Shown here one piece after another: positions 1 through 64,000 of a stretch of 64,000 nt of DNA. Within the stretch, counting starts at the first letter, position 1, and the number at the start of each line of letters is the position of its first letter. The notes below the pieces were generated by a model, which was given only the letters and a program-made list of their open reading frames with translations, ran no database searches and was not told the DNA's origin. The position numbers were made by a program, and so were the translations under genes. The DNA is from Clostridium pasteurianum (lineage in GTDB: Bacteria; Bacillota; Clostridia; Clostridiales; Clostridiaceae): assembly GCF_001705235.1 (NCBI RefSeq), contig NZ_MCGV01000001.1:2108001-2172000 (forward strand), given 5' to 3'.

Positions 1-42
1 CATAAGATGTGAAAACAAATTAAGTTTTGATCTTCTCTTCAT
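1..42 (-). CDS. Sensor histidine kinase, N-terminal fragment (cut by window edge)
   Basis: An ATG at 42-40 overlaps the TGA stop of the upstream response regulator as ATGA, giving translational coupling. The 14 visible codons read MKRRSKLNLFSHLM, a basic start like the cytoplasmic lead before a first membrane segment. OmpR-type regulators are usually followed directly by their cognate kinase, so a membrane sensor kinase is the natural inference. No domain lies inside the window, so the assignment rests on position and overlap only. Confidence 0.55.
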   Translation of the reverse strand, partial: MKRRSKLNLFSHLM

Positions 43-710
43 TTTTTAACCACCTTATATCCAAGACCTCTTACAGTTAAAATTCCAAAATCAGGATTGT
101 TCTCAAAATGCCTTCTGAGACGATTAATATGTACATCTATTGTCTGTGAATCAGATTCGCTATTAACTCCCCATATTTCATCCATAAGCTGCTGCCTTGT
201 AAATATTTTGTTAGGAAAAGATACTAGCATATAAAGAAGATAAAATTCTTTCTGCGATAAAACTATTTCTTCTCCCATTCTTGAAACTGTAAGGCAGTCA
301 TAATCCAGAGTTGTTTCACCAATGGTTTGTTTTCTATCATGAACAGTTTTAACTCTTCGCAATAATGCCCCAACACGTAGTATCATTTCATTTACATCAA
401 TAGGTTTAACCATATAGTCATCAGTTCCAAGAAGAAAACTTCTTTTTTTAGCAACAAAATCTTCTTTCGCAGTAATAATCAAAATTGGAATTTCACTGTC
501 TATATCTCTAACTGACTTGGTAAATTCATAGCCATCCATATTGGGCATCATAATATCAGATATAATTAAATCCATATGATTTTCTTCAATAATATTCCAT
601 GCCTTAACACCATCCCCAGCTTGAAACGTGTTATAGCCATTCCTCACAAGAACAGTACTAAATAGCTTACGCAGCTTTATATCATCTTCTACAACTAAAA
701 TATTAAACAT
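39..710 (-). CDS. OmpR/PhoB-family response regulator
   Basis: A 223-residue two-component response regulator. The receiver domain (about 1-115) has the acidic pair E8/D9-D10, phospho-acceptor D52 in SDIMMPNMDG, T80 and conserved K102 in VKP. The C-terminal winged-helix domain (about 130-223) ends in RGLGYKVVKK, typical of OmpR/PhoB proteins. It is followed by an overlapping kinase start and is divergent from the ABC exporter at 898, which it probably controls. The 187-bp divergent region holds an inverted repeat and GTTGAG direct repeats suited to an OmpR dimer. The start has an AGGAGG-like site just upstream. The signal sensed is unknown; a cell-envelope or antimicrobial-peptide stimulus is an inference from the neighbouring exporter. 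Confidence 0.92.
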   Translation of the reverse strand: MFNILVVEDDIKLRKLFSTVLVRNGYNTFQAGDGVKAWNIIEENHMDLIISDIMMPNMDGYEFTKSVRDIDSEIPILIITAKEDFVAKKRSFLLGTDDYMVKPIDVNEMILRVGALLRRVKTVHDRKQTIGETTLDYDCLTVSRMGEEIVLSQKEFYLLYMLVSFPNKIFTRQQLMDEIWGVNSESDSQTIDVHINRLRRHFENNPDFGILTVRGLGYKVVKK

Positions 711-766
711 TGGCTACCTCCTTTGTTCAAATTACATAGTTTATTTTATTATAACCTTAAAAGTTA

Positions 767-821
767 AACTGAAAATGAAATTTTAATTAATCTTAATTTA
801 TTTTTTATTTCATTTTCAGTT
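767..821. promoter_or_regulatory. Perfect 15-bp inverted repeat in the divergent promoter region
   Basis: AACTGAAAATGAAAT (767-781) is repeated as its exact complement at 807-821 with a 25-bp spacer. It lies between two divergent genes, so it is not a terminator of either. A DNA-looping operator for a regulator dimer is the simplest reading. Confidence 0.5.
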
Positions 822-824
822 CAT

Positions 825-854
825 GTTGAGTTAAGGTTGAGTTTATTTCTTGAG
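825..854. promoter_or_regulatory. Direct repeats GTTGAG, candidate response-regulator site
   Basis: GTTGAG occurs at 825-830 and 836-841, 11 bp apart, with a weaker CTTGAG at 849-854. OmpR-family dimers bind direct repeats of about this period. The repeats sit 45-75 bp upstream of the exporter start, where an activator of that gene would bind. Confidence 0.45.
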
Positions 855-897
855 CTTAAACTAAGCATAATATAAAAAAGTAGAAAGGAGAAATCAA

Positions 898-3273
898 ATG
901 CTAGAATTAAAAGAAATAACAAAAACCTATACTACTGGCGATTTTACACAGATTGCTTTAGATAAAGTAAATTTAAAATTTAGAAAAAGTGAATTTGCAG
1001 CTATACTCGGACCAAGCGGTTCTGGTAAAACCACCCTCTTAAATGTAATTGGAGGTCTTGATAAATATGACAGCGGTGATTTAATAATAAATGGAGCCTC
1101 AACAAAAAAATTTAAAGACAGAGATTGGGATGCATACCGCAATAACAGCGTAGGCTTTATTTTTCAAAGCTATAATTTAATTGGTCATTTAGGAATACTT
1201 GATAATGTAGAAATGGGCATGACGTTAAGCGGTATTTCCGCAGATGAGCGAAAAAAGAAAGCTTTAGATGCGTTAAAAAGAGTAGGTCTTGAAGATCATG
1301 CAAATAAAAAGCCAAACCAACTTTCCGGAGGTCAGATGCAAAGAGTTGCTATAGCAAGAGCTCTTGCCAATGATCCAGATATAATTCTTGCTGATGAACC
1401 CACTGGTGCTTTAGACACCAACACAAGCAAACAAATTATGGAGTTAATTAAAGAAATCGCCAAAGATAAATTGGTTATAATGGTTACCCACAATCCAGAA
1501 CTTGCAGAAAAATATGCAAGTCGTATTATCCATTTTCAAGATGGTCACATTATAAATGATAATGCCCCTGTAAATGAAGAAGAAACTATTAATTCTGATT
1601 ATAAACTAAAAAAAACAAGTATGAGTTTCCTAACAGCTTTAAAATTATCTGGTAAAAATATTATGACAAAAAAATGGAGAACAGGTCTTACTGCCTTTGC
1701 TTCCAGCATAGGTATAATTGGAATAGCTCTTATACTTTCACTTTCAAATGGATTTAATAAACAAATTGATTCCTATGAGAAAAGTACACTTTCAAATTTT
1801 CCTATAACTATTAGCACAACAGCTACTGACCTCTCCAGTATGACATCAAATAAATCATCATCTACCACTAATACTAATGATTCAGGAAAATTCCCTAAAA
1901 ATAAAGAAATATACCCATACAATCCTACAAACTCATCTACTCACATAAATAATTTGACTCAAAAATATGTAGATTATGTTTCGAAAATAGATAAAAATTT
2001 ACTTGATGGAATTTCTTATTCTAGAAGTGTGAATATGAATATACTAAAAAAACAGGATGGCAAAGCTACTTCTGTAAATTTACAAAATGCTAATTTTACA
2101 TCATATCCTGTTAAACCAGGAGATACATCATCTTCTTATTTAAAAGAATACTATGATTTGCTTTCTGGCAGCCTCCCATCTAACAAGAATGACATTGTTC
2201 TTGTCGTAGATAAAGATAATAATGTTGACAAATCTACCTTGGAAGCTTTAGGTCTAGATTACAATAAGAAAAGCATAAATTTCAACAATATTGTCGGCAA
2301 AGAATATAAATTACTATTAAACAACGACTATTATAAAAAATATGGAAACATCTTTACCCCAAATGGCAATCCCTCAGATTTAAGTAACCTCTATGATAAT
2401 TCAAATGCAGTAACTTTAAAAATAACTGGTATAGTACGAATAAAGAAAGATTCCAATACATCTTCTCTATCTTCTGGAATTGCTTATTCTGATGAACTTG
2501 CTAAATTTTTTATCGATAATGCTCAAACTTCTGATATCGTTAAGACACAGCAAAATTCAAACTACAACGTTTTGACAGGTCAAATTTTTGCAAGCGAAAT
2601 TCAGTCATCTTCAATTCAAGGGGGACAGATGGGTGCAGGCCCAATGAATCATGCAACCGTAAGCACACAAACGAAAGATAATGTTCTTGAAAGCCTAGGT
2701 TCTAATTCCATTCCAACATCAATTTCCCTGTATCCTGCAAATTTTGACTCAAAGGGAAAAATTACAAATTACCTTGATAACTGGAATAAAGGATTAAAAG
2801 ACACAGATAAAATTAAATATACTGATATGTCTGCAACAGTAACAAGTTTATCCAAAAACATTATGAATTCAATTACACTTGTATTAATAGCCTTTGCAGC
2901 AATTTCACTGGTGGTCTCCTTAATAATGGTTGCCATCATAACTTATATTTCTGTATTAGAACGTACAAAGGAGATAGGTGTTCTACGTGCTATGGGTGCT
3001 AGAAAAAAAGATATAACCCGTGTTTTCAATGCTGAAACTTTTATTATAGGTCTCTGCTCTGGTATATTAGGTATAACAATAGCCTTTTTGTTGACTTTCC
3101 CTGTAAATGCAGTACTCTATAATGTAACGAATCTATCCAATGTTGCACAGCTTAATCCAGTTCATGCAATAGCGCTAATATTAATTAGCCTTGTTTTAAC
3201 TGTCCTCGGTGGCGCAATACCTGCAAAGATGGCTGCAAAGAAAGATCCAGTTGAGGCCTTACGCTCTGAGTAG
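898..3273 (+). CDS. MacB-type ABC exporter, ATPase fused to FtsX-like permease
   Basis: 791 residues combining both ABC half-functions. The N-terminal ATPase (about 1-225) has Walker A GPSGSGKT (38-45), signature LSGGQMQR, Walker B IILADEPTGALD and the VTHN switch histidine, as in the LolD/MacB group. A first membrane helix follows near 262-285. A Ser/Asn/Thr-rich extracytoplasmic region of about 370 residues comes next, then three C-terminal helices with the FtsX-type ERTKEIGVLRAMGA loop. Such proteins drive peptide or lipid removal from the outer membrane leaflet and commonly give bacitracin or antimicrobial-peptide resistance. The start has AAAGGAG 8 bp upstream. It is divergent from the two-component regulator, and a strong hairpin ends the transcript. 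The substrate is not readable from sequence. Confidence 0.88.
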   Translation: MLELKEITKTYTTGDFTQIALDKVNLKFRKSEFAAILGPSGSGKTTLLNVIGGLDKYDSGDLIINGASTKKFKDRDWDAYRNNSVGFIFQSYNLIGHLGILDNVEMGMTLSGISADERKKKALDALKRVGLEDHANKKPNQLSGGQMQRVAIARALANDPDIILADEPTGALDTNTSKQIMELIKEIAKDKLVIMVTHNPELAEKYASRIIHFQDGHIINDNAPVNEEETINSDYKLKKTSMSFLTALKLSGKNIMTKKWRTGLTAFASSIGIIGIALILSLSNGFNKQIDSYEKSTLSNFPITISTTATDLSSMTSNKSSSTTNTNDSGKFPKNKEIYPYNPTNSSTHINNLTQKYVDYVSKIDKNLLDGISYSRSVNMNILKKQDGKATSVNLQNANFTSYPVKPGDTSSSYLKEYYDLLSGSLPSNKNDIVLVVDKDNNVDKSTLEALGLDYNKKSINFNNIVGKEYKLLLNNDYYKKYGNIFTPNGNPSDLSNLYDNSNAVTLKITGIVRIKKDSNTSSLSSGIAYSDELAKFFIDNAQTSDIVKTQQNSNYNVLTGQIFASEIQSSSIQGGQMGAGPMNHATVSTQTKDNVLESLGSNSIPTSISLYPANFDSKGKITNYLDNWNKGLKDTDKIKYTDMSATVTSLSKNIMNSITLVLIAFAAISLVVSLIMVAIITYISVLERTKEIGVLRAMGARKKDITRVFNAETFIIGLCSGILGITIAFLLTFPVNAVLYNVTNLSNVAQLNPVHAIALILISLVLTVLGGAIPAKMAAKKDPVEALRSE

Positions 3274-3370
3274 TTAATCTTTAATGCAGCAACCATCTTG
3301 CTTGTTCATACTGCAATAAAGTATTTAAAATACAATATTACACCATGAAATATCCTTAATTACCCCAAAA

Positions 3371-3407
3371 AAGACTAGGCATTTATAACATTAAAATGCC
3401 TAGTCTT
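3371..3407 (+). terminator. Rho-independent terminator after the MacB-type exporter
   Basis: 14-bp perfect stem (3371-3384 with 3394-3407), 9-nt loop, A-run before and T-rich tail after, so it may act in both directions. A diverged copy lies at 6270-6306. Confidence 0.85.
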
Positions 3408-3652
3408 TAATAACATGTTTTGAGTTTCCAAACATACCAATCTTGATCATTAGCAATATTTAATATTGCTTGTAAAATTGGGTTTGTAATCAAAAAAGCT
3501 GTTGTATGCATATAGCCACCTTTTTATATTAACCAAAATTAACTTTATTTTATATTGTATTGAAAAATTATCAATTATTTGTTAATATTATAATTAATGT
3601 GATAATTATAATTAAATATAATTATAAATTTGTTAATGGAAGAAGTGGTTTG

Positions 3653-5029
3653 ATGACTTTTATTACCAATGCTTTAAAAAATGTAGACAGCTTTTTATGG
3701 GGATTGCCTATGATAATTGTACTCTTTGGAACACATATTTTTTTAACCTTTAAAACTGGATTTATTCAAAGAAAAATATTTAAAGGAATAAAATTATCTG
3801 TCACCAAAGATCCGGATGGTGAAGGAGATGTTTCACAGTTTGGAGCTCTTAGTACAGCTTTGGCAGCAACAGTCGGAACAGGCAATATAATCGGTGTTTC
3901 AACTGCTATAACTTTAGGGGGACCTGGAGCTGTATTATGGATGTGGCTTACAGGTATATTTGGTATAGCTACTAAATATTCTGAAGCACTTATATCTGTA
4001 AAATATAGAGTAAAAACCAAAGATGGTACTATGCTTGGCGGCGCTATGTATGCTCTTGACCGAGGACTTAAAATGAAATGGCTTGGAGTGATTTTTGCCA
4101 TTTTTGCATCAACTGCCGCTTTTGGAATAGGTTGTTCTACTCAAACAAATTCTATTGCTTCAACTTTAAATGACAGTTTCGGTATTCCTGCATGGATTTC
4201 AGGTATTATAATTACTATTCTTGTCGCAACTGTAATTATTGGTGGAGTAAAATCTATTACAAAAGTATGCGAAGCTTTAGTACCTTTCATGGCTATATTT
4301 TATCTAGTTGGATGTTTTATTATTTTAGTCATGAATGTGGATGTTTTAGGGCAAACCGTTTTAACTATAATTAAAGCTGCTTTTACCAAACAAGCAGCCG
4401 GTGGAGGTTTCATAGGCTCTACTGTAGCAGTCGCTTGCCGTTATGGGGCTGCAAGAGGTTTATTTTCAAATGAATCCGGTATGGGCTCTGCACCTATTGT
4501 AGCAGCAGCGGCTAAAACTAAAAATCCTGTAAAACAGGCACTTGTATCAATGACAGGTACATTTTGGGATACAGTCGTAATTTGCTTAATGACTGGCCTT
4601 GTAATTGTAAGCAGTGTTATTAAAAATCCAAACATTAACATCAAAACTTCATCTTTACTTACAAATGCAGCATGGCATCAAATTCCTGTAGTTGGTTCAA
4701 TTATATTATCAATTTCTCTTTCAATTTTTGCTTTTTCAACTGTACTGGGCTGGTCTTATTACGGTGAAAGGGCTGCCGAATATCTATTTGGTAAAAAAAT
4801 TATTAAACCATATAGAATTGCATGGGTAATAGCAGCATTAATAGGAACCCTTATGAGTCTTGACCTCGTATGGACAATTTCGGATATACTAAATGCTTTA
4901 ATGGTAATTCCAAATGTTGTTGCAATGATTCTTCTTAGAAATGTAATAGCAAATGAAACAAAAAAGTATGCGGACAATATTGATTTACCTTCAAGTGAAA
5001 AAATTCCTCTAATTGAAGAAGTGTCTTGA
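3653..5029 (+). CDS. Alanine/glycine:sodium symporter (AGCS family)
   Basis: A polytopic transporter of about 458 residues that imports alanine or glycine with sodium. Visible family signatures are GTGNIIGVSTAI, GGPGAVLWMWLTGIFG followed by ATKYSEA, and NESGMGSAPIVAAAA. About ten hydrophobic helices are spread along the chain, and the length is normal for AGCS. An earlier in-frame ATG at 3560 would add a 31-residue Ile/Asn-rich lead with no good ribosome site. The ATG at 3653 has GGAAGAAG 7 bp upstream and starts where the family normally starts, so it is preferred. Monocistronic: it lies between two hairpins. Confidence 0.93.
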   Translation: MTFITNALKNVDSFLWGLPMIIVLFGTHIFLTFKTGFIQRKIFKGIKLSVTKDPDGEGDVSQFGALSTALAATVGTGNIIGVSTAITLGGPGAVLWMWLTGIFGIATKYSEALISVKYRVKTKDGTMLGGAMYALDRGLKMKWLGVIFAIFASTAAFGIGCSTQTNSIASTLNDSFGIPAWISGIIITILVATVIIGGVKSITKVCEALVPFMAIFYLVGCFIILVMNVDVLGQTVLTIIKAAFTKQAAGGGFIGSTVAVACRYGAARGLFSNESGMGSAPIVAAAAKTKNPVKQALVSMTGTFWDTVVICLMTGLVIVSSVIKNPNINIKTSSLLTNAAWHQIPVVGSIILSISLSIFAFSTVLGWSYYGERAAEYLFGKKIIKPYRIAWVIAALIGTLMSLDLVWTISDILNALMVIPNVVAMILLRNVIANETKKYADNIDLPSSEKIPLIEEVS

Positions 5030-5045
5030 TTTAATTATCTACTTT

Positions 5046-5088
5046 AAAGCTCTAGATTATATAAAAAACATTAATAATCTAGAGCTTT
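5046..5088. terminator. Bidirectional terminator between convergent genes
   Basis: 15-bp perfect stem AAAGCTCTAGATTAT (5046-5060) with its complement at 5074-5088. It lies between the plus-strand symporter and the minus-strand S66 peptidase and serves both. Confidence 0.88.
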
Positions 5089-5107
5089 TATAAAAATATT
5101 AATTATC

Positions 5108-6100
5108 TCAATCCTGTAGAATTGATACTTCCCTGTTTGTAGCATCAAGTTCAATTTTACATCCTATTGGTAAGGTCATCATGGGATGTGTATGACAGCA
5201 ATCGAAATCTGCAATAAATGGTAATTTCTTATCTCCTAATACTTCCAATAATATTTCATATGGTTTTCTCCCTGTCTTTTGGTCATCAAATAGTTCATGT
5301 TTTCCCAAAATTATTCCTGAAATCCTATCTAAAACGCCATTTATTTTTAAAAAAGAAAAACTTCTTTCTATTGTTGCTGAATCTTTTAAGGAATCTTCTA
5401 TAAAAAGTATATCGCCATCTTTTATTTCAGGCATATATTTACTTCCCCATATTCCTTGTATTGTATTTAGGTTGCCACCTATTACTCTGCCTACAGCAGT
5501 ACCTCCATAAACTGTAATCCATTCATTTTCTCTTTTTTCTTTACTTCTATCTTGTGTTTCCCAATCAATACATTCATCTGTCCAATATTTAGGAACTTCA
5601 AAAGTATAAGGAAGTCTTGTTTTATCTATTGTAATATCTTTAAAATATTTATATGTAGAATCAACAAATGGTGATAATTCTCCAAATGAAGCTACTAATG
5701 CAGGTCCATAATAAGTCTTTATGCCCGTTTGTGCATATATCGCAAGTAAAATTGCTGTAACATCAGAATAGCCTATTATTATTTTAGGATTTCTTTTAAA
5801 TTCATCATAATCTATATATGGAAGAATTGAATTTGAATTCATACCCCCAATTGTAGACATGATACACTTTACTTCAGGATTTCTAATTAAATCATTTAAT
5901 TCCTCTGCTCTTTCTTTAATGCTTCCTGACCTATAGAAATCATGTTTTCCTGTTAAATTTCCTTCTACTACTTTAAAGCCTTTATCTTGCAAATATTTCT
6001 TTGCTCTTTGAAATCTTTTAGGGCATGTATATGTTATAGGTGATGATGGTGAAAAGATGCCAATAGAATCACCTTTTTTTAATTTTTTTACGTTTTCCAT
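5108..6100 (-). CDS. S66-family peptidase (LD-carboxypeptidase / MccF-like)
   Basis: 330 residues of the serine peptidase S66 family, which includes murein tetrapeptide LD-carboxypeptidase and the microcin C self-immunity protein MccF. The catalytic triad can be placed: nucleophile S112 in GYSDVTAI, E235 in ILFIEDS and H303 in CHTHPMMTLPIG. The N-terminal KGDSIGIFSPSSP is also family-typical. No signal peptide, so it is cytoplasmic, in line with peptidoglycan recycling or cleavage of peptidyl-nucleotide antibiotics. The start has a run of G six bases upstream. A 40-bp repeat shared with two other loci lies about 50 bp before the start. Which of the two activities applies cannot be decided here. 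Confidence 0.88.
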   Translation of the reverse strand: MENVKKLKKGDSIGIFSPSSPITYTCPKRFQRAKKYLQDKGFKVVEGNLTGKHDFYRSGSIKERAEELNDLIRNPEVKCIMSTIGGMNSNSILPYIDYDEFKRNPKIIIGYSDVTAILLAIYAQTGIKTYYGPALVASFGELSPFVDSTYKYFKDITIDKTRLPYTFEVPKYWTDECIDWETQDRSKEKRENEWITVYGGTAVGRVIGGNLNTIQGIWGSKYMPEIKDGDILFIEDSLKDSATIERSFSFLKINGVLDRISGIILGKHELFDDQKTGRKPYEILLEVLGDKKLPFIADFDCCHTHPMMTLPIGCKIELDATNREVSILQD

Positions 6101-6148
6101 TTTGTAACCCCCCTAATATACTTTTTCATTAATCGTTCATTATATTAT

Positions 6149-6190
6149 GCAAGTACAAATTAACTTTATCACATAATAGTACCATTTTGC
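6149..6190. repeat. 40-bp intergenic repeat, copy 1
   Basis: Carries the shared core TTAACyTTAyCAyATAATA. Other copies are at 9497 and 10497. All three lie about 50-90 bp upstream of a minus-strand start codon, so they may be part of promoters or a shared operator. Confidence 0.6.
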
Positions 6191-6269
6191 AGATGATTTT
6201 ATTTTTTAAATTTAAACTAAGCTCAATATAAAAATGCGGAAAAGTAACAAATTTATCCAAAAATAAAAA

Positions 6270-6306
6270 AGACTAAGCATTTTAACTTTATAAATGCTCA
6301 GCCTTT
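6270..6306 (-). terminator. Terminator of the cupin gene
   Basis: On the minus strand the 14-nt arms pair with two G-U wobbles and are followed by a T-run. It is a diverged copy of the hairpin at 3371-3407, including flanking bases. Confidence 0.75.
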
Positions 6307-6338
6307 AATAATATATTTTCAGTTAAATAAATCTATAT

Positions 6339-6791
6339 TTATTTTCCAATAACTTTTTCGCCTAATTGTAATCTAGGAGCATCTTGAACTGGAGAAACTA
6401 CTATTGCACTAAATCTTTCATCCTCTGCAACCGGAACAAAATGACCTTTTCCTGGAGCAATTTCTAATTCCGTTCCTGCTGGAATACGTACAATCTGTAC
6501 TGTATCCATTACAGTCGCTCCATTCTTAATATCAACAAACAACATTAATGATGTTCCTTCTAAAAAATAAAATAATTCTTTATCCTCATGATACTCAATT
6601 GCATCAAATTCTGGGGTATGATGCCAACCTTGTAAAATACCTTGCATAATATTATTAGTTTTAAATTCCGTAACTACTGGTAATCCTGTCCACTGAAAAT
6701 ATTTTTCTTTGTATACCTCGCAATTTTCTCTAAATGAGAATTTCACACCGTCAATTGTTACATCTTTTAAATCCTTTATACATATTTCCAT
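6339..6791 (-). CDS. Cupin-fold protein of unknown function
   Basis: 150 residues. The central part (about 50-135) has cupin character: GWHHTPEFDAIEYHEDKELF could supply metal-binding histidines and glutamates. RIPAGTELEIAPGKGHFVPV is like the second cupin motif, where a proline- and glycine-bounded turn precedes a histidine. The N-terminus is not recognised. Small single-domain cupins include sugar isomerases, ureidoglycolate lyase-like enzymes and simple binding proteins, and the neighbours do not choose among them. A single gene with GGGAGAGA upstream and its own terminator. Confidence 0.6.
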   Translation of the reverse strand: MEICIKDLKDVTIDGVKFSFRENCEVYKEKYFQWTGLPVVTEFKTNNIMQGILQGWHHTPEFDAIEYHEDKELFYFLEGTSLMLFVDIKNGATVMDTVQIVRIPAGTELEIAPGKGHFVPVAEDERFSAIVVSPVQDAPRLQLGEKVIGK

Positions 6792-7028
6792 ATTATCTCT
6801 CCCTTTATATGTTATTCCTAATTAAGTGTCTTCTATACGTATGATAGCACCCATTTTAATACTCTAGAATAACAAATAAGTTCCTCTTGATATGGACTTT
6901 ATGTATCGGTCACTTTTTAAATGATGTATCTTGCATTTTATGACAGTACTTTAAATATTTATCTTCTTTTGCCATAAAATTAACTATCTTGTCTATAGAT
7001 TTTTTCTTTTACAATAATAACTTCTTAG

Positions 7029-7736
7029 TTACCAATTCCAGTCTCTTTCGTATGGCTCTGTAAATGTTCCCTCTTTATTAAGATTATCATTTTGAACCCA
7101 TTTATATATATTTTCAGCTGATTTAAGTGGACTTGAATCAGCATCAGATGACCCCGATTGCGTTTGCATTCTTCCAGGATGAATTGAAATAACATTAATA
7201 TTGCATGTTTTGAATTCTTGTTTTAAGCAGATACTTAGCATATTTTGAGATGCTTTTGCAATCCGATAAGAGTAAGAAAATTCACGCCCATCAAATTCTC
7301 CTGATGACATTGCACTTAATGAACCTAATCTTGATGTGATATTAACTATTTTAGGCTTTTGAGAATTTCTTAATAAATTTAATGTTGCCTGAGTAGTTCT
7401 AATTATTGCAAGGCAATGGATATCAAATAAGGATTTCATTTCTGTTGAAGTTACATCTGCAATTTTATAAGCCCTTCCTGGGATACCTGCATTATTAATT
7501 AAAATATCAAGATGATTTATACTTCTAGTTAAAATATCCTTAATTATATCAATACAATTATCATCTACTAAGTTTGCCACAATTGGAGTAAAATGATTAG
7601 CAAACTCTTTACTTAGTTTCTGACCATCTTCTTGCTTTCTAACAACAGTAAAAACATTATATCCATTTGCATAATAAACATTTATCAATTCTCTACCAAG
7701 GCCTCTTGATCCACCTGTAATTAGTAGATTTTTCAT
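7029..7736 (-). CDS. Short-chain dehydrogenase/reductase (classical SDR)
   Basis: 235-residue NAD(P)-dependent oxidoreductase with a Rossmann fold. The nucleotide motif TGGSRGLGRE is at 7-16, NNAG at 81-84, an active-site serine near 139 in NITSRLGSL, and the catalytic pair Y157/K161 in YRIAK. The tail SxHPGRMQT fits C-factor/sepiapterin-reductase-like SDRs. R34 after the second strand suggests NADPH. The substrate is unknown. GGGGGAG lies just before the start. The stop is close to the region without genes at 6.8-7.0 kb. Confidence 0.87.
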   Translation of the reverse strand: MKNLLITGGSRGLGRELINVYYANGYNVFTVVRKQEDGQKLSKEFANHFTPIVANLVDDNCIDIIKDILTRSINHLDILINNAGIPGRAYKIADVTSTEMKSLFDIHCLAIIRTTQATLNLLRNSQKPKIVNITSRLGSLSAMSSGEFDGREFSYSYRIAKASQNMLSICLKQEFKTCNINVISIHPGRMQTQSGSSDADSSPLKSAENIYKWVQNDNLNKEGTFTEPYERDWNW

Positions 7737-7788
7737 GATTTTCTCCCCCTTATTGTTTTATAATTCTTACTTCATGATTATTTACAAA

Positions 7789-8511
7789 TCAAACATTAAT
7801 ACCTATAATAAATTTTATAATATCATATATTCCGCATGAAATTAAATTCAAAATAATACTTGATAATATTCCAATTGCTAGCGATAATTTAGGATGGGAT
7901 TTTATGAAATCACTAACTTTATAAAATAATGGCTTCTTTATATTTTCAAGTTCTCCTTTTAGTTCGCTCATATAATCATCACTGCATGAATAATTATATA
8001 TCTTACTTTTGCATTCGTCACAAATGATAGATTCTTGACAAAAGTAAACTATATCATGCTTGTCTCCACACATATCAAAAATACAGCCTCTAGTTTCATC
8101 ATGAACTAAATCATTTCCTATGATTCGTAATTTGTACCTAGTGATAAAACGATACACCGTTGTAATCATATAATTAAAAAGGTCTATATTCCTATCTTTT
8201 AAAATACGATCTATCTCATAAAACGAAATTATATAAAAATTATTTTTATTCAACCTCTTTCCAAAATAATTTTTTTCGATTACAGTATCTACAAAGCCAA
8301 TACACATATCAAATTTATCATCTTCAAAATTTATTTTTAATAGCTTTTCTAATGTTTCAAATTTATATCCCCATTCATAATCACACTTTGGTCGACTCAT
8401 TTCATATATTTTAGTTTCAAAAATCCTGCTATTATATTTTTTTAATCTTTTAAATAAATCTTCATGACTTTGTTTGCCTAATTTTATTACTTTTATCCTT
8501 ATTTTATCCAT
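7789..8511 (-). CDS. Unrecognised Cys/His-rich protein with C-terminal membrane anchor
   Basis: 240 residues, no family recognised with confidence. Residues 137-176 form a dense metal-ligand-like patch: H137, C143, C148, H152, C158, the pair C164/C167 (ICDEC) and C176, within LVHDETRGCIFDMCGDKHD. This looks like one or two zinc sites beside an acidic HDE motif and could be a hydrolase or protease centre. Residues 210-236 are strongly hydrophobic and would anchor the C-terminus in the membrane with the rest cytoplasmic. The neighbour at 8549 is also a membrane protein, 37 bp upstream in the same direction, so a two-gene unit is likely. Function unknown. Confidence 0.7.
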   Translation of the reverse strand: MDKIRIKVIKLGKQSHEDLFKRLKKYNSRIFETKIYEMSRPKCDYEWGYKFETLEKLLKINFEDDKFDMCIGFVDTVIEKNYFGKRLNKNNFYIISFYEIDRILKDRNIDLFNYMITTVYRFITRYKLRIIGNDLVHDETRGCIFDMCGDKHDIVYFCQESIICDECKSKIYNYSCSDDYMSELKGELENIKKPLFYKVSDFIKSHPKLSLAIGILSSIILNLISCGIYDIIKFIIGINV

Positions 8512-8548
8512 AATACTCCTAAACTCATTCTTTTAGTATTAGTTTATT

Positions 8549-9406
8549 TTAGTTCAAATTAAACACTACGCATATAAGTAATCCTAATTCACAAATCGAA
8601 AATAATTGAGCAAAAAAATAAATTGCATCCAAATCATCAGACTTTCGTTTTTTTAGTAAATACATAAAAAATATCATGAATGAATATACAATGCCCATAA
8701 TTAAACCAAATATGCCTTCATTTTTAACCGAAAACCAAATGCCATTTTGCATTCCACATTTGATAAAATAATAAGCAAATGCTGGAATAGCAATTATATT
8801 TGTTGGTATGAATACTTTGAATCTAATATATGGTGAAATAAATACTAAAAAGGCTATTACACCTAGTACAGCAATAACCGTCAAGATATCTTTAAAAGGG
8901 AACCCTACAACCTTTCCTACCTCTTCATCATTACTGTCAAAATCAATCTTCTCACAATAAATTGCTTTATGAGTATGGGTTAGATATCCTATTTTATAAA
9001 GATTATTTTCACTTACACCAGATGAAAAGAAAAATTTAACCTCTTCTCCTGTAGACAGATAAACATACTCTGTTAGATCTTTTCTATAATGCCTTATTTC
9101 TACTACCTCCTCAGTCACATAACTTAGTTTCCCAGTTATTAATTGAGGAAGATCAAGAAAGTTTGGTTTAAGCAAGTAAATTGTTATTCCCATAACGATT
9201 ATAAACCAAATAGCTTTCCACGGACTAATCCTACTTGTCCACCATATTTTTCTTTTAGGCAAACTTTGTAAATAATTATATTTATGTTTTTCTTTCGCTG
9301 CATCTTTTTTAGTGTCTAAACGCCCAGGAATTAGTGCTATTACAAGTCCTATTAGTAACCAAAATATGATTCCAATTATAAAAAAACACGTTTGAAATAT
9401 TCTCAT
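8549..9406 (-). CDS. Unrecognised polytopic membrane protein
   Basis: 285 residues with hydrophobic segments near 4-27, 65-82, 175-196, 200-220, 225-250 and 260-283. Between the second and third lies a soluble segment of about 90 residues (TEEVVEIRHYRKDLTEYVYL onward) with alternating beta-like pattern, similar in layout to DUF3592-type proteins, though I cannot confirm that family. The two first helices are linked by a basic stretch with a double tryptophan. It appears co-transcribed with the Cys/His-rich protein downstream. A copy of the 40-bp repeat lies about 90 bp before its start. Confidence 0.68.
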   Translation of the reverse strand: MRIFQTCFFIIGIIFWLLIGLVIALIPGRLDTKKDAAKEKHKYNYLQSLPKRKIWWTSRISPWKAIWFIIVMGITIYLLKPNFLDLPQLITGKLSYVTEEVVEIRHYRKDLTEYVYLSTGEEVKFFFSSGVSENNLYKIGYLTHTHKAIYCEKIDFDSNDEEVGKVVGFPFKDILTVIAVLGVIAFLVFISPYIRFKVFIPTNIIAIPAFAYYFIKCGMQNGIWFSVKNEGIFGLIMGIVYSFMIFFMYLLKKRKSDDLDAIYFFAQLFSICELGLLICVVFNLN

Positions 9407-9496
9407 TCTTTTACCACCTTAAAATTGTTAATATATATTAGGGTTTATTCAATGTATGTTTCTCTTATTTGATTGAATAATATCCATACTATTTTG

Positions 9497-9645
9497 TACA
9501 AGTCCAAATTAACCTTATCACATAATAATACCATTTCCTTGTAAGCATTAGAATAATATTCTGCCAAAGGTCTAGTCATTGCATCTTTGAAAGACAAAAT
9601 AAATAAAAAGCCACACGCTCTCCCTGAATTGAGAACATGCAGCTT
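9497..9645. repeat. Duplicated intergenic segment, copy A (with hairpin)
   Basis: 9497-9590 aligns with 10497-10585. It is followed at 9606-9621/9630-9645 by a 16-nt-arm hairpin that is a wobble-rich version of the glmS terminator at 10694-10733. TTTCAAAACTACAATATTTT at 9724-9743 then matches the third unit of the tandem repeat at 10796. Same order, about 1 kb apart: a duplication flanking the 153-residue gene. Confidence 0.65.
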
Positions 9646-9757
9646 TGCTCTATTATTTATTAAATTTTATCATATAATACACTTATCATGTATAATATTA
9701 TTTTGATTTTTTATGCAAAATTTGTTTCAAAACTACAATATTTTGTTGGTTTGGAAT

Positions 9758-9897
9758 AAAGTTCGATCAAAATATATCGCACAAATGGCTTAACTTCGTT
9801 AAATTTAGAATTAGTTTTTGAAACAAAGTTTGATCAAAACTACAGATTTTTAAAATTTAGCACATTAAGTTTTTATAATAAAGTTTGATCAAACTTT
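9758..9897. repeat. Three copies of a palindromic motif
   Basis: AAAGTTTGATCAAACTTT is a perfect 18-bp palindrome at 9880-9897. Imperfect copies are AAAGTTTGATCAAAAC at 9825-9840 and AAAGTTCGATCAAAA at 9758-9772. They sit in an otherwise gene-free 578-bp stretch downstream of the 153-residue gene. Confidence 0.7.
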
Positions 9898-9984
9898 TAA
9901 AAAATTACACGACATTATGATTGAGTTGCAAGCTAAAAACACCACAAAATTTATTTCTGAATAATGCGGTATTTAAATAAATGT

Positions 9985-10446
9985 TTAGTTTTTATAATAG
10001 TTGTGACGTTTTATAAGAAGATTACGAATCAAATAATATTTTAGTCCATAAAAATGATTATTTGGATTCTCTTTTCCACTTTCAATTGCGTTATACCATC
10101 TTTTTGATAATTCTGAATCAGCATCATTACCCTTTAGAATCCTTATGTTTTTATATATAATATCTATTTCATAGCAGTTGCCAACATATTCAGTAAGAAA
10201 AAGTTCAATAATTGTTGGTAGTTCCTCATTCTTTATATATTTATTTTTACTATTCTGAAAGTTAAATTTATTAATTGTATCACTCCACATCTCCCAAGCA
10301 GCTGGGTCAACAGAAATACAGTCAATAAATGTGACGGGACTCAAATCACCAAGTAAAGCCCCTAAGTCATCATCCTTGCTTTCCCAATAAAATGAGTCAA
10401 TAAACCAGAACATTGTTAAATAACCTTCCTGAATTGATAGTTTCAT
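9985..10446 (-). CDS. Small acidic cytoplasmic protein, family not recognised
   Basis: 153 residues, soluble, acidic and rich in W/Y. The N-terminal pattern of a hydrophobic helix, then KDDDLGALLGDLSP, then VDPAAWEMWSDTINK recalls small helical proteins seen beside polymorphic toxins as immunity proteins. That is memory-based and unproven. The C-terminal 60 residues end in a basic tail. A good AGGAGGAC site precedes the start. It stands between two copies of a duplicated intergenic segment, so it may have arrived with, or been part of, a tandem duplication. No toxin gene is visible nearby. Confidence 0.6.
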   Translation of the reverse strand: MKLSIQEGYLTMFWFIDSFYWESKDDDLGALLGDLSPVTFIDCISVDPAAWEMWSDTINKFNFQNSKNKYIKNEELPTIIELFLTEYVGNCYEIDIIYKNIRILKGNDADSELSKRWYNAIESGKENPNNHFYGLKYYLIRNLLIKRHNYYKN

Positions 10447-10496
10447 TCTGTCCTCCTCATATTAAATAAGACCTGATTCTTTTAGTTCGTCATAAA

Positions 10497-10585
10497 ATAC
10501 AAGTCCGAATTAACCTTACCATATAATAGTATCATTTACTTACAAACACTGGAAGAATATTTTGTCAAAGAGTTATCATTGTTTA
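10497..10585. repeat. Duplicated intergenic segment, copy B (40-bp repeat copy 3)
   Basis: Aligns with 9497-9590 over about 90 bp, including ATTAACCTTA and the downstream GAATATTyTGyCAAAG. It lies about 50 bp upstream of the 153-residue gene start, between it and the glmS end. Confidence 0.65.
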
Positions 10586-10693
10586 GATACAAACAAAGTG
10601 ATAACTTACTATTTAAACCACTTTTTCTCAGTCTAGTATAGATAATATAATAGTACTAACAGAAGCCCTATATCTATATATAATTGAAAAACA

Positions 10694-10733
10694 AAAGCCA
10701 CACACTCTCATTAAATTGAGAATGTGTGGCTTT
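10694..10733 (-). terminator. glmS terminator
   Basis: 16-bp stem with one U-G wobble on the minus strand (10694-10709 with 10718-10733), 8-nt loop, followed on the minus strand by TTTTGTTTTTC. It lies 100 bp beyond the glmS stop. Confidence 0.85.
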
Positions 10734-10749
10734 ACTGTATTTGATACAA

Positions 10750-10826
10750 CTTTATTCTAAAATATCAGACTTTATTTCAAAATATCAATCTTTATTTCAA
10801 AACTACAATATTTCAAAATTACAATC
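10750..10826. repeat. 20-bp tandem repeat 3' of glmS
   Basis: Three full units begin at 10750, 10770 and 10790 with consensus CTTTATTTCAAAATATCAAT, followed by a degenerate fourth from 10810. They end just before the glmS stop codon and lie inside the glmS 3' untranslated region. Confidence 0.75.
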
Positions 10827-10832
10827 TATTCC

Positions 10833-12662
10833 TTATTCAACAGTTACAGATTTTGCCAAATTCCTTGGCTTGTCAACATCGCATCCCTTTATTATTGCAA
10901 TATAATATGCTAAAAGTTGGAGCGGTATTACAGTCATAATCGGTGCAAGCATAGGATTTACTCTTGGAAGATATATAACTCCATCTGATGTATCCTCTAT
11001 TGGATCATTTCCTTCCATAGCAACTGAGAGTACATATGCTCCTCTTGTCTTAACTTCCTTTATATTACTTACCATCTTTTCAAATAAACTTTCCTGAACT
11101 GCAAGTGCTATTACAACAGTTCCATCCTCAATAAGAGCAATAGGACCATGTTTTAATTCTCCGCCTGCATATGCCTCTGAATGGATGTAAGATATTTCTT
11201 TAAGCTTTAATGAACCTTCCATTGCAACTGCATAATCAAAACCACGCCCAAGATAGAACACATCATTTTCTTTAGCTACCTTTTCAGCATATTTTTTAAT
11301 TATTTCAGTTTTCTTTAATATTTCTTCTTCTTTCTCTGGAAGCTCAAGCAATCCTTTCTTTAACTCCTCTATTTCATCCTTTGGCAATGTTCCCATGTGC
11401 TGTGCAAGATAAAGAGCTATTATATACATTGCTACAAGCTGAGTTGTATATGCCTTTGTTGATGCAACAGCTATTTCAGGACCTGCCCATGTATAAAGTA
11501 CATCATGTGCTTCTCTTGAAACTGTACTACCAACAACATTTGTTACAGCTATGACTCTTGCTCCCTTATCCTTTGCAAGTCTCATTGCTGCAAGTGTATC
11601 TGCTGTTTCTCCTGATTGACTTATAACAATCATAAGAGTTTTTTCATCTATAAGTGGATCTCTATATCTAAATTCTGAAGCTATATCAACTTCCACAGGA
11701 ATCTTTGCAAATTTTTCTATAGCATATTTCCCAACAAGCCCTGCATGATATGCAGTTCCACATGCTACTATATATATCTTACTAAAGCTTTTAATTTGCT
11801 CTGTTGTAAGATTTATTTTATCTAAGACTATATCTTTACCTAAAGCTATTCTTGAAGTCATAGTGGCTTTTGTAACCTTAGGTTGTTCAAATATTTCTTT
11901 TAGCATGAAATGATCATATCCGCCCTTTTCAGCTGCATCAGCATTCCATGTTACATGATATACGTCTCTTTTAACTTCTTTTCCATCTTTTGATAATATT
12001 TTTACTGAATCCTTTGTTAAAACTACAATTTCGTTATCCTCAAGAAAATATACATCTCTTGTCTCATTTAGGACAGCTGGTATATCTGAAGCTATAAAAT
12101 TTCCACCCTTCTTAAGTCCAACTATAAGTGGGCTATCCTTTCTTACAGCTACAAGTTTATCAGGATCTTCAGTTGAAACTACACCAAGTGCATAACTTCC
12201 TCTTAACTTCTTTACAGCCTGCATAACTGCTTCAACAAGGTCACCTTTGTAGTAATAATCTATTAAATGAGGTACTACTTCTGTATCTGTATCTGTTATA
12301 AATTTATATCCTTTTTCACCGAGCCATTTTCTAAGCTCCATGTAATTTTCAATTATTCCATTATGAACAACAGCTATAGTTTTCTTAGCATTTAAATGTG
12401 GATGTGAATTTAACTCAGATGGTGCACCATGTGTTGCCCATCTTGTATGTCCAATTCCTACAACCCCACTTAGTCCATTTATTTTAAGTTTCTCTTCTAA
12501 GTTAATAAGTCTGCCTTTAACTTTAACTACTCCTAATTTGTCATCCTTATCAATAACAGCAACTCCAGCAGAGTCATATCCTCTATACTCTAATTTTTTG
12601 AGTCCTTCAATAAGAAGAGGTGTTGCCTCTCTATTTCCTACATATCCAACTATTCCGCACAT
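10833..12662 (-). CDS. glmS: Glutamine--fructose-6-phosphate aminotransferase
   Basis: About 609 residues. It converts fructose-6-phosphate and glutamine to glucosamine-6-phosphate, the first step to UDP-GlcNAc for peptidoglycan. The N-terminal class II glutaminase begins MCGIVGYVG, with the catalytic Cys exposed after Met removal, and has GHTRWATHG and TDTEVVPHL. Two SIS sugar-isomerase domains follow, with SQSGETADT and VASTKAYT, and the chain ends in PRNLAKSVTVE. A longer in-frame start at 12707 would bury the catalytic Cys. The ATG at 12662 has AGGAAG 7 bp upstream and is the right start. Expression is governed by the glmS ribozyme in its leader. Confidence 0.98.
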   Translation of the reverse strand: MCGIVGYVGNREATPLLIEGLKKLEYRGYDSAGVAVIDKDDKLGVVKVKGRLINLEEKLKINGLSGVVGIGHTRWATHGAPSELNSHPHLNAKKTIAVVHNGIIENYMELRKWLGEKGYKFITDTDTEVVPHLIDYYYKGDLVEAVMQAVKKLRGSYALGVVSTEDPDKLVAVRKDSPLIVGLKKGGNFIASDIPAVLNETRDVYFLEDNEIVVLTKDSVKILSKDGKEVKRDVYHVTWNADAAEKGGYDHFMLKEIFEQPKVTKATMTSRIALGKDIVLDKINLTTEQIKSFSKIYIVACGTAYHAGLVGKYAIEKFAKIPVEVDIASEFRYRDPLIDEKTLMIVISQSGETADTLAAMRLAKDKGARVIAVTNVVGSTVSREAHDVLYTWAGPEIAVASTKAYTTQLVAMYIIALYLAQHMGTLPKDEIEELKKGLLELPEKEEEILKKTEIIKKYAEKVAKENDVFYLGRGFDYAVAMEGSLKLKEISYIHSEAYAGGELKHGPIALIEDGTVVIALAVQESLFEKMVSNIKEVKTRGAYVLSVAMEGNDPIEDTSDGVIYLPRVNPMLAPIMTVIPLQLLAYYIAIIKGCDVDKPRNLAKSVTVE

Positions 12663-12764
12663 AAAAATCTTCCTTTCGATTTTAACTAATATTTTACATA
12701 TCCCCATTTAGTGCAAACTCTAATAAAGCTATTTCTTCATTTTGAAAAAAGCTTTCAAGGATAC

Positions 12765-12922
12765 ATAATAAAGGTTTTAACACCAGATTGACTTTGTCAC
12801 AGAAATCACTTTCTGCTTTTATCAATCGTTAACGGTAGTGCGTTTACCGTGGGGCATCCGCCGAAGATTTCGATACTCCCCATCCTCGTCAACTTAGATC
12901 TGTTAACCTAAGTTCGGGCGCT
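12765..12922 (-). promoter_or_regulatory. glmS ribozyme-riboswitch
   Basis: The minus strand reads AGCGCCCGAACT, later AGTTGACGAGGATGGGGA, then ATCGAA and TCGGCGGATGCCCC, the hallmark core of the glmS self-cleaving ribozyme. Cleavage is expected between 12922 and 12921, just before GCGCC. GlcN6P binds as cofactor, the mRNA cuts itself and the downstream part is degraded, giving feedback on glmS. The 3' limit (about 12765, after P3/P4 pairing) is approximate. The distance to the glmS start is about 100 nt, longer than the minimum. Confidence 0.95.
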
Positions 12923-12980
12923 TTAATTATATTTTATTTAACTCCTCCTTCCATATCTAATTGTCTTTTTAGACAGTGTA

Positions 12981-13010
12981 ATTATACTATTACTTTTATC
13001 TAACTGTCAA
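12981..13010 (-). promoter_or_regulatory. glmS promoter
   Basis: TTGACA (13005-13010) and TATAAT (12981-12986) on the minus strand with an 18-bp spacer. Transcription would start near 12974, about 50 nt before the ribozyme cleavage site. Confidence 0.85.
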
Positions 13011-13197
13011 TAACTATAAAAAAGCATTTATTGAATATTCATACTTTATATAAATATATTATGCTTGCAGTCCTTTAAAGTTTAGTAAATTTTAATAATT
13101 ATCCTCAATTACTTTATTATGGCATAACCAATATAAAACATTAAAGTGGTTAATTATTGTTAAATTTATAACAATATATGTCATAAAAAATCAAAAA

Positions 13198-13237
13198 AAG
13201 TAATTAAGGAATTCAAACTTATCTCCCTTAATTACTT
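13198..13237 (-). terminator. Terminator of the HAD hydrolase gene
   Basis: 12-bp perfect stem AAGTAATTAAGG/CCTTAATTACTT with a 16-nt loop, followed on the minus strand by TTTTTTGATTTTTT. Confidence 0.85.
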
Positions 13238-13256
13238 ATATCGTTTTATTATAATA

Positions 13257-13925
13257 CTATTTTAAAGCTAACTTAATGATTTTATTTATATTCTGCTCAT
13301 TATAACAGTCTATAATTATATCGGCATTTTCTATACTTTGAATTCCCGAATTTAAATTTCTAAATCCAACACATTTCATTTTTGCACTTTTAGCAGCCTT
13401 AACTCCATTACCTGAATCCTCTATAACCGTGCAATCACAAACATCTGCATTTAAAGAATCTGATGCTTTTAAAAATATTTCCGGATTAGGTTTTCCTTTT
13501 TTTACTTCACTTCCACTTACTATATAATCAAAATATTCAATAAGATTCGTTCTTTTAAGTATAATTTCAACATTTCTTTTAGGTGATGAGGATGCAACAG
13601 CAATTGTGAATCCATCATTTTTTAATTTACGAATAAGTTTATCTACTCCTACAACTAATGGTATTTCATTTTCATCATTAGCCAAATAATCATACTTCAC
13701 ACCAGAAGAACTAGTTGTTAATTCCTTAACAGATTGTTTGAGATTAAACTTTTTCTTTAATGATGTCCACTTATCATTAGGTGTTGTTCCTGCAAAACCG
13801 TTCTGTTCTTCACTAGTGATTTCAATTCCTAAGTTCTTATATATTTTATTATTCAACTTTCTATATATTGGCTCCGTATCGACAATTACTCCGTCCATAT
13901 CAAATATTACTGACTTATTATTCAT
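13257..13925 (-). CDS. HAD-superfamily hydrolase, beta-phosphoglucomutase-like
   Basis: 222 residues of the HAD subfamily with a helical cap. Motif I DMDGVIVDTEP holds the nucleophile D9 and acid/base D11. Motif II is VASSSP, motif III lysine is in KKGKPNPEIF, and motif IV is VIEDSGNG with the Mg-binding acids. The pattern matches beta-phosphoglucomutases and sugar-phosphate phosphatases such as YcjU/GS1-like proteins. Which reaction it catalyses cannot be told from sequence; maltose or trehalose phosphorylase genes, which would favour a mutase, are not nearby. Monocistronic with its own terminator. Confidence 0.85.
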   Translation of the reverse strand: MNNKSVIFDMDGVIVDTEPIYRKLNNKIYKNLGIEITSEEQNGFAGTTPNDKWTSLKKKFNLKQSVKELTTSSSGVKYDYLANDENEIPLVVGVDKLIRKLKNDGFTIAVASSSPKRNVEIILKRTNLIEYFDYIVSGSEVKKGKPNPEIFLKASDSLNADVCDCTVIEDSGNGVKAAKSAKMKCVGFRNLNSGIQSIENADIIIDCYNEQNINKIIKLALK

Positions 13926-14047
13926 ATTTTTTCCCCCATCACAAAATATAACAAATTTTCTTAATAATAATTATAAATCAAAACTTACGCTCAATCAAAT
14001 TTTCATTCAATATTTACATATTTAATAAAACATACTCAAAAAAATAC

Positions 14048-14087
14048 AAAAAGGCGCTTTAAAGTATTAACTTTAAAGCGCCTTTTT
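14048..14087 (-). terminator. Terminator of the rRNA operon
   Basis: 18-bp perfect stem with a 4-nt loop (14048-14065 with 14070-14087), A- and T-runs included. It begins 1 nt after the tRNA-Lys CCA end. Confidence 0.93.
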
Positions 14088-14088
14088 A

Positions 14089-14164
14089 TGGTGGCTTATC
14101 GGGGAATCGAACCCCGGACACCATGATTAAAAGTCATGTGCTCTACCAACTGAGCTAATAAACC
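14089..14164 (-). tRNA. tRNA-Lys (anticodon TTT)
   Basis: 76 nt including an encoded CCA. The acceptor stem GGTTTAT pairs with ATAAGCC with one G-U. The anticodon loop CTTTTAA gives TTT. The T-arm has GGTTCGAATCC. It is the last gene of the rRNA transcript. Confidence 0.96.
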
Positions 14165-14170
14165 AAAATA

Positions 14171-14285
14171 CCCGGCAATGACCTACTCTCCCACAGGGCA
14201 ACCCCTGCAGTACCATCGGCGCTTTGGTTCTTAACCTTCGTGTTCGGTATGGGAACGGGTGTTGCAACCAAGCTATGATCACCGG
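14171..14285 (-). rRNA. rrf: 5S ribosomal RNA
   Basis: About 115 nt. The minus strand has CCGGTGATCATAGC at the 5' end, CCCGTTCCCATACCGAACAC in the middle and GAGAGTAGGTCATTGCCGG at the 3' end. Ends are estimated from terminal stem pairing. Confidence 0.96.
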
Positions 14286-14357
14286 ATTTACATTTTGTTT
14301 TTGAAAGTTTTATATACTTTCAAAATTGCATAGTAACTTATATATTTACTCTTTATT

Positions 14358-17262
<2,905 letters not shown>

Positions 17263-17430
17263 TTAAGTAAATATATTTAAATTCAAACAACAAAGAATTA
17301 ACTTTGCCTTGCTTTAGAGTATTACTCTTATTCATTACTATGCAATTTTCAAAGTACATTAGAGAGAATTAAGCTCTCAAAATTAAACAGAGAATTAAAA
17401 ACCTTCGTGGAAATTACATTTCCACGTCGA

Positions 17431-18944
<1,514 letters not shown>

Positions 18945-19069
18945 AAGTTTGACTTAAGCTCATCGCTTATATATTAAATAGAATAAATTCTATTCAAAAG
19001 AATTGCTGGTTTATAATTCTCTGTTTAATTTTCAAAGTTCAATTCCTTGCTGCACGAGACAGCTTTTAT

Positions 19070-19098
19070 ATAATATCACCTATGAGCTTTCGTGTCAA
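19070..19098 (-). promoter_or_regulatory. rRNA operon promoter (P2)
   Basis: TTGACA (19093-19098) and TATTAT (19070-19075) on the minus strand with a 17-bp spacer, about 125 bp upstream of 16S. Further upstream at 19180-19190 a similar TATTATATTAAA precedes a GTC..GAC hairpin and may be a weaker P1. The rest of 19099-19379 shows no gene. Confidence 0.85.
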
Positions 19099-19379
19099 CA
19101 CTTTTTTTTAAGTTTTTCAAAACTTATTAAGTGTTATCATTTCTACTCATTAAATGCTGCTGTCTTGCGACAACGTTTAATATAATAACACACTAATTAA
19201 TATATTAAGCTAGCTATATTTCATATTATTATATATTATCTCTATATATCTAACTATTATTCACTTTTCCTTCATTTATATTCTAGTGACACTCAAGGCA
19301 AAGTTTATGTAAAGTAGACATGCATTATTTCATTTTGTAGCGTTTTACCGTAGTATCATATCCCCTATATTAAAATTTA

Positions 19380-20330
19380 CTATTTTTTATTAACCTTATA
19401 AAATGTTATATGATCCTGCCATTTTCCATTAATAAACAAATAATTTTTATTTACACCAAGTTTCTCAAATTCACATCCTATAAGAACATTTTGAGATCTT
19501 AAATTATCTACTAAGGTTGAGGCTTCTATTCTATGAAGTTTCATAACATTAAAAGCGTAATCTTCCACAAGGCTTACTGATTCCTTCATATATCCTCTTC
19601 CTTGATAATCCTTATCCATGGAGTAACCTATTATTGCACTTTTAAATACCCCGTACATTATACCTGATATTTGAATTTTACCAATTAAATCATTTGCTTT
19701 GTATATTCCAAAGTTTATGCCTTCACCATTTAAAAATTGTTTATAGTTTTCCATAAGTATTTGTTTTTGAACCTCAAAAGTATAAAAGCTTTCTTCTCGC
19801 TCAGGCTCAAACTTTTTCAAATGTTCTTTATTTTTTATATAATAACAAGTCATATCATTAGCATCTTCAGGTGTTAACACTTTAAGATTTATATTCTTTC
19901 CATAAAGCTTAACTACATTTATTCTACCACTGTTATACCTTTTATAATCAATACCAAATATAAACTCATCCTTATATATACTTTTTTCAATTATACTTTT
20001 ATTTATAATTCCTTCTAAAATAAAACCTAAATCAACAAATGGCTGTGTATCTATTTCTTCATCAATAATCACGCTAACCTTATTAACCACATTAACTTTA
20101 AATAAGGAATTAACAAAAGTATGCAGTGAGTCCTTAACATATGCATATATATCTTCACCTTGTTTATAAAACTTAATTCTAAAAAGACAAAACTTATCAA
20201 CCTTACTTATGTCTAATATAAATATTCTTCCTATGGTTATACCAAATTTATCAGTTATAACATATTCTCTTTCTACGCCTTTTGCCTCTTCAATTTTCAC
20301 ATAATTACCCTTTAGCATATAATTCTTCAC
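19380..20330 (-). CDS. GNAT acetyltransferase, RimJ/RimL type, with extra N-terminal domain
   Basis: 316 residues. The C-terminal half (about 140-316) matches the RimL-like GNAT fold: LKVLTPEDANDMTCYY opens the domain, YSMDKDYQGRGYMKESV is the acetyl-CoA-binding Q/RxxGxG/A-type loop, and RIEASTLVDNLRSQNVLIG is the family-typical next segment. The N-terminal 135 residues look like a second, degenerate acetyltransferase-like fold. RimJ/RimL relatives acetylate protein N-termini, antibiotics or small amines. The acceptor here is unknown. It is divergent from the methyltransferase at 20467. Confidence 0.8.
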   Translation of the reverse strand: MKNYMLKGNYVKIEEAKGVEREYVITDKFGITIGRIFILDISKVDKFCLFRIKFYKQGEDIYAYVKDSLHTFVNSLFKVNVVNKVSVIIDEEIDTQPFVDLGFILEGIINKSIIEKSIYKDEFIFGIDYKRYNSGRINVVKLYGKNINLKVLTPEDANDMTCYYIKNKEHLKKFEPEREESFYTFEVQKQILMENYKQFLNGEGINFGIYKANDLIGKIQISGIMYGVFKSAIIGYSMDKDYQGRGYMKESVSLVEDYAFNVMKLHRIEASTLVDNLRSQNVLIGCEFEKLGVNKNYLFINGKWQDHITFYKVNKK

Positions 20331-20466
20331 CTAATTCTTACTAATATTTAAAGATACATTTTAAATTATATCATATACATACATAATATGATAAAATATA
20401 ATCATGTTATAATTAGAAACAATTTTATTGAAATACAATGCCTTTTCAAGGATGGTGCTAATACTT

Positions 20467-21630
20467 ATGAACAAAAAAAATTTATCAAAATTAACTCTAC
20501 TTTTATCAGGAATAAAAAATAGATTCCTTGAAAATGAAGCTATCTTCAAGGAAATTTCTGTAACATATACATCCGGTCTTAACCACTTTACGGGAAAAGG
20601 AACTTATAATGATAATCATAAGCTTTTATTTAATTTTGGCGGTAAAACAGATTTTTATACAATTGATAACCTGCTCAAAAAAATAATTGACCATTCTATG
20701 TCTTATGACTCTTTAGAATTTATATACAGCGAGCGAGGAACAAATGTTTTAATAACAGCTGATAATAAAGATATAAATATTAGAAACATAAATATAGCCG
20801 AAGAAAATAGTGAAGTTATAAAAACTTCCACTTCATTGAATAGAAATTATCTCATAAAGGTTGGTCCTGGCAATAATTTACTTAAGGCTATTGGTATAAT
20901 GTCAAAAGACAATAAAATAAAAAATGATAAGATACGAAAATATAATCAAATAGATCATTTTATTGAACTAATAGAAAAAACATTGGATTCTATACCGAAA
21001 AATAAAAGTATAACCATACTTGACTGTGGATGTGGAAAATCTTATCTTACTTTTGCTCTTAATTATTTCCTCACTGAGGTCAAAAAAGTAAAATGTAATT
21101 TTATTGGTATAGATGCATCAGATTCTGTTATAAAAAAATCAAACTCTATTGCAAAAGAACTTGGATATAGAAATATGGACTTTTACACCATGGATATAAA
21201 AGATTATGTCCCTGACAAAAAAATAAACATGATTATATCACTCGAAGCCCCTGATACTTCTACAGACATGGCTCTTGCTCTTGGCATAAAGTTAAATGCT
21301 GATGCACTTATTGCAGTACCTTGCTGTAACAAAGAAATGCTTAGTCAATATTCTTATGAACCGTTTAAAGATATAACAAAATATGGAGTTTTCAAATCAA
21401 AACTCTCAGATGTATTAACAAATGGAATGAGATGTTTAATGCTTGAAGCCAAAGGTTACAATGTTTCTGCTGTAGAATATATTTCTCCACTTGAAACTCC
21501 AAATAACTTGCTCATTAAAGCTATAAAAACATGTGATTATAGCGATACGGCAATGGATTCTTACTTGAAATTAATGGCTGATCTAAATACATATCCTGCG
21601 CTGTATGATTTTTTACAAACATATAACTAA
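20467..21630 (+). CDS. Class I SAM-dependent methyltransferase
   Basis: About 387 residues. A central Rossmann-type domain starts near residue 155 with TILDCGCGKSYLTFALNYFL, the SAM-binding motif I with a Cys-rich variant. NFIGIDASDSV follows as the ribose-binding acidic strand, and MIISLEAPDTSTDMAL comes later. ALIAVPCCNKE fits the Methyltransf_32-type family (METTL25-like), where two cysteines follow the catalytic region. The N-terminal 150 residues are not recognised. An in-frame ATG at 20428 lacks a ribosome site; the ATG at 20467 has GGATGGTG 9 bp before it. The substrate is unknown, perhaps RNA or protein. Confidence 0.8.
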   Translation: MNKKNLSKLTLLLSGIKNRFLENEAIFKEISVTYTSGLNHFTGKGTYNDNHKLLFNFGGKTDFYTIDNLLKKIIDHSMSYDSLEFIYSERGTNVLITADNKDINIRNINIAEENSEVIKTSTSLNRNYLIKVGPGNNLLKAIGIMSKDNKIKNDKIRKYNQIDHFIELIEKTLDSIPKNKSITILDCGCGKSYLTFALNYFLTEVKKVKCNFIGIDASDSVIKKSNSIAKELGYRNMDFYTMDIKDYVPDKKINMIISLEAPDTSTDMALALGIKLNADALIAVPCCNKEMLSQYSYEPFKDITKYGVFKSKLSDVLTNGMRCLMLEAKGYNVSAVEYISPLETPNNLLIKAIKTCDYSDTAMDSYLKLMADLNTYPALYDFLQTYN

Positions 21631-21727
21631 AAAATTGCAGGAGGTATAATAAAACTCTCTTCAATTTATACATTGTATTCAGATGAATTTATTATAAAAT
21701 CACTTAAATTAGAAAAGGGGTATTAAT

Positions 21728-22390
21728 TTGAAAATAACAATACGAAAGAAAACGCTTCTCATAATAATGCTTATATGTATAGTTATTGGTTTTTTTGCTG
21801 CATACAAATTTTTTAATAGAAATTCAAATTCTTCGTCCAAGCCATGGACTGTAGCAAATGCAAATGATATTTCAAAAAAATTCATAAGCAAAGAAACCCT
21901 TATAAAAAAAATAGAACAGAAGCAAAAACTTATAACAACAGAAGTTGAAATAAGTGAAAAAGTAACTATTGATAATAGTTGGGGAAATCTTGATGTCTTT
22001 AAGAAAATACAAAATATCTCTTTCACCGGAACGGGCATCTATGCTGTTGATCTATCAAATTTAAAAAACAGTAATTTAAGTATAAATAATGAAACAAAAA
22101 TTATAACACTTAAAATATCAAAACCTCAAATAGAGGCAATAAATATAGATGATGATAAAACGGAATATCAAACAGACAATGGACTTTTAAGATTTGGAGA
22201 AATAAAATTAACTCCTGAAGAACATGAAGCTATTATGGAAAATGTAAAAAAAGATATGAACAAAAAAATGATGGAAAATGATTACTATAGTAAGGCTACT
22301 TCTAATTCAAAAAAATCCATAAGAGATATGATAAAATCCATACTTGGAAAAGAATTTAATTATTCATTAACTATAGATTTCACAAAATAA
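21728..22390 (+). CDS. DUF4230 family membrane-anchored protein
   Basis: 220 residues starting at TTG with AAAGGGG 7 bp upstream. A single N-terminal helix (about 9-25) anchors the protein outside the cell. The rest has the DUF4230 pattern: KLITTEVEISEKVTIDNSWG, then GTGIYAVDLSNL, IITLKISKPQIEAINID, and a C-terminal amphipathic helix rich in Lys/Met before LGKEFNYSLTIDF. The family is common in Firmicutes and its role is not established. It follows the methyltransferase by about 100 bp and may share its transcript. A hairpin overlaps its stop codon. Confidence 0.8.
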   Translation: MKITIRKKTLLIIMLICIVIGFFAAYKFFNRNSNSSSKPWTVANANDISKKFISKETLIKKIEQKQKLITTEVEISEKVTIDNSWGNLDVFKKIQNISFTGTGIYAVDLSNLKNSNLSINNETKIITLKISKPQIEAINIDDDKTEYQTDNGLLRFGEIKLTPEEHEAIMENVKKDMNKKMMENDYYSKATSNSKKSIRDMIKSILGKEFNYSLTIDFTK

Positions 22391-22418
22391 ATATAGTGGC
22401 TAAAGCCACTATATTTAT
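22387..22418 (+). terminator. Terminator overlapping the DUF4230 stop codon
   Basis: 14-bp stem ATAAATATAGTGGC with its complement and a 4-nt loop TAAA. The left arm includes the stop codon. Confidence 0.75.
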
Positions 22419-22446
22419 GCATTTTCTAAAAAACTGCATAAATAAA

Positions 22447-22759
22447 AAGTAAAAGCTGTTACCATCCCTAAATAACAGCTTTTACTTATGTCAAAATCCC
22501 TTAAATTAAACCCTAAAAAACTTGCTTTAGCCTTACCCTTCTTTACCGTCCGCAGGTAAAGCTAAAGCCTTCTTTTAACGCAAGACCCCGTTCACATTAA
22601 AAGATTTCACTATCAGAGTTCCCATGGAATATGTTCATAGTTTTTACCACCCACATAATAAAAACTTTCACATATAATATTAAACTCCCAACAAACAAAT
22701 AACTTTAGAATCCCCTAGCATTTAAAACAATTACTTTGTGTAATCATCTTCTTGATTAC
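22447..22759 (-). ncRNA. Candidate structured non-coding RNA, about 310 nt
   Basis: Bounded by a consensus promoter (22766-22794) and a 15-bp terminator (22447-22461 with 22473-22487, T-run after). No open reading frame of note lies inside. Local hairpins can be drawn: GTAATCA/TGATTAC at the 5' end, GTTTTTA/GTAAAAAC around 22640-22660, CTTTTAA/TTAAAAG around 22570-22600, and a two-storey stem GCTTTAGC/GCTAAAGC enclosing TTTACC/GGTAAA at 22530-22570. Unpaired GC-rich patches between the stems look conserved in style. It is neither tmRNA nor RNase P RNA by their hallmarks. raiA-type RNA (known in Clostridium) or 6S RNA are candidates; I could not assign it. Confidence 0.7.
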
Positions 22760-22765
22760 GTTTAC

Positions 22766-22794
22766 ATTATAGCATTTTACTTGTATTTCATCAA
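22766..22794 (-). promoter_or_regulatory. Promoter of the candidate ncRNA
   Basis: Minus-strand TTGATG (22789-22794), a 17-bp spacer and a perfect TATAAT (22766-22771). Expected start near 22759, where no start codon with a ribosome site follows. Confidence 0.8.
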
Positions 22795-22922
22795 CTCTTA
22801 TTTTCTTTGATTTTAGCTTGTATTCTCTCGTATTATCTGTTTATCTTAGTTTTTGTCTGTATGATAACGTTTTATTTGATTGTATCGTCAAATTACATTA
22901 CTCGTTTTTTATAAAAAACAAA

Positions 22923-23081
22923 CTATAGTATTACAGATTCCGTTTCCCTACAATACCTAGTTATCATGCATTGTCCTAAATTTCTTGGGCATTTCCTGCA
23001 CATACAATCTTCTGCTTCACCTTTACACTTTCCACTTTTTAATTCGTCACAATGTTTACAGTTATCTCCCTCAACTATCAT
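22923..23081 (-). CDS. 52-residue cysteine-rich protein
   Basis: ATG at 23081 with a strong GAGGTGAT site 6 bp upstream. The 52 residues include eight cysteines (8, 11, 19, 26, 28, 31, 38, 44), with CKHC at 8-11 and DCMCRKC at 25-31. This layout could bind two zinc ions or an iron-sulfur cluster. It is hydrophilic with no signal peptide, so it is cytoplasmic. It lies between the TIM-barrel gene at 23187 and the candidate RNA, same strand as both. The hairpin at 23122 separates it from the upstream gene. Similar small Cys-rich proteins are common in clostridia; their role is unknown. Confidence 0.8.
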   Translation of the reverse strand: MIVEGDNCKHCDELKSGKCKGEAEDCMCRKCPRNLGQCMITRYCRETESVIL

Positions 23082-23121
23082 AAAATATCACCTCATATTT
23101 AATTTCTTAATAAATTATTTA

Positions 23122-23158
23122 ACTCAATCTTTACACATGTAACTTATAAAGATTGAGT
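23122..23158 (-). terminator. Hairpin after the TIM-barrel gene
   Basis: 12-bp perfect stem ACTCAATCTTTA (23122-23133) with 23147-23158, 13-nt loop. The T-tail on the minus strand is weak. Confidence 0.6.
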
Positions 23159-23186
23159 CATTTAGAATTTTTTAATTTTACTTATA

Positions 23187-23876
23187 TCATTCATTACCAT
23201 CAAATTTATTTCTATACTTTTTCATAGTATCACTGAATATTTCTCCCGGAGTTGGAGGAGTATATGTTATCGCATTAGCTCCAGCTTCTATAGTCTCCGT
23301 AATAGACTCCTCATTATTTCCGCCGGTTGCTATAATAGGTATATCAGAAAACTTATCTCTTATGCTTTTTACTATATATGATGTCCTTTTAGCACCTGAT
23401 ACATTTAAAATTGTTGCACCAGCGTCTATTCTTGCTTGAACATCTTCATATTCAGAAACAACAGTAACAACTATAGGAATATCTATAGTTTCTCTAATTT
23501 CTCTAACAATATCATTAGGAGTAGGACTATTAACCACAACACCCATAGCCCCTTTGAATTCAGCATCTAAAGCCAGATTTACAACTCTTTTACCCATTGT
23601 AAGTCCACCACCTATGCCACAAAATACTGGGACATCTGCTGCAAGGATAAGAGCAGATGTAATAACTGGCTGAGGAGTAAAAGGATATACTGCAATTACA
23701 GCATCTGCATTCGTATTTTTTATAACTGCAACATCTGTTGAAAAAACAAATGATTTAAGTCTTTTACCAAAAACCCTTATGCCGGTTGCATTGCTTATAA
23801 CCTTTGGAAGCTCAATCATATGGCTCCTGAGTGTCCCCTTTACTTCAGGCACAATCTTATTTCTCTTATTAGTCAT
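23187..23876 (-). CDS. TIM-barrel protein of unclear function
   Basis: 229 residues, no signal peptide. The pattern of alternating strands and helices with PIVVTVVSEY, QARIDAGATILNVSGAK and IPIIATGGNNEESITETIEAGANAI is that of a phosphate-binding TIM barrel such as the KDPG-aldolase, ThiE or NanE type. ATGG near 195 and the last AGANAI are where the phosphate group would bind. The N-terminal MIELPKVISNATGIRVFGKRL segment is not a standard aldolase start. Databases often call relatives only hydrolase. A clean single gene, with an AGGGAGA site before the start. Confidence 0.6.
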   Translation of the reverse strand: MTNKRNKIVPEVKGTLRSHMIELPKVISNATGIRVFGKRLKSFVFSTDVAVIKNTNADAVIAVYPFTPQPVITSALILAADVPVFCGIGGGLTMGKRVVNLALDAEFKGAMGVVVNSPTPNDIVREIRETIDIPIVVTVVSEYEDVQARIDAGATILNVSGAKRTSYIVKSIRDKFSDIPIIATGGNNEESITETIEAGANAITYTPPTPGEIFSDTMKKYRNKFDGNE

Positions 23877-24219
23877 AGTTTTCTTCTATCTCCCTTCTTG
23901 ATTTAATATGCCAAGTATTACATATATAAATGCACTAACCTTTAGTATCTATATTTATCAAGTTATTTAATTATAGATATAATTTATATAATTTTCAATA
24001 TCAATTTTCAAAATTTTGGATAATTTCACATATTAATTTTTTATTAACGATGTTTTAATAAATTTGGTCTTAATAACTCCCTATCACACTTTAATTTTTA
24101 ATACAATTTCACCAAAAGCTTTAATTTTGAGCATTTTCCACCTATTTCTTATTCTGAAAAGCATTACTTGTTAGAATGTTAAAACATTTTTCTTACCAAT
24201 TTACATTAATTGCTCACCG
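23877..24219. other. AT-rich divergent intergenic region
   Basis: No gene or clear structure is visible. It separates the minus-strand TIM-barrel gene from the exporter promoter at 24220 and probably contains the promoter of the former. Confidence 0.5.
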
Positions 24220-24248
24220 TTGACATTTTATACATTTAAAGTTACTAT
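24220..24248 (+). promoter_or_regulatory. Promoter of the 24.4 kb exporter operon
   Basis: TTGACA (24220-24225), 17-bp spacer, TACTAT (24243-24248). The leader before the ATPase start is about 115 nt. Confidence 0.75.
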
Positions 24249-24369
24249 TTATAGTAATAGGTTAAATATTTAAGCTAATGTCATATTGTAAAGAAATATA
24301 TTTCAATATGCAAACGAAATCATTTAGTAATATTAAAAGTTAACAATTTAATATAAAGGAGGATAACTC

Positions 24370-25329
24370 ATGTCAAATGTACTTGAGGTAAAAGACTTAT
24401 ACAAAACTCTAAACAAGAAAGAAATAATAAAAGGTATAAGTTTCTCTATAAAAGAGGGAGAAATCTTGGGATTCTTAGGACCAAACGGTGCTGGTAAAAC
24501 AACTACAATAAAAATGATTGTAGGTCTTATAAAGCCGGACAAAGGTACTATAACAATTTCAGGTCACGACATAACTAAAGAAACAGAAGCAGCTCTTTCT
24601 TCTGTAGGAGCTGTTGTTGAAAATCCAGAATTATACGGCTATCTTACTGGAAGGCAAAACTTAGAACAAACTGCTAGATTCTACAAAAACATAACAAAGG
24701 ATGATATTGACCACATAGGAAATGTCATAGGATTAACTATTCATCTTGATGAAAAAGTAAAAAAGTACTCTTTGGGTATGAAACAGCGTTTAGGTCTTGG
24801 AGTGGCTTTATTAAGCAAACCAAAACTTTTAATATTAGATGAACCTACAAATGGTCTTGATCCTACTGGAATCATAGAATTTAGAGAACTATTAAAAAAA
24901 GAAGCTAAAGAAAATAAAATGGCTATTTTTATTTCCTCACATATTCTTTCTGAAATAGAACATGTTTGCGATAAAGTAGCATTTATAAATAACGGCATAA
25001 TCAAATCTTTTGAGGAACTAAATAGTAATTCTAATAAAAATAAAAAAGAAACTTCAACTGAAAAAGTAGTTATAATGACAAAAGAAAAAGATAAATGTAA
25101 TGCCGCTTTAAAGGAAATTCCATTTGTTATTGATTTTAAATTATCTGATGTCAGCGGTACAGTTGCTACCTTTGATGTAACAGCTAAATCTGATTCAGTT
25201 CCTGACATAACATCAAGCTTAGCAGAAAAGAAAATCAGGATAGAACAAATTTACAAAAAGCAGCAAAATCTTGAAGATAGATATATGGAACTTGTAAATG
25301 GAGGAAAGAATAATGTGGAATCTCATTAA
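24370..25329 (+). CDS. ABC exporter ATPase, BcrA/CcmA-type
   Basis: 319 residues. The ATPase domain (1-220) has Walker A GPNGAGKT near 38-45, signature YSLGMKQRLGLG, Walker B LLILDEPTNGLDP and switch SSHILSE, all as in bacitracin-type (BcrA/NatA) exporters. A C-terminal 95-residue accessory segment, unlike the ATPase core, is also found in the paralogue at 32127. GGAGG lies 8 bp before the start. The partner permease overlaps its end by 17 nt. Substrate is probably a peptide antibiotic or lipid-like compound; this is inferred from the family. Confidence 0.93.
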   Translation: MSNVLEVKDLYKTLNKKEIIKGISFSIKEGEILGFLGPNGAGKTTTIKMIVGLIKPDKGTITISGHDITKETEAALSSVGAVVENPELYGYLTGRQNLEQTARFYKNITKDDIDHIGNVIGLTIHLDEKVKKYSLGMKQRLGLGVALLSKPKLLILDEPTNGLDPTGIIEFRELLKKEAKENKMAIFISSHILSEIEHVCDKVAFINNGIIKSFEELNSNSNKNKKETSTEKVVIMTKEKDKCNAALKEIPFVIDFKLSDVSGTVATFDVTAKSDSVPDITSSLAEKKIRIEQIYKKQQNLEDRYMELVNGGKNNVESH

Positions 25330-26497
25330 AAATGAATTTATAAAGTTACGTTATAGAAAAAAGTATATCATATGTATTATTGCTTTTGCATTAATATGTG
25401 CTATTTTCTCTGTGGTTTACGCAAAAATGAAAATAGCAACTACACCAGATGCAATGATCGCATCTTACAAGCAAACTAAAACAAGCTTAGAACAAAAAAG
25501 TAAAAGTATTAGCGACTCAACTTTAAAACAACAGTATCAGCAACAAATTTCTCAGATAGATCAACAAATTCAGCAATATGAGACAAGTAAAAAAGAAAGC
25601 ACTACCAATTGGAAAAAGCAATTAAAAAATTCAATAGATTCTCTTAAAGATGAAAAGAACTCTGCTTCTGATATATCAGAAAATACTTCAAAAGAAAGTT
25701 ATAATAAGCAAATTATATATTACCAATATCTTTTAAATCACAATATAAAACCTGAAGATCCTAATGCTATTTCAGTATCTGATTTTCTACAATCATTATT
25801 AAAACTTATAGGATACATACTAGTTCCTATTATTATAGCCATTTTCTCTGCTGATATCGTATCTGGAGAATATACTCCTCCTACTGTTAAAGTTCTTTTG
25901 ACTAAACCTGCTAGCAGAGCAAAGATATTAGCATCAAAATTTATTGCTTCAGTAGTATCATGCGTAGCAATAATTATTATTATAGAATTATTGTCATACA
26001 TCATAATGGGTATAGTATATGGATTTAATAATCCTAGCTATCCTGTAATAGTTGGAACTAAATACTTGAATACAGGAATAAAACTTACACAAGATAGTAC
26101 AGGATTAATACCTGTTCTGGGCAGTTCTTATATAGTTCCACTTTGGCAGTTTATTGTAGAAACTTTCTTATTCCAGATATTATTTATTATTGCATGTTGT
26201 ACATTCTTCATACTCTTATCTGTACTTTTAAAGAGCAGTGTTCTATCTATGACACTTGGAATAATGTCAATAATTGCTTTAAATATAATATCTCAAATAT
26301 CATCTATACATGTGATTTTACCGTTCCTATTTACAAGTTACGGTTCTCCTGCTGACACACTTAATAACAGTATTCCTACTACTTCAGGATTAACCTTTGC
26401 AACATGTATATTTGGAGTTTTCTTCTTAATAATATTTAGTGCAATCTGCTACGGATTGGCTGATTACACATTTAAGAAAAAAGATATGCTTGTATAA
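25313..26497 (+). CDS. ABC exporter permease (ABC-2 type), partner of 24370
   Basis: 394 residues. The first helix (about 18-36) is followed by a long Gln/Lys/Ser-rich coiled-coil-like region (about 45-150) outside the cell. Five or six helices follow (about 160-390), and the chain ends in the motif FKKKDMLV shared with the permeases at 29690 and 30932. The start at 25313 has GGAGGAAAG just upstream; an earlier ATG at 25298 has none. Translational coupling with the ATPase is clear. The same layout recurs three times in the window. Confidence 0.9.
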   Translation: MWNLIKNEFIKLRYRKKYIICIIAFALICAIFSVVYAKMKIATTPDAMIASYKQTKTSLEQKSKSISDSTLKQQYQQQISQIDQQIQQYETSKKESTTNWKKQLKNSIDSLKDEKNSASDISENTSKESYNKQIIYYQYLLNHNIKPEDPNAISVSDFLQSLLKLIGYILVPIIIAIFSADIVSGEYTPPTVKVLLTKPASRAKILASKFIASVVSCVAIIIIIELLSYIIMGIVYGFNNPSYPVIVGTKYLNTGIKLTQDSTGLIPVLGSSYIVPLWQFIVETFLFQILFIIACCTFFILLSVLLKSSVLSMTLGIMSIIALNIISQISSIHVILPFLFTSYGSPADTLNNSIPTTSGLTFATCIFGVFFLIIFSAICYGLADYTFKKKDMLV

Positions 26498-26504
26498 AAA
26501 TATT

Positions 26505-26537
26505 AGGGGTTTTCACTTTGTTCTGGTGAAAACCTCT
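26505..26537. terminator. Shared terminator between convergent exporter and Nudix genes
   Basis: 12-bp stem AGGGGTTTTCAC with 26526-26537, one G-U. It overlaps the first bases of the Nudix stop. Confidence 0.75.
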
Positions 26538-27036
26538 ATTTATTATAACCTATTCTCTTAAACACTTTTTTAACCACAGCTTTACCTATCTTGTCTTCAT
26601 TCATCTCATGAAGTACATTCTTCATACTTACCCAATATGCACCATCAACTTCGCTGGATTTTGTTATTTCCCCACTAGAATACTCCGCCATAAAAGTTAT
26701 CATTATTATTTCCTTTGAATCAAGATAATAGCTTCCCAAATACTCTGGTTTCTTTACGTCAATTCCGACTTCCTCTTTAACTTCTCTAATCACTGTTTCC
26801 TCTATTGTTTCTCCATTTTTGACATAACCTGATACTAGAACTTTTGAATCTTTAAAAGTATAATTTTGTTCCAAAAGCAAAATATAGTTTTCTCTAATAA
26901 CAGCAACTATTATACATGGTTTTGGCGTGTCAAAAAACATAATATCATCGTATTCACAGTAAGGTACCTCTCCCTCATCAAAGCTATACTTTTTTTTAAG
27001 CTTTTTTCCACACACAGGACAATATTCGTATTGCAT
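26536..27036 (-). CDS. Nudix hydrolase with N-terminal zinc ribbon
   Basis: 166 residues. The N-terminus (1-30) is a zinc ribbon, YCPVCGKKL followed 14 residues later by a single further Cys in VPYCEYDD, as in NADH pyrophosphatase NudC-like proteins. The Nudix box GETIEETVIREVKEEVGI fits G-x5-E-x7-REVxEExGI and coordinates Mg. It hydrolyses a nucleoside diphosphate linked to another moiety; NADH or a related dinucleotide is possible but not proven. The third Cys of a typical four-Cys ribbon is replaced, so the ribbon may be incomplete. GGAGG lies before the start. Confidence 0.88.
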   Translation of the reverse strand: MQYEYCPVCGKKLKKKYSFDEGEVPYCEYDDIMFFDTPKPCIIVAVIRENYILLLEQNYTFKDSKVLVSGYVKNGETIEETVIREVKEEVGIDVKKPEYLGSYYLDSKEIIMITFMAEYSSGEITKSSEVDGAYWVSMKNVLHEMNEDKIGKAVVKKVFKRIGYNK

Positions 27037-27093
27037 AACAAATCCTCCAAATCCTATTTCAATAAGACAATTATAGTTTACAGATAAAAAAGT

Positions 27094-27783
27094 TTAAAGT
27101 ACTATTTTAACAAATTTCTTCAATGTAATACTGTCTTCCCTAACATAACACTCATATGCCATTATATCTACTCCATTAGAAGCTGCATTTCTAACTGCAA
27201 TACCAAAGTTCTCATCCATCTCATCGTTAGGTGTAAATTCCTTTATATTATCCATTTGTATTAAAAATAATACACCTGCTCCATATCCTGCTTTTTTGGC
27301 TTCTACAAGCTCATTCAAATGCTTACTTCCTCTTTCAGTTGGAGCATCCGGAAATCTCGCAAATCCTTTATCCTCAAGCGTTACACCCTTTACCTCAAGA
27401 AAATACACTTCGCTATCATTTTCTAGTCTAAAGTCAAATCTGCTATTTCCAAAGGTTTTTTCGCGCATTATAGTATTGTACTTTGTCAAATTAGGTATTT
27501 TCTTATTTCTAAGTGCCTCTTCCACTACCTTATTTGGTATTTGCGAATCAATGTTAATAAATTTATCACCCTTATATGCTCCTATGAGATCATACTTAGT
27601 TTTTCTATCAGGATTACTGCCTTCTCTAAGTACAACAGTACAGTCTGGAATTAGTATTTCGCGGCATCTTCCCGTATTCGGCACGTGTACCATTATTTCT
27701 TGATTATTGAGCATTACATATGCTACAAATCTATTAGGTCTTTTCACAAATTTAGCTTTTACTACAGCATTTTCTATCATCAT
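27094..27783 (-). CDS. sfsA: DNA-binding protein SfsA homologue
   Basis: 229 residues, normal length for SfsA. Signatures include FVKRPNRFVAYV near 13-24, VPNTGRCREIL, RKTKYDLIGAY, FRLENDSEVYFLEVKGVTLE and FPDAPTERGSKHL. The last two form the nuclease-like core of the family. SfsA is linked to sugar-fermentation gene regulation in E. coli; in Firmicutes its role is unclear. Two adjacent ATGs could serve as start. The intergenic region upstream carries DnaA boxes. Confidence 0.96.
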   Translation of the reverse strand: MMIENAVVKAKFVKRPNRFVAYVMLNNQEIMVHVPNTGRCREILIPDCTVVLREGSNPDRKTKYDLIGAYKGDKFINIDSQIPNKVVEEALRNKKIPNLTKYNTIMREKTFGNSRFDFRLENDSEVYFLEVKGVTLEDKGFARFPDAPTERGSKHLNELVEAKKAGYGAGVLFLIQMDNIKEFTPNDEMDENFGIAVRNAASNGVDIMAYECYVREDSITLKKFVKIVL

Positions 27784-27803
27784 TTTATTTCACCTCTTAA
27801 TAC

Positions 27804-27981
27804 TAATCCACAAAATTATTTATTACAACTTAATATAATTGTATGTTATCCACATTTTTGCCGACTTATGAACATAAGTTTGTGGATAAGTAGTGTGCTT
27901 TTCAACAGAACACCTCAAACAGCCTATTTTTATATGCTAAGTGACAAAAAACCTGTGCACAACTTATCCACATTATCAACA
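27804..27981. promoter_or_regulatory. DnaA-box cluster
   Basis: Perfect TTATCCACA boxes at 27846-27854 and 27964-27972, and the complement at 27881-27889. One-mismatch boxes are TAATCCACA at 27804-27812 and TTATCAACA at 27973-27981. Five boxes in about 180 bp, in the region upstream of both sfsA (minus) and a small gene (plus). No dnaA or dnaN nearby, so not oriC. Confidence 0.75.
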
Positions 27982-28179
27982 CCACAATATATTGACATTT
28001 TTATAGTTTATTTATACAACATATATAAGTTATTGTAAACCACCTGTCAACATTATTGTTAATACTTTCACTTTATACACAGACTTTCATTTTACATTAT
28101 ATTCCACCAGCATTTTGTATACTATTTTGTAGAAAAGGTTAAATTAATTATAGAAAACTATATAAAGGAGAATTTATTT

Positions 28180-28350
28180 ATGGATAATAATAAAAATAGA
28201 ATGAGAGATAGAGAAAAATCAAATGCTGACCTTAGAAAAATGTTTCCAAAATCAGGCGATGATATAGGAATTAAAGATGGTGAGAAAGTCGGTTCAAGAA
28301 GTAATGGCAAGAAATACACAAAACGTTCAAAGCTATCACATAATAACTAA
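28180..28350 (+). CDS. 56-residue basic hydrophilic protein
   Basis: ATG at 28180 with AAGGAG 9 bp upstream, and a clean reading frame to TAA at 28348. It is rich in Lys, Asn, Arg and Asp with no hydrophobic segment. Residues 17-55 (ADLRKMFPKSGDDIGIKDGE, then KVGSRSNGKKYTKRSKLSHN) look like a small conserved clostridial protein. It could be a spore or nucleoid component, but I cannot place it in a family. It lies right after the DnaA-box cluster and before two palindromic elements. Confidence 0.7.
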   Translation: MDNNKNRMRDREKSNADLRKMFPKSGDDIGIKDGEKVGSRSNGKKYTKRSKLSHNN

Positions 28351-28360
28351 AGGAATAACC

Positions 28361-28508
28361 GTATTTTAGAAACAATTTAAATAAAATTCAATAAGCCCTG
28401 CTTTAAATTATAAAAAGACTTAGAAATTTTAATCTGTCTGAACGATAGTGAGTTATTAAAATTTCTTAGTATTTTTATAATTTGGGCTTGGCTGAGGTTT
28501 GAATAAAG
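28361..28508. repeat. Palindromic intergenic element, copy 1
   Basis: A long imperfect hairpin: the left arm from 28370 pairs with a right arm ending near 28504. The apical sequence CTGTCTGAACGATAGTGAG is identical to copy 2. Just after it come a GAGG...GCCCATTATTCTTC segment like the 40.25 kb tandem and a hairpin AGCTTTCC/GGAAAGCT (28586-28614). Confidence 0.8.
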
Positions 28509-28633
28509 CCCATTATTCTTCTTTACTAAATGCTACCTAATCTCTTTGTTATACCAGACAAAATTTAAGCAAGATAATAATTTAAAGCTTTCCGTAGAGA
28601 ATCGTAGGAAAGCTATCATTGTTCTTTTACTTT

Positions 28634-28823
28634 AAGGTAATTATATGTATTTTATAAACAATTTAAATAAACTTCAATAAGCCTTGCTTTAAATTATAAA
28701 AAGACTTAAAAATTTTAATCTGTCTGAACGATAGTGAGTTATTAAAATTTCTTAGTATTTTTATAATTTAAAGCTTAGGCTTATGAAGTTTATTTAATGT
28801 TTTAAAATACGTATAATTACCTT
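28634..28823. repeat. Palindromic intergenic element, copy 2
   Basis: Terminal inverted repeats AAGGTAATTATA (left) and TATAATTACCTT (right), with about 60 further imperfectly paired bases inside and a loop identical to copy 1. Its right end meets the stop codon (28823-28825) of the minus-strand adaptor lipoprotein gene. Confidence 0.82.
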
Positions 28824-29662
28824 TATTTTCTGCTTATACTTAAATCCACTGAAGAATTAGGTAGTAATTTTCCGTCATTGTCATCTATTGAAACCTCTAC
28901 CGGAATATACGAATCATCATCATCTGAGCTTGAGCTTACAGAAGAACTGCTGCTGCCATTGCTGCTGCTAGATACTACACTTTTCCCTACATAAGTTACC
29001 TTACCTTTATACGATTTTCCAGAATAAGACTGAGTTGATATAGTAACATTCTGACCGTCTTTTATATCGTTTATATTTTCCTCAGGCACCTTTGCCATAA
29101 CCTCAAGGTCTTTTAAATCTTGTACAGTTATAACATTTTTTTCTGGGCTTAGTATATCTCCTTTTGAATACCCTACATTTGTAACTACAGCATCGTCCAT
29201 ATCACATATTATAGAACTCCCACTTATATAACTTTTATTTAATTTGCTCTTTATAGAGTTAATCTCATCATTGTAGCCATCAATGGTTTTTTGCTCCATA
29301 TCTTTTTGATCTTGATCTGGCATTTTATCCTTTTTTATATTTTCAGCATCAATTTCATTTTGGATTTTATTTATATTAGAGTTATAATCACTTAAATCTA
29401 AATCTACTAACTTATCGTTTTTCCTAACTTCCTGCCCTGATTTAACATGTACATCAGACACACTTATTGATATGTCCTGAGACATTCCAAGTGAAATATT
29501 CTCTACATTCTTTGATTTTACAGTTCCAGTTATCTGTATTGCATTGGCATCCTTTTTAGCTTTTCCCTTATTGCCATTATTTGATGAACCGCTGCCGCAT
29601 CCTACAGCAAGAGACATAACTCCTGCAAGTGCAACGGAAATTATCAATTTACTTCTCTTCAT
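28823..29662 (-). CDS. HlyD-like membrane-fusion/adaptor lipoprotein
   Basis: 279 residues with a lipobox LAVGC at about 18-22, so exported and lipid-anchored. The N-terminal beta strand ITGTVKSKNVENISLGMSQD and the later half VTISTQSYSGKSYKGKVTYVG flank a coiled coil (about 80-145), the biotinyl-lipoyl-hairpin arrangement of HlyD/MacA adaptors. A Ser-rich linker is near 235-250. It ends the operon 33065 to 28823 and probably couples those ABC proteins to an extracytoplasmic step. It stops where a palindromic element begins. Confidence 0.82.
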   Translation of the reverse strand: MKRSKLIISVALAGVMSLAVGCGSGSSNNGNKGKAKKDANAIQITGTVKSKNVENISLGMSQDISISVSDVHVKSGQEVRKNDKLVDLDLSDYNSNINKIQNEIDAENIKKDKMPDQDQKDMEQKTIDGYNDEINSIKSKLNKSYISGSSIICDMDDAVVTNVGYSKGDILSPEKNVITVQDLKDLEVMAKVPEENINDIKDGQNVTISTQSYSGKSYKGKVTYVGKSVVSSSSNGSSSSSVSSSSDDDDSYIPVEVSIDDNDGKLLPNSSVDLSISRK

Positions 29663-29689
29663 AATTAATTCCTCTCTTCCTAAATTTAT

Positions 29690-30907
29690 TTATACTAGCA
29701 TATCCTTTTTTGTGAACCAAATATGAGCTATTATATAACTTACAGCCCCTGTAATTAAATTAACAGCTATTCCGAGGCTAACTGAAATATCTGGATTTTT
29801 AATCTGATTTGCTAAATCTCCACTTAGTAAAAATCCTGGTGAAGAATAAGTATTTATTAAATATGGAGCTATCCTCCTAAAAGGCACATCTCCAGCTGCA
29901 CTTCCATCACCAGCCGTTACTTTTATAATGATAAAACTTATAATAACAGCAATAACTATTCCTGAAGTCATAGATAAAGTATTGCTATTTGCAATTACTG
30001 ATATTAACATGCAAATACTTGTAAAACATATTATAAAAAGTATTTGCAGTGCAAACATCTCAATAATAAACTTCCACTGAGGCATTACATAAGAACTTCC
30101 GAGAACAGCCTCAACATCGTGCCAGTTCCCTGCCAATACTTTACTTGCATTAAATTCATACCTGGTTCCAAGCGTCATAGGTGCATTAATTTTGCCGAAT
30201 CCCACCACAAATCCAAGTATTATAAGAGATATTAATTCCGAACAAGCTATGGCTATGACACTTGCAATAGATGATGCTGCAAATTTTGAAAACAGTATTT
30301 TACCCCTAGAAAAAGGCTTGGTTAAAAGCATTTTCATTGTAGGCGGCGCACACTCACCAGACACTACATCAAGAGATATTATACATATTATTACTGGCAA
30401 AATAATGAGCGAAATAACTGATATCATCTCATCAAACACGTCTATAGCCTTTTCATCATAATCGTTTGATACATCAGATATATTGTTTTTAAGCGCATAT
30501 TTTTTAGCTAAAATTTCCTCATTAACCTGTTCTATTTTTGTGTTATCTCCTGCTATATCCGAGGAGTTCTTCTTTTTTTCATCATCACTTATTTGCTTCT
30601 CTATTCTGTCCTTCCAGTTTAATTTTCCAAGATCCTCTGCACGGTATGACTTACGGATCTGTTCCTTATACTGTGCGATATTTTCCTTAATACTTTTTTG
30701 ACCATTAGCATCCTGATATGACATATAGCTCTTTAGTGCAGATATATTCTTTTCATTTTCAGTTATAGTTTGTGCTGGAGTTTTATGTGAAGCTTTATAT
30801 TGAACTATTGAAAATAAAAGTATAATAGCTATAAATACTATACTTACAACCAAAACTTTTCTTCTTTTAAATATTTTTTGAAGCTCATTTGTTATAAGTC
30901 TATACAA
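29690..30907 (-). CDS. ABC exporter permease (ABC-2 type), second of the operon
   Basis: 405 residues starting at TTG with GGAGGG upstream. The first helix (about 18-36), an extracytoplasmic Lys/Glu-rich region (about 45-160) and five or six C-terminal helices match the paralogues at 25313 and 30932. It ends in FTKKDMLV. It lies between the first permease and the adaptor; the short spacing implies one transcript. With its sister it likely forms a heterodimeric channel. Confidence 0.88.
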   Translation of the reverse strand: MYRLITNELQKIFKRRKVLVVSIVFIAIILLFSIVQYKASHKTPAQTITENEKNISALKSYMSYQDANGQKSIKENIAQYKEQIRKSYRAEDLGKLNWKDRIEKQISDDEKKKNSSDIAGDNTKIEQVNEEILAKKYALKNNISDVSNDYDEKAIDVFDEMISVISLIILPVIICIISLDVVSGECAPPTMKMLLTKPFSRGKILFSKFAASSIASVIAIACSELISLIILGFVVGFGKINAPMTLGTRYEFNASKVLAGNWHDVEAVLGSSYVMPQWKFIIEMFALQILFIICFTSICMLISVIANSNTLSMTSGIVIAVIISFIIIKVTAGDGSAAGDVPFRRIAPYLINTYSSPGFLLSGDLANQIKNPDISVSLGIAVNLITGAVSYIIAHIWFTKKDMLV

Positions 30908-30931
30908 TTTATTCCCTCCTCTCTTAAAAAA

Positions 30932-32146
30932 TTAGGCAAGTACATCTCTTTTAGAAAATACAAAAGCAGATATTCCAAAACATACTACTGTATAAACTAT
31001 AAATACACCTATTCCCATACTCACTGTTATCATAGGATTGTTTGCTCTTTTCGCCATAAGTCCTGATAAAATCAAATCCGTAGATGAATATGTCATAATA
31101 AGATATGGTGTTATTTTAGATAAAGCTTTTGGAATAGCTCCACTTAGCGTCATTATGCCTATTATTGACATAACAAGTCCTATCCCTACGCTTACTCCTA
31201 TAGTTACAGCAGAATTCTTTATGAGAGTAGAAATTAAAAAGCATATAGAAACACAACCTAATATAAATAGTAGATCCAATCCTGCCATATAAATTAAATA
31301 TTTTCCTGTAGATATAATATATGAAGATCCCAGTACCGGAGAAATTCCAGTCTCACCATTTGATAAAACTACAGATGGGTCATACTGATAGAGAGTTCCT
31401 ACTGTCATTACCTCTGAAAGATTAGGGAAACCATCCATAAACGATAAAACAAAATAAGTTATTATCTGAGGCACCATTACAAGAAATACATTTGCACCCA
31501 AAATTGCAATAAACTTTGAAAGTAATATTTTAAATCTAGATGCAGGCTTTGCTAATAGCATTTTAATAGTTACACTTGAATACTCAAAGCTCACTATATC
31601 TGAAGTTACTACTGCAATTATAATAAACAGCACAATGATTTGTACAAATGCTTTTGAATCTAGAAAACCCTCTAAAGCATTATCACCAGCTTTATTATAA
31701 ATATTAATATTATTATCAACATAGTATTGAGCCGTCATAACATCCATATTGGCTTTTTCAATATCTTCATTTTTTCCTTTGCCTTTAGCTTTCATAAGTG
31801 CATGCTTTTTATCCCTCAAATCCTTATTAAGTCTCATTTGCCAGTTTAAATCTTTTTCTGATTCTTGCTTTTGCAAATCCTTTATGTTTTTTTCATCTTC
31901 CTTAATAGATTGCTTTATCTTCTTTCGCTGATCAGCTTTAACACTTGCACTTTTGAGCTCACTTTTATAAGATTTTATCCCCGCTTTATACATTGCAATT
32001 CTCTGTTTAGGTTCACTGTATTTTTTTGAATTTGAGTACTGTAAAACAGAATATGCCATGAAAATAGCCAAAAATACTATAAAAGTTATCCAAAACTTTT
32101 TTCTTTTTATTATTTTATAAAGCTCATTACTTATTAGACCCCACAT
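30932..32146 (-). CDS. ABC exporter permease (ABC-2 type), first of the operon
   Basis: 404 residues. One N-terminal helix, a coiled-coil-like Lys/Glu-rich region (about 40-150), helices from about 160 onward and the terminal FSKRDVLA. It overlaps the ATPase by 20 nt, so translation is coupled. It differs more from the 25313 permease than from the 29690 one in the extracytoplasmic region only by eye; all three are clearly homologous in their C-terminal part. Confidence 0.88.
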   Translation of the reverse strand: MWGLISNELYKIIKRKKFWITFIVFLAIFMAYSVLQYSNSKKYSEPKQRIAMYKAGIKSYKSELKSASVKADQRKKIKQSIKEDEKNIKDLQKQESEKDLNWQMRLNKDLRDKKHALMKAKGKGKNEDIEKANMDVMTAQYYVDNNINIYNKAGDNALEGFLDSKAFVQIIVLFIIIAVVTSDIVSFEYSSVTIKMLLAKPASRFKILLSKFIAILGANVFLVMVPQIITYFVLSFMDGFPNLSEVMTVGTLYQYDPSVVLSNGETGISPVLGSSYIISTGKYLIYMAGLDLLFILGCVSICFLISTLIKNSAVTIGVSVGIGLVMSIIGIMTLSGAIPKALSKITPYLIMTYSSTDLILSGLMAKRANNPMITVSMGIGVFIVYTVVCFGISAFVFSKRDVLA

Positions 32147-33065
32147 CTTTCTCCTCCCCTCCTTCTACTATTTGCATAAACCTATCCTCAAGGGTTTTAT
32201 GTTCTTTATAAAATTCAATGACTTCAACATTTTGCTTCATAAGTTCTTCTATTACCTTAGGAGAAGTTCCAAAATCTATTTCTACTGAAACACTATTTTC
32301 ATTCTTTTCTACATCATATACAAATGGCAACTTCGATAAAATTTCAATGGCTAAATCTATATTACTTGTAACTATATCAAACTTTTCCTTGCTGCCCTTG
32401 CCTGCACTTTCTTTTGTACTTTCTACTGATTTTATTTCCCCACCATTTATAAAAGCAACAGTATCACAGACCTGCTGTATTTCAGCAAGTATATGCGACG
32501 AAATAAAAACAGCAGACTTATTTTCATGAGCCATTTGTCTTATTATCCTTCTAAAATCCATAATTCCAACAGGATCAAGACCATTTGTAGGCTCATCAAG
32601 TATTAAAAGCTTAGGTTTTACTAAAAGAGCCTGACCAAGCCCAAGTCTCTGCTTCATTCCAAGAGAATATTTTTTTACTTTGTCATTAATTCTATCCTTA
32701 AGTCCAATTATATCCGCAACTTCATCTATTCTCTCTTTTGTTACATTTCCATACATCTTTGCATACTGAATAAGATTTTCCCTTCCAGTGAGAAAACCAT
32801 ACATATCAGGATTTTCAACTATGCATCCAACATTGCTAAGAGCCTTTTCCTTCTCAGTTTGAATATCATGTCCCATTATTTTTATACTTCCTGAATTCGG
32901 TTTAATAAGTCCAACCAGCATTCTTATCGTTGTTGTCTTACCTGCACCATTAGGTCCCAAGAATCCAAAAATTTGTCCTTCATCTACAGAAAAACTCATT
33001 CCTCTTATTATCTCTCTTTTGCCTAAGCGCTTTTTTACGTCTTTAACTTCAAGGACTACTGCCAT
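32127..33065 (-). CDS. ABC exporter ATPase, BcrA-type
   Basis: 312 residues, close paralogue of the ATPase at 24370. Walker A GPNGAGKT, signature YSLGMKQRLGLG, Walker B LLILDEPTNGLDP and SSHILAE are all present. A C-terminal accessory segment (about 225-312) ends in EDRFMQIVEGG, like EDRYMELVNGG in the paralogue. First gene of the four-gene operon ATPase-permease-permease-adaptor. GGAGGG precedes the start. It suggests duplication of a locus. Confidence 0.93.
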   Translation of the reverse strand: MAVVLEVKDVKKRLGKREIIRGMSFSVDEGQIFGFLGPNGAGKTTTIRMLVGLIKPNSGSIKIMGHDIQTEKEKALSNVGCIVENPDMYGFLTGRENLIQYAKMYGNVTKERIDEVADIIGLKDRINDKVKKYSLGMKQRLGLGQALLVKPKLLILDEPTNGLDPVGIMDFRRIIRQMAHENKSAVFISSHILAEIQQVCDTVAFINGGEIKSVESTKESAGKGSKEKFDIVTSNIDLAIEILSKLPFVYDVEKNENSVSVEIDFGTSPKVIEELMKQNVEVIEFYKEHKTLEDRFMQIVEGGEEKDVGSNK

Positions 33066-33214
33066 ATTTTACCCTCCTTATTTGTATTTATATAAAACTA
33101 TAGCTTTCATGCATGTAGTTTCATTCAAGACTTTTTACGGTACATTAAAATAATATATTAAAAACTTAAAATAATACTTATGTAATTCTTAAATTTTCCT
33201 TAATTTACAGCAAA

Positions 33215-33251
33215 GTCGCCTTTGTTATATATATAATATAACAAAGGCGAC
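33215..33251 (-). terminator. Hairpin after the YtrABC-like operon
   Basis: 16-bp perfect stem GTCGCCTTTGTTATAT with 33236-33251, 5-nt loop. T-run weak on both sides. Confidence 0.65.
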
Positions 33252-33282
33252 AATTTTACAATAACTATTTAGTGAAATTTTC

Positions 33283-34251
33283 CTATTTAATTATTCTGAC
33301 AGAACCATATATTGATAATCCTGCAATTGCTATTGATGTGACTATATACAATAAGATCTTGCTCTGATTAGGATATTGAAAAATTATAGTCATTGCCATC
33401 ATTGTAATGACTATAACAAAAATTATCCTTAAAACATATGTAAATGGTTTATACATACTTAAATTATACTTATTTTCTAATGGAATATTTTCAAAAATCT
33501 TAACCATGATAAAGAAAACTAGCATTGAGAAAGTAATTAACACTAAAATTCTTACAATAGGTTTCAAGGTCATATTATTCATATTATTATAATAGGCAAC
33601 CATATAAACTTCATGTGAATAGCTAAATTTAATGCCATACAAATTCAAAAATTCTCTCAAAAGCTCTTCTCCATTTTTCCATAAAAATAATAGAATGACA
33701 CTTGTAATCACACCCGCTATATTATTTCCATGAAGTGATTGAATAAACATAATAAATGTAATGATAAATATACACGTTAATACATTTAACACCATCCACT
33801 CTAGCATAAATCTATATCTATTAATTGAATTCAAAATACTATAATTTATAAAATATATGCCAAATATAAAGCAGTAGTCTATAATCAAAGGAATAACTAC
33901 TGAAATAGCTGCCATAATCCACTTACTTTCTATTATTTGTTTCCTAGTATATGACATAGAAATAAGTCTCTCACGGCCTCCATTTAAATAATCTGCAGCC
34001 ATGATAATAAACACTGAGAAAAATACCACCGCTATAATAATTAAAGTCATTTTTTCGCCAAAATAATTCTGTATATGAAAGTGTGGATCTAAGGCAAACT
34101 TTTTCATATTTTTATTATTTGAACTTATAAAGAAATTAATCTGGCTCAAATAACTTGCAAAAATTTGAGAAGATGAAATTATTAATAAAAAAATATTTAT
34201 CAAAATAAGCCATCTTACATAAACCCATTCTTTTTTGAGTAAATTTTTCAT
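33283..34251 (-). CDS. ABC exporter membrane subunit, last gene of the YtrA-type operon
   Basis: About 322 residues starting MKNLLKKEWVYVRW; the ATG at 34251 has GGGGTGA 5 bp upstream and is better than the in-frame ATG at 34269. Helices are predicted near 15-35, 80-100, 120-145, 155-180, 185-205, 240-262, 275-297 and 300-318. The N-terminal basic-aromatic motif before the first helix recalls its partner at 34253. It is a membrane component of an exporter with the ATPase at 35268, not a recognised fold otherwise. Confidence 0.78.
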   Translation of the reverse strand: MKNLLKKEWVYVRWLILINIFLLIISSSQIFASYLSQINFFISSNNKNMKKFALDPHFHIQNYFGEKMTLIIIAVVFFSVFIIMAADYLNGGRERLISMSYTRKQIIESKWIMAAISVVIPLIIDYCFIFGIYFINYSILNSINRYRFMLEWMVLNVLTCIFIITFIMFIQSLHGNNIAGVITSVILLFLWKNGEELLREFLNLYGIKFSYSHEVYMVAYYNNMNNMTLKPIVRILVLITFSMLVFFIMVKIFENIPLENKYNLSMYKPFTYVLRIIFVIVITMMAMTIIFQYPNQSKILLYIVTSIAIAGLSIYGSVRIIK

Positions 34252-34252
34252 A

Positions 34253-35287
34253 TTATTCACCCCATCCATATCTGCTTAATTTTATAAACTTATCAATACA
34301 CCCATAGGCAAAATAGCATGCTATTATAAAAATCATATTTAATATAAAAATATACATCACAATATCATAACCTATTAATCTTGACATTCCATCTGCCGCA
34401 AAAAATCCTATAAATATTGAAGAAAATATTCTAAATACTATTTCCTTTTTAATCGTTGTTTTAAACATTACGTTTTCATTTATATCTAATTTTTTAATTA
34501 TATGAATAAGAATAATTCCCACTATAATTAAAAATATTATAAGTTTTATAATATTAGGCACTATTTCTTCTGAAAGCAAATAGACTTTACCTCCGATACT
34601 TTGGGTTCTTGCATGTATTTTAAAATAATTTAATATGTACAGATTATCTATAAATTTATCTGCCGTATTAGCTGCACCTTCTCCAAATTTTTTAACAGTT
34701 ACAGCATCTATAATAATCTCTATAGAAGATGGAAATTTGATTACAGACACACCTAAAAGTGCAGCAAAAGCGCCATTTTTACATAAACACTGTATACCTA
34801 TTAAAATAATGTATTCTATAGAAAGCACCAAAAAAGTTATAATAAAAAAGCCAATGATATATTTTAATTTAATAATCCTCTCTAAATACATGTAATTACC
34901 AAAAAAGGTAATAGAATTTATTAAAACTCCCACAATGCCAGCAATAAATATAATTCCTATTCCAACTATAACCTTTGCAAACATTCTTTCGTTTTTATTA
35001 AAGGGCATATAATTTAAAAGATTTTTTACTGAGCCCAATCTATCACGGCTAATAATAAAATATGACATAATTATAATTACAAGTACAAAAGCATATATTT
35101 GTGAATTGCAGTCAAAACCAAAAAATATTTGTATTCCCTCATAGTAATTTCCACGATATTTTTTTGCATAATCTACTATACTACTCATCTTTAAAGCCTT
35201 TATGTTTAATAGAGTAAGTGGCAAAATAAACCACCATATATTTTTCCACTCCTTATATAAAAGAGCCTTATTTAAGTATTTCTTCAT
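34253..35287 (-). CDS. ABC exporter membrane subunit
   Basis: About 344 residues starting MKKYLNKALLYKEWKNIWW; GACAGGAG sits directly upstream of the ATG at 35287, and this start overlaps the ATPase end by 20 nt. About eight hydrophobic segments. Layout and context fit the permeases of the Ytr type. The stop is one base from the next start, so the two permeases are co-translated. Confidence 0.8.
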   Translation of the reverse strand: MKKYLNKALLYKEWKNIWWFILPLTLLNIKALKMSSIVDYAKKYRGNYYEGIQIFFGFDCNSQIYAFVLVIIIMSYFIISRDRLGSVKNLLNYMPFNKNERMFAKVIVGIGIIFIAGIVGVLINSITFFGNYMYLERIIKLKYIIGFFIITFLVLSIEYIILIGIQCLCKNGAFAALLGVSVIKFPSSIEIIIDAVTVKKFGEGAANTADKFIDNLYILNYFKIHARTQSIGGKVYLLSEEIVPNIIKLIIFLIIVGIILIHIIKKLDINENVMFKTTIKKEIVFRIFSSIFIGFFAADGMSRLIGYDIVMYIFILNMIFIIACYFAYGCIDKFIKLSRYGWGE

Positions 35288-36164
35288 ACTCCTGTCCACC
35301 TCCCACAGAATATATGAACATGTCCTCAAGGCTCATGCCTATTTCCTCTTTAAAAGAAATTTCACTTTCATCAAGCCTTTTTATAAAGTTATCATCGTAT
35401 TTATCAGTTATTATATTATATACACGCCCAACTTTTTCAACCTTAATCACATTACCCCATTTACTCATGCTTTCTGGAGCTTTATCCTTAAATACAACCT
35501 GAATTTTTCTTATAGTTTTTTTCATCTCTTCTACAGAGTTCTTATATTTCATTTCACCATCAATAAGTATTCCAACACTGTCGCACATTCTTTCAAGATT
35601 ATTTAAATTGTGAGAAGATATAAATACCGTAGTTCCCCTGCTTGCAACCTCATCTAAAATAATATTTATAGACTGCTTTTTAGCTATAGGATCTAACCCC
35701 CCTGTAGGTTCATCAAGCACAAGTACTTCTGGCATTATACTTAAGTTCAACATTAGCGCTAATTTCATCTTCATACCCTTTGAAAGTTTTTTCACAGAAG
35801 TATTTATAGGAATTTTAAAGACTTTATTCAATGAGTTAAATCTATCCATATCAAAGCTTTCATATGTAATTTTATAGAATTTAATTAAATTTTTAATATC
35901 AAAATAAATAAAATAATCATTTTGATCTGCAACATATCCTATATGCTTTTTTACATCAACATTTTCAAATACATTCTGTCCTAAAATAGTTATTTGTCCG
36001 CTATTAACCTTATATATACCTGTAAGACATTTTATAAGTGTTGTTTTCCCCGCTCCATTCGGTCCTATTAATCCAAAAATATTGCCTTTTTGAACTTCAA
36101 TATTTATATTTTTAAGTATTTCCTTATTTCCAATTTTTTTACTTACATTTTTTATGCTTACCAC
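35268..36164 (-). CDS. ABC exporter ATPase, YtrB-type
   Basis: 298 residues. Walker A GPNGAGKT (37-44), a degenerate signature LSKGMKMKLAL, Walker B VLVLDEPTGGLDP and SSHNLNN. The altered signature (KGM for GGQ) is normal for YtrB/EcfA-like exporters. The C-terminal 80 residues form an accessory domain. It is the second gene of the operon led by the GntR regulator 11 bp upstream. Confidence 0.9.
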   Translation of the reverse strand: MVSIKNVSKKIGNKEILKNINIEVQKGNIFGLIGPNGAGKTTLIKCLTGIYKVNSGQITILGQNVFENVDVKKHIGYVADQNDYFIYFDIKNLIKFYKITYESFDMDRFNSLNKVFKIPINTSVKKLSKGMKMKLALMLNLSIMPEVLVLDEPTGGLDPIAKKQSINIILDEVASRGTTVFISSHNLNNLERMCDSVGILIDGEMKYKNSVEEMKKTIRKIQVVFKDKAPESMSKWGNVIKVEKVGRVYNIITDKYDDNFIKRLDESEISFKEEIGMSLEDMFIYSVGGGQEYEEILK

Positions 36165-36175
36165 ACTATCTCCTC

Positions 36176-36568
36176 CTAATCATTTTTATTAAGCTTATCT
36201 ATATCTTCATAAGTATTCTCAACTATTTTTAATATTTTTTTCTTTGAAATTCCCATATACTTCGCTTCTACTATTATTTTCTTTATATTACCTTTTAAGC
36301 TCTCAAGTCTTTCCTTTTCCATGACGGGTTTATAATCCACAGTTACATAAGTACCTCTTCCTCTTATTGTTTCAATTACATTTTGTCTTTCAAGCTCACT
36401 ATAAGCCCTACTTATTGTATTGGGATTGGCAGTTATAATACTTGCCATTTCCCTAACCGAAGGTAACTTATCTCCACCCTGTAATATTCCTTTTATAACC
36501 TGTTCTTTAATTTCATCCACAATCTGCTGATATATCGGAATGCTGCTTTTGTTATCTATATTAATCAA
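36176..36568 (-). CDS. GntR-family regulator, YtrA subfamily
   Basis: 130 residues. The N-terminal winged helix SIPIYQQIVDEIKEQVIKGI, then LPSVREMASIITANPNTISRAYSELE and IETIRGRGTYV match GntR. The short C-terminal tail of about 55 residues, lacking an effector domain of the FadR/HutC kind, defines the YtrA subfamily. These sense cell-wall antibiotics or membrane stress and repress the exporter genes they precede. It lies first in the operon, and a palindrome overlaps the start of its transcript, in line with autorepression. Confidence 0.93.
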   Translation of the reverse strand: MINIDNKSSIPIYQQIVDEIKEQVIKGILQGGDKLPSVREMASIITANPNTISRAYSELERQNVIETIRGRGTYVTVDYKPVMEKERLESLKGNIKKIIVEAKYMGISKKKILKIVENTYEDIDKLNKND

Positions 36569-36590
36569 TCTTTCACCTTCTTACTGTGTT

Positions 36591-36617
36591 AAGTGTATTA
36601 ATTCAATTAGTACACTT
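36591..36617. promoter_or_regulatory. YtrA-type operator
   Basis: AAGTGTATTAATT, one central base, then AATTAGTACACTT: a 27-bp near-perfect palindrome with GTGTA/TACAC ends as described for YtrA-type sites. It starts just beyond the -10 box and covers the expected transcription start. Confidence 0.82.
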
Positions 36618-36619
36618 AT

Positions 36620-36648
36620 AATATAAATTAATTTTCTACATATGTCAA
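36620..36648 (-). promoter_or_regulatory. Promoter of the GntR-led operon
   Basis: TTGACA (36643-36648) and TATATT (36620-36625) on the minus strand with a 17-bp spacer. Confidence 0.85.
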
Positions 36649-36765
36649 CGGTATTTTAAATCTTTTCGTATTTTACATGGTAACAACGATACCCATCCAT
36701 GAATATTATATTATGAACCACTACTAATGGATTATCTTCCTATGGATAACCCTAAGGGAGGTCAT

Positions 36766-37371
36766 ATGAATATAGTTGAAATATTAGCTTTTGCTATAAT
36801 AATAAATGTAGATAATTTCATCGTTGGAATTGCTTATGGAATAAGAAAATTAAAGATAAATCTTTTTATAAATATAATTATAGGACTAATGTCTTTCTTT
36901 GTTACACTATTTTCCATGGCTGTTGGAAAGTTTGCATGCCGCTTCCTACCTAAATATGTATCAAATATACTTGGAAGTTGTATACTTCTAATAATGGGTT
37001 TGTACTATATACTAGGTTTCTTTATAAGAAAATCTAAAGGTAAAAAAAAGTCCTCTAATAAAAATAATAACAGCTTATTAGAAAACCCTGAAAGAGCAGA
37101 CGTTGATAATTCCGGAAACATTGATATTAAAGAATCTATAACTTTAGGATTTGCACTCTCACTAAATAATGTAGGTATTGGCATCGGCGCTAGTATCGCA
37201 GGAATTAACATATACGAAGCCTCAATTTCGATTTTTATCTTCAGTATAATTTCAATCCCCATTGGATATTTCCTGGGAAGTAAATATTTTTCTAAGTTAT
37301 TTGGCGATTATGGAGAACTTATATCAGGTATAATAATACTTATATTGGCACTTTATCAGATGTTTTTGTAG
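36766..37371 (+). CDS. ytaF: Sporulation membrane protein YtaF (MntP family)
   Basis: About 201 residues starting at ATG 36766 with GGGAGGTC just upstream; a longer frame from 36727 has no such site. Six helices in two sets of three, with NVDNFIVGIAYGIRK in the first and SLNNVGIGIGASIAG in the second: the repeated D/N-bearing motif of the MntP/LysE-like cation exporters. A Lys/Asn-rich cytoplasmic loop joins them. YtaF is expressed in sporulation in Bacillus; a manganese or other divalent-cation role is inferred from MntP. Its stop is four bases from a palindromic element. Confidence 0.87.
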   Translation: MNIVEILAFAIIINVDNFIVGIAYGIRKLKINLFINIIIGLMSFFVTLFSMAVGKFACRFLPKYVSNILGSCILLIMGLYYILGFFIRKSKGKKKSSNKNNNSLLENPERADVDNSGNIDIKESITLGFALSLNNVGIGIGASIAGINIYEASISIFIFSIISIPIGYFLGSKYFSKLFGDYGELISGIIILILALYQMFL

Positions 37372-37374
37372 ATA

Positions 37375-37550
37375 AGGTGAAGTAACAATGCTGAATGAAC
37401 ATTAAAAAAATTTAATAAATCTAAGGTAAAAAAATTATAAAATCCTAATGCATTTCAATAACTCCCTATCGGTCAAACAAATTGAAATATCTAAGTATTT
37501 TATGATTTTTTTACCAAGATTTATTAGAATTCTTTTAAATCGTTCTTTCA
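37375..37550. repeat. Palindromic intergenic element, copy 3 (inverted)
   Basis: It fills the gap between two convergent genes. The apical loop is the complement of the loop in copies 1, 2 and 5, so the element is in the other orientation. Arms are CTGAATGAAC... on the left and ...GTTCTTTCAG on the right. Confidence 0.78.
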
Positions 37551-37559
37551 GTAAACAAA

Positions 37560-38492
37560 TTATCCACCCAATCTCGTAAGTACTAGTGCACCTTTGCTAT
37601 TAAAAGGATTGTCATTTCCCATTATCAGCATTACAAGATTATGATATATTTTAAAATTATGTTTTGAAATTAGATAATTGCATATTTCTAAATTATAAGT
37701 GTTACAGTCAATTAATATATTTTTATAGCCAATATCTTTAGCATAATTTGCGCAAGCCACTACAATAGAATCTATAGCCATTTTATAATTTATGCTGCTA
37801 TCTATAACGGCTAATCTTATCTGTAAATTTTTATCAGCTTCTTCTCTAATAGATTTTGTATGGCATATTGCAATTCCATGAACAGTATTATTAACTTTTA
37901 ATTCAAAAGCAATTCCAAAATCTTTATTTTTTATAAGGTAAAGTTCGGAAGTTGAATCAAAACCCTTAAATACTTTACCAGATATAGTTTTTAAGTTGTT
38001 TTTTAAATTTAAATAATCAATATCGCTTTTTATATTTACTTCATTTACACTATAACCATTTAAAATAGGTGAAAAATCTAAATTATCAAAACCTTTTTTT
38101 AAACTTAGTGTTAGCTTAAGTGGAGTAAAACCCATGTTCATGTAAAAGCCAACATTATAGCTTGATTCTGGCATAGTGATAAGCCCTATGGTGGATACTT
38201 TGTAGTCTTCCTTTAGCATTTTTATTGTGTGTTCTATTAAAGCTTTTCCAATGCCTTTCTTTTGATAGTCTGGATGAACACCAAATGGCCCAAACCACCC
38301 AAAAGTTCCCCAAAGGTGAATAAAATTGTAACCAACAATCTTGTTATCTAACTCGCAAACAATACTAGCATTATTGCTTGATTCAATATATCCTTCAATT
38401 CCATTAGTTCTTCTTTTGGCTTCAGCTTTAAAGCACAACTTGTCTATTTCTTTTATTTGTTCAATATCTTTAAATTTCATACTTCTTATCAT
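37560..38492 (-). CDS. GNAT acetyltransferase with two domains
   Basis: 310 residues. The N-terminal domain (1-135) is a full GNAT: MIRSMKFKDIEQIKEIDKLC, then FGPFGVHPDYQKKGIGKALIEH containing the acetyl-CoA-binding Q/RxxGxG motif. The C-terminal domain (about 145-310) looks like a second GNAT half with lower conservation. The acceptor is unknown. It is 12 bp from a YciI-like gene and shares its transcript. Confidence 0.82.
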   Translation of the reverse strand: MIRSMKFKDIEQIKEIDKLCFKAEAKRRTNGIEGYIESSNNASIVCELDNKIVGYNFIHLWGTFGWFGPFGVHPDYQKKGIGKALIEHTIKMLKEDYKVSTIGLITMPESSYNVGFYMNMGFTPLKLTLSLKKGFDNLDFSPILNGYSVNEVNIKSDIDYLNLKNNLKTISGKVFKGFDSTSELYLIKNKDFGIAFELKVNNTVHGIAICHTKSIREEADKNLQIRLAVIDSSINYKMAIDSIVVACANYAKDIGYKNILIDCNTYNLEICNYLISKHNFKIYHNLVMLIMGNDNPFNSKGALVLTRLGG

Positions 38493-38503
38493 ATTAAAGT
38501 CTC

Positions 38504-38788
38504 CTATATAAACTTTTCAAAGCCATTTGCATAATTAGTTGGTACAAATTCAATTATTTCATATCCAGCTATGCCATTTTTATAAAAGGGATCTTCTAAA
38601 ATTATAGAGTTTACTTTGGATTTATTTTTAGCTTTGCAGATTATTATGCCACCAGTTCTTGGCTCTTGCCTTCCAGAACATACAAATTTATTTTGTGCGT
38701 AGTATTTATTTAAAAATGTTATATGTGCATCTAAATTTTTCATAACCTCTTCAATTGATTTTTTATATTTTAAAATTATTACAAACAT
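38504..38788 (-). CDS. YciI-like protein
   Basis: About 94 residues from the ATG at 38788, which has GGAGAG 7 bp upstream; 12 extra residues from 38824 lack a site. MFVIILKYKKSIEEV opens a ferredoxin-like alpha/beta fold, followed by HITFLNKYY and FVCSGRQEPRTGGIIICKA. The pattern of a His and the late D-PF-Y (LEDPFYKNGIAGYEIIEF) fits YCII-type proteins, small dimeric enzymes or hydrolases of unknown role. It shares a short unit with the GNAT gene. Confidence 0.78.
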   Translation of the reverse strand: MFVIILKYKKSIEEVMKNLDAHITFLNKYYAQNKFVCSGRQEPRTGGIIICKAKNKSKVNSIILEDPFYKNGIAGYEIIEFVPTNYANGFEKFI

Positions 38789-38873
38789 CGACTGTCTCTC
38801 CTTTATAATAAATTTATGGTACAATTATAGTGTAAAATACACGAATATCTAATTCAATAATGGAAATTTCATA

Positions 38874-38887
38874 TTGTACTAGTACAA
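38874..38887. promoter_or_regulatory. Palindrome between divergent YciI and MocR genes
   Basis: TTGTACTAGTACAA is a perfect 14-bp palindrome 13 bp before the regulator start, and GTACAA occurs again at 38818-38823. Candidate binding site for the MocR-type regulator. Confidence 0.55.
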
Positions 38888-38900
38888 AAGGAGAAAGTAT

Positions 38901-40232
38901 ATGAGTAAATATCACAAAATAGTTGATTATATAAACGAAGAAATATTAAATGGAAATCTTAAGTGCGGTGAGAAATTGCCAACTATAAGGGAGCTTTCAG
39001 AAAAATTTCAATGCAGCAAACAAACAGTTGTTCATGCATATGAGAATCTTCAAAATTCTCATGTTGTATATTCAATACCTCAAAGTGGATATTATCTTGT
39101 TGATAAAAAGAAAGTACATATGGAATTAAATAAAATAATTAATTTTTCTTCAGGAGCACCGGACGAAAGTATACTTTTCTATGAAAATTTTCAGCATTGT
39201 ATAAATCAAGCTATAGATGCATATAAAGTTACCCTTTTTAATTATTCATCTCCAAAGGGATTAGAAGCACTTTGCCGCACTTTAAAAGAATATTTTGAGG
39301 ATTACCAGATTTTTTGTAGTGAGGAGGACATATATATAACTTCAGGTTCTCAACAGGCAATAAATATACTTTGCAGCATGCCTTTCCCAAATGGAAAGAA
39401 AAATGTACTTGTTGAGCAGCCAACCTATAGAGGGGCATTAAAATCCGTTGAAATAAGTGAAACTCCTGTAATTGGAATAGATAGAAACTTTGACGGCCTA
39501 GATTTTGATGACCTTGAGAGAAAATTTGCATTTGGCAATGTAAAGTGCTTTTACACAATGCCAAGATTCAGCAATCCACTTGGATTAAGCTATTCAAACG
39601 AAGAAAAGAAACATATTTTCAAATTGGCACAAAAATATGATGTTTATATAATTGAGGATGATTATTTAGGAGATTTAGAAATTAGAAATAATGAATATCC
39701 TATGTATTACAGCGATGTTTCTGGAAGGACAGTGTACGTAAAGAGTTTTTCTAAAATATTTCTGCCTGGACTTAGGGTTGCAGCAGTAGTACTTCCTAAA
39801 GTCCTTAGAAATACATTTTTAGAATATAAAGAGTGGATGGATTTAAATACGGCAGTGCTTTCACAGGGAGCACTTGAAATTTACATCAAAAACGGCATGT
39901 TTAAAGCAAATAGGAAAAGACTAAGAAAAGTATATGAGGATAGAATGAAAACATTAAAAAATGAAATTTTAAAAGGTAATCTTGCGAATATAAGGCTTCA
40001 CATTCCAGATACAGGCTTTTATGGTTGCCTAGAATTCTTAAAACCTATCAATATGATGAGCTTAATGAATAAATGCAGTAAAAGTGATATACGTATTAAG
40101 AACATGAAAGGAGAATATTTAAAAGACTATTTTAATAATGAGATTTTAAGTATAAGCATTGCAAGCTGTAAAAGTGAAGATATAAAAATTGGAGTTAAAA
40201 AACTTCTAAGTGCAATTGATAAGTCTTGGTAA
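38901..40232 (+). CDS. MocR/PdxR-type transcription regulator (GntR + aminotransferase)
   Basis: 443 residues. The N-terminal GntR winged helix has LPTIRELSEKFQCSKQTVVHAYENL. The C-terminal class I aminotransferase-like domain (about 100-443) has the cofactor lysine in KSFSKIFLPGLRV and YITSGSQQAINIL for PLP phosphate binding. MocR proteins use PLP or an amino-acid adduct as effector instead of catalysis. It is divergent from the YciI-GNAT pair with a palindrome between them, so it probably controls that pair or itself. ATG at 38901 with AAAGGAG upstream. Palindromic debris follows its 3' end. Confidence 0.92.
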   Translation: MSKYHKIVDYINEEILNGNLKCGEKLPTIRELSEKFQCSKQTVVHAYENLQNSHVVYSIPQSGYYLVDKKKVHMELNKIINFSSGAPDESILFYENFQHCINQAIDAYKVTLFNYSSPKGLEALCRTLKEYFEDYQIFCSEEDIYITSGSQQAINILCSMPFPNGKKNVLVEQPTYRGALKSVEISETPVIGIDRNFDGLDFDDLERKFAFGNVKCFYTMPRFSNPLGLSYSNEEKKHIFKLAQKYDVYIIEDDYLGDLEIRNNEYPMYYSDVSGRTVYVKSFSKIFLPGLRVAAVVLPKVLRNTFLEYKEWMDLNTAVLSQGALEIYIKNGMFKANRKRLRKVYEDRMKTLKNEILKGNLANIRLHIPDTGFYGCLEFLKPINMMSLMNKCSKSDIRIKNMKGEYLKDYFNNEILSISIASCKSEDIKIGVKKLLSAIDKSW

Positions 40233-40252
40233 AGAAATTGCAAAATTATCAT

Positions 40253-40375
40253 ATGCGAGGCTTGGGCTTTGCCCATTATCCTTCTTAACCTAATAGTAGC
40301 ATTCTCTAAATTATGCGAGGTTTTGGCGGAGCCAATTACCCTTCTTAATCATATAAAAGCACTCTTACCATATAC
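40253..40375. repeat. 60-bp tandem repeat, two units plus a partial third
   Basis: Units start with ATGCGAGG at 40253 and 40313; a degenerate third start ACGAG is at 40374. Each has a GGCnnnGCC hairpin-like core and ATTAyCCTTCTTAA. A single related unit lies at 28490-28545. Only two clear units and no unique spacers: not a CRISPR. Confidence 0.72.
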
Positions 40376-40377
40376 GA

Positions 40378-40718
40378 GTTATTGAAATATCTTAGGATTT
40401 TATGATTTTTTTATCTTAGATTTATTAACAAGCATTCGTAGAAAAACGAAGAAAAATATTCCTTGTTTTCCTTTTAGGTAAAGTAACAATATTTTGTAAA
40501 CGATTCAAACAAAACTCAATAAGTCTTGCCCCAAATTATAAAAAGACTTAAAAATTTTAATTTGTCTGCAAAAATGCTGGTTAATACATAAAAATTTACA
40601 CCCAAAATTCCGTAGGCACGGAGGAATTTTTTCCTTGCACTACCTAAAAAGCTAAGTAAGAATGCGTTGGAACGATTTATTTCATTTTTTTAATGTTCCA
40701 ACGCGTTCTTACTTAGCC
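40378..40718. repeat. Composite of palindromic-element fragments
   Basis: 40378-40435 matches the right half of the element at 51111-51165. 40500-40570 matches the left half of the 28634 element. 40604-40638 carries CCGTAGGCACGGAGG, identical to 50957-50971. 40651-40717 is a clean hairpin with arms GCTAAGTAAGAAtGCGTTGG and its complement, ending 2 bp from the bofA stop. Confidence 0.75.
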
Positions 40719-40719
40719 A

Positions 40720-40974
40720 CTACATTATGGCTTTCAGTATAATCAAAAATATAACTCCCGGCACTCCAAAAACTCCAGCTATAAGTGCCGTTACAACATT
40801 TATTCCTATATTGATTCCTATGTATTTTCCAAAGATATTTAAAACAAAAAGCATTACCGCTCCTATTGCTCCATTTATAATTAACTTTATTAGCATCTTA
40901 AGCGGCCATGCCAAAAGCCTTACTATTACAAATATAACTATTATAGATACAAGAAAATATCCTATATATTCCAA
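40720..40974 (-). CDS. bofA: BofA-family protein, pro-sigmaK processing inhibitor
   Basis: 84 residues, two hydrophobic helices (about 4-25 and 30-56) and a hydrophobic C-terminal third. VNVVTALIAGVFGVPGVIFLIIL is the family-typical end. BofA holds the sigmaK protease in check in the forespore membrane of sporulating cells. It lies after recR and yaaL as in Bacillus and Clostridium. Confidence 0.88.
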   Translation of the reverse strand: MEYIGYFLVSIIVIFVIVRLLAWPLKMLIKLIINGAIGAVMLFVLNIFGKYIGINIGINVVTALIAGVFGVPGVIFLIILKAIM

Positions 40975-40996
40975 ATTGCCCCCACCCCTTACTTTA

Positions 40997-41263
40997 CTAA
41001 GAACTTATTTTTTCACTGCACGCATCATATTCATTAACTTTTATATCTAATTTTCTAGCTTGCATCAAAAGATACGTGTATTTAGCTCTAACAGCAGCCT
41101 CCCTGTATATAGCATAATCTATAAGATTAGGTTCATTGCTAACATTTTGGAAGTAATCCATGCAATTTTGAAGCTCCTGCCTTGCTCTTTCTATAGCAAG
41201 AATAAGAGCTTTTACATCAACATGGTGGCTACTATTATTAATGTGCGACATATTCTTCTTCAT
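40997..41263 (-). CDS. YaaL family (DUF2508) protein
   Basis: 88 residues, mostly helical. ALILAIERARQELQNCMDYF, then LIDYAIYREAAVRAKYTYLL define DUF2508. It lies between recR and bofA in many Firmicutes. Role unknown. GGGAGG before the start. Confidence 0.85.
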   Translation of the reverse strand: MKKNMSHINNSSHHVDVKALILAIERARQELQNCMDYFQNVSNEPNLIDYAIYREAAVRAKYTYLLMQARKLDIKVNEYDACSEKISS

Positions 41264-41323
41264 ATAAAAAACCTCCCAATTTATGTCTCATTAAATTATA
41301 GCCATAAATTGGGAATTATATTC

Positions 41324-41920
41324 CTATATTTCTCTTCTTCCTTCAAGTGCTTTTGCGAGTGTTACCTCATCTGCATATTCAAGATCTCCACCAACTGGCA
41401 CACCATGGGCTATTCTTGTAACTTTCACACCAAGAGGTTTTAATATCTTTGATATATACATAGCAGTAGCTTCTCCATCTACATTAGGGTTAGTTGCAAC
41501 AATAACTTCCTTTACACTACCATTCATTCTACTTACAAGTTCTCGAAGTTTTATGGAATCAGGACCTTTACCGAGCATTGGTGATATTACTCCATGGAGA
41601 ACATGATAAACGCCATTATACTCCCTGACCTTTTCCATAGCTATTATATCCTTGGGCTCCTCCACAACACAAACAGTACTTTTATCCCTATTAGGATTAG
41701 AACAAATTGCACATGGATCTGAATCAGTATAATTTCCACATACAGAACAATATTTTATAGTTCCTCTTGCCTTTACTAACGCATCTGCAAATTCGTTAAC
41801 CTCTTCCTTAGGCAAATTTAAAACATGCATTGTAAGTCTCTGTGCGGTTTTATAGCCTATCCCCGGAAGCTTTGCAAATTCCTCTATTAATTTTTCAATT
41901 GCCACAGGATAGAATTCCAT
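41324..41920 (-). CDS. recR: Recombination protein RecR
   Basis: 198 residues, the normal length. [19 protein letters not shown] is the helix-hairpin-helix, then a zinc motif [16 protein letters not shown], and a Toprim domain with [13 protein letters not shown] and [15 protein letters not shown]. RecR with RecFO loads RecA at gaps. RBS GAGGTG 7 bp before the start. Co-transcribed with ybaB. Confidence 0.98.
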
Positions 41921-41951
41921 GTGTATTCACCTCATTAATTAAGTCGTTATA

Positions 41952-42290
41952 TTAAAGACCAGGTATGTTTAATCCACCAGTAAGCTTTTTCATTTCTCCT
42001 GATGTTTCATCCTCTGCTTTCTTAAGAGCTTCGTTACAAGCACTTAAAATTAAATCTTGAAGCATTTCTATATCATCTGGATCTACTACCTCTGGTTTTA
42101 TTGTTATATTAGTTATTTCTTTTTTACCAGTAACTGTTGCACTTACTGCGCCGCCGCCAACAGTTGCAGTAAACTCCTTATTCTCTACTTCCTTTTGCAT
42201 ATCCTGCATTTGTTTCTGAAATTTTTGTGCCTGCTTTATAAGATTATTCATGTTGCCTCCACCCATTCCTGGGAATCCACCTCTTGCCAT
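41952..42290 (-). CDS. ybaB: YbaB/EbfC nucleoid-associated protein
   Basis: 112 residues, with Met/Gln-rich helix [20 protein letters not shown], then [23 protein letters not shown], typical of YbaB/EbfC DNA-binding dimers. N-terminal Gly/Asn-rich tail. Normal position between dnaX and recR. AGGAGG upstream. Confidence 0.96.
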
Positions 42291-42435
42291 AATAAAAAAC
42301 CTCCTATATAATTTAAATTATTTTTTCTATATTACATGTACTTGAGTTTTTATCTCATACTCAAAATATAAGTATCCCTACATTAAAACAGCTTTAATGT
42401 TAAACTCTGTACCTAATATTTTATCATTTCCTAAA

Positions 42436-44082
42436 TCATTCATCAATAATGTCAACGCTTTCTTCACCAAAAGTTTTCTTTATTTCATCTTCTGTACTTA
42501 TGCTTGACTGCTTACCTCCCTCTTCATGATCAAGTGAATACACAACTTTCACCCTTCCATGCAGTATACCTGTAAGTACTTCTTCAACCTTTTTATTATT
42601 TTGAGTTTTTTCAAGATGCTGCTTGCTAAAATTATACTCTTTAGTAAACATCACTTCAATAACCCCATTTTTACAAGAAACCGGCCTTCCATTACTTAAA
42701 TGTGCTCCCATAACCATATTCCGTCTTGATTTAAATATGTCTATTACATCTTTCCATATTTTCTTTACATCATCAAGACTTACATCTAAATCACTCGAAA
42801 ATTCCTCTTCTTTTTCAGTATCCTGAACTTCAGTTTTAGGTCTATTTAAAATAAGTTTAGGCTCATTTACAGTACTCTTACTATTTGTTGTATTCTTTTT
42901 ACCTTCGTTATCTTTATTAACTACTATATTTCCTTCTCTTATAGTCTTCTCCAGCTTATTCAGCCTTGCAAGTATTATCTCACTTGAAGTATCATACTCA
43001 ATTTTACACATCTTTATAATTGCCATTTCAAGATAAATTCTACTATTCATACCCCTTCTTGCTTTTTCTTCCGCATCTTGAAGTATATTTATATCCCTCA
43101 TAGTTTCTTCTATTCTTATCTTGGAGGATTGTTTTCTAAGTAAATTCATATTTTCTTCAGATATATCTATTACTTCTTCAGGTTTTTTACTTACCTTAAC
43201 CATCATTAAGTTTCTTACATGCCCTATAAAATCCTTCATAAATACATTTATTTCTTTTCCCTGAAGAACAATTTTATCTACAATTTTTATTGAACCTTCT
43301 ATATCCTTATCAATAACATGATCCATTAGCTCAAATATATATTCATCTGTTACTATGCCAAGCATTTCCAAAACCTTTTCATAGTCTACTTTGCCATTTC
43401 CCTCTGATATAGCCTGATCTAATATACTTACAGCATCTCTCATAGCTCCATCGGACATTCTAGCTATAAGGTTTAAACTTCTGTCATCTGCAAAAATGCC
43501 CTTATCAGTTACTATCTCCCTTAATCGATCTATCATACTTTCTTTTTTTATTCTCGTAAAATCAAATCTCTGACATCTTGAAAGTATCGTAACTGGAAGT
43601 TTTTGTGGATCAGTAGTTGCCAATATAAAAACTACATTTTGAGGAGGCTCTTCAAGAGTTTTAAGAAAAGCATTAACAGCTCCCTGCGAAAGCATATGTA
43701 CTTCATCTATTATATAAACTTTATACTTGGCTTCATGTGGTGGATACTGAACATCATCAATTATATTTCTTATATCATCTACACTATTATTTGATGCCGC
43801 ATCTATTTCACTAACATCTATTTCAATTCCAGCATTTATTTTTTTACACATTTCACATTCATTGCATGGCTCTCCATCTTGAGGATTAAGACAATTTACC
43901 GCCTTCGAGAGTATTTTAGCTGTAGTTGTCTTTCCCGTTCCTCTTGTACCACACATAAGATATGCATGCGCTATTCTATTATTTTTAACTTGATTTTTAA
44001 GAGTAGTTGTTACATGCTCTTGACCAACAACCTCACTAAAAGTTTGTGGTCTCCATTCTCTGTATAAAGCAGTATAAGCCAA
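42436..44082 (-). CDS. dnaX: DNA polymerase III subunits gamma/tau
   Basis: About 548 residues. It begins LAYTALYREWRPQTFSEVVG with a TTG start at 44082 and GAGGGTG 5 bp upstream; a longer ATG-start frame at 44121 has no ribosome site. AAA+ motor with Walker A GTRGTGKTT, zinc-binding CNECEMC, Walker B IDEVHML and sensor LATTDPQKLP. The tail (about 360-548) is the tau part that binds the polymerase alpha and helicase. A site for programmed frameshift is not obvious. It heads the ybaB-recR-yaaL-bofA block. Confidence 0.96.
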   Translation of the reverse strand: MAYTALYREWRPQTFSEVVGQEHVTTTLKNQVKNNRIAHAYLMCGTRGTGKTTTAKILSKAVNCLNPQDGEPCNECEMCKKINAGIEIDVSEIDAASNNSVDDIRNIIDDVQYPPHEAKYKVYIIDEVHMLSQGAVNAFLKTLEEPPQNVVFILATTDPQKLPVTILSRCQRFDFTRIKKESMIDRLREIVTDKGIFADDRSLNLIARMSDGAMRDAVSILDQAISEGNGKVDYEKVLEMLGIVTDEYIFELMDHVIDKDIEGSIKIVDKIVLQGKEINVFMKDFIGHVRNLMMVKVSKKPEEVIDISEENMNLLRKQSSKIRIEETMRDINILQDAEEKARRGMNSRIYLEMAIIKMCKIEYDTSSEIILARLNKLEKTIREGNIVVNKDNEGKKNTTNSKSTVNEPKLILNRPKTEVQDTEKEEEFSSDLDVSLDDVKKIWKDVIDIFKSRRNMVMGAHLSNGRPVSCKNGVIEVMFTKEYNFSKQHLEKTQNNKKVEEVLTGILHGRVKVVYSLDHEEGGKQSSISTEDEIKKTFGEESVDIIDE

Positions 44083-44194
44083 AAAAACACCCTCTTTACA
44101 ATAAATATTATCATTTCTCAAAGCTTATAATTATATCTTACTACAAAAAAAAGACGCTCGCAAAGCATCTCTATAATTTCAATATATTATTAAA

Positions 44195-44463
<269 letters not shown>

Positions 44464-44473
44464 AAAGATTAAA

Positions 44474-44563
44474 TGGCGGAGAAAGAGGGATTCGAACCCT
44501 CGGTAGAGTTTCCCCTACACACGCGTTCCAGGCGTGCTCCTTAAACCTCTCGGACATCTCTCC
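44474..44563 (-). tRNA. tRNA-Ser (anticodon GGA)
   Basis: 90 nt including encoded CCA. The anticodon loop CTGGAAC between CACGC and GCGTG gives GGA. The long variable arm (TGTAGGGGAAACTCTACC) is the class II serine type. Confidence 0.95.
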
Positions 44564-44599
44564 ATAGTTTCACTTTTAGACATACCCAACTTGTTATCA

Positions 44600-45320
44600 T
44601 AGACATACTACTAAAAGCTTATTTAATCGATACGAATTACATTATATATGATTGAATTCAAATAGTCAAGCAAGAAATTTAATCCAAAAATGCTATCTAT
44701 TTAATGCACGTTTTCATACTTCTCAAACAGCTTTTAGCATAATATTTTAGAAAAAAAAATTAAGACTATAGTACATCTTAAAATTTTAACTTGTACATAT
44801 TAAATTTTTTATAGTAATTTACTAAAAGGTATAGTAATTTAAGATAAATGCAAAAGTTTTTATACCCATATTTCTCAATCCCATTAATTTTATTTATTAT
44901 ATATTATTTTTACCCTTGATTATTGACATTTTTAGCCATATTAGACTATTATACTTATAAATCCCATTTACCCCTTACTATACCTCATATACTAATACTA
45001 TCATTTTTTTTTAAATTATTCAATATTTTTTAAAATTATACTGTAATTGTTACTGCCTTTTTATTTACTTTATTATGTGACTTACAACTAAATTATTCTT
45101 GCATTGAATTTTATGTCGTTTTGAATAATTTTATACTTAATATATCGAATAAAATTATCCATACCTTTACATAGCTTGTACTTTTATAAAAACATATGAG
45201 AATACAATCGAAATGATACTACTACATTTATCAGTAAACACCACTATACTACCCCTTATTATATTTCAGTATAATATATTATAAATGGTTCTTGTTGAAA
45301 TAAAACATGGTATGAAAGAT
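44600..45320. other. AT-rich region without genes
   Basis: About 720 bp between the two tRNA-Ser transcripts. No reading frame with a ribosome site, no strong hairpin. TATAGTAATTTA occurs twice near 44810-44840. The region could be the remains of a lost gene. Confidence 0.5.
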
Positions 45321-45324
45321 AAAA

Positions 45325-45367
45325 AAAGTGCTGATATCAATTTAAAAAATCATTAATACAGCACTTT
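45325..45367 (-). terminator. Terminator of the tRNA-Ser(CGA) transcript
   Basis: AAAGTGCTG/CAGCACTTT stem, 25-nt loop, with a run of seven T on the minus strand after it. Confidence 0.7.
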
Positions 45368-45402
45368 ATACTTAAATGTTTCGTATATTATTTTTGTTTT
45401 CT

Positions 45403-45464
45403 CGCTTCGAGCGACCCGCAAAAGGTCATTTAGACCTTTCGCCCCTCGGTACGGTTTGCAAACC
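45403..45464. repeat. Chain of three mini-hairpins 3' of tRNA-Ser
   Basis: CGCTTCGAGCG (45403-45413), AAAGGTCATTTAGACCTTT (45421-45439) and GGTTTGCAAACC (45453-45464). CCTCGGTaCGGTTTG (45444-45458) matches the variable arm of the adjacent tRNA-Ser, so part of it may be a tRNA remnant. Confidence 0.5.
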
Positions 45465-45515
45465 ACACCTAATCTATTTTTAATTTCGTTATTATTTCAA
45501 TTTTAGTTGTTGTTT

Positions 45516-45607
45516 TGGCGGAGGGAGAGGGATTTGAACCCTCGGTGCGGTTTGAACCGCACACATGATTTCGAGTCATGCACGTTAGACCACTCCGACA
45601 TCCCTCC
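45516..45607 (-). tRNA. tRNA-Ser (anticodon CGA)
   Basis: 92 nt with CCA. Anticodon loop CTCGAAA between CATGA and TCATG. Long variable arm TGTGCGGTTCAAACCGCACC. Acceptor GGAGGGA pairs with TCCCTCC. Confidence 0.95.
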
Positions 45608-45689
45608 AATACTAACATATTATACTAAACTTACCGCTAAAAATCAAATTACAGGAGATTTTAGTTGAGCAATTGAAATAATCTTAAAA

Positions 45690-46130
45690 TTATCGCTTTT
45701 GCCTAAAAAATTCTTTCAAAATGTCGCTGCACTCTTGTGAATATAACCATTCAACTTGCGTATTATATTTTAAATATTGATTTTGTATTAAATTCACTAC
45801 TGAACCGCAAGCTCCCGATATGGGATCAAAAGTTCCTATATAAATCTTGCTTATCCTGCTTTGGCATATACATGCTGCACACATGGGACATGGCTCTAAA
45901 GTAACATACATCTCACAACCTTTAAGTCTCCAGTTGCTTAGCTTTTTAGTTGCTTTTTCTATTGCAATAATTTCAGCATGTGCTGATGGGTTATTTAATT
46001 CTTCTTTAAGATTATGTGCCTGAGATATAATTTTATTATCTTTTACAATAATTGCACCAACAGGTATTTCTCCGTTAACTTTAGCAAGCTTAGCCTCATT
46101 TAAAGCTTCTTGTAAAAATTCATACTTCAT
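45690..46130 (-). CDS. tadA: tRNA-specific adenosine deaminase TadA
   Basis: 146 residues. Zinc-site HAEIIAIEKA near 51-60 and PCPMCAACI near 82-90 are the deaminase motifs with catalytic Glu. It converts A34 to inosine in tRNA-Arg. It stands next to tRNA-Ser and dnaX as in many clostridia. Confidence 0.95.
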   Translation of the reverse strand: MKYEFLQEALNEAKLAKVNGEIPVGAIIVKDNKIISQAHNLKEELNNPSAHAEIIAIEKATKKLSNWRLKGCEMYVTLEPCPMCAACICQSRISKIYIGTFDPISGACGSVVNLIQNQYLKYNTQVEWLYSQECSDILKEFFRQKR

Positions 46131-46301
46131 ATACTAAATCACCACAAAATTCACTCTCTTTAAATTGTAACTATACAAGTTTAATTAATAAATCATTATT
46201 TAAAGTAGTATGCTTTTGATATTTCTACGAAACTTACAAAATTTAAACAAGTGATTTACTTTCATATCTATTTATATTATGTACACAATTCTGCTTAAAA
46301 A

Positions 46302-46667
46302 TTAATCCCTTAAAACCTTTTCCATAGCATTAATCAAATCAGTACGTTTAAAGGGTTTGGCAATAAAAGACTGTGCACCATTTTTAACTGCTTGCCTTAC
46401 CATAGTTTCTTGAGCCGCTGCTGTTACCATTACTATTTTAGCTTTTGGATCATAGTCAATAATCCTTTTTACAGCTTCAATACCATCAATTCCTTCCATC
46501 ATAATATCCATAGTTACTATATCAGGATTCAACTTCTTGTACTGCGAAATTCCAGCAGACCCGTTTTCAGCTTCACCTACAACCTCAAACCCATTATCTT
46601 CAACTAATTGCTTAATGGACCTACGTACAACCGCAGCATCATCAACAATAAGAACCTTCTTTGACAT
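46302..46667 (-). CDS. cheY: CheY-like single-domain response regulator
   Basis: 121 residues, receiver domain only. Acid pair D9/D10 in VDDAAVVRRS, phospho-site in VTMDIMMEGIDG near 55, T/A in MVTAAAQE and K near 105 in AKPFKRTD, all as in CheY. In some Clostridium it neighbours che genes; here no other che gene is visible, so it may act with distant partners or in another phospho-relay. AGGAG upstream. Confidence 0.9.
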   Translation of the reverse strand: MSKKVLIVDDAAVVRRSIKQLVEDNGFEVVGEAENGSAGISQYKKLNPDIVTMDIMMEGIDGIEAVKRIIDYDPKAKIVMVTAAAQETMVRQAVKNGAQSFIAKPFKRTDLINAMEKVLRD

Positions 46668-46844
46668 AAACTTATAGTACTCCTCTCATACCGAATGTGT
46701 ATTTTTGAAAATTTTATGTTAATATTTTTCTAGCTTATATTTTTAAAGCACATCCAAATTATTGAAAATATCTTTCCCTTTGTTAATATATATCATATTT
46801 CTTATTTTTTCAATATTCTTTTGCAAGATTCGCCGTATTTTTAA

Positions 46845-46893
46845 AAAAAGTATCAGTTATATGAAATTTAATTCCATATAACTGATACTTTTT
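46845..46893 (-). terminator. cooS terminator
   Basis: GTATCAGTTATATG and its complement with flanking A/T runs, about 19 paired bases, 11-nt loop. Confidence 0.9.
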
Positions 46894-46910
46894 TACTTAT
46901 ATAACTATCT

Positions 46911-48800
46911 TTAATTAAGCCCCAACTTTTTCCTTCTATCTATTATTTCACTCTCAAGCTTATCTGCAGCTTTTACTACATCACCTTCTATTATAAGTTT
47001 TCCACCTGTTATATTAGTAAGATCATCTTCTAATAACTTTGATACAACAGGACTTCCATCAATAAAAGGAGAAATTGCAAGGTGAAGTGGCAATCCAAGT
47101 GAAAGTCCAAATGCTCCATCTGCTAAAGCTTGCTCTTCAAGCCACTGTGGTGCCGAAAGTACAAGCGGTAGCTGAGGAATATCTATTTCTAAATACTCTG
47201 CAAGTTCCTTTGCCACAATTTCAAGTCTCCCTATAGCAAGACATGGTCCAAAATTTAGTACCGGAGGAATACCTAATGACTTACATACTTCTTTCAAACT
47301 ATCACCTGCAAGTTCAGCAGCTGATGGAGACATAAGACCTACATTTTCAAGTCCCCCACTGGAGCATCCAGCTGATAATACAATAATATTTCTTTTTATA
47401 AGTTCTTTTGTAAGTTCTACAGTAAATACATCATGGCCTTTAGCTGTAAGATTTGAACATCCAACAACACCTGCTACCCCTTTTATTTTTCCAGAAGCAA
47501 TCAAATCAACAAGTGGCTTCCATGTTCCTCCAAGAAAATCCTTAAGCGATTTTTCACTTACTCCTGTAACAACATCATCATATCCATGGTTCTTAGGTAT
47601 ATTAATGGTTATATTTTTTCTTCTATTTTTATAGCTTTTAAGTGCTTCATCTATTATGTGGTTGGATATGTCTTCTCTTTCTTCGTAACTGTATCTTACA
47701 AATTCTGCATTTTTCTTTTTAGCTACATCATCAACACATATCATTTTCACTTCAAATTTATCTGCAATTGGTTCAATTCCTGGAAGAGTGCAGTTAAATT
47801 CAGACAAAACAAGATCTATTCCTCCTGTAGCCATTAAAGCTTCACTTGTAAAGTTATTTCCCGCATGTCCTGAGAATACTTCTTTATAATGTTCCCCTCT
47901 AAGCTGGAGATCCTGACCTACACATGTACATCCAACTATTCTAAAGCCCTTAGCGCCTAACTTGTTTGCCATCTCAGTTGCATCTTTGTCAATTAATCTC
48001 TGCTGTAGATGCTCTATTATTGAATGTTGATGTCCTGTTATCATTATATTTATATAATCTGGGTCTACTACCTTAAATCCGACCTTTGCCTGCCTTATTG
48101 CTGGTTCACCCAGTATGACATCATTCAGTAAGTTTGTTAATGTAAGGCCATATAAACCAGTTGATATTCCAAGTGTAAGACAATTTACAATCATGTCTAC
48201 AGGATCACTATTTAAATTTGTTGAAGTTTTAACTATAGCATCAAAAACTTCCGACTTAGCACCACCTGGAAGAATATTAAGGTCAGTCCACTTCTTTAAT
48301 CTAGGAGTATACGCTATTTTATCTATAAGCTCTGTCTTCTCAAATCTTGGTTTATATAAATCTCCTATTACCGCATCTGCTATTTTAACTGCCTTTTTAT
48401 GTTCATCCACTTCTTTTATTTTAAACATATCTGCAAGTTTATTAAGTGTATATTTTCCCCTTATAATTTCATTATTCTCACCTATGGACTTTAAGTTTCT
48501 CGCTGTAGTTTCAACTACGTGAAGATAACAAGCAGTCCCAGCTGCAACTGCTCTTAAAAAATTCCTAGCAACTATTGTATCAGCATCCGCACCACAAATA
48601 CCTCTTGGTGACTTTGGTGTTATTCTACATGGTCCATTGGCACAGAGCTTGCAGCATACACCCTCTTTTCCAAATTTACATTTGTTCTTTTGACTTTCTA
48701 CTCTATGCTCTGATGTTTCAACATTATTTAAACTGCATATAAAATTATGAAGAATCTCATCTGCATCATCACAAACATGGCAATTTTGACATTCACTCAT
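46911..48800 (-). CDS. cooS: Anaerobic CO dehydrogenase, catalytic subunit
   Basis: 629 residues. It interconverts CO and CO2 at a Ni-Fe-S cluster in the cytoplasm. Near the N-terminus C41, C49, C50, C53 and C58 (CCKLCANGPCRI) hold the D and B clusters. C-cluster residues lie in GCTCVGQDLQLRGEH, FNCTLPG, GVVGCSNLTAKG, SAGCSSGG and FGPCLAIGR. Length is normal for monofunctional CooS. There is no CooF, hydrogenase or acetyl-CoA synthase subunit next to it, so it is a stand-alone enzyme for CO oxidation or detoxification. Its start is preceded by an operator shared with the Rrf2 gene upstream. Confidence 0.96.
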   Translation of the reverse strand: MSECQNCHVCDDADEILHNFICSLNNVETSEHRVESQKNKCKFGKEGVCCKLCANGPCRITPKSPRGICGADADTIVARNFLRAVAAGTACYLHVVETTARNLKSIGENNEIIRGKYTLNKLADMFKIKEVDEHKKAVKIADAVIGDLYKPRFEKTELIDKIAYTPRLKKWTDLNILPGGAKSEVFDAIVKTSTNLNSDPVDMIVNCLTLGISTGLYGLTLTNLLNDVILGEPAIRQAKVGFKVVDPDYINIMITGHQHSIIEHLQQRLIDKDATEMANKLGAKGFRIVGCTCVGQDLQLRGEHYKEVFSGHAGNNFTSEALMATGGIDLVLSEFNCTLPGIEPIADKFEVKMICVDDVAKKKNAEFVRYSYEEREDISNHIIDEALKSYKNRRKNITINIPKNHGYDDVVTGVSEKSLKDFLGGTWKPLVDLIASGKIKGVAGVVGCSNLTAKGHDVFTVELTKELIKRNIIVLSAGCSSGGLENVGLMSPSAAELAGDSLKEVCKSLGIPPVLNFGPCLAIGRLEIVAKELAEYLEIDIPQLPLVLSAPQWLEEQALADGAFGLSLGLPLHLAISPFIDGSPVVSKLLEDDLTNITGGKLIIEGDVVKAADKLESEIIDRRKKLGLN

Positions 48801-48819
48801 TATTAAAAAATCCTCCTTG

Positions 48820-48844
48820 AAAGTATACCTTTTAAGTATAGTTT
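48820..48844. promoter_or_regulatory. Rrf2-type operator before cooS
   Basis: AAAGTATACC, 5 bp, AGTATAGTTT: the same 10-5-10 layout as the perfect site at 49308-49332 with two changes. It lies 20 bp before the cooS ATG, immediately upstream of the ribosome site. Confidence 0.75.
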
Positions 48845-48878
48845 TTATTCTATAAAAAAGGACAATATATAAAAGTCC

Positions 48879-49292
48879 TTAGTTATTACTATTCTTTAAA
48901 TTTTCAAAATTTATGTTCTCAAGATTATTAATTAAATCTTTTTGAACTTTTGAAAGAGCACTGTGTATTTCACAAAATCCTGTACGTTCCGCATTACAAT
49001 AATGCGGGTCAAGAAGGCATCTATTAACGCCTATAGGCCCATCTATAGACTCTATTACCTGTCTTAAATTGATATCCTTTGGAAGTTTATTTAAAGCATA
49101 TCCACCCTTTACACCTCTATAGGATTTTATAATTCCACTTTTTATTAGTTTCCTTAAAAGCTTAAGTAAAAAACGCAGTGGAAGTTTTTCATGCTCAGCA
49201 ATAGTTGCCGCATCAATCTTTTCTCCATATCCAAGTTTAGATAAATACAATACAACTCTCATACTATAATCTGCTTCTTGTGTTAATCTCAT
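48879..49292 (-). CDS. Rrf2-family regulator with Fe-S cysteines
   Basis: 137 residues. The winged helix MRLTQEADYSMRVVLYL, then LPLRFLLKLLRKLIKSG, and YRGVKGGYAL fit Rrf2. C92, C99 and C107 (RCLLDPHYCNAERTGFCEIH) match the cluster ligands of IscR/NsrR. It likely senses O2, NO or iron-sulfur status. It is upstream of cooS in the same direction with a matching operator before each gene, so it is probably its regulator. GGAGAAAG before the start. Confidence 0.92.
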   Translation of the reverse strand: MRLTQEADYSMRVVLYLSKLGYGEKIDAATIAEHEKLPLRFLLKLLRKLIKSGIIKSYRGVKGGYALNKLPKDINLRQVIESIDGPIGVNRCLLDPHYCNAERTGFCEIHSALSKVQKDLINNLENINFENLKNSNN

Positions 49293-49307
49293 ATCTTTCT
49301 CCTATTT

Positions 49308-49332
49308 AAAGTATACTTTAATAGTATACTTT
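49308..49332. promoter_or_regulatory. Rrf2-type operator before its own gene
   Basis: AAAGTATACT, TTAAT, AGTATACTTT: perfect 10-bp inverted repeat just downstream of the -10 box, as expected for autorepression. Confidence 0.82.
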
Positions 49333-49333
49333 A

Positions 49334-49362
49334 AATATACTACTATTGGCTTATTTTGTCAA
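49334..49362 (-). promoter_or_regulatory. Rrf2 gene promoter
   Basis: TTGACA (49357-49362), 17-bp spacer, TATATT (49334-49339) on the minus strand, next to the operator. Confidence 0.87.
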
Positions 49363-49380
49363 CACTATTAGTAAAAACCC

Positions 49381-49420
49381 AGCCACCATTAATATTAATT
49401 TCCAGCTGTTAATGGTGGCT
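49381..49420 (-). terminator. Terminator of the YdjM-like gene
   Basis: AGCCACCATTAA (49381-49392) pairs perfectly with 49409-49420; T-tracts lie on both sides. Confidence 0.82.
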
Positions 49421-49426
49421 GATTTT

Positions 49427-49963
49427 TTACAATTTACCATGCCTTGTAAAATTATTTATTTCATGTCTTCTTATAAGCTTTACAAAATAATAAGCTATAA
49501 TAATAAATCCTAATATTTCAGAGCAATAATACGTAGGATCTGATATAAGCCTTAGAAGTCCACTTTTAAGCCATTCACCTTCAGGTCTTGTTGGAAAAAT
49601 CCATCCTGTAAAAGGCCAAAATAATATTTTAGGATATAGCCACATACTATCTAAGATAAGATGAATTGCACTTCCCACTCCAAGCATGAGAACACCATTT
49701 TTTTTATACTTCAACTGCCTATATAATCCTATGCAAAGTAATACTATCGAGAATAGCATTGTATGTCCAAATAATCTACTATTATGAAATACATTTCTTA
49801 ATAACCAAGCCCCTATTGGTTTGTCTATAATATCAGGTAATATTGATCCAACAAGCAAAAATCTATAATCTATATTACTTTCTTTTTTTTCTCTATTTAA
49901 AATTGAATTTTCACATAATTTTATCGCACCAGTTGTTATCCCTAAGTGTCCAAAAAATATCAT
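49427..49963 (-). CDS. YdjM/DUF457-like membrane-bound putative hydrolase
   Basis: About 178 residues starting at the ATG 49963 with GAGGAG 7 bp upstream; a GTG at 49978 would place the ribosome site inside the gene. HLGITTGAIKL holds a first His, LLVGSILPDIIDKP and LFGHTMLF, then HLILDSMW hold more metal-ligand-like His/Asp. Four helices. This fits the LexA-regulated, metal-dependent membrane hydrolase family named after YdjM. Role unknown. Confidence 0.75.
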   Translation of the reverse strand: MIFFGHLGITTGAIKLCENSILNREKKESNIDYRFLLVGSILPDIIDKPIGAWLLRNVFHNSRLFGHTMLFSIVLLCIGLYRQLKYKKNGVLMLGVGSAIHLILDSMWLYPKILFWPFTGWIFPTRPEGEWLKSGLLRLISDPTYYCSEILGFIIIAYYFVKLIRRHEINNFTRHGKL

Positions 49964-49984
49964 ACCATTGCTCCTCACTATACA

Positions 49985-50746
49985 TTAAACTATATCCACA
50001 TCATTTTTCTTCATTATGCTAAATATCTGCTCACTTGGTACCTTATCTGTGATAATAGCATCTATATCTTCAAAATGAGCAAACTTATAAGTTCCACCAA
50101 AATAAAATTTACTATTATCCATAACTAGATACACAACTTTACTATTTCTTATTATTGCTTTTTTGGTGTTTCCATCTTCTACTTCAAAAGTGGTAACACT
50201 ATTATCATATAAATCCACACCACAACTTCCTATAAATGCCTTGTTAAATTTATAATTAGATATAACATCTATTGTTGCTGAACATGCATATCCATTTAAA
50301 TCTTTCGAAAGCACTCCTCCTGTAGATATTACTTTTACATTGTTTTCCATGTTTAATATTGAAACTATATCTATCATATTAGTCATAACTGTTACCTTTT
50401 TATCACTTTTAGACAAAAGTTCTGCCAACAAAATATTTGTAGTAGATATATCTAAAAAAATTGTTTCATCTTCCTCTATTAAATCAAAGGCTTTCTTAGC
50501 AATTATTAACTTCTCATCTACATGTGCATGTCTTCTATCACTTATCTTATTATAATGTGCACTTTGTCTTATTGGTATAGCTCCCCCATATGTCCTTTTT
50601 AAAAAATTATTATTTTCTAAATATCTGAGGTCTTTTCTTATACAATCTTCCGTAACATTAAATTTTACGCTTAAATCTTTTACAACTACTTTACCATCTC
50701 GATTTAAAATATCGAGAATAGCATTATATCTTTCCTTCGCAAACAA
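49985..50746 (-). CDS. DeoR-family transcription regulator
   Basis: About 253 residues. I prefer a TTG start at 50746 because GGAGGT lies 9 bp before it and the product then begins FAKERYNAILDILNRDGK, the usual DeoR start; an ATG at 50773 adds nine residues. The N-terminal helix-turn-helix has VVKDLSVKFNVTEDCIRKDLRYLE and KRTYGGAIP. The C-terminal sugar-phosphate sensor has IFLDISTTNILLAELL and FIGSCGVD. Sugar phosphate effector is inferred. No sugar operon is beside it. Confidence 0.9.
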   Translation of the reverse strand: MFAKERYNAILDILNRDGKVVVKDLSVKFNVTEDCIRKDLRYLENNNFLKRTYGGAIPIRQSAHYNKISDRRHAHVDEKLIIAKKAFDLIEEDETIFLDISTTNILLAELLSKSDKKVTVMTNMIDIVSILNMENNVKVISTGGVLSKDLNGYACSATIDVISNYKFNKAFIGSCGVDLYDNSVTTFEVEDGNTKKAIIRNSKVVYLVMDNSKFYFGGTYKFAHFEDIDAIITDKVPSEQIFSIMKKNDVDIV

Positions 50747-50951
50747 GTATATAGTACCTCCATTAGTTTTCATGAATCAAATTTAATTATAGAAACTTTA
50801 TAAAAATTATAACATATAGCATTAATATAAACAAAATCAGAAAAAAGATTCTAATATCAAAGACAAACTCCTCATCTACTGACAAGTGAAGCAATGTCAT
50901 CACCTTACAGATTAATGATAGCTGGCCCACAATTTAGGCACTAATATTTAT

Positions 50952-51193
50952 AAAATTCCGTAGGCACGGAGGAATTTCTTCCTTGCCTTACCCTTAAAGA
51001 GAAGTAACAGTGATGAAGGAACAATTTAAAAAAGTTTTAATAAATCTTGGTTGAAAAATCGTAAAATACTTAGATATTTCAATTTGTCTGAGCATCTTTT
51101 CAGCGAGTTATTGAAATATATTAGTATTTTACGATTTTTTAACCTTAGATTTATTAAACTTTTTTAATGTTCCAAATCACTGTTACTTCTCTT
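50952..51193. repeat. Palindromic intergenic element, copy 5, with CCGTAGG hairpin module
   Basis: 50952-50977 is the CCGTAGGCACGGAGG module, shared with 40604. The main element is 50997-51193: perfect 18-bp terminal repeats AAGAGAAGTAACAGTGAT and complement (51176-51193), long imperfect arms and an apical loop with TTTGTCTGAGC...GCGAGTTATT. Its right end directly abuts the stop codon 51194-51196 of the glnQ-like gene. Confidence 0.85.
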
Positions 51194-51931
51194 CTATAAT
51201 ACTTTATTTAAAAAGTCTTTTGTTCTATCCTGTTTAGGGGCTTTAAATATTTCTTCAGGTTTTCCCTGCTCTACAATATAGCCATCTGCCATAAATATAA
51301 CTCTATCAGCCACTTCTCTTGCGAAGCCCATTTCATGAGTAACAACAACCATAGTCATTCCCTCTTTTGCAAGGTCTTTCATAACTCCGAGAACTTCTCC
51401 AACCATCTCAGGATCAAGTGCTGATGTTGGTTCATCAAAAAGCATTATATCTGGGCTCATAGCAAGTGCCCTAGCTATTGCAACCCTTTGCTTTTGACCA
51501 CCTGAAAGTTTTTCTGGATATTCATCTGCTTTATCTTTAAGTCCAACCTTATCGAGAAGATTAAGTGCCGTTTTTTGAGCTTCTGCTTCTGACATTTTAT
51601 TTAACTGAATTGGAGCAAAAGTTATATTTTTTAAAACACTTAAATGTGGAAACAAATTAAAGTTTTGAAAAACCATACCTACATTTTCTCTTAATTTATC
51701 TATATTAACATTCTTATCAGATAAATCTTTTCCGTCAACAATCATTTGTCCAGCTGTTATTTCTTCAAGACCATTCATACACCTTAAAAGCGTACTTTTT
51801 CCTGAACCAGATGGGCCTATTATACATACAACTTCATTTCGCTCAACCGCAAGATTTATCTTTTTTAATACTTCATTAGAAGCATAATTTTTCTTAAGTT
51901 CTTTAACCTCTATTGCTACATCATTGCTCAT
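51194..51931 (-). CDS. Polar amino-acid ABC importer ATPase (GlnQ-like)
   Basis: 245 residues. Walker [10 protein letters not shown], signature [15 protein letters not shown], Walker [14 protein letters not shown] and VTHEMGFA are all typical of the PAAT family (GlnQ/HisP). The ATG overlaps the stop of the upstream fused gene as ATGA. It energises uptake by the fused binding protein/permease. The 3' end touches a palindromic element. Confidence 0.95.
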
Positions 51932-53400
51932 ATTTTAACATACCTCTCAATCTTCCTTGATAAAATAGATAATAATTTAATTATTACAAAATACATAATC
52001 GCAACTATTAACCATATTTGGAACGCTTTAAAGGTAGCTCCTATTATTATCTGACCTGTATTTGTTAATTCTTGTATTCCTATAACAGATAATATTGATG
52101 TATCCTTAAGTGAAATTATAAACTGATTTACGATAGATGGTATCATTACTTTAACTGCCTGTGGAAATACTATTTTAAGCATAGCAGTCTTGTAAGGTAC
52201 ACCTAAACTTCTTGCTGCTTCCATTTGTCCTTTATCAATGGAAAGTATACCGCCTCTAAATATTTCAGACATATACGCTCCTGCGTTTAAACTCACAGCA
52301 ATAATACCTGCAACTATCGGATTTATTTTTAAGCCTGTCAATCCTGGTATTCCAAAGAATATAAAGAATGCCTGAACTAAAAGTGGTGTTCCTCTTATTA
52401 TGTCTACAAACCATCTTGATATTGTTTTAAGTATTCTACTGGTGCTTATACTGAAGAAGCCAAGCATTGCACCTATTACAATAGCTATAAGCATTGCAAT
52501 AACTGTAATAAATAGAGTCATTTCGAGGCCTTTTAAAAGCTGTGGAAAACTTTGCTTAATCAAAGTCATATTATTTGTCTGTGTTTCATTTTGAGCTTGC
52601 TTATGTGCCTCATTGCCAGTACTTATATATTTCTTAATAATTTTATCATATTCTCCATCTGACTTTATTTTCTTAAGTCCATCATTAAATTTCTTTAAAA
52701 GCTCTTTGTTTTGGCCTTTTTTAACTGCAAAACCATATGGAGAAGTTGTAATCTTTTTATTTTCAACTATTCTAAGTCCAGAATTTTTATCTATTGACAC
52801 TTTATAAGCTATTACAGGATAATCTTCAAAGGTTATATCTGCATTTCCATTTATAACTGCCTGAAACATTGAAGGACTATCATCAAAGTATTTCAAGGTT
52901 AATCCATACTTGTCCTTGTTGGCTTCTGCATAAGCTGCTCCTGCTGTTCCCTTTTTAAGTGCAGCAACTTTTCCTTTTATGTCACTTACCTTTTTAATAC
53001 TATTATTACTTGATTTAGATACTATGCATAGCCCTGAATCATAATATGAACTTGAAAAATCAAGAGTTTGCTTTCTTTCATCAGTTATACTCATTCCTGA
53101 AATTGCGCCATCCACTTGATTTGCTTGAAGTGCTGGTATTATACCATTAAAGTTCATAGGTTTTAAATCATAAGTAAAATTTTCCTTCTTAGCTACTGCA
53201 TCTAAAATATCTATATCTATTCCCTGATACTTATTACCTAACCTAAACTCAAATGGTGCATACGTTGCATCTGTTGCTATTGTGTATTTTTTAGCTGAAG
53301 GACTGCTATTACTACTATTATTGCTACTTTGACAACCTGTTAACGCTATTGCCAAAAGCATCATTACAGCTAAAACTGATACTAAAAACTTCTTCTTCAA
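51928..53400 (-). CDS. Amino-acid binding protein fused to ABC permease
   Basis: 490 residues. Signal with lipobox LTGCQ (about 20-24). A type 3 solute-binding domain (about 38-265) has [14 protein letters not shown] and [10 protein letters not shown] permease domain (about 285-490) has five helices with [20 protein letters not shown], the EAA loop that contacts the ATPase. Fusion of binding protein and permease is known in Firmicutes. Amino-acid ligand is probably polar, but not decided. It is followed directly by its ATPase. Confidence 0.93.
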
Positions 53401-53760
53401 ATAAAACTCCTCCCACTTTTATTCATACACTATACTGTCTAGATTGACATTTTGTAATCTGCATGAATTAAATTTCAACTTGGTTTCTCTTTTATATTTT
53501 GAATTACTTAATAATTTAAATTTCATAATCTCATTATTTTTTTTAATGTTATTTACCAAAAGTTTAACTAAAGCTTAACTCATAGTATCATATTAAGCTG
53601 CAAACTATGTAATACTATTAAAAACTACATATTTTTATTTTTTTAAATAAGAATTTTTAAATAACCAATAAAAATGCAATTTAAAAGGTTTTGATCGTTT
53701 TTTTGATGGTTTGCTTTTTTTATAATTCATATCTAAAGAAACATATGAAAATAAGCCCAA
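53401..53760. other. Intergenic region upstream of the amino-acid importer
   Basis: About 360 bp, AT-rich; must contain the importer promoter. I find no T-box (no specifier stem or TGGNACCGCG). No gene seen. Confidence 0.5.
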
Positions 53761-53802
53761 AAATAAAGGATTGGCTTCTTCATGAATACCAATCCTTTAT
53801 TT
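53761..53802 (-). terminator. Terminator of the sulfate operon
   Basis: 14-bp perfect stem AAATAAAGGATTGG with 53789-53802, 14-nt loop, T-run on the minus strand. Confidence 0.88.
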
Positions 53803-53805
53803 GTT

Positions 53806-55404
53806 TTAAATCACTTGCAATATATTAGAACTTATTTTGCCATCTTCACTTACAGCAATTTCTGTGCAGCCTTCTTTAATCTCTATATCCAAATTATTTT
53901 TTGCAGCTATTATTGCAGTTATTCCATTTTCTTTTAAAACTTCTGCAAACTTAAGATCTTTATCAAGGTCTCCACTTGCTGGTACATAGTATACTTTTTT
54001 ATTTAAATCAAACAATTTTCTTTCTAGTTTTGCTGCAAACTCTGTACTTACCTTTTCATCATCGGCAGTTACAAAAACTACTTGCCCCTCTTTACCTAGT
54101 TTTTCTATTCTTTCTTCTCTAGTCACTAAGCTTTTCTGCAGTGCATTCTTTTTTGATACCTCTGCACTCCTAAGGATTATTCCTCCGCCGCTAGTGTTAT
54201 AGTTATCTATTATTACAAAACGTCCTAATGCTTCATTTTTATTAAATGCATCAAAACACATAGAAGTTTTAGATTTTATTACAACCTCAGCAACATCGTT
54301 TTTATTTATTTGCTCTACATTTTCCTTCTGTTTAAGTGTTGCTGCATCTATTACTTTATTTATTTCATAAATTTCAACTTCTAACTCTTGAGTTGCAATT
54401 TTAAGCTTATATTTCTTACCCTTTTTTAACGGTTCCTTACCCATCCAAAATATATTAGCATTAAAAGCTTTTGATACAGTTATAGGAGAATCCTTATGGC
54501 ATATTATTTCGCCTCTTTTATTGTAAAACTCATCCTCCACCGTGATTCCAACAGACATCCCTGCGGAAACTTCATTTATTTTATCTTTATCCTGCCAGAA
54601 CTCTAATGACTTAACTTTAGTTGTTTTTCCTGAAGGATAAAATGCAACTTCATCTCCTACTTTTAGCGAACCTGATTCTATTCTTCCTGCTATAATCCTT
54701 CTGCTATCAAACTTATAAACATCCTGAACAGGAAATCTTAAGGGCTTGTTTTCAATTCCCTTTTCTTTTTCTATACTGTCCATAGTATCAATTATATCTT
54801 TTCCCTTATACCACGGCATTTTTTCAGATTTTTTAGCTACATTCTCTCCTAGAAAAGCCGATATAGGTATATAAGCCTCTGGATGTATATCTAAATTACC
54901 TAGAAATTCATTAAACTGACTTACTATTTCATTATACCTATCTTCAGAATAATCCACTAAATCCATTTTATTTACTGCAACATATACCTTCTTTATTCCA
55001 AGTAATGATAATATATATCCATGTCTTTTAGATTGCTCCTGTATACCTTCCTTAGCATCTATGACTAAAATTGCAGCTTCTGCACTTGCTGCTCCAGATA
55101 TCATGTTTTTGAGAAATTCCTTATGTCCTGGTGCATCTATTATGACATAATCTCTTTTCTTCGTAAAAAATTGAATCATAGTTATATCAATTGTTATGCC
55201 CTGTCTCTGTTCCTCTTCAAAGGCGTCCAGTAGAAACGCATATTCAAACTTCTTCCCCTCTGCCTCTGATATTTTCTTCACCTTTTCTACTGCTCCATCT
55301 GGAAGTGAATTAGTGTCATATAAAAGCCTTCCAATTAAAGTAGATTTACCGTGATCTACATGTCCAACAAATACTATATTTAAATTTTCTCGTAAGCTCA
55401 TCAT
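53806..55404 (-). CDS. cysN: Sulfate adenylyltransferase GTPase subunit, with degenerate C-terminal APS-kinase-like domain
   Basis: 532 residues, longer than E. coli CysN (475). The EF-Tu-like GTPase starts [11 protein letters not shown] and has DAPGHKEF and NKMDLVD. With CysD it makes APS from ATP and sulfate, driven by GTP. Residues 426-532 align with the start of CysC: REERIEK...VVFVT, then a run where the Walker [10 protein letters not shown] of CysC is replaced by ADDEKVSTE, then [15 protein letters not shown]. This is the CysNC architecture with its kinase site lost, and the operon has a separate intact cysC. Two adjacent ATGs could be the start (55404 or 55401). Confidence 0.93.
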
Positions 55405-55413
55405 TACTCCCCC

Positions 55414-56214
55414 TTACATATATCCATGTTTTCTAAGCTTCTCAAGTGCATGTGGATCTGCTTTATCCTGTGCTCTGCCGCTTCTCTCTGTCTCATTGGT
55501 ATTTTTAAGTTCTTCAATTATTTCATCAAGAGTTGAAGCATTTGAATCTATTGGTGATGTACATGGAGCACAGCCTAGACTTCTATATCGTTTGCCGTTT
55601 TTAGCAAAATACAAACTAACTACTGGAATATTTTCTCGCCTTATATATTCCCATATATCTAACTCTGTCCAGCCCAAAAGAGGATGTACCCTTATATGGT
55701 TTCCCTTTTTAAAATCAGTTTTAAACTGATCCCAAAGTTCTGGTGGTTGATCTGTATAATCCCACTCTGAATCAGAATTCCTCTCGCTGAATACTCTTTC
55801 CTTTGATCTTGAACCTTCTTCATCCCTTCTTATGCCGACTATAAGTCCTTCAAACTTATACTTATTTATAACCTGTTGAAGTCCATCCGTCTTTAGTGCC
55901 TTACAGCATTCAAGTCTTCCCTTTTGAGGTCCCATTCCTCCATTAATGGCATCCCAGTTAGTATGAACAATTAAATTTAAGTGATATTTTTTAGCTACCT
56001 CATCCCTAAACTTAATCATTTCGGGAATTTTATGAGTAGTATCTACATGAATAAGTGGGAATGGACAATTTCCAAAGAAAGCTTTTTGTGCAAGCCAAAG
56101 CATTACTGTAGAATCCTTTCCTATAGACCAGAGCATTCCAAGCTTACCGAAATGCTTGTATGCCTCCCTCAGTATATAAATACTTTCTGCTTCTAATCTA
56201 TCTAAATGATCCAT
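55414..56214 (-). CDS. cysD: Sulfate adenylyltransferase subunit 2
   Basis: 266 residues of the PAPS-reductase-like nucleotidyltransferase family. SIGKDSTVMLWLA is the SxGKDS PP-loop for ATP. GIRRDEEGSRSKER, GWTELDIWEYI and LGCAPCTSPI are family motifs. Upstream of cysN with 9 bp between, so co-translated. RBS GAGGAGG. Confidence 0.95.
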   Translation of the reverse strand: MDHLDRLEAESIYILREAYKHFGKLGMLWSIGKDSTVMLWLAQKAFFGNCPFPLIHVDTTHKIPEMIKFRDEVAKKYHLNLIVHTNWDAINGGMGPQKGRLECCKALKTDGLQQVINKYKFEGLIVGIRRDEEGSRSKERVFSERNSDSEWDYTDQPPELWDQFKTDFKKGNHIRVHPLLGWTELDIWEYIRRENIPVVSLYFAKNGKRYRSLGCAPCTSPIDSNASTLDEIIEELKNTNETERSGRAQDKADPHALEKLRKHGYM

Positions 56215-56227
56215 TCAAATTACCTCC

Positions 56228-57025
56228 TCAATTTTTCTTTTCAAGACCACATTTGTATCTAATGTTTCTTTCAAGTTTTCCAAATAATAATTTATCAAAT
56301 ACAAGCCCAATGACTATTATCACAATCATAACTGCCATGACCTGACTTATATCTCCTAAGTCTCTTCCTGCCATAAGTACCTGTCCTAAGCCCTTTGTAG
56401 CTGAAAGCATTTCACCTGCCATAAGCGCTCTCCACGCAAAGGACCATCCCTGCCTCATACCTGATATAATTTCTGGGAGTGCAGAAGGAATTACTACATT
56501 AAAATATAATTTTTTCCCCTTTGCTCCCATAGTCTTAGCAGCTTTAACATAAATAGGATTTACATTCTTTATTCCAGCTACTATAGAAAGAGCTATAGAA
56601 AAAACAGAACCTATAATAGTTACAAATATTATTGAACTCTCATTAATTCCATACCAGAGTATGGCAAATGGTATCCAACATACACTTGGCAATGTTTGGA
56701 GTCCAAGCATAAGCGGCGTTAAATTCTCATCTAAATACTTGAACCTTATGACTAATAATCCCAAAACTGTACCTACTACAAGAGAGATTAAATATCCTAC
56801 AATAAGTCTTGTTATACTAGCCCCCATAGCCACAAAAAGTGTATTGTCATAAACTAAATATGCAAGAGATGTAATAACATCAAATGGAGATGGAAAAGTA
56901 TATGCCTTCCATATGGAAAGCTCATCTACAAAGACTTTATAAACCAGCTCCCAAATCATTATCAGAATTATATAAAACAGAACTCTTTTCAAAATCCCAA
57001 TCACTGTCGTACTCTTCCTTTGCAA
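56228..57025 (-). CDS. NitT/TauT-type ABC permease (sulfate/sulfonate type)
   Basis: 265 residues starting at TTG with GGAGGT 9 bp upstream, inside the end of the ATPase gene (89-nt overlap). Six helices; SLVVGTVLGLLVIRF and AAKTMGAKGKKLYFNVVIPSALPEI, the EAA loop, fit SsuC/TauC. In the operon it should carry sulfate or an organosulfonate. An internal start after the overlap would remove the first helix and is less likely. Confidence 0.88.
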   Translation of the reverse strand: MQRKSTTVIGILKRVLFYIILIMIWELVYKVFVDELSIWKAYTFPSPFDVITSLAYLVYDNTLFVAMGASITRLIVGYLISLVVGTVLGLLVIRFKYLDENLTPLMLGLQTLPSVCWIPFAILWYGINESSIIFVTIIGSVFSIALSIVAGIKNVNPIYVKAAKTMGAKGKKLYFNVVIPSALPEIISGMRQGWSFAWRALMAGEMLSATKGLGQVLMAGRDLGDISQVMAVMIVIIVIGLVFDKLLFGKLERNIRYKCGLEKKN

Positions 57026-57776
57026 CCTTCTCCACCTCCTCTTTAAGCTCCTTCATTACTTCCGCAGCAACATAAGCTAAATCAACATTTTCGGCTTTTC
57101 TAGGTCTACCCAATTTTATCTCAAATATATTTTTAATCTTCCCTGGATTTGCTGACATTACAACAACTCTGTCAGCAAGAAGTACAGCCTCTTCAACATT
57201 GTGAGTTACAAATACTATTGTCTTTTTTGTTTCCCACCATATATTTTGGAGTTCAAGCTGGAGTATGCTTTTAGTCTGGCTATCAAGAGCTGAAAATGGC
57301 TCATCCATCAAAAGGACTTCTGAATCGAGTGTTAATGCACGCGCAAGTGCAACTCTTTGTCGCATTCCTCCAGAAAGCTCGTGTATATATGAATTCTGAA
57401 ATTTAGTGAGATGTACCATTTTAAGATACTTAAGTGCCTTTTCATGCCTTTCTTCCTGAGGCACATTTTTGATTTTCATTCCAAATTCAACATTGTCTAT
57501 AACCTTAAGCCATGGAAAAAGTGCAGAATCTTGAAACATAAAAGCTCTATCCGGTCCTGGTTTTTTTATTTCTACATTATTTAAATACACTTTTCCCTTT
57601 GTAGGCTTTTCAAGGCCGGCTAGTATATTGAGCAGTGTGGATTTTCCGCAGCCAGAAGGTCCAAGTAAACATATAAATTCTCCATTTTTTATGGAAAGAT
57701 TTATGTCTTCTAAAGTGTGTGTCTTTTTTTCTCTGGATATGAAATCTTTACTTACTCCCTTTATTTCTATTCCCAA
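56937..57776 (-). CDS. NitT/TauT-type ABC ATPase
   Basis: 279 residues. TTG start with GGAGGAAG upstream. Walker A GPSGCGKST, signature LSGGMRQRVALARAL, Walker B VLLMDEPFSALDS, VTHNVEEA. The C-terminal tail (about 240-279) continues into the overlap with the permease gene. It matches SsuB/TauB. Confidence 0.93.
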   Translation of the reverse strand: MGIEIKGVSKDFISREKKTHTLEDINLSIKNGEFICLLGPSGCGKSTLLNILAGLEKPTKGKVYLNNVEIKKPGPDRAFMFQDSALFPWLKVIDNVEFGMKIKNVPQEERHEKALKYLKMVHLTKFQNSYIHELSGGMRQRVALARALTLDSEVLLMDEPFSALDSQTKSILQLELQNIWWETKKTIVFVTHNVEEAVLLADRVVVMSANPGKIKNIFEIKLGRPRKAENVDLAYVAAEVMKELKEEVEKVAKEEYDSDWDFEKSSVLYNSDNDLGAGL

Positions 57777-57811
57777 ATCTCTTCCTCCTCCCCTACAAAC
57801 TAATAAGAATA

Positions 57812-58840
57812 TTATTGTACTTGAGTTTTTCCTTCCGCTTTAAGTACTTTATTTAAAAGCTCAAAATCAAACATATTTTTAAGATCAGCTTTTTTCCTTA
57901 TAAATCCTTCCTTTAAAGACCAATCTGCCATTTCTACAATTGCCTGTTTTTCAGGATCATTTGTAACTTTAATTCTCTTAAAAGATGAATCCAATATATC
58001 CTTAGATAATTCCTGACCCGTTACCTCTTTAAGCTGTTTATTTACGCTGTCTTCCGCCTTATCAGTATTCTTATTTATTTCATCAGTTTCTTTTACATTG
58101 TTTTTTAGGAATTTTTCTACTATATCCGGATGATCTTTTATAAATTCTTTCCTTGCAACAACCACCGCCGTTGGATATTTGCCTTTTCTCCATATGCCAT
58201 CGTAATCAAGCACAACATTAGCATTAACTTCTTTTACAAGTCTTGAACCCCATGGTTCTGGTACCAATGCTGCATCTATTGAACCTTTATCCAAAAGAAT
58301 TTTTATATCAGGATTCTCAGCTTGAACTATTTCCACATTTCCACCCTTTGCTTTATCCTTTAATCCATTTTCCGATAAAAGAATTCTAAGATTTAAATCC
58401 TGAGTATTACCAAATTGAGGTATTGCAACCTTTTTGCCCTTTAAGTCCTTAACGCTTTTGATGTTAGCACCCTTTCTTGAAACGAGTATTGCTGCTGCGT
58501 CTGCTGTTCCTGAAATTACTTGAACATCACCTTTTGACTTTGTATAAGCATTTATTGCAGGCCCAGGTCCAATATATCCTATATCAACTCCTCCTGCTAA
58601 AAATGCTTCTACCTCTGAAGAACCCGCATTGAACTTCTGCCATTTTACTTTAATACTATTTCCTAAAGCTTTTTGGAGCGAACCATCTTGTTTCTGAAGT
58701 AATGCTTGTGAATGTGTTACATTCGGAAAATATGCCACTCTAACCTGTGAAATTTTTTTATTTTTTTCTGCACAGCCTGATAGAATTCCTATAACTACTG
58801 TGGTAATTATAATAAGGCTGACTATTCTATCCTTTTTCAT
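57812..58840 (-). CDS. NitT/TauT-type substrate-binding lipoprotein
   Basis: About 342 residues; ATG at 58840 preferred over GTG at 58855 because GGAGGAAAG lies between. Lipobox ILSGC near 18-22. VRVAYFPNVTHSQALLQK, GYIGPGPAINAYTKS and KDLKGKKVAIPQFGNTQD are as in SsuA/TauA/NMT1-like proteins. Ligand not readable; sulfate or a sulfonate by context. Confidence 0.9.
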   Translation of the reverse strand: MKKDRIVSLIIITTVVIGILSGCAEKNKKISQVRVAYFPNVTHSQALLQKQDGSLQKALGNSIKVKWQKFNAGSSEVEAFLAGGVDIGYIGPGPAINAYTKSKGDVQVISGTADAAAILVSRKGANIKSVKDLKGKKVAIPQFGNTQDLNLRILLSENGLKDKAKGGNVEIVQAENPDIKILLDKGSIDAALVPEPWGSRLVKEVNANVVLDYDGIWRKGKYPTAVVVARKEFIKDHPDIVEKFLKNNVKETDEINKNTDKAEDSVNKQLKEVTGQELSKDILDSSFKRIKVTNDPEKQAIVEMADWSLKEGFIRKKADLKNMFDFELLNKVLKAEGKTQVQ

Positions 58841-58854
58841 TTCACTTTCCTCCA

Positions 58855-59169
58855 CTAATATTTATTTGATTCCTTTCTATTGGTTCTTATAATGGCCTCT
58901 TCGCTGCTTGGATTAACCATATGCCAGTTAAGCTTATCTCCTTCCTCACTTACATACATATATGAACCATTTCCTCCTATATCAGCACCGAGAAAATACT
59001 TTATTGCTTTAAATTTGCATTCCTTGAGACAAGCAGTACATCCCCAACAATCCTTAGGATATTTTATAAAGACTTTTCCATTTTCATTTTCTTCTATCAA
59101 ACTTCCAGGACAAACATTTACGCACCTTTTACACCCAATGCATTTATTTACATCGATTTTAATGCTCAT
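58855..59169 (-). CDS. aprB: APS reductase beta-subunit-like ferredoxin
   Basis: About 104 residues from ATG 59169 (GGAAGGG 9 bp upstream; it overlaps the alpha-subunit end by 11 nt). Two [4Fe-4S] motifs: CIGCKRCVNVCP and CWGCTACLKEC. The chain ends at about residue 104, shorter than the tail of dissimilatory AprB. It brings electrons to the FAD subunit. Confidence 0.88.
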   Translation of the reverse strand: MSIKIDVNKCIGCKRCVNVCPGSLIEENENGKVFIKYPKDCWGCTACLKECKFKAIKYFLGADIGGNGSYMYVSEEGDKLNWHMVNPSSEEAIIRTNRKESNKY

Positions 59170-60838
59170 AAATCTCATCCCTTCCAATAAGTTTTCTAAA
59201 TAAAATATTTACTTTTCCATCTTTATAAACAGAGTTTACATATTTAAGCCAGTTTTTATCATCCTTATTTTTATAACTATCATTTTCTTCATAGCATTTC
59301 CATCTAGTCTCTTTTCTAGCTTTGAGATGAGCAATAACAACCTTTGCCACATATAATCTATCAATTAATTCGTAAATAGATAAAAGTTCATGCTGATTTT
59401 TAGCTTTTAGCTTGTAAGAAAGTCTTAAAAGTTCATCTATTCTTTTCTCTGCTATATTAAGCTTCTCTTCTGTATAGCTGTAATGCCGAGATATTCCCCC
59501 TGAATACTCGTCCATAGTCTTCTGCATAGCTTCCTCTATTTGCTCTGTATCAAATTCACTTTCACCATTAAAAAATCTTTCTACACGTTGCATATATTCG
59601 TGTATTTTACTTTCTGGAATTGTAACAAGTTTTTTTCCTTCAATATAGCAAGCCGCACTTTCCCCTGCTATTTGCCCCTCTGCAAAACACCCTGTAACAT
59701 ATTTCTTAGGGCTTCCTCCTGACACATCTCCAGCTGCATAAAGTCCCTCTAAAGTAGTTCTTCTTTTAGTATCAACCCAATAGCCACTTGCTCCATGTCC
59801 ACCTACTATATAAGGCTCTGTACCCTCGATTTCTATATTTTGCTTAGAAGGATTTATTTTTCTATCAAACCAACTTAAAGCCTCTGCTGGAGCCATATTT
59901 AAATATGCTTTAAATAAGTCCTGAACTTGATTTTCCGTGATTCCCTTTGTCTTTAAATAGCATGGTCCATTTCCCCTTAAGTTTTCCATGACAGTGCTGT
60001 ACAATCTATTTATAGTTGTAGGTTTGCCATAATTTTTAACATATTCCTCTGAAAATCCATTAACCTGAGGGGTTTTAACTCCCTGAGCTATAGTTCCCGT
60101 TGGTGCAATCGTGTCCTTACACCTTAATGCAATGAATCTCATTTCAAAAGTAGTCATTTCAGCTCCAGCCCTTATTCCCATGGCATATCCTGCACCTGTA
60201 TTAAAAGGTGAGTACCACATTTTATGTCTTGAAAACCCTGGATTGTTAGGTTTATATATTCCTGAAGCTCCACCTGTTGTGCATATAACTGCTTTTGAAT
60301 AAATAATATAGACCCTAGGCTCTTTAATTGAAAAACCCAAAGCTCCTATAACTCTTCCATCAGCCACAATATAGTCAAAAACATTTACTCCATTTAAAAC
60401 TTTTATATTGTTTTTTTTATTCACAGCTTCAGCTAAAATAGGCTTTATATTTTCTCCGTTTATTTTTATACTTCTTTTTCCCCTTGGAACATACTTTCCA
60501 CTGTCATCCTTTAATATGGTTAGACCCATTTCTTCTATTTCTCGTGTAACTTCATTAAGTCTTTTTGCTGCTGTATAAATCAAATCTTCTCTAACTACAT
60601 CATTAAATTCTTTCTTCACATAGTCCACGAAGGAATCGGGAGTTTCATCTTCAGTTATGTACGCATTTAAAGCATTTACTCCAGCAGCAAGACAGCCGCT
60701 TCTTTTAATATTAGCTTTTTCTACAATTAATATTTGAATGCTAGGTTTTTTTGCCGCACTTATAGCTGCAAAACATCCAGCTGTACCTCCCCCTATTATG
60801 AGAAGATCAGTTTTTAAAATATCATATGATAACTTCAT
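59159..60838 (-). CDS. aprA: Adenylylsulfate reductase alpha-subunit-like flavoprotein
   Basis: 559 residues. IIGGGTAGCFAAISAAKK is the FAD dinucleotide fold; GGASGIYKPNNPG and GYAMGIRAGAEMTTFEMRFI are as in AprA; VGGHGASGYWVDTKRRTTLEGLYAAGDVSGG closes the FAD domain. It should reduce APS to AMP and sulfite with AprB. Dissimilatory AprA has about 650 residues; here the C-terminal part is shorter. Assimilation through AprBA rather than CysH is the notable point. Confidence 0.88.
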   Translation of the reverse strand: MKLSYDILKTDLLIIGGGTAGCFAAISAAKKPSIQILIVEKANIKRSGCLAAGVNALNAYITEDETPDSFVDYVKKEFNDVVREDLIYTAAKRLNEVTREIEEMGLTILKDDSGKYVPRGKRSIKINGENIKPILAEAVNKKNNIKVLNGVNVFDYIVADGRVIGALGFSIKEPRVYIIYSKAVICTTGGASGIYKPNNPGFSRHKMWYSPFNTGAGYAMGIRAGAEMTTFEMRFIALRCKDTIAPTGTIAQGVKTPQVNGFSEEYVKNYGKPTTINRLYSTVMENLRGNGPCYLKTKGITENQVQDLFKAYLNMAPAEALSWFDRKINPSKQNIEIEGTEPYIVGGHGASGYWVDTKRRTTLEGLYAAGDVSGGSPKKYVTGCFAEGQIAGESAACYIEGKKLVTIPESKIHEYMQRVERFFNGESEFDTEQIEEAMQKTMDEYSGGISRHYSYTEEKLNIAEKRIDELLRLSYKLKAKNQHELLSIYELIDRLYVAKVVIAHLKARKETRWKCYEENDSYKNKDDKNWLKYVNSVYKDGKVNILFRKLIGRDEIYEH

Positions 60839-60847
60839 TCCACCCTC

Positions 60848-61450
60848 CTAAAAAATTTCATGTTCCTTTAAATATTTCACTATTTTATCTACGCATTGCT
60901 TTTCAGTCTTTTGAAAGGTCTTAACTGTTATTTCAGGATTGTCTGGCTTTTCATAAGGAGAATCTATCCCTGTAAAGTTCTTAATTCTACCATCTCTAGC
61001 CTTCCTATATATTCCCTTTGGATCTCTCTTCTCACAAACATCAAGCGGACAGTCTACATAAACTTCTACAAAATCTTCTCCTAAGAGCTTTCTAGCACTA
61101 TTTCTGTCCTTCTTAAAAGGGGATATAAATGTGGTTATTGTTATAATTCCTGCATCAACAAATAGTTTTGCAACTTCAGAAACCCTTCTTATATTTTCAG
61201 TTCTATCTTCACTTGTAAAACCAAGATCAGAATTAAGCCCGTACCTTAAATTGTCGCCATCCAATAAATATGTCAAGTACCCCATATCATAAAGTCTACC
61301 TTCAAGCATTGATGCAACTGTGGATTTGCCGGAACCCGAAAGCCCAGTAAACCACAAAACTACTCCCTTTTGTTTTAAAACTTTTTCCCTATTTTCTCTC
61401 TTTATTCTAGTATCCTGCCAGACTATATTAGTACTTTTTTTATTCTCCAT
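60848..61450 (-). CDS. cysC: Adenylylsulfate kinase
   Basis: 200 residues. Walker [10 protein letters not shown] (36-44), [27 protein letters not shown] at the front, and the lid [22 protein letters not shown] typical of APS kinase. It makes PAPS from APS. No PAPS reductase is seen here, so PAPS may serve another use or compete with the APS route. Confidence 0.96.
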
Positions 61451-61459
61451 ACCATCACC

Positions 61460-62689
61460 TCAAATAGCTTCTAAAGCTCTATCTATGTCTTCCAATATAT
61501 CATCTACATCCTCTATTCCAACGGATAGTCTTAGTAAATCATCATATACTGCCATTTTTTCTCTTTCTTCCGGCGTATTGCTTGAACATATAGTAGAGGC
61601 TGGATGTATTATTATAGTTTTGCAATCTCCTATGTTTGTAAGATCCAATATGAGTTTTAATTTTCCCAGAAACTTAAATGCATTTTCTTTGCTGCCGAGC
61701 CTGAAGGTAAGTATGCCTGAAGCTCCATTTTTATAATACTTTTCCGCTAATTCATAATATTTTGAGCTCTTAAGATTTGGATAATTTACACTAGTTACCT
61801 TAGGGCTTTTCTCTAAATATTCCGCTACCTTCATAGCGTTTTTACAGTGCTGTTTCATTCTTAGCGCTAAAGTTTCAACACCTGTTAAAGATAAAAATGC
61901 ATTAAAAGGTGACATTGCTGCACCAATATCAACACCTATAGTACTCTTTAATTTGGCAGTAAAAGCCAACTTTCCATACTTTTTAGCATACTCATGAAAA
62001 TTTTCATATCTATAGTTTTTATATTTTTGACTTCCGCAATCTACTATTGTTCCACCTATAGCATTAGAAGTACCATTAATATACTTCGATGTAGAGTGAA
62101 TTATAATATCAGCTCCGTATTCTATAGGACTTATTAAACACGGTGTTGAAATAGTAGAATCAACCATAAAAATTATTCCCTTTTGGTTGCAAACTTTTCC
62201 TACTGTTTCAGCATCTAAAATATCTAGTTTAGGATTTCCTATAGTCTCAGCATAAACGAGTTTTGTACTCTTCGTTATATTGTTAAGAAGGCTCTCTTCA
62301 TTTATTTCCTCTAAAAATATGACTTTGACCCCGATATCCTTTAAATTAGAAATAAGAGTATACGTTCCTCCATAAAGACCAGTTGAAGCGATTATTTCAT
62401 CACCGGGACTAACAATATTAGTAATTGCCATATATATAGCACTCATGCCAGATGCTGCTGAAGTTGCTGTAAGCCCTCCTTCAATGCTTGCCATCCTTCT
62501 TTCAAAAGCTAAAACAGTTGGATTAGATAGTCTGCTGTACACATATCCCGGAAATTTTCCTTTAAATATATTTTCTAATTCAGCTGGAGAACTATGAGCA
62601 TATGCATTGGACATATATATAGGGACATTGGTTGCCCCTGTTTTCTCTAAATTATAATTGCCATGAATAAGCTTTGTTGAAAATCTCAC
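61460..62689 (-). CDS. O-acetylhomoserine sulfhydrylase (PLP)
   Basis: 409 residues from GTG 62689 with GGGGG 7 bp upstream. Cys/Met-metabolism PLP enzyme. The cofactor lysine is in HSTSKYINGTSNAIGG; SAASGMSAIYMAI and YSRLSNPTV are family motifs. Length and C-terminal LRLSVGIEDVDDILEDI fit MetY/O-acetylhomoserine thiol-lyase. It uses the sulfide of this pathway to make homocysteine. Confidence 0.92.
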   Translation of the reverse strand: MRFSTKLIHGNYNLEKTGATNVPIYMSNAYAHSSPAELENIFKGKFPGYVYSRLSNPTVLAFERRMASIEGGLTATSAASGMSAIYMAITNIVSPGDEIIASTGLYGGTYTLISNLKDIGVKVIFLEEINEESLLNNITKSTKLVYAETIGNPKLDILDAETVGKVCNQKGIIFMVDSTISTPCLISPIEYGADIIIHSTSKYINGTSNAIGGTIVDCGSQKYKNYRYENFHEYAKKYGKLAFTAKLKSTIGVDIGAAMSPFNAFLSLTGVETLALRMKQHCKNAMKVAEYLEKSPKVTSVNYPNLKSSKYYELAEKYYKNGASGILTFRLGSKENAFKFLGKLKLILDLTNIGDCKTIIIHPASTICSSNTPEEREKMAVYDDLLRLSVGIEDVDDILEDIDRALEAI

Positions 62690-62700
62690 AATTCTGCCCC

Positions 62701-64000
62701 CTATTTATTCTTTTTAACCACAAGAAGATTGTATCCATTAAATTTATCATCAATATTTATTACTTCATGTCCTTCTTTTTCAACACTTCTAGGAACATTG
62801 TTAATAGGATCACCATCATCAAGATAAAATCCAAGTGTCGTACCAGGTTTCACCTTAGAAAGTTCAATTTTAACTTTTACAAAATTTATAGGACACTTAA
62901 CTCCTCTGAAATCAATAATTTTATACTCTCCCTCTGTCTTTCCTGTTGAATTACTTTCTTTATTTACTTCATTTTCTTTGGGAAGAGTTATGTCAAGCTT
63001 GCCATCTAATGAATCAAACATATCTCTAACTTTACCTACAACATAACTTACGTCCTTTTCCTTATCTGATATATCACTAATATCTCCAAGCTTAAAATCT
63101 ATGAGTTCATCAATTAAGTCCTTTATATCTTCTCTTAAATATCCCTCATCAACAAAATTCTTTATGAATTCTTTAAATATTTCCCTCTCTTTAGACGTAT
63201 CTATTCCCCTCAATATCAGAAGTGCCCTTGATGCTGAAAGTGCAGCTTCATAAAGTTTTGAACTATTCTTAGAAATACCATAATCTTTTAAATACGATTC
63301 TGCATTCCATATATCCATTTTTATTACATCAAGCACACCTGTACTGCACTCACCTTTTCCTCTTCCCTCAAGAGAAAATCTTTTGCATGCTCCCCAATCG
63401 AAATAAAGTTCTGGATTATCTTTATAGCTTTCAAGTGTTGAATATTTTTCAGTAAGTTCTTTTATTTCTTTCCTATTATTATCAAGAAATTCATAAAAAT
63501 TTACGTATACTGAATTTGCTTTAAGCTCAGCAAGCTCTAAAAGATATTCTGGTACTTTTTTAGCAGGTATATCACCCACTGCTTCCGCTAACTTTGCGCC
63601 ATTAGATCCAAGATATCCTCCCAGAGAAACTGTATACATAGGAATTAGTCCATCATCTGTCCTTTTAGCTCTTCCATTTAATCCTATAGCTCCTTTTTCA
63701 TGCTGTGCACAGGAATTGAGACAACCTGAAATATATATTTTAGGAAGTGCTTTTTTTATTTTCATGTCTTCATTCTTAAATTTATCCTTTATGGCTTTAA
63801 GAAGTCCTTGAGACAGACATAATCCAAGCTGACAAGTTGCTGCACCTGCGCAAGTTGAGGAGTTAAATAAATTTATATTTGAAGAAAAATCGCCTATTAT
63901 ATCTGCAAGTTTCACTGCATCCTCATTTTTAATATCGCGTGCAAAAAAGCCTTGAGTATTTGCAAGTCTTATTGTTACTTTATAATTAAGTCCGTCTAAA
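62701..64000 (-). CDS. Siroheme sulfite/nitrite reductase fused to TusA-like domain (partial)
   Basis: The frame is open to the window edge, so the N-terminus lies outside; an internal GTG at 63915 is not the start. The visible part begins LDGLNYKVTIRLANTQGFFA, a ferredoxin-like half domain of siroheme reductases. Cluster-siroheme ligands are in STCAGAATCQLGLC and SGCLNSCAQHEKGAIGL. A linker follows. The last 75 residues (EYKIIDFRGVKCPINFVKVK onward) are TusA-like with active-site Cys in KCPINF. A reductase with its own sulfur-carrier domain is unusual and would hand sulfide or persulfide directly on. It leads the visible operon. Confidence 0.85.
   Translation of the reverse strand, partial: LDGLNYKVTIRLANTQGFFARDIKNEDAVKLADIIGDFSSNINLFNSSTCAGAATCQLGLCLSQGLLKAIKDKFKNEDMKIKKALPKIYISGCLNSCAQHEKGAIGLNGRAKRTDDGLIPMYTVSLGGYLGSNGAKLAEAVGDIPAKKVPEYLLELAELKANSVYVNFYEFLDNNRKEIKELTEKYSTLESYKDNPELYFDWGACKRFSLEGRGKGECSTGVLDVIKMDIWNAESYLKDYGISKNSSKLYEAALSASRALLILRGIDTSKEREIFKEFIKNFVDEGYLREDIKDLIDELIDFKLGDISDISDKEKDVSYVVGKVRDMFDSLDGKLDITLPKENEVNKESNSTGKTEGEYKIIDFRGVKCPINFVKVKIELSKVKPGTTLGFYLDDGDPINNVPRSVEKEGHEVINIDDKFNGYNLLVVKKNK

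Follow-up and report, generated by a model that had tools for sequence, protein, structure and literature searches.

Within a 64,000-nucleotide stretch of the Clostridium pasteurianum genome (hereafter the window), palindromes with a conserved apical segment recur between genes, raising the question of what kind of element they are and how they came to be there. The original prediction read the combination of varying arms and kept loop as a sign of RNA-level selection on the loop or else of a mobilised MITE-like unit. Since copies lie mostly at gene ends, where a relative has terminators at the sites that were compared, and since versions of the tip occur in distant bacteria, the family looks like a spreading hairpin. 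We are inclined to regard it, with some but by no means high confidence, as a DNA hairpin repeat of the REP/MITE-like kind, non-autonomous and spread horizontally, that settles at terminator positions.

In the repeat unit of about 240 bp, a short hairpin on the 5' side is joined through a CCTTGC-like linker to an imperfect palindrome of about 190 bp, the conserved tip of which (the head) has the arrangement stem-AATTTGTYTGA-X-C-loop-G-Y-GAGTTATT-stem. The pattern TGTYTGAN{2,26}GAGTTATT matched the C. pasteurianum genome exactly at 252 sites, 130 and 122 on the two strands, as compared to 1 and 0 matches of the reversed-pattern control; the family thus is larger than originally claimed. When copy 4 of the window was used as query, most of the matches listed for two other species began at window positions 50950–50953, and among the same matches the ends fell near 51189 in genome G019 and mostly near 51168 in genome G018. 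The shared start indicates that the 5' hairpin and the linker are part of the unit, which among the matches listed measures about 218–240 bp and has near-common ends at many places in the two species. Full-length copies account for 147 of the 260 repeat pieces of the C. pasteurianum genome; nested, tandem and shortened copies are present as well, as are 20 head-outward inverted pairs spaced by at most 900 bp. Six split units, five of them with gaps of 101–187 bp, were found in about one tenth of the C. pasteurianum genome and 33 other loci, and the halves of one split pair in the C. pasteurianum genome are 1,566 bp apart.

A search of the window with a profile built from 147 C. pasteurianum copies recovered every predicted place; because four window copies are contained in the profile, this does not constitute an independent test. 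Judged against 200 dinucleotide shuffles, each of the three intact copies folds much more stably. A 3'-truncated copy on the plus strand (28351–28488; profile positions 81–225 of 288, E 8e-33, and sequence inspection) comprises the 5' arm, the head and the start of the 3' arm; its conserved head, TGTCTGAACGATAGTGAGTTATT, is an exact pattern match at 28435–28457 (genome 2136435–2136457). Copy 2, also on the plus strand, starts with a short 5' hairpin (AGCTTTC-CG-loop-CG-TAG-GAAAGCT) and a CATTG-type linker, read in the sequence at 28584–28633 and resembling a module of other copies, followed by a full palindrome at 28634–28823 (z -13.5; profile match 28583–28830, E 9e-47) with an exactly matching head at 28721–28743 (genome 2136721–2136743); the palindrome adjoins the stop codon of the minus-strand ORF 28823–29662. 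The full palindrome of copy 3 on the minus strand (37368–37553; E 3e-39, z -7.1), for which no 5' hairpin was seen, adjoins the stop codon of the plus-strand ORF 36727–37371, and in its head, TGACCGATAGGGAG, matched exactly at 37457–37479 (genome 2145457–2145479), the X-Y pair is C-G. The stretch 40378–40718, predicted to contain fragments, resolved into three plus-strand pieces: the 3' part of a head with the 3' arm (40375–40427, E 4e-8), a 5' hairpin, linker and 5' arm with the break within the head (TTTGTCTG; 40434–40568, E 6e-25, and sequence), and an internally deleted copy retaining the 5' hairpin, the linker and the outer arms only (40588–40725; profile match 40588–40679, E 2e-12, the remainder from the sequence). 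Copy 4 on the plus strand consists of a short 5' hairpin (50952–50980; AAATTC-CG-TAGGCA-CG-GAG-GAATTT), at which matches in other species commonly start, a linker of the CCTTGC type (50981–51000), and a full palindrome at 51001–51193 (z -16.5 for 51005–51193; profile match 50948–51196, E 7e-66) that ends beside the stop codon of the minus-strand ORF 51194–51931; its head matches exactly at 51085–51112 (genome 2159085–2159112). The 5' hairpin had not been described in the original prediction, which was likewise silent on gene-end position and on a link to terminators.

Compensatory change in the arms, proposed at the outset as a check on the family, is strong. The 5' arms of different copies share 73% identity in a subsample; a copy's own arms form 92.6% Watson-Crick pairs, as compared to 72.0% when arms are swapped between copies and 88.3% with the arm of the nearest copy. 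The original description of variable arms around a constant loop is correct. For 26 tips from several phyla, in which 97.2% of the cells are paired, the covariation score was 0.658, versus 0.160 for shuffled and at most 0.140 for slid alignments. Counts of G-T and A-C on the motif strand, limited to 84 bases per arm and including some wobble pairs common by descent, were 74/12 in G018, 51/7 in G085, and 209/143 in C. pasteurianum; composition alone predicts ratios of 1.43, 1.27 and 1.18, respectively, the last to be compared with an observed 1.46. This wobble bias identifies the motif strand as the one that folds; the signal is clear in the two relatives and weak in C. pasteurianum. A count without clear strand bias (G-T 335, A-C 296) was discarded, as the alignments extended beyond the palindrome into the flanks.

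These data bear on the possibility of a structured RNA family with a transcribed motif strand, a head that binds a protein or ligand, and copies spread by recombination. The tip covariation, the one-strand excess of G-T over A-C seen in G018 and G085, and a second letter pair in the internal loop, recognized by eye in several phyla, would all be expected of such a family. However, both neighbouring genes are on the opposite strand in 75 of 176 copies, and nothing promoter-like is conspicuous in the 70 bases preceding the left end (63 of 177 copies anchored). Among 42 C-G-closed tetraloops of C. pasteurianum, 38 are GNYA and none is GNRA, and the X-Y pair is A-C in four and G-T in one of 173 cases. 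Rfam 15 gave no match at the gathering score in the window, and only sub-threshold matches at 13 other loci searched by E-value; one of these sub-threshold hits, to an miRNA family (31.8 bits versus the curated 48), overlaps the head in locus L450. We therefore consider an RNA family unlikely: of the predicted selection on the loop as RNA, the folding of the motif strand stands, whereas the tetraloops, the genomic position and the Rfam result speak against RNA as the material. The GNYA loops together with the genomic position point to folded single-stranded DNA rather than RNA. When four isolated tips were folded as DNA, two gave energies close to those of shuffled sequences and the other two z of about -2 to -2.6, an ambiguous outcome. 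On the reading as a mobile DNA hairpin, the head would act on one folded strand, most likely of single-stranded DNA, and a trans-acting protein would presumably recognise the head, leaving the stem letters free to change provided that pairing is kept.

In 150 of 176 C. pasteurianum copies the palindrome adjoins a gene's 3' end in antisense orientation, and the gene on the 3' side ends at the element in 25 of 26 examined copies of G018 and in 14 of 18 of G085. The palindromes are dispersed and intergenic, just one of 177 copies falling within an ORF of 120 aa or longer (ORFs being defined by length only). Fifteen syntenic places could be bridged in the nearest relative, the one congener from which empty sites were taken; the element was absent from all 14 examined, the gaps measuring 410–1329 bp in C. 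pasteurianum versus 30–321 bp in the relative. At 13 of these 14 empty sites the relative has an intrinsic terminator; no target-site duplication is visible by eye at the 14 sites, the flanks of which are too diverged for a firm reading. A terminator outside the element occurs in 18 of 56 convergent element-bearing regions, versus 24 of 26 convergent regions of the relative. By an ordinary terminator rule, one of 100 element-bearing genes scores; a long-stem, long-window rule gave 144/177 and 113/177 on the two strands, as raw counts without background control. The element probably stands in for the lost terminator of the adjoining gene.

A terminator type owned by the host and kept by selection, non-mobile, the hairpin having evolved in place of ordinary terminators, would likewise explain the gene-end position, the terminators at the empty sites, the T-rich tail that follows the hairpin on both strands of most copies (counted without control), and the scarcity of divergent regions (6 of 125 element-bearing regions). 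It is difficult to reconcile with a congener having zero copies, with tandem and nested copies, and with the many broken pieces, and we regard it as quite improbable. As a mobile hairpin, the repeat would settle directly 3' of stop codons where the intrinsic terminator lay, the latter being lost, possibly through insertion by hairpin replacement; its hairpin and the T-rich tails on both sides probably form a two-way terminator.

Three of 193 other relatives carry the repeat, with 129 (G018), 18 and 15 copies, while G020, a congener, has none. Among the matches listed, the best repeat matches reach 91% identity (G019) and 89% (G018), other aligned segments of the same genomes 66–84%, and many between-species repeat matches only 71–87%; the 91% is thus the best among many matches, and transfer between species is putative. 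Copies are as divergent among themselves as are the species, so G020 may have lost the element, rather than the carriers having gained it recently. The patchy distribution, together with some 250 copies, the near-common unit ends seen in other species, nested and tandem arrangements and the empty sites, supports the predicted mobilised MITE-like unit. A comparison of orthologous copies between C. hydrogenum and C. guangxiense, with 15 heads anchored, was not decisive. Versions of the tip were found in Pseudomonadota, Bacteroidota, rumen and Cyanobacteria-labelled MAGs, and clostridia. In 31 of 47 distinct contexts, at least six pairs without interruption flank the generic head, as compared to 6.3% in a swapped-flank control. 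No match to window 28634–28823 was found among plasmids, nor to 51005–51193 among phages, and neither E. coli genomes nor plasmids contained a match to a 131-bp version from locus L354. In viral contigs, the strict head matched twice, both times within ORFs and neither in a palindrome; the generic head occurred in 87 stretches, tips being viewed in 80, and the five stretches examined for surrounding genes revealed no common partner gene.

Tentatively, and as a rather doubtful extension, the repeat may belong to a cross-phylum class of mobile DNA hairpins whose head reads TGTYTGAGC-loop-GCGAGTT and whose stem is free, moved as a folded single strand by some enzyme; in clostridia these hairpins would home to intrinsic terminators, delete them and take over termination of the adjoining genes. 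If the reading as a mobile hairpin is right, a mobile repeat has rewired the transcription ends of many genes in one genome, and the tip versions across phyla suggest that a widespread hairpin-recognising enzyme not yet known may exist. Carriers with about 130–250 copies beside a congener with none offer a clean comparison for an enzyme search.

No mover was found for the repeat. Neisseria NTS repeats, reportedly the targets of an Ssn-type GIY-YIG nuclease, are said to combine a hairpin head, hundreds of copies and single-strand recognition, and by analogy the present repeats might be target sites of such a single-strand nuclease, being of the same general design; short stand-alone GIY-YIG frames are indeed present in at least 10 of 17 carrier genomes searched. 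We nevertheless deem this very unlikely, and disfavour an Ssn/GIY-YIG partner for clostridia, because the only GIY-YIG match in the 129-copy G018 (also searched as G003) is a 645-aa frame of UvrC length. In C. pasteurianum the matches are UvrC, one frame of 194 aa and a weak one of 150 aa, with no head in the surrounding 3-kb stretches; in other places, some stand-alone GIY-YIG genes have different hairpins, of the GTCATT..AATCC type as judged by eye, on their flanks. Also very unlikely is a RAYT/Y1 transposase acting on the repeats as REP elements, which would suit dispersed intergenic palindromes at gene ends and inverted head-outward pairs, but is disfavoured as present-day mover by the lack of Y1_Tnp (PF01797) matches in 10 of 26 genomes searched (G018, eight other head carriers and one non-carrier), while the copy-free G020 has four.

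Searching the literature by motif letters and words, with subscription papers mostly outside its scope, returned no matching report among the titles listed, and the family may already be published. REP, BIME and REPIN sequences are intergenic palindromes present in hundreds of copies, with a hairpin logic and inverted pairs. The repeat resembles them in all these respects, but is about 240 bp long instead of tens of bases, keeps its tip letters while the arms change, and occurs in G018 without a Y1 transposase. Foldback MITEs are non-autonomous repeats of 100–300 bp with inverted arms, nested copies and empty sites, all of which recur here; in contrast to them, no matching transposon was found for the repeat in the searched stretches (the same tenth of the genome and 33 loci), no target duplication was seen by eye, and its arms change with pairing kept. 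With Ssn/NTS repeats it shares a conserved hairpin head, hundreds of copies and, presumably, single-strand recognition; its head differs from the GTCATT..AATCC hairpins beside GIY-YIG genes, and C. hydrogenum yielded no stand-alone GIY-YIG match. Uptake-sequence pairs are inverted repeats 3' of genes that reportedly act also as terminators (PMC1852404), which parallels the position of the repeat and its putative terminator role. The repeat differs in its much greater length, its patchy distribution and a tip that is not palindromic. Integron attC sites are imperfect hairpins of which one folded strand is used, with fixed mismatches, and in two Pseudomonadota loci (L447 and L448) the generic head caps a hairpin that, as seen by eye, resembles attC.

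All palindromes listed in the original prediction for the window were recovered, both in the sequence and by a profile search (the profile was built on 147 copies, including four window copies). The 4.68-Mb genome consists of two contigs, the second of which was also matched by a DNA query from one copy. A pattern search detected 252 exact heads, i.e., matches to the conserved letters at the palindrome tip, as compared to one match of a control pattern. The anatomy of the element was derived by eye and letter counts from 113 stretches picked around copies, which together with the window total 473 kb, or roughly a tenth of the genome, and contain 177 heads, 147 of them with full arms. On the motif strand (the strand bearing the head letters), a unit comprises, from 5' to 3', a short hairpin whose stem letters are free and whose CG-loop-CG core precedes GAG, GAA or TAG, present in several letter versions; a linker containing CCTTGC; a 5' arm of about 88 bases; the head, AATTTGTYTGA-X-C-loop-G-Y-GAGTTATT; and the 3' arm. 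The short 5' hairpin is absent from some copies, e.g. that at 37368-37553. Among the matches listed for the copy at 50952-51193, most start at window positions 50950-50953 in both Clostridium hydrogenum and C. guangxiense, and most end near 51168 in the former and 51189 in the latter, so that the 5' hairpin and the palindrome belong to one unit. Neighboring heads less than 900 bp apart form 27 same-strand pairs, mostly spaced 188-260 bp, and 20 minus-then-plus pairs, while the plus-then-minus order was not observed. Among the matches listed for Pseudomonadota genomes G677, G641, G597 and G514, several adjoining heads about 170-600 bp apart are likewise arranged minus-then-plus.

The arms covary. 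Watson-Crick pairing amounts to 92.6% within copies, compared to 72.0% when arms are swapped between copies (50 shuffles, maximum 73.7%) and 88.3% when an arm is taken from the nearest other copy (mean identity 91.6%). At 42 of 64 predicted pairs, at least two Watson-Crick types each occur at least three times. Up to 87 bases from the head, most positions are paired in 80-98% of the copies, with frequent mismatches at about 14, 17-18, 36-37 and 59-60 bases. The X-Y pair of the head varies on both sides (G-C 120, A-T 40, C-G 7, A-C 4, G-G 1 and G-T 1; n = 173 parsed). The tips were also compared across species. The extraction pattern fitted 34 of 37 loci tried; a first alignment had 32 rows, without L002 and L232, and in a second, six rows (five of G085, a genome of another genus, and L102) were dropped, as one T fewer put them out of register. 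The remaining 26 tips (8 from C. pasteurianum, 3 each from C. hydrogenum and C. guangxiense, 12 from other bacteria) showed 97.2% paired cells, 70 both-side changes versus 19.6 after shuffling, and a covariation score of 0.658 versus 0.160 (at most 0.140 with the partner slid). Neither the number of pairs changed on both sides (7 vs 6.3 shuffled) nor that of further pair types (20 vs 17.3; 56 of 500 shuffles) was clearly in excess in these tips. Since the search pattern for the 12 other tips fixed the head letters, the invariant head and its AAT/ATT and C-G pairs are given by construction; the pattern did not constrain the six variable stem pairs.

Wobble pairs, counted in the first 84 bases per arm, indicate which strand folds. 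G-T exceeded A-C beyond the ratio predicted from composition alone in C. hydrogenum (74 vs 12, predicted 1.43; 27 of 28 copies used), in G085 (51 vs 7, predicted 1.27; 16 of 18 copies) and in C. pasteurianum (209 vs 143, predicted 1.18; 149 of 177 copies). The motif strand therefore is the folding strand, clearly in the first two genomes and weakly in the third. As to the nucleic acid, C-GNNA-G loops are stable in DNA, and GNRA loops are preferred by RNA. Among C-G-closed tetraloops, 38 of 42 in C. pasteurianum are GNYA and none is GNRA; elsewhere, 23 of 30 are GNYA and two GNRA. Such tetraloops occur in only 42 of 177 C. pasteurianum heads, nine-base loops being more common (84). Both neighboring genes lie on the opposite strand in 75 of 176 copies. 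The GNYA loops together with this gene orientation favor single-stranded DNA over RNA as the folded form.

With ORFs called by length alone, one of 177 copies falls within an ORF of 120 aa or more. Of the 176 copies with two neighbors, 150 lie at the end of the 3'-side gene and 92 at that of the 5'-side gene. For 138 copies, an ORF of 150 aa or more ends on the 3' side no more than 700 bp away; in 96 of these, its stop codon is 45-94 bases from the head, i.e., at or inside the outer arm. Of the copies examined in other genomes, 25 of 26 in C. hydrogenum (20 stretches) and 14 of 18 in G085 have the same orientation. Element-bearing intergenic regions are convergent (56), codirectional (63) or divergent (6); the stretches of G020, the congener closest in aligned segments, contain 26, 149 and 34 intergenic regions of these three kinds, counted overall.

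G020, which has no heads and no profile matches in 400 kb, was the one congener used to define empty sites. Flanking alignments spanned 15 places, 14 of which were examined (that at 1914798/1915182, with a G020 gap of 919 bp, was excluded); by the simple criterion of a stem plus a T-run, 13 of the 14 empty sites carry an intrinsic terminator. No target duplication could be made out by eye between the diverged flanks. In convergent regions, a terminator is present in 24 of 26 cases in G020 compared to 18 of 56 element-bearing regions of C. pasteurianum (outside the element) and 5 of 7 regions without element; in convergent regions, elements thus occupy the places expected for terminators. Codirectional regions of C. 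pasteurianum did not differ (20 of 63 with and 18 of 57 without element; G020, 64 of 149). Beside gene stops, terminators were scored for 1 of 100 element-bearing genes, 33 of 169 without element and 83 of 280 in G020, the 160 bases scored being mostly element in the first group. The elements themselves may terminate transcription; by a longer-stem rule, and as counts without background control, a hairpin plus T-rich tail was found in 144 of 177 copies in one direction and 113 of 177 in the other. Since copies diverge among themselves as much as species do, absence from G020 through loss is possible. Replacement of older hairpins by new ones is suggested by remnants of older copies (about 24-34 bases, by eye) beside a gene and followed by a complete newer copy, and by 75 pieces without 3' part in the profile search, some of which could be residual matches to arms on the opposite strand. 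The most likely route would be that incoming hairpins replace older ones, terminators included. Searches for a mover did not identify any, and tests of GIY-YIG (Ssn-type) and Y1 (RAYT-type) enzymes as candidate partners were negative.

Exact heads occurred in four of 194 genomes (C. pasteurianum 208, C. hydrogenum 129, G085 18, C. guangxiense 15), G020 and the other 189 being devoid of them; by DNA similarity, and among the matches listed, C. guangxiense carries numerous further copies whose heads differ. A covariance model likewise matched four of 299 genomes across the phylum, including C. pasteurianum, the other three with one or two near-threshold matches each whose tips look right by eye. 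In a public one-genome-per-species set, the strict head was found in 50 stretches, 27 of C. hydrogenum, 6 of C. guangxiense and 17 of other bacteria, most of the latter, by eye, within palindromes (L073 hardly). The best cross-species repeat matches (89-91%) exceed the identity of other segments (66-84%), which suggests that the element may have been transferred between species; many repeat matches reach only 71-87% (all among the matches listed). A generic head, TGTYTGAGCGNAGCGAGTT, was matched in 12 of 299 genomes from the phylum to which Herbaspirillum belongs, with as many as 32 copies per genome (controls 0), and in 87 viral-contig stretches (80 of 87 listed). At least six pairs surround it in 31 of 47 distinct contexts, as compared to 6.3% with swapped flanks; several frequent viral contexts are without flanking pairs.

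Other hairpins adjoin these elements, as judged by eye. A second family of the GGATAATGGG..CCCAAACC type and its complement adjoins copies or replaces part of them (window 28490-28525 and 40250-40345; C. pasteurianum stretches 293361, 1126200, 1096800 and 2741900), and is a candidate for the content of a similar 179-187 bp gap within the palindromes of four copies. A short hairpin of the CTGAC-GAGNNAAGC-AATGTCA type is present at 50880-50910 and upstream of several units. In Herbaspirillum as well as in MAGs from the rumen and elsewhere, the element is followed, downstream of the head, by a second hairpin, of CTTTCTTTG..CAAAGAAAG type (L069, L083, L084, L093 and L133). Seven viral-contig loci (L369, L383, L395, L397, L402, L411 and L422) share sequence upstream of the generic head and diverge right after it, a break that may be compared to an element boundary; ORFs were read in L369 alone of the seven, and a zot-like one gives this locus, by eye, the look of a filamentous prophage. 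Near position 1500 of L447 and L448, a hairpin with ends resembling, by eye, those of an integron attC site bears the generic head at its tip. At L170, L173, L174 and L159, stand-alone GIY-YIG genes are flanked by short GTCATT..AATCC type hairpins, as expected for Ssn/NTS.
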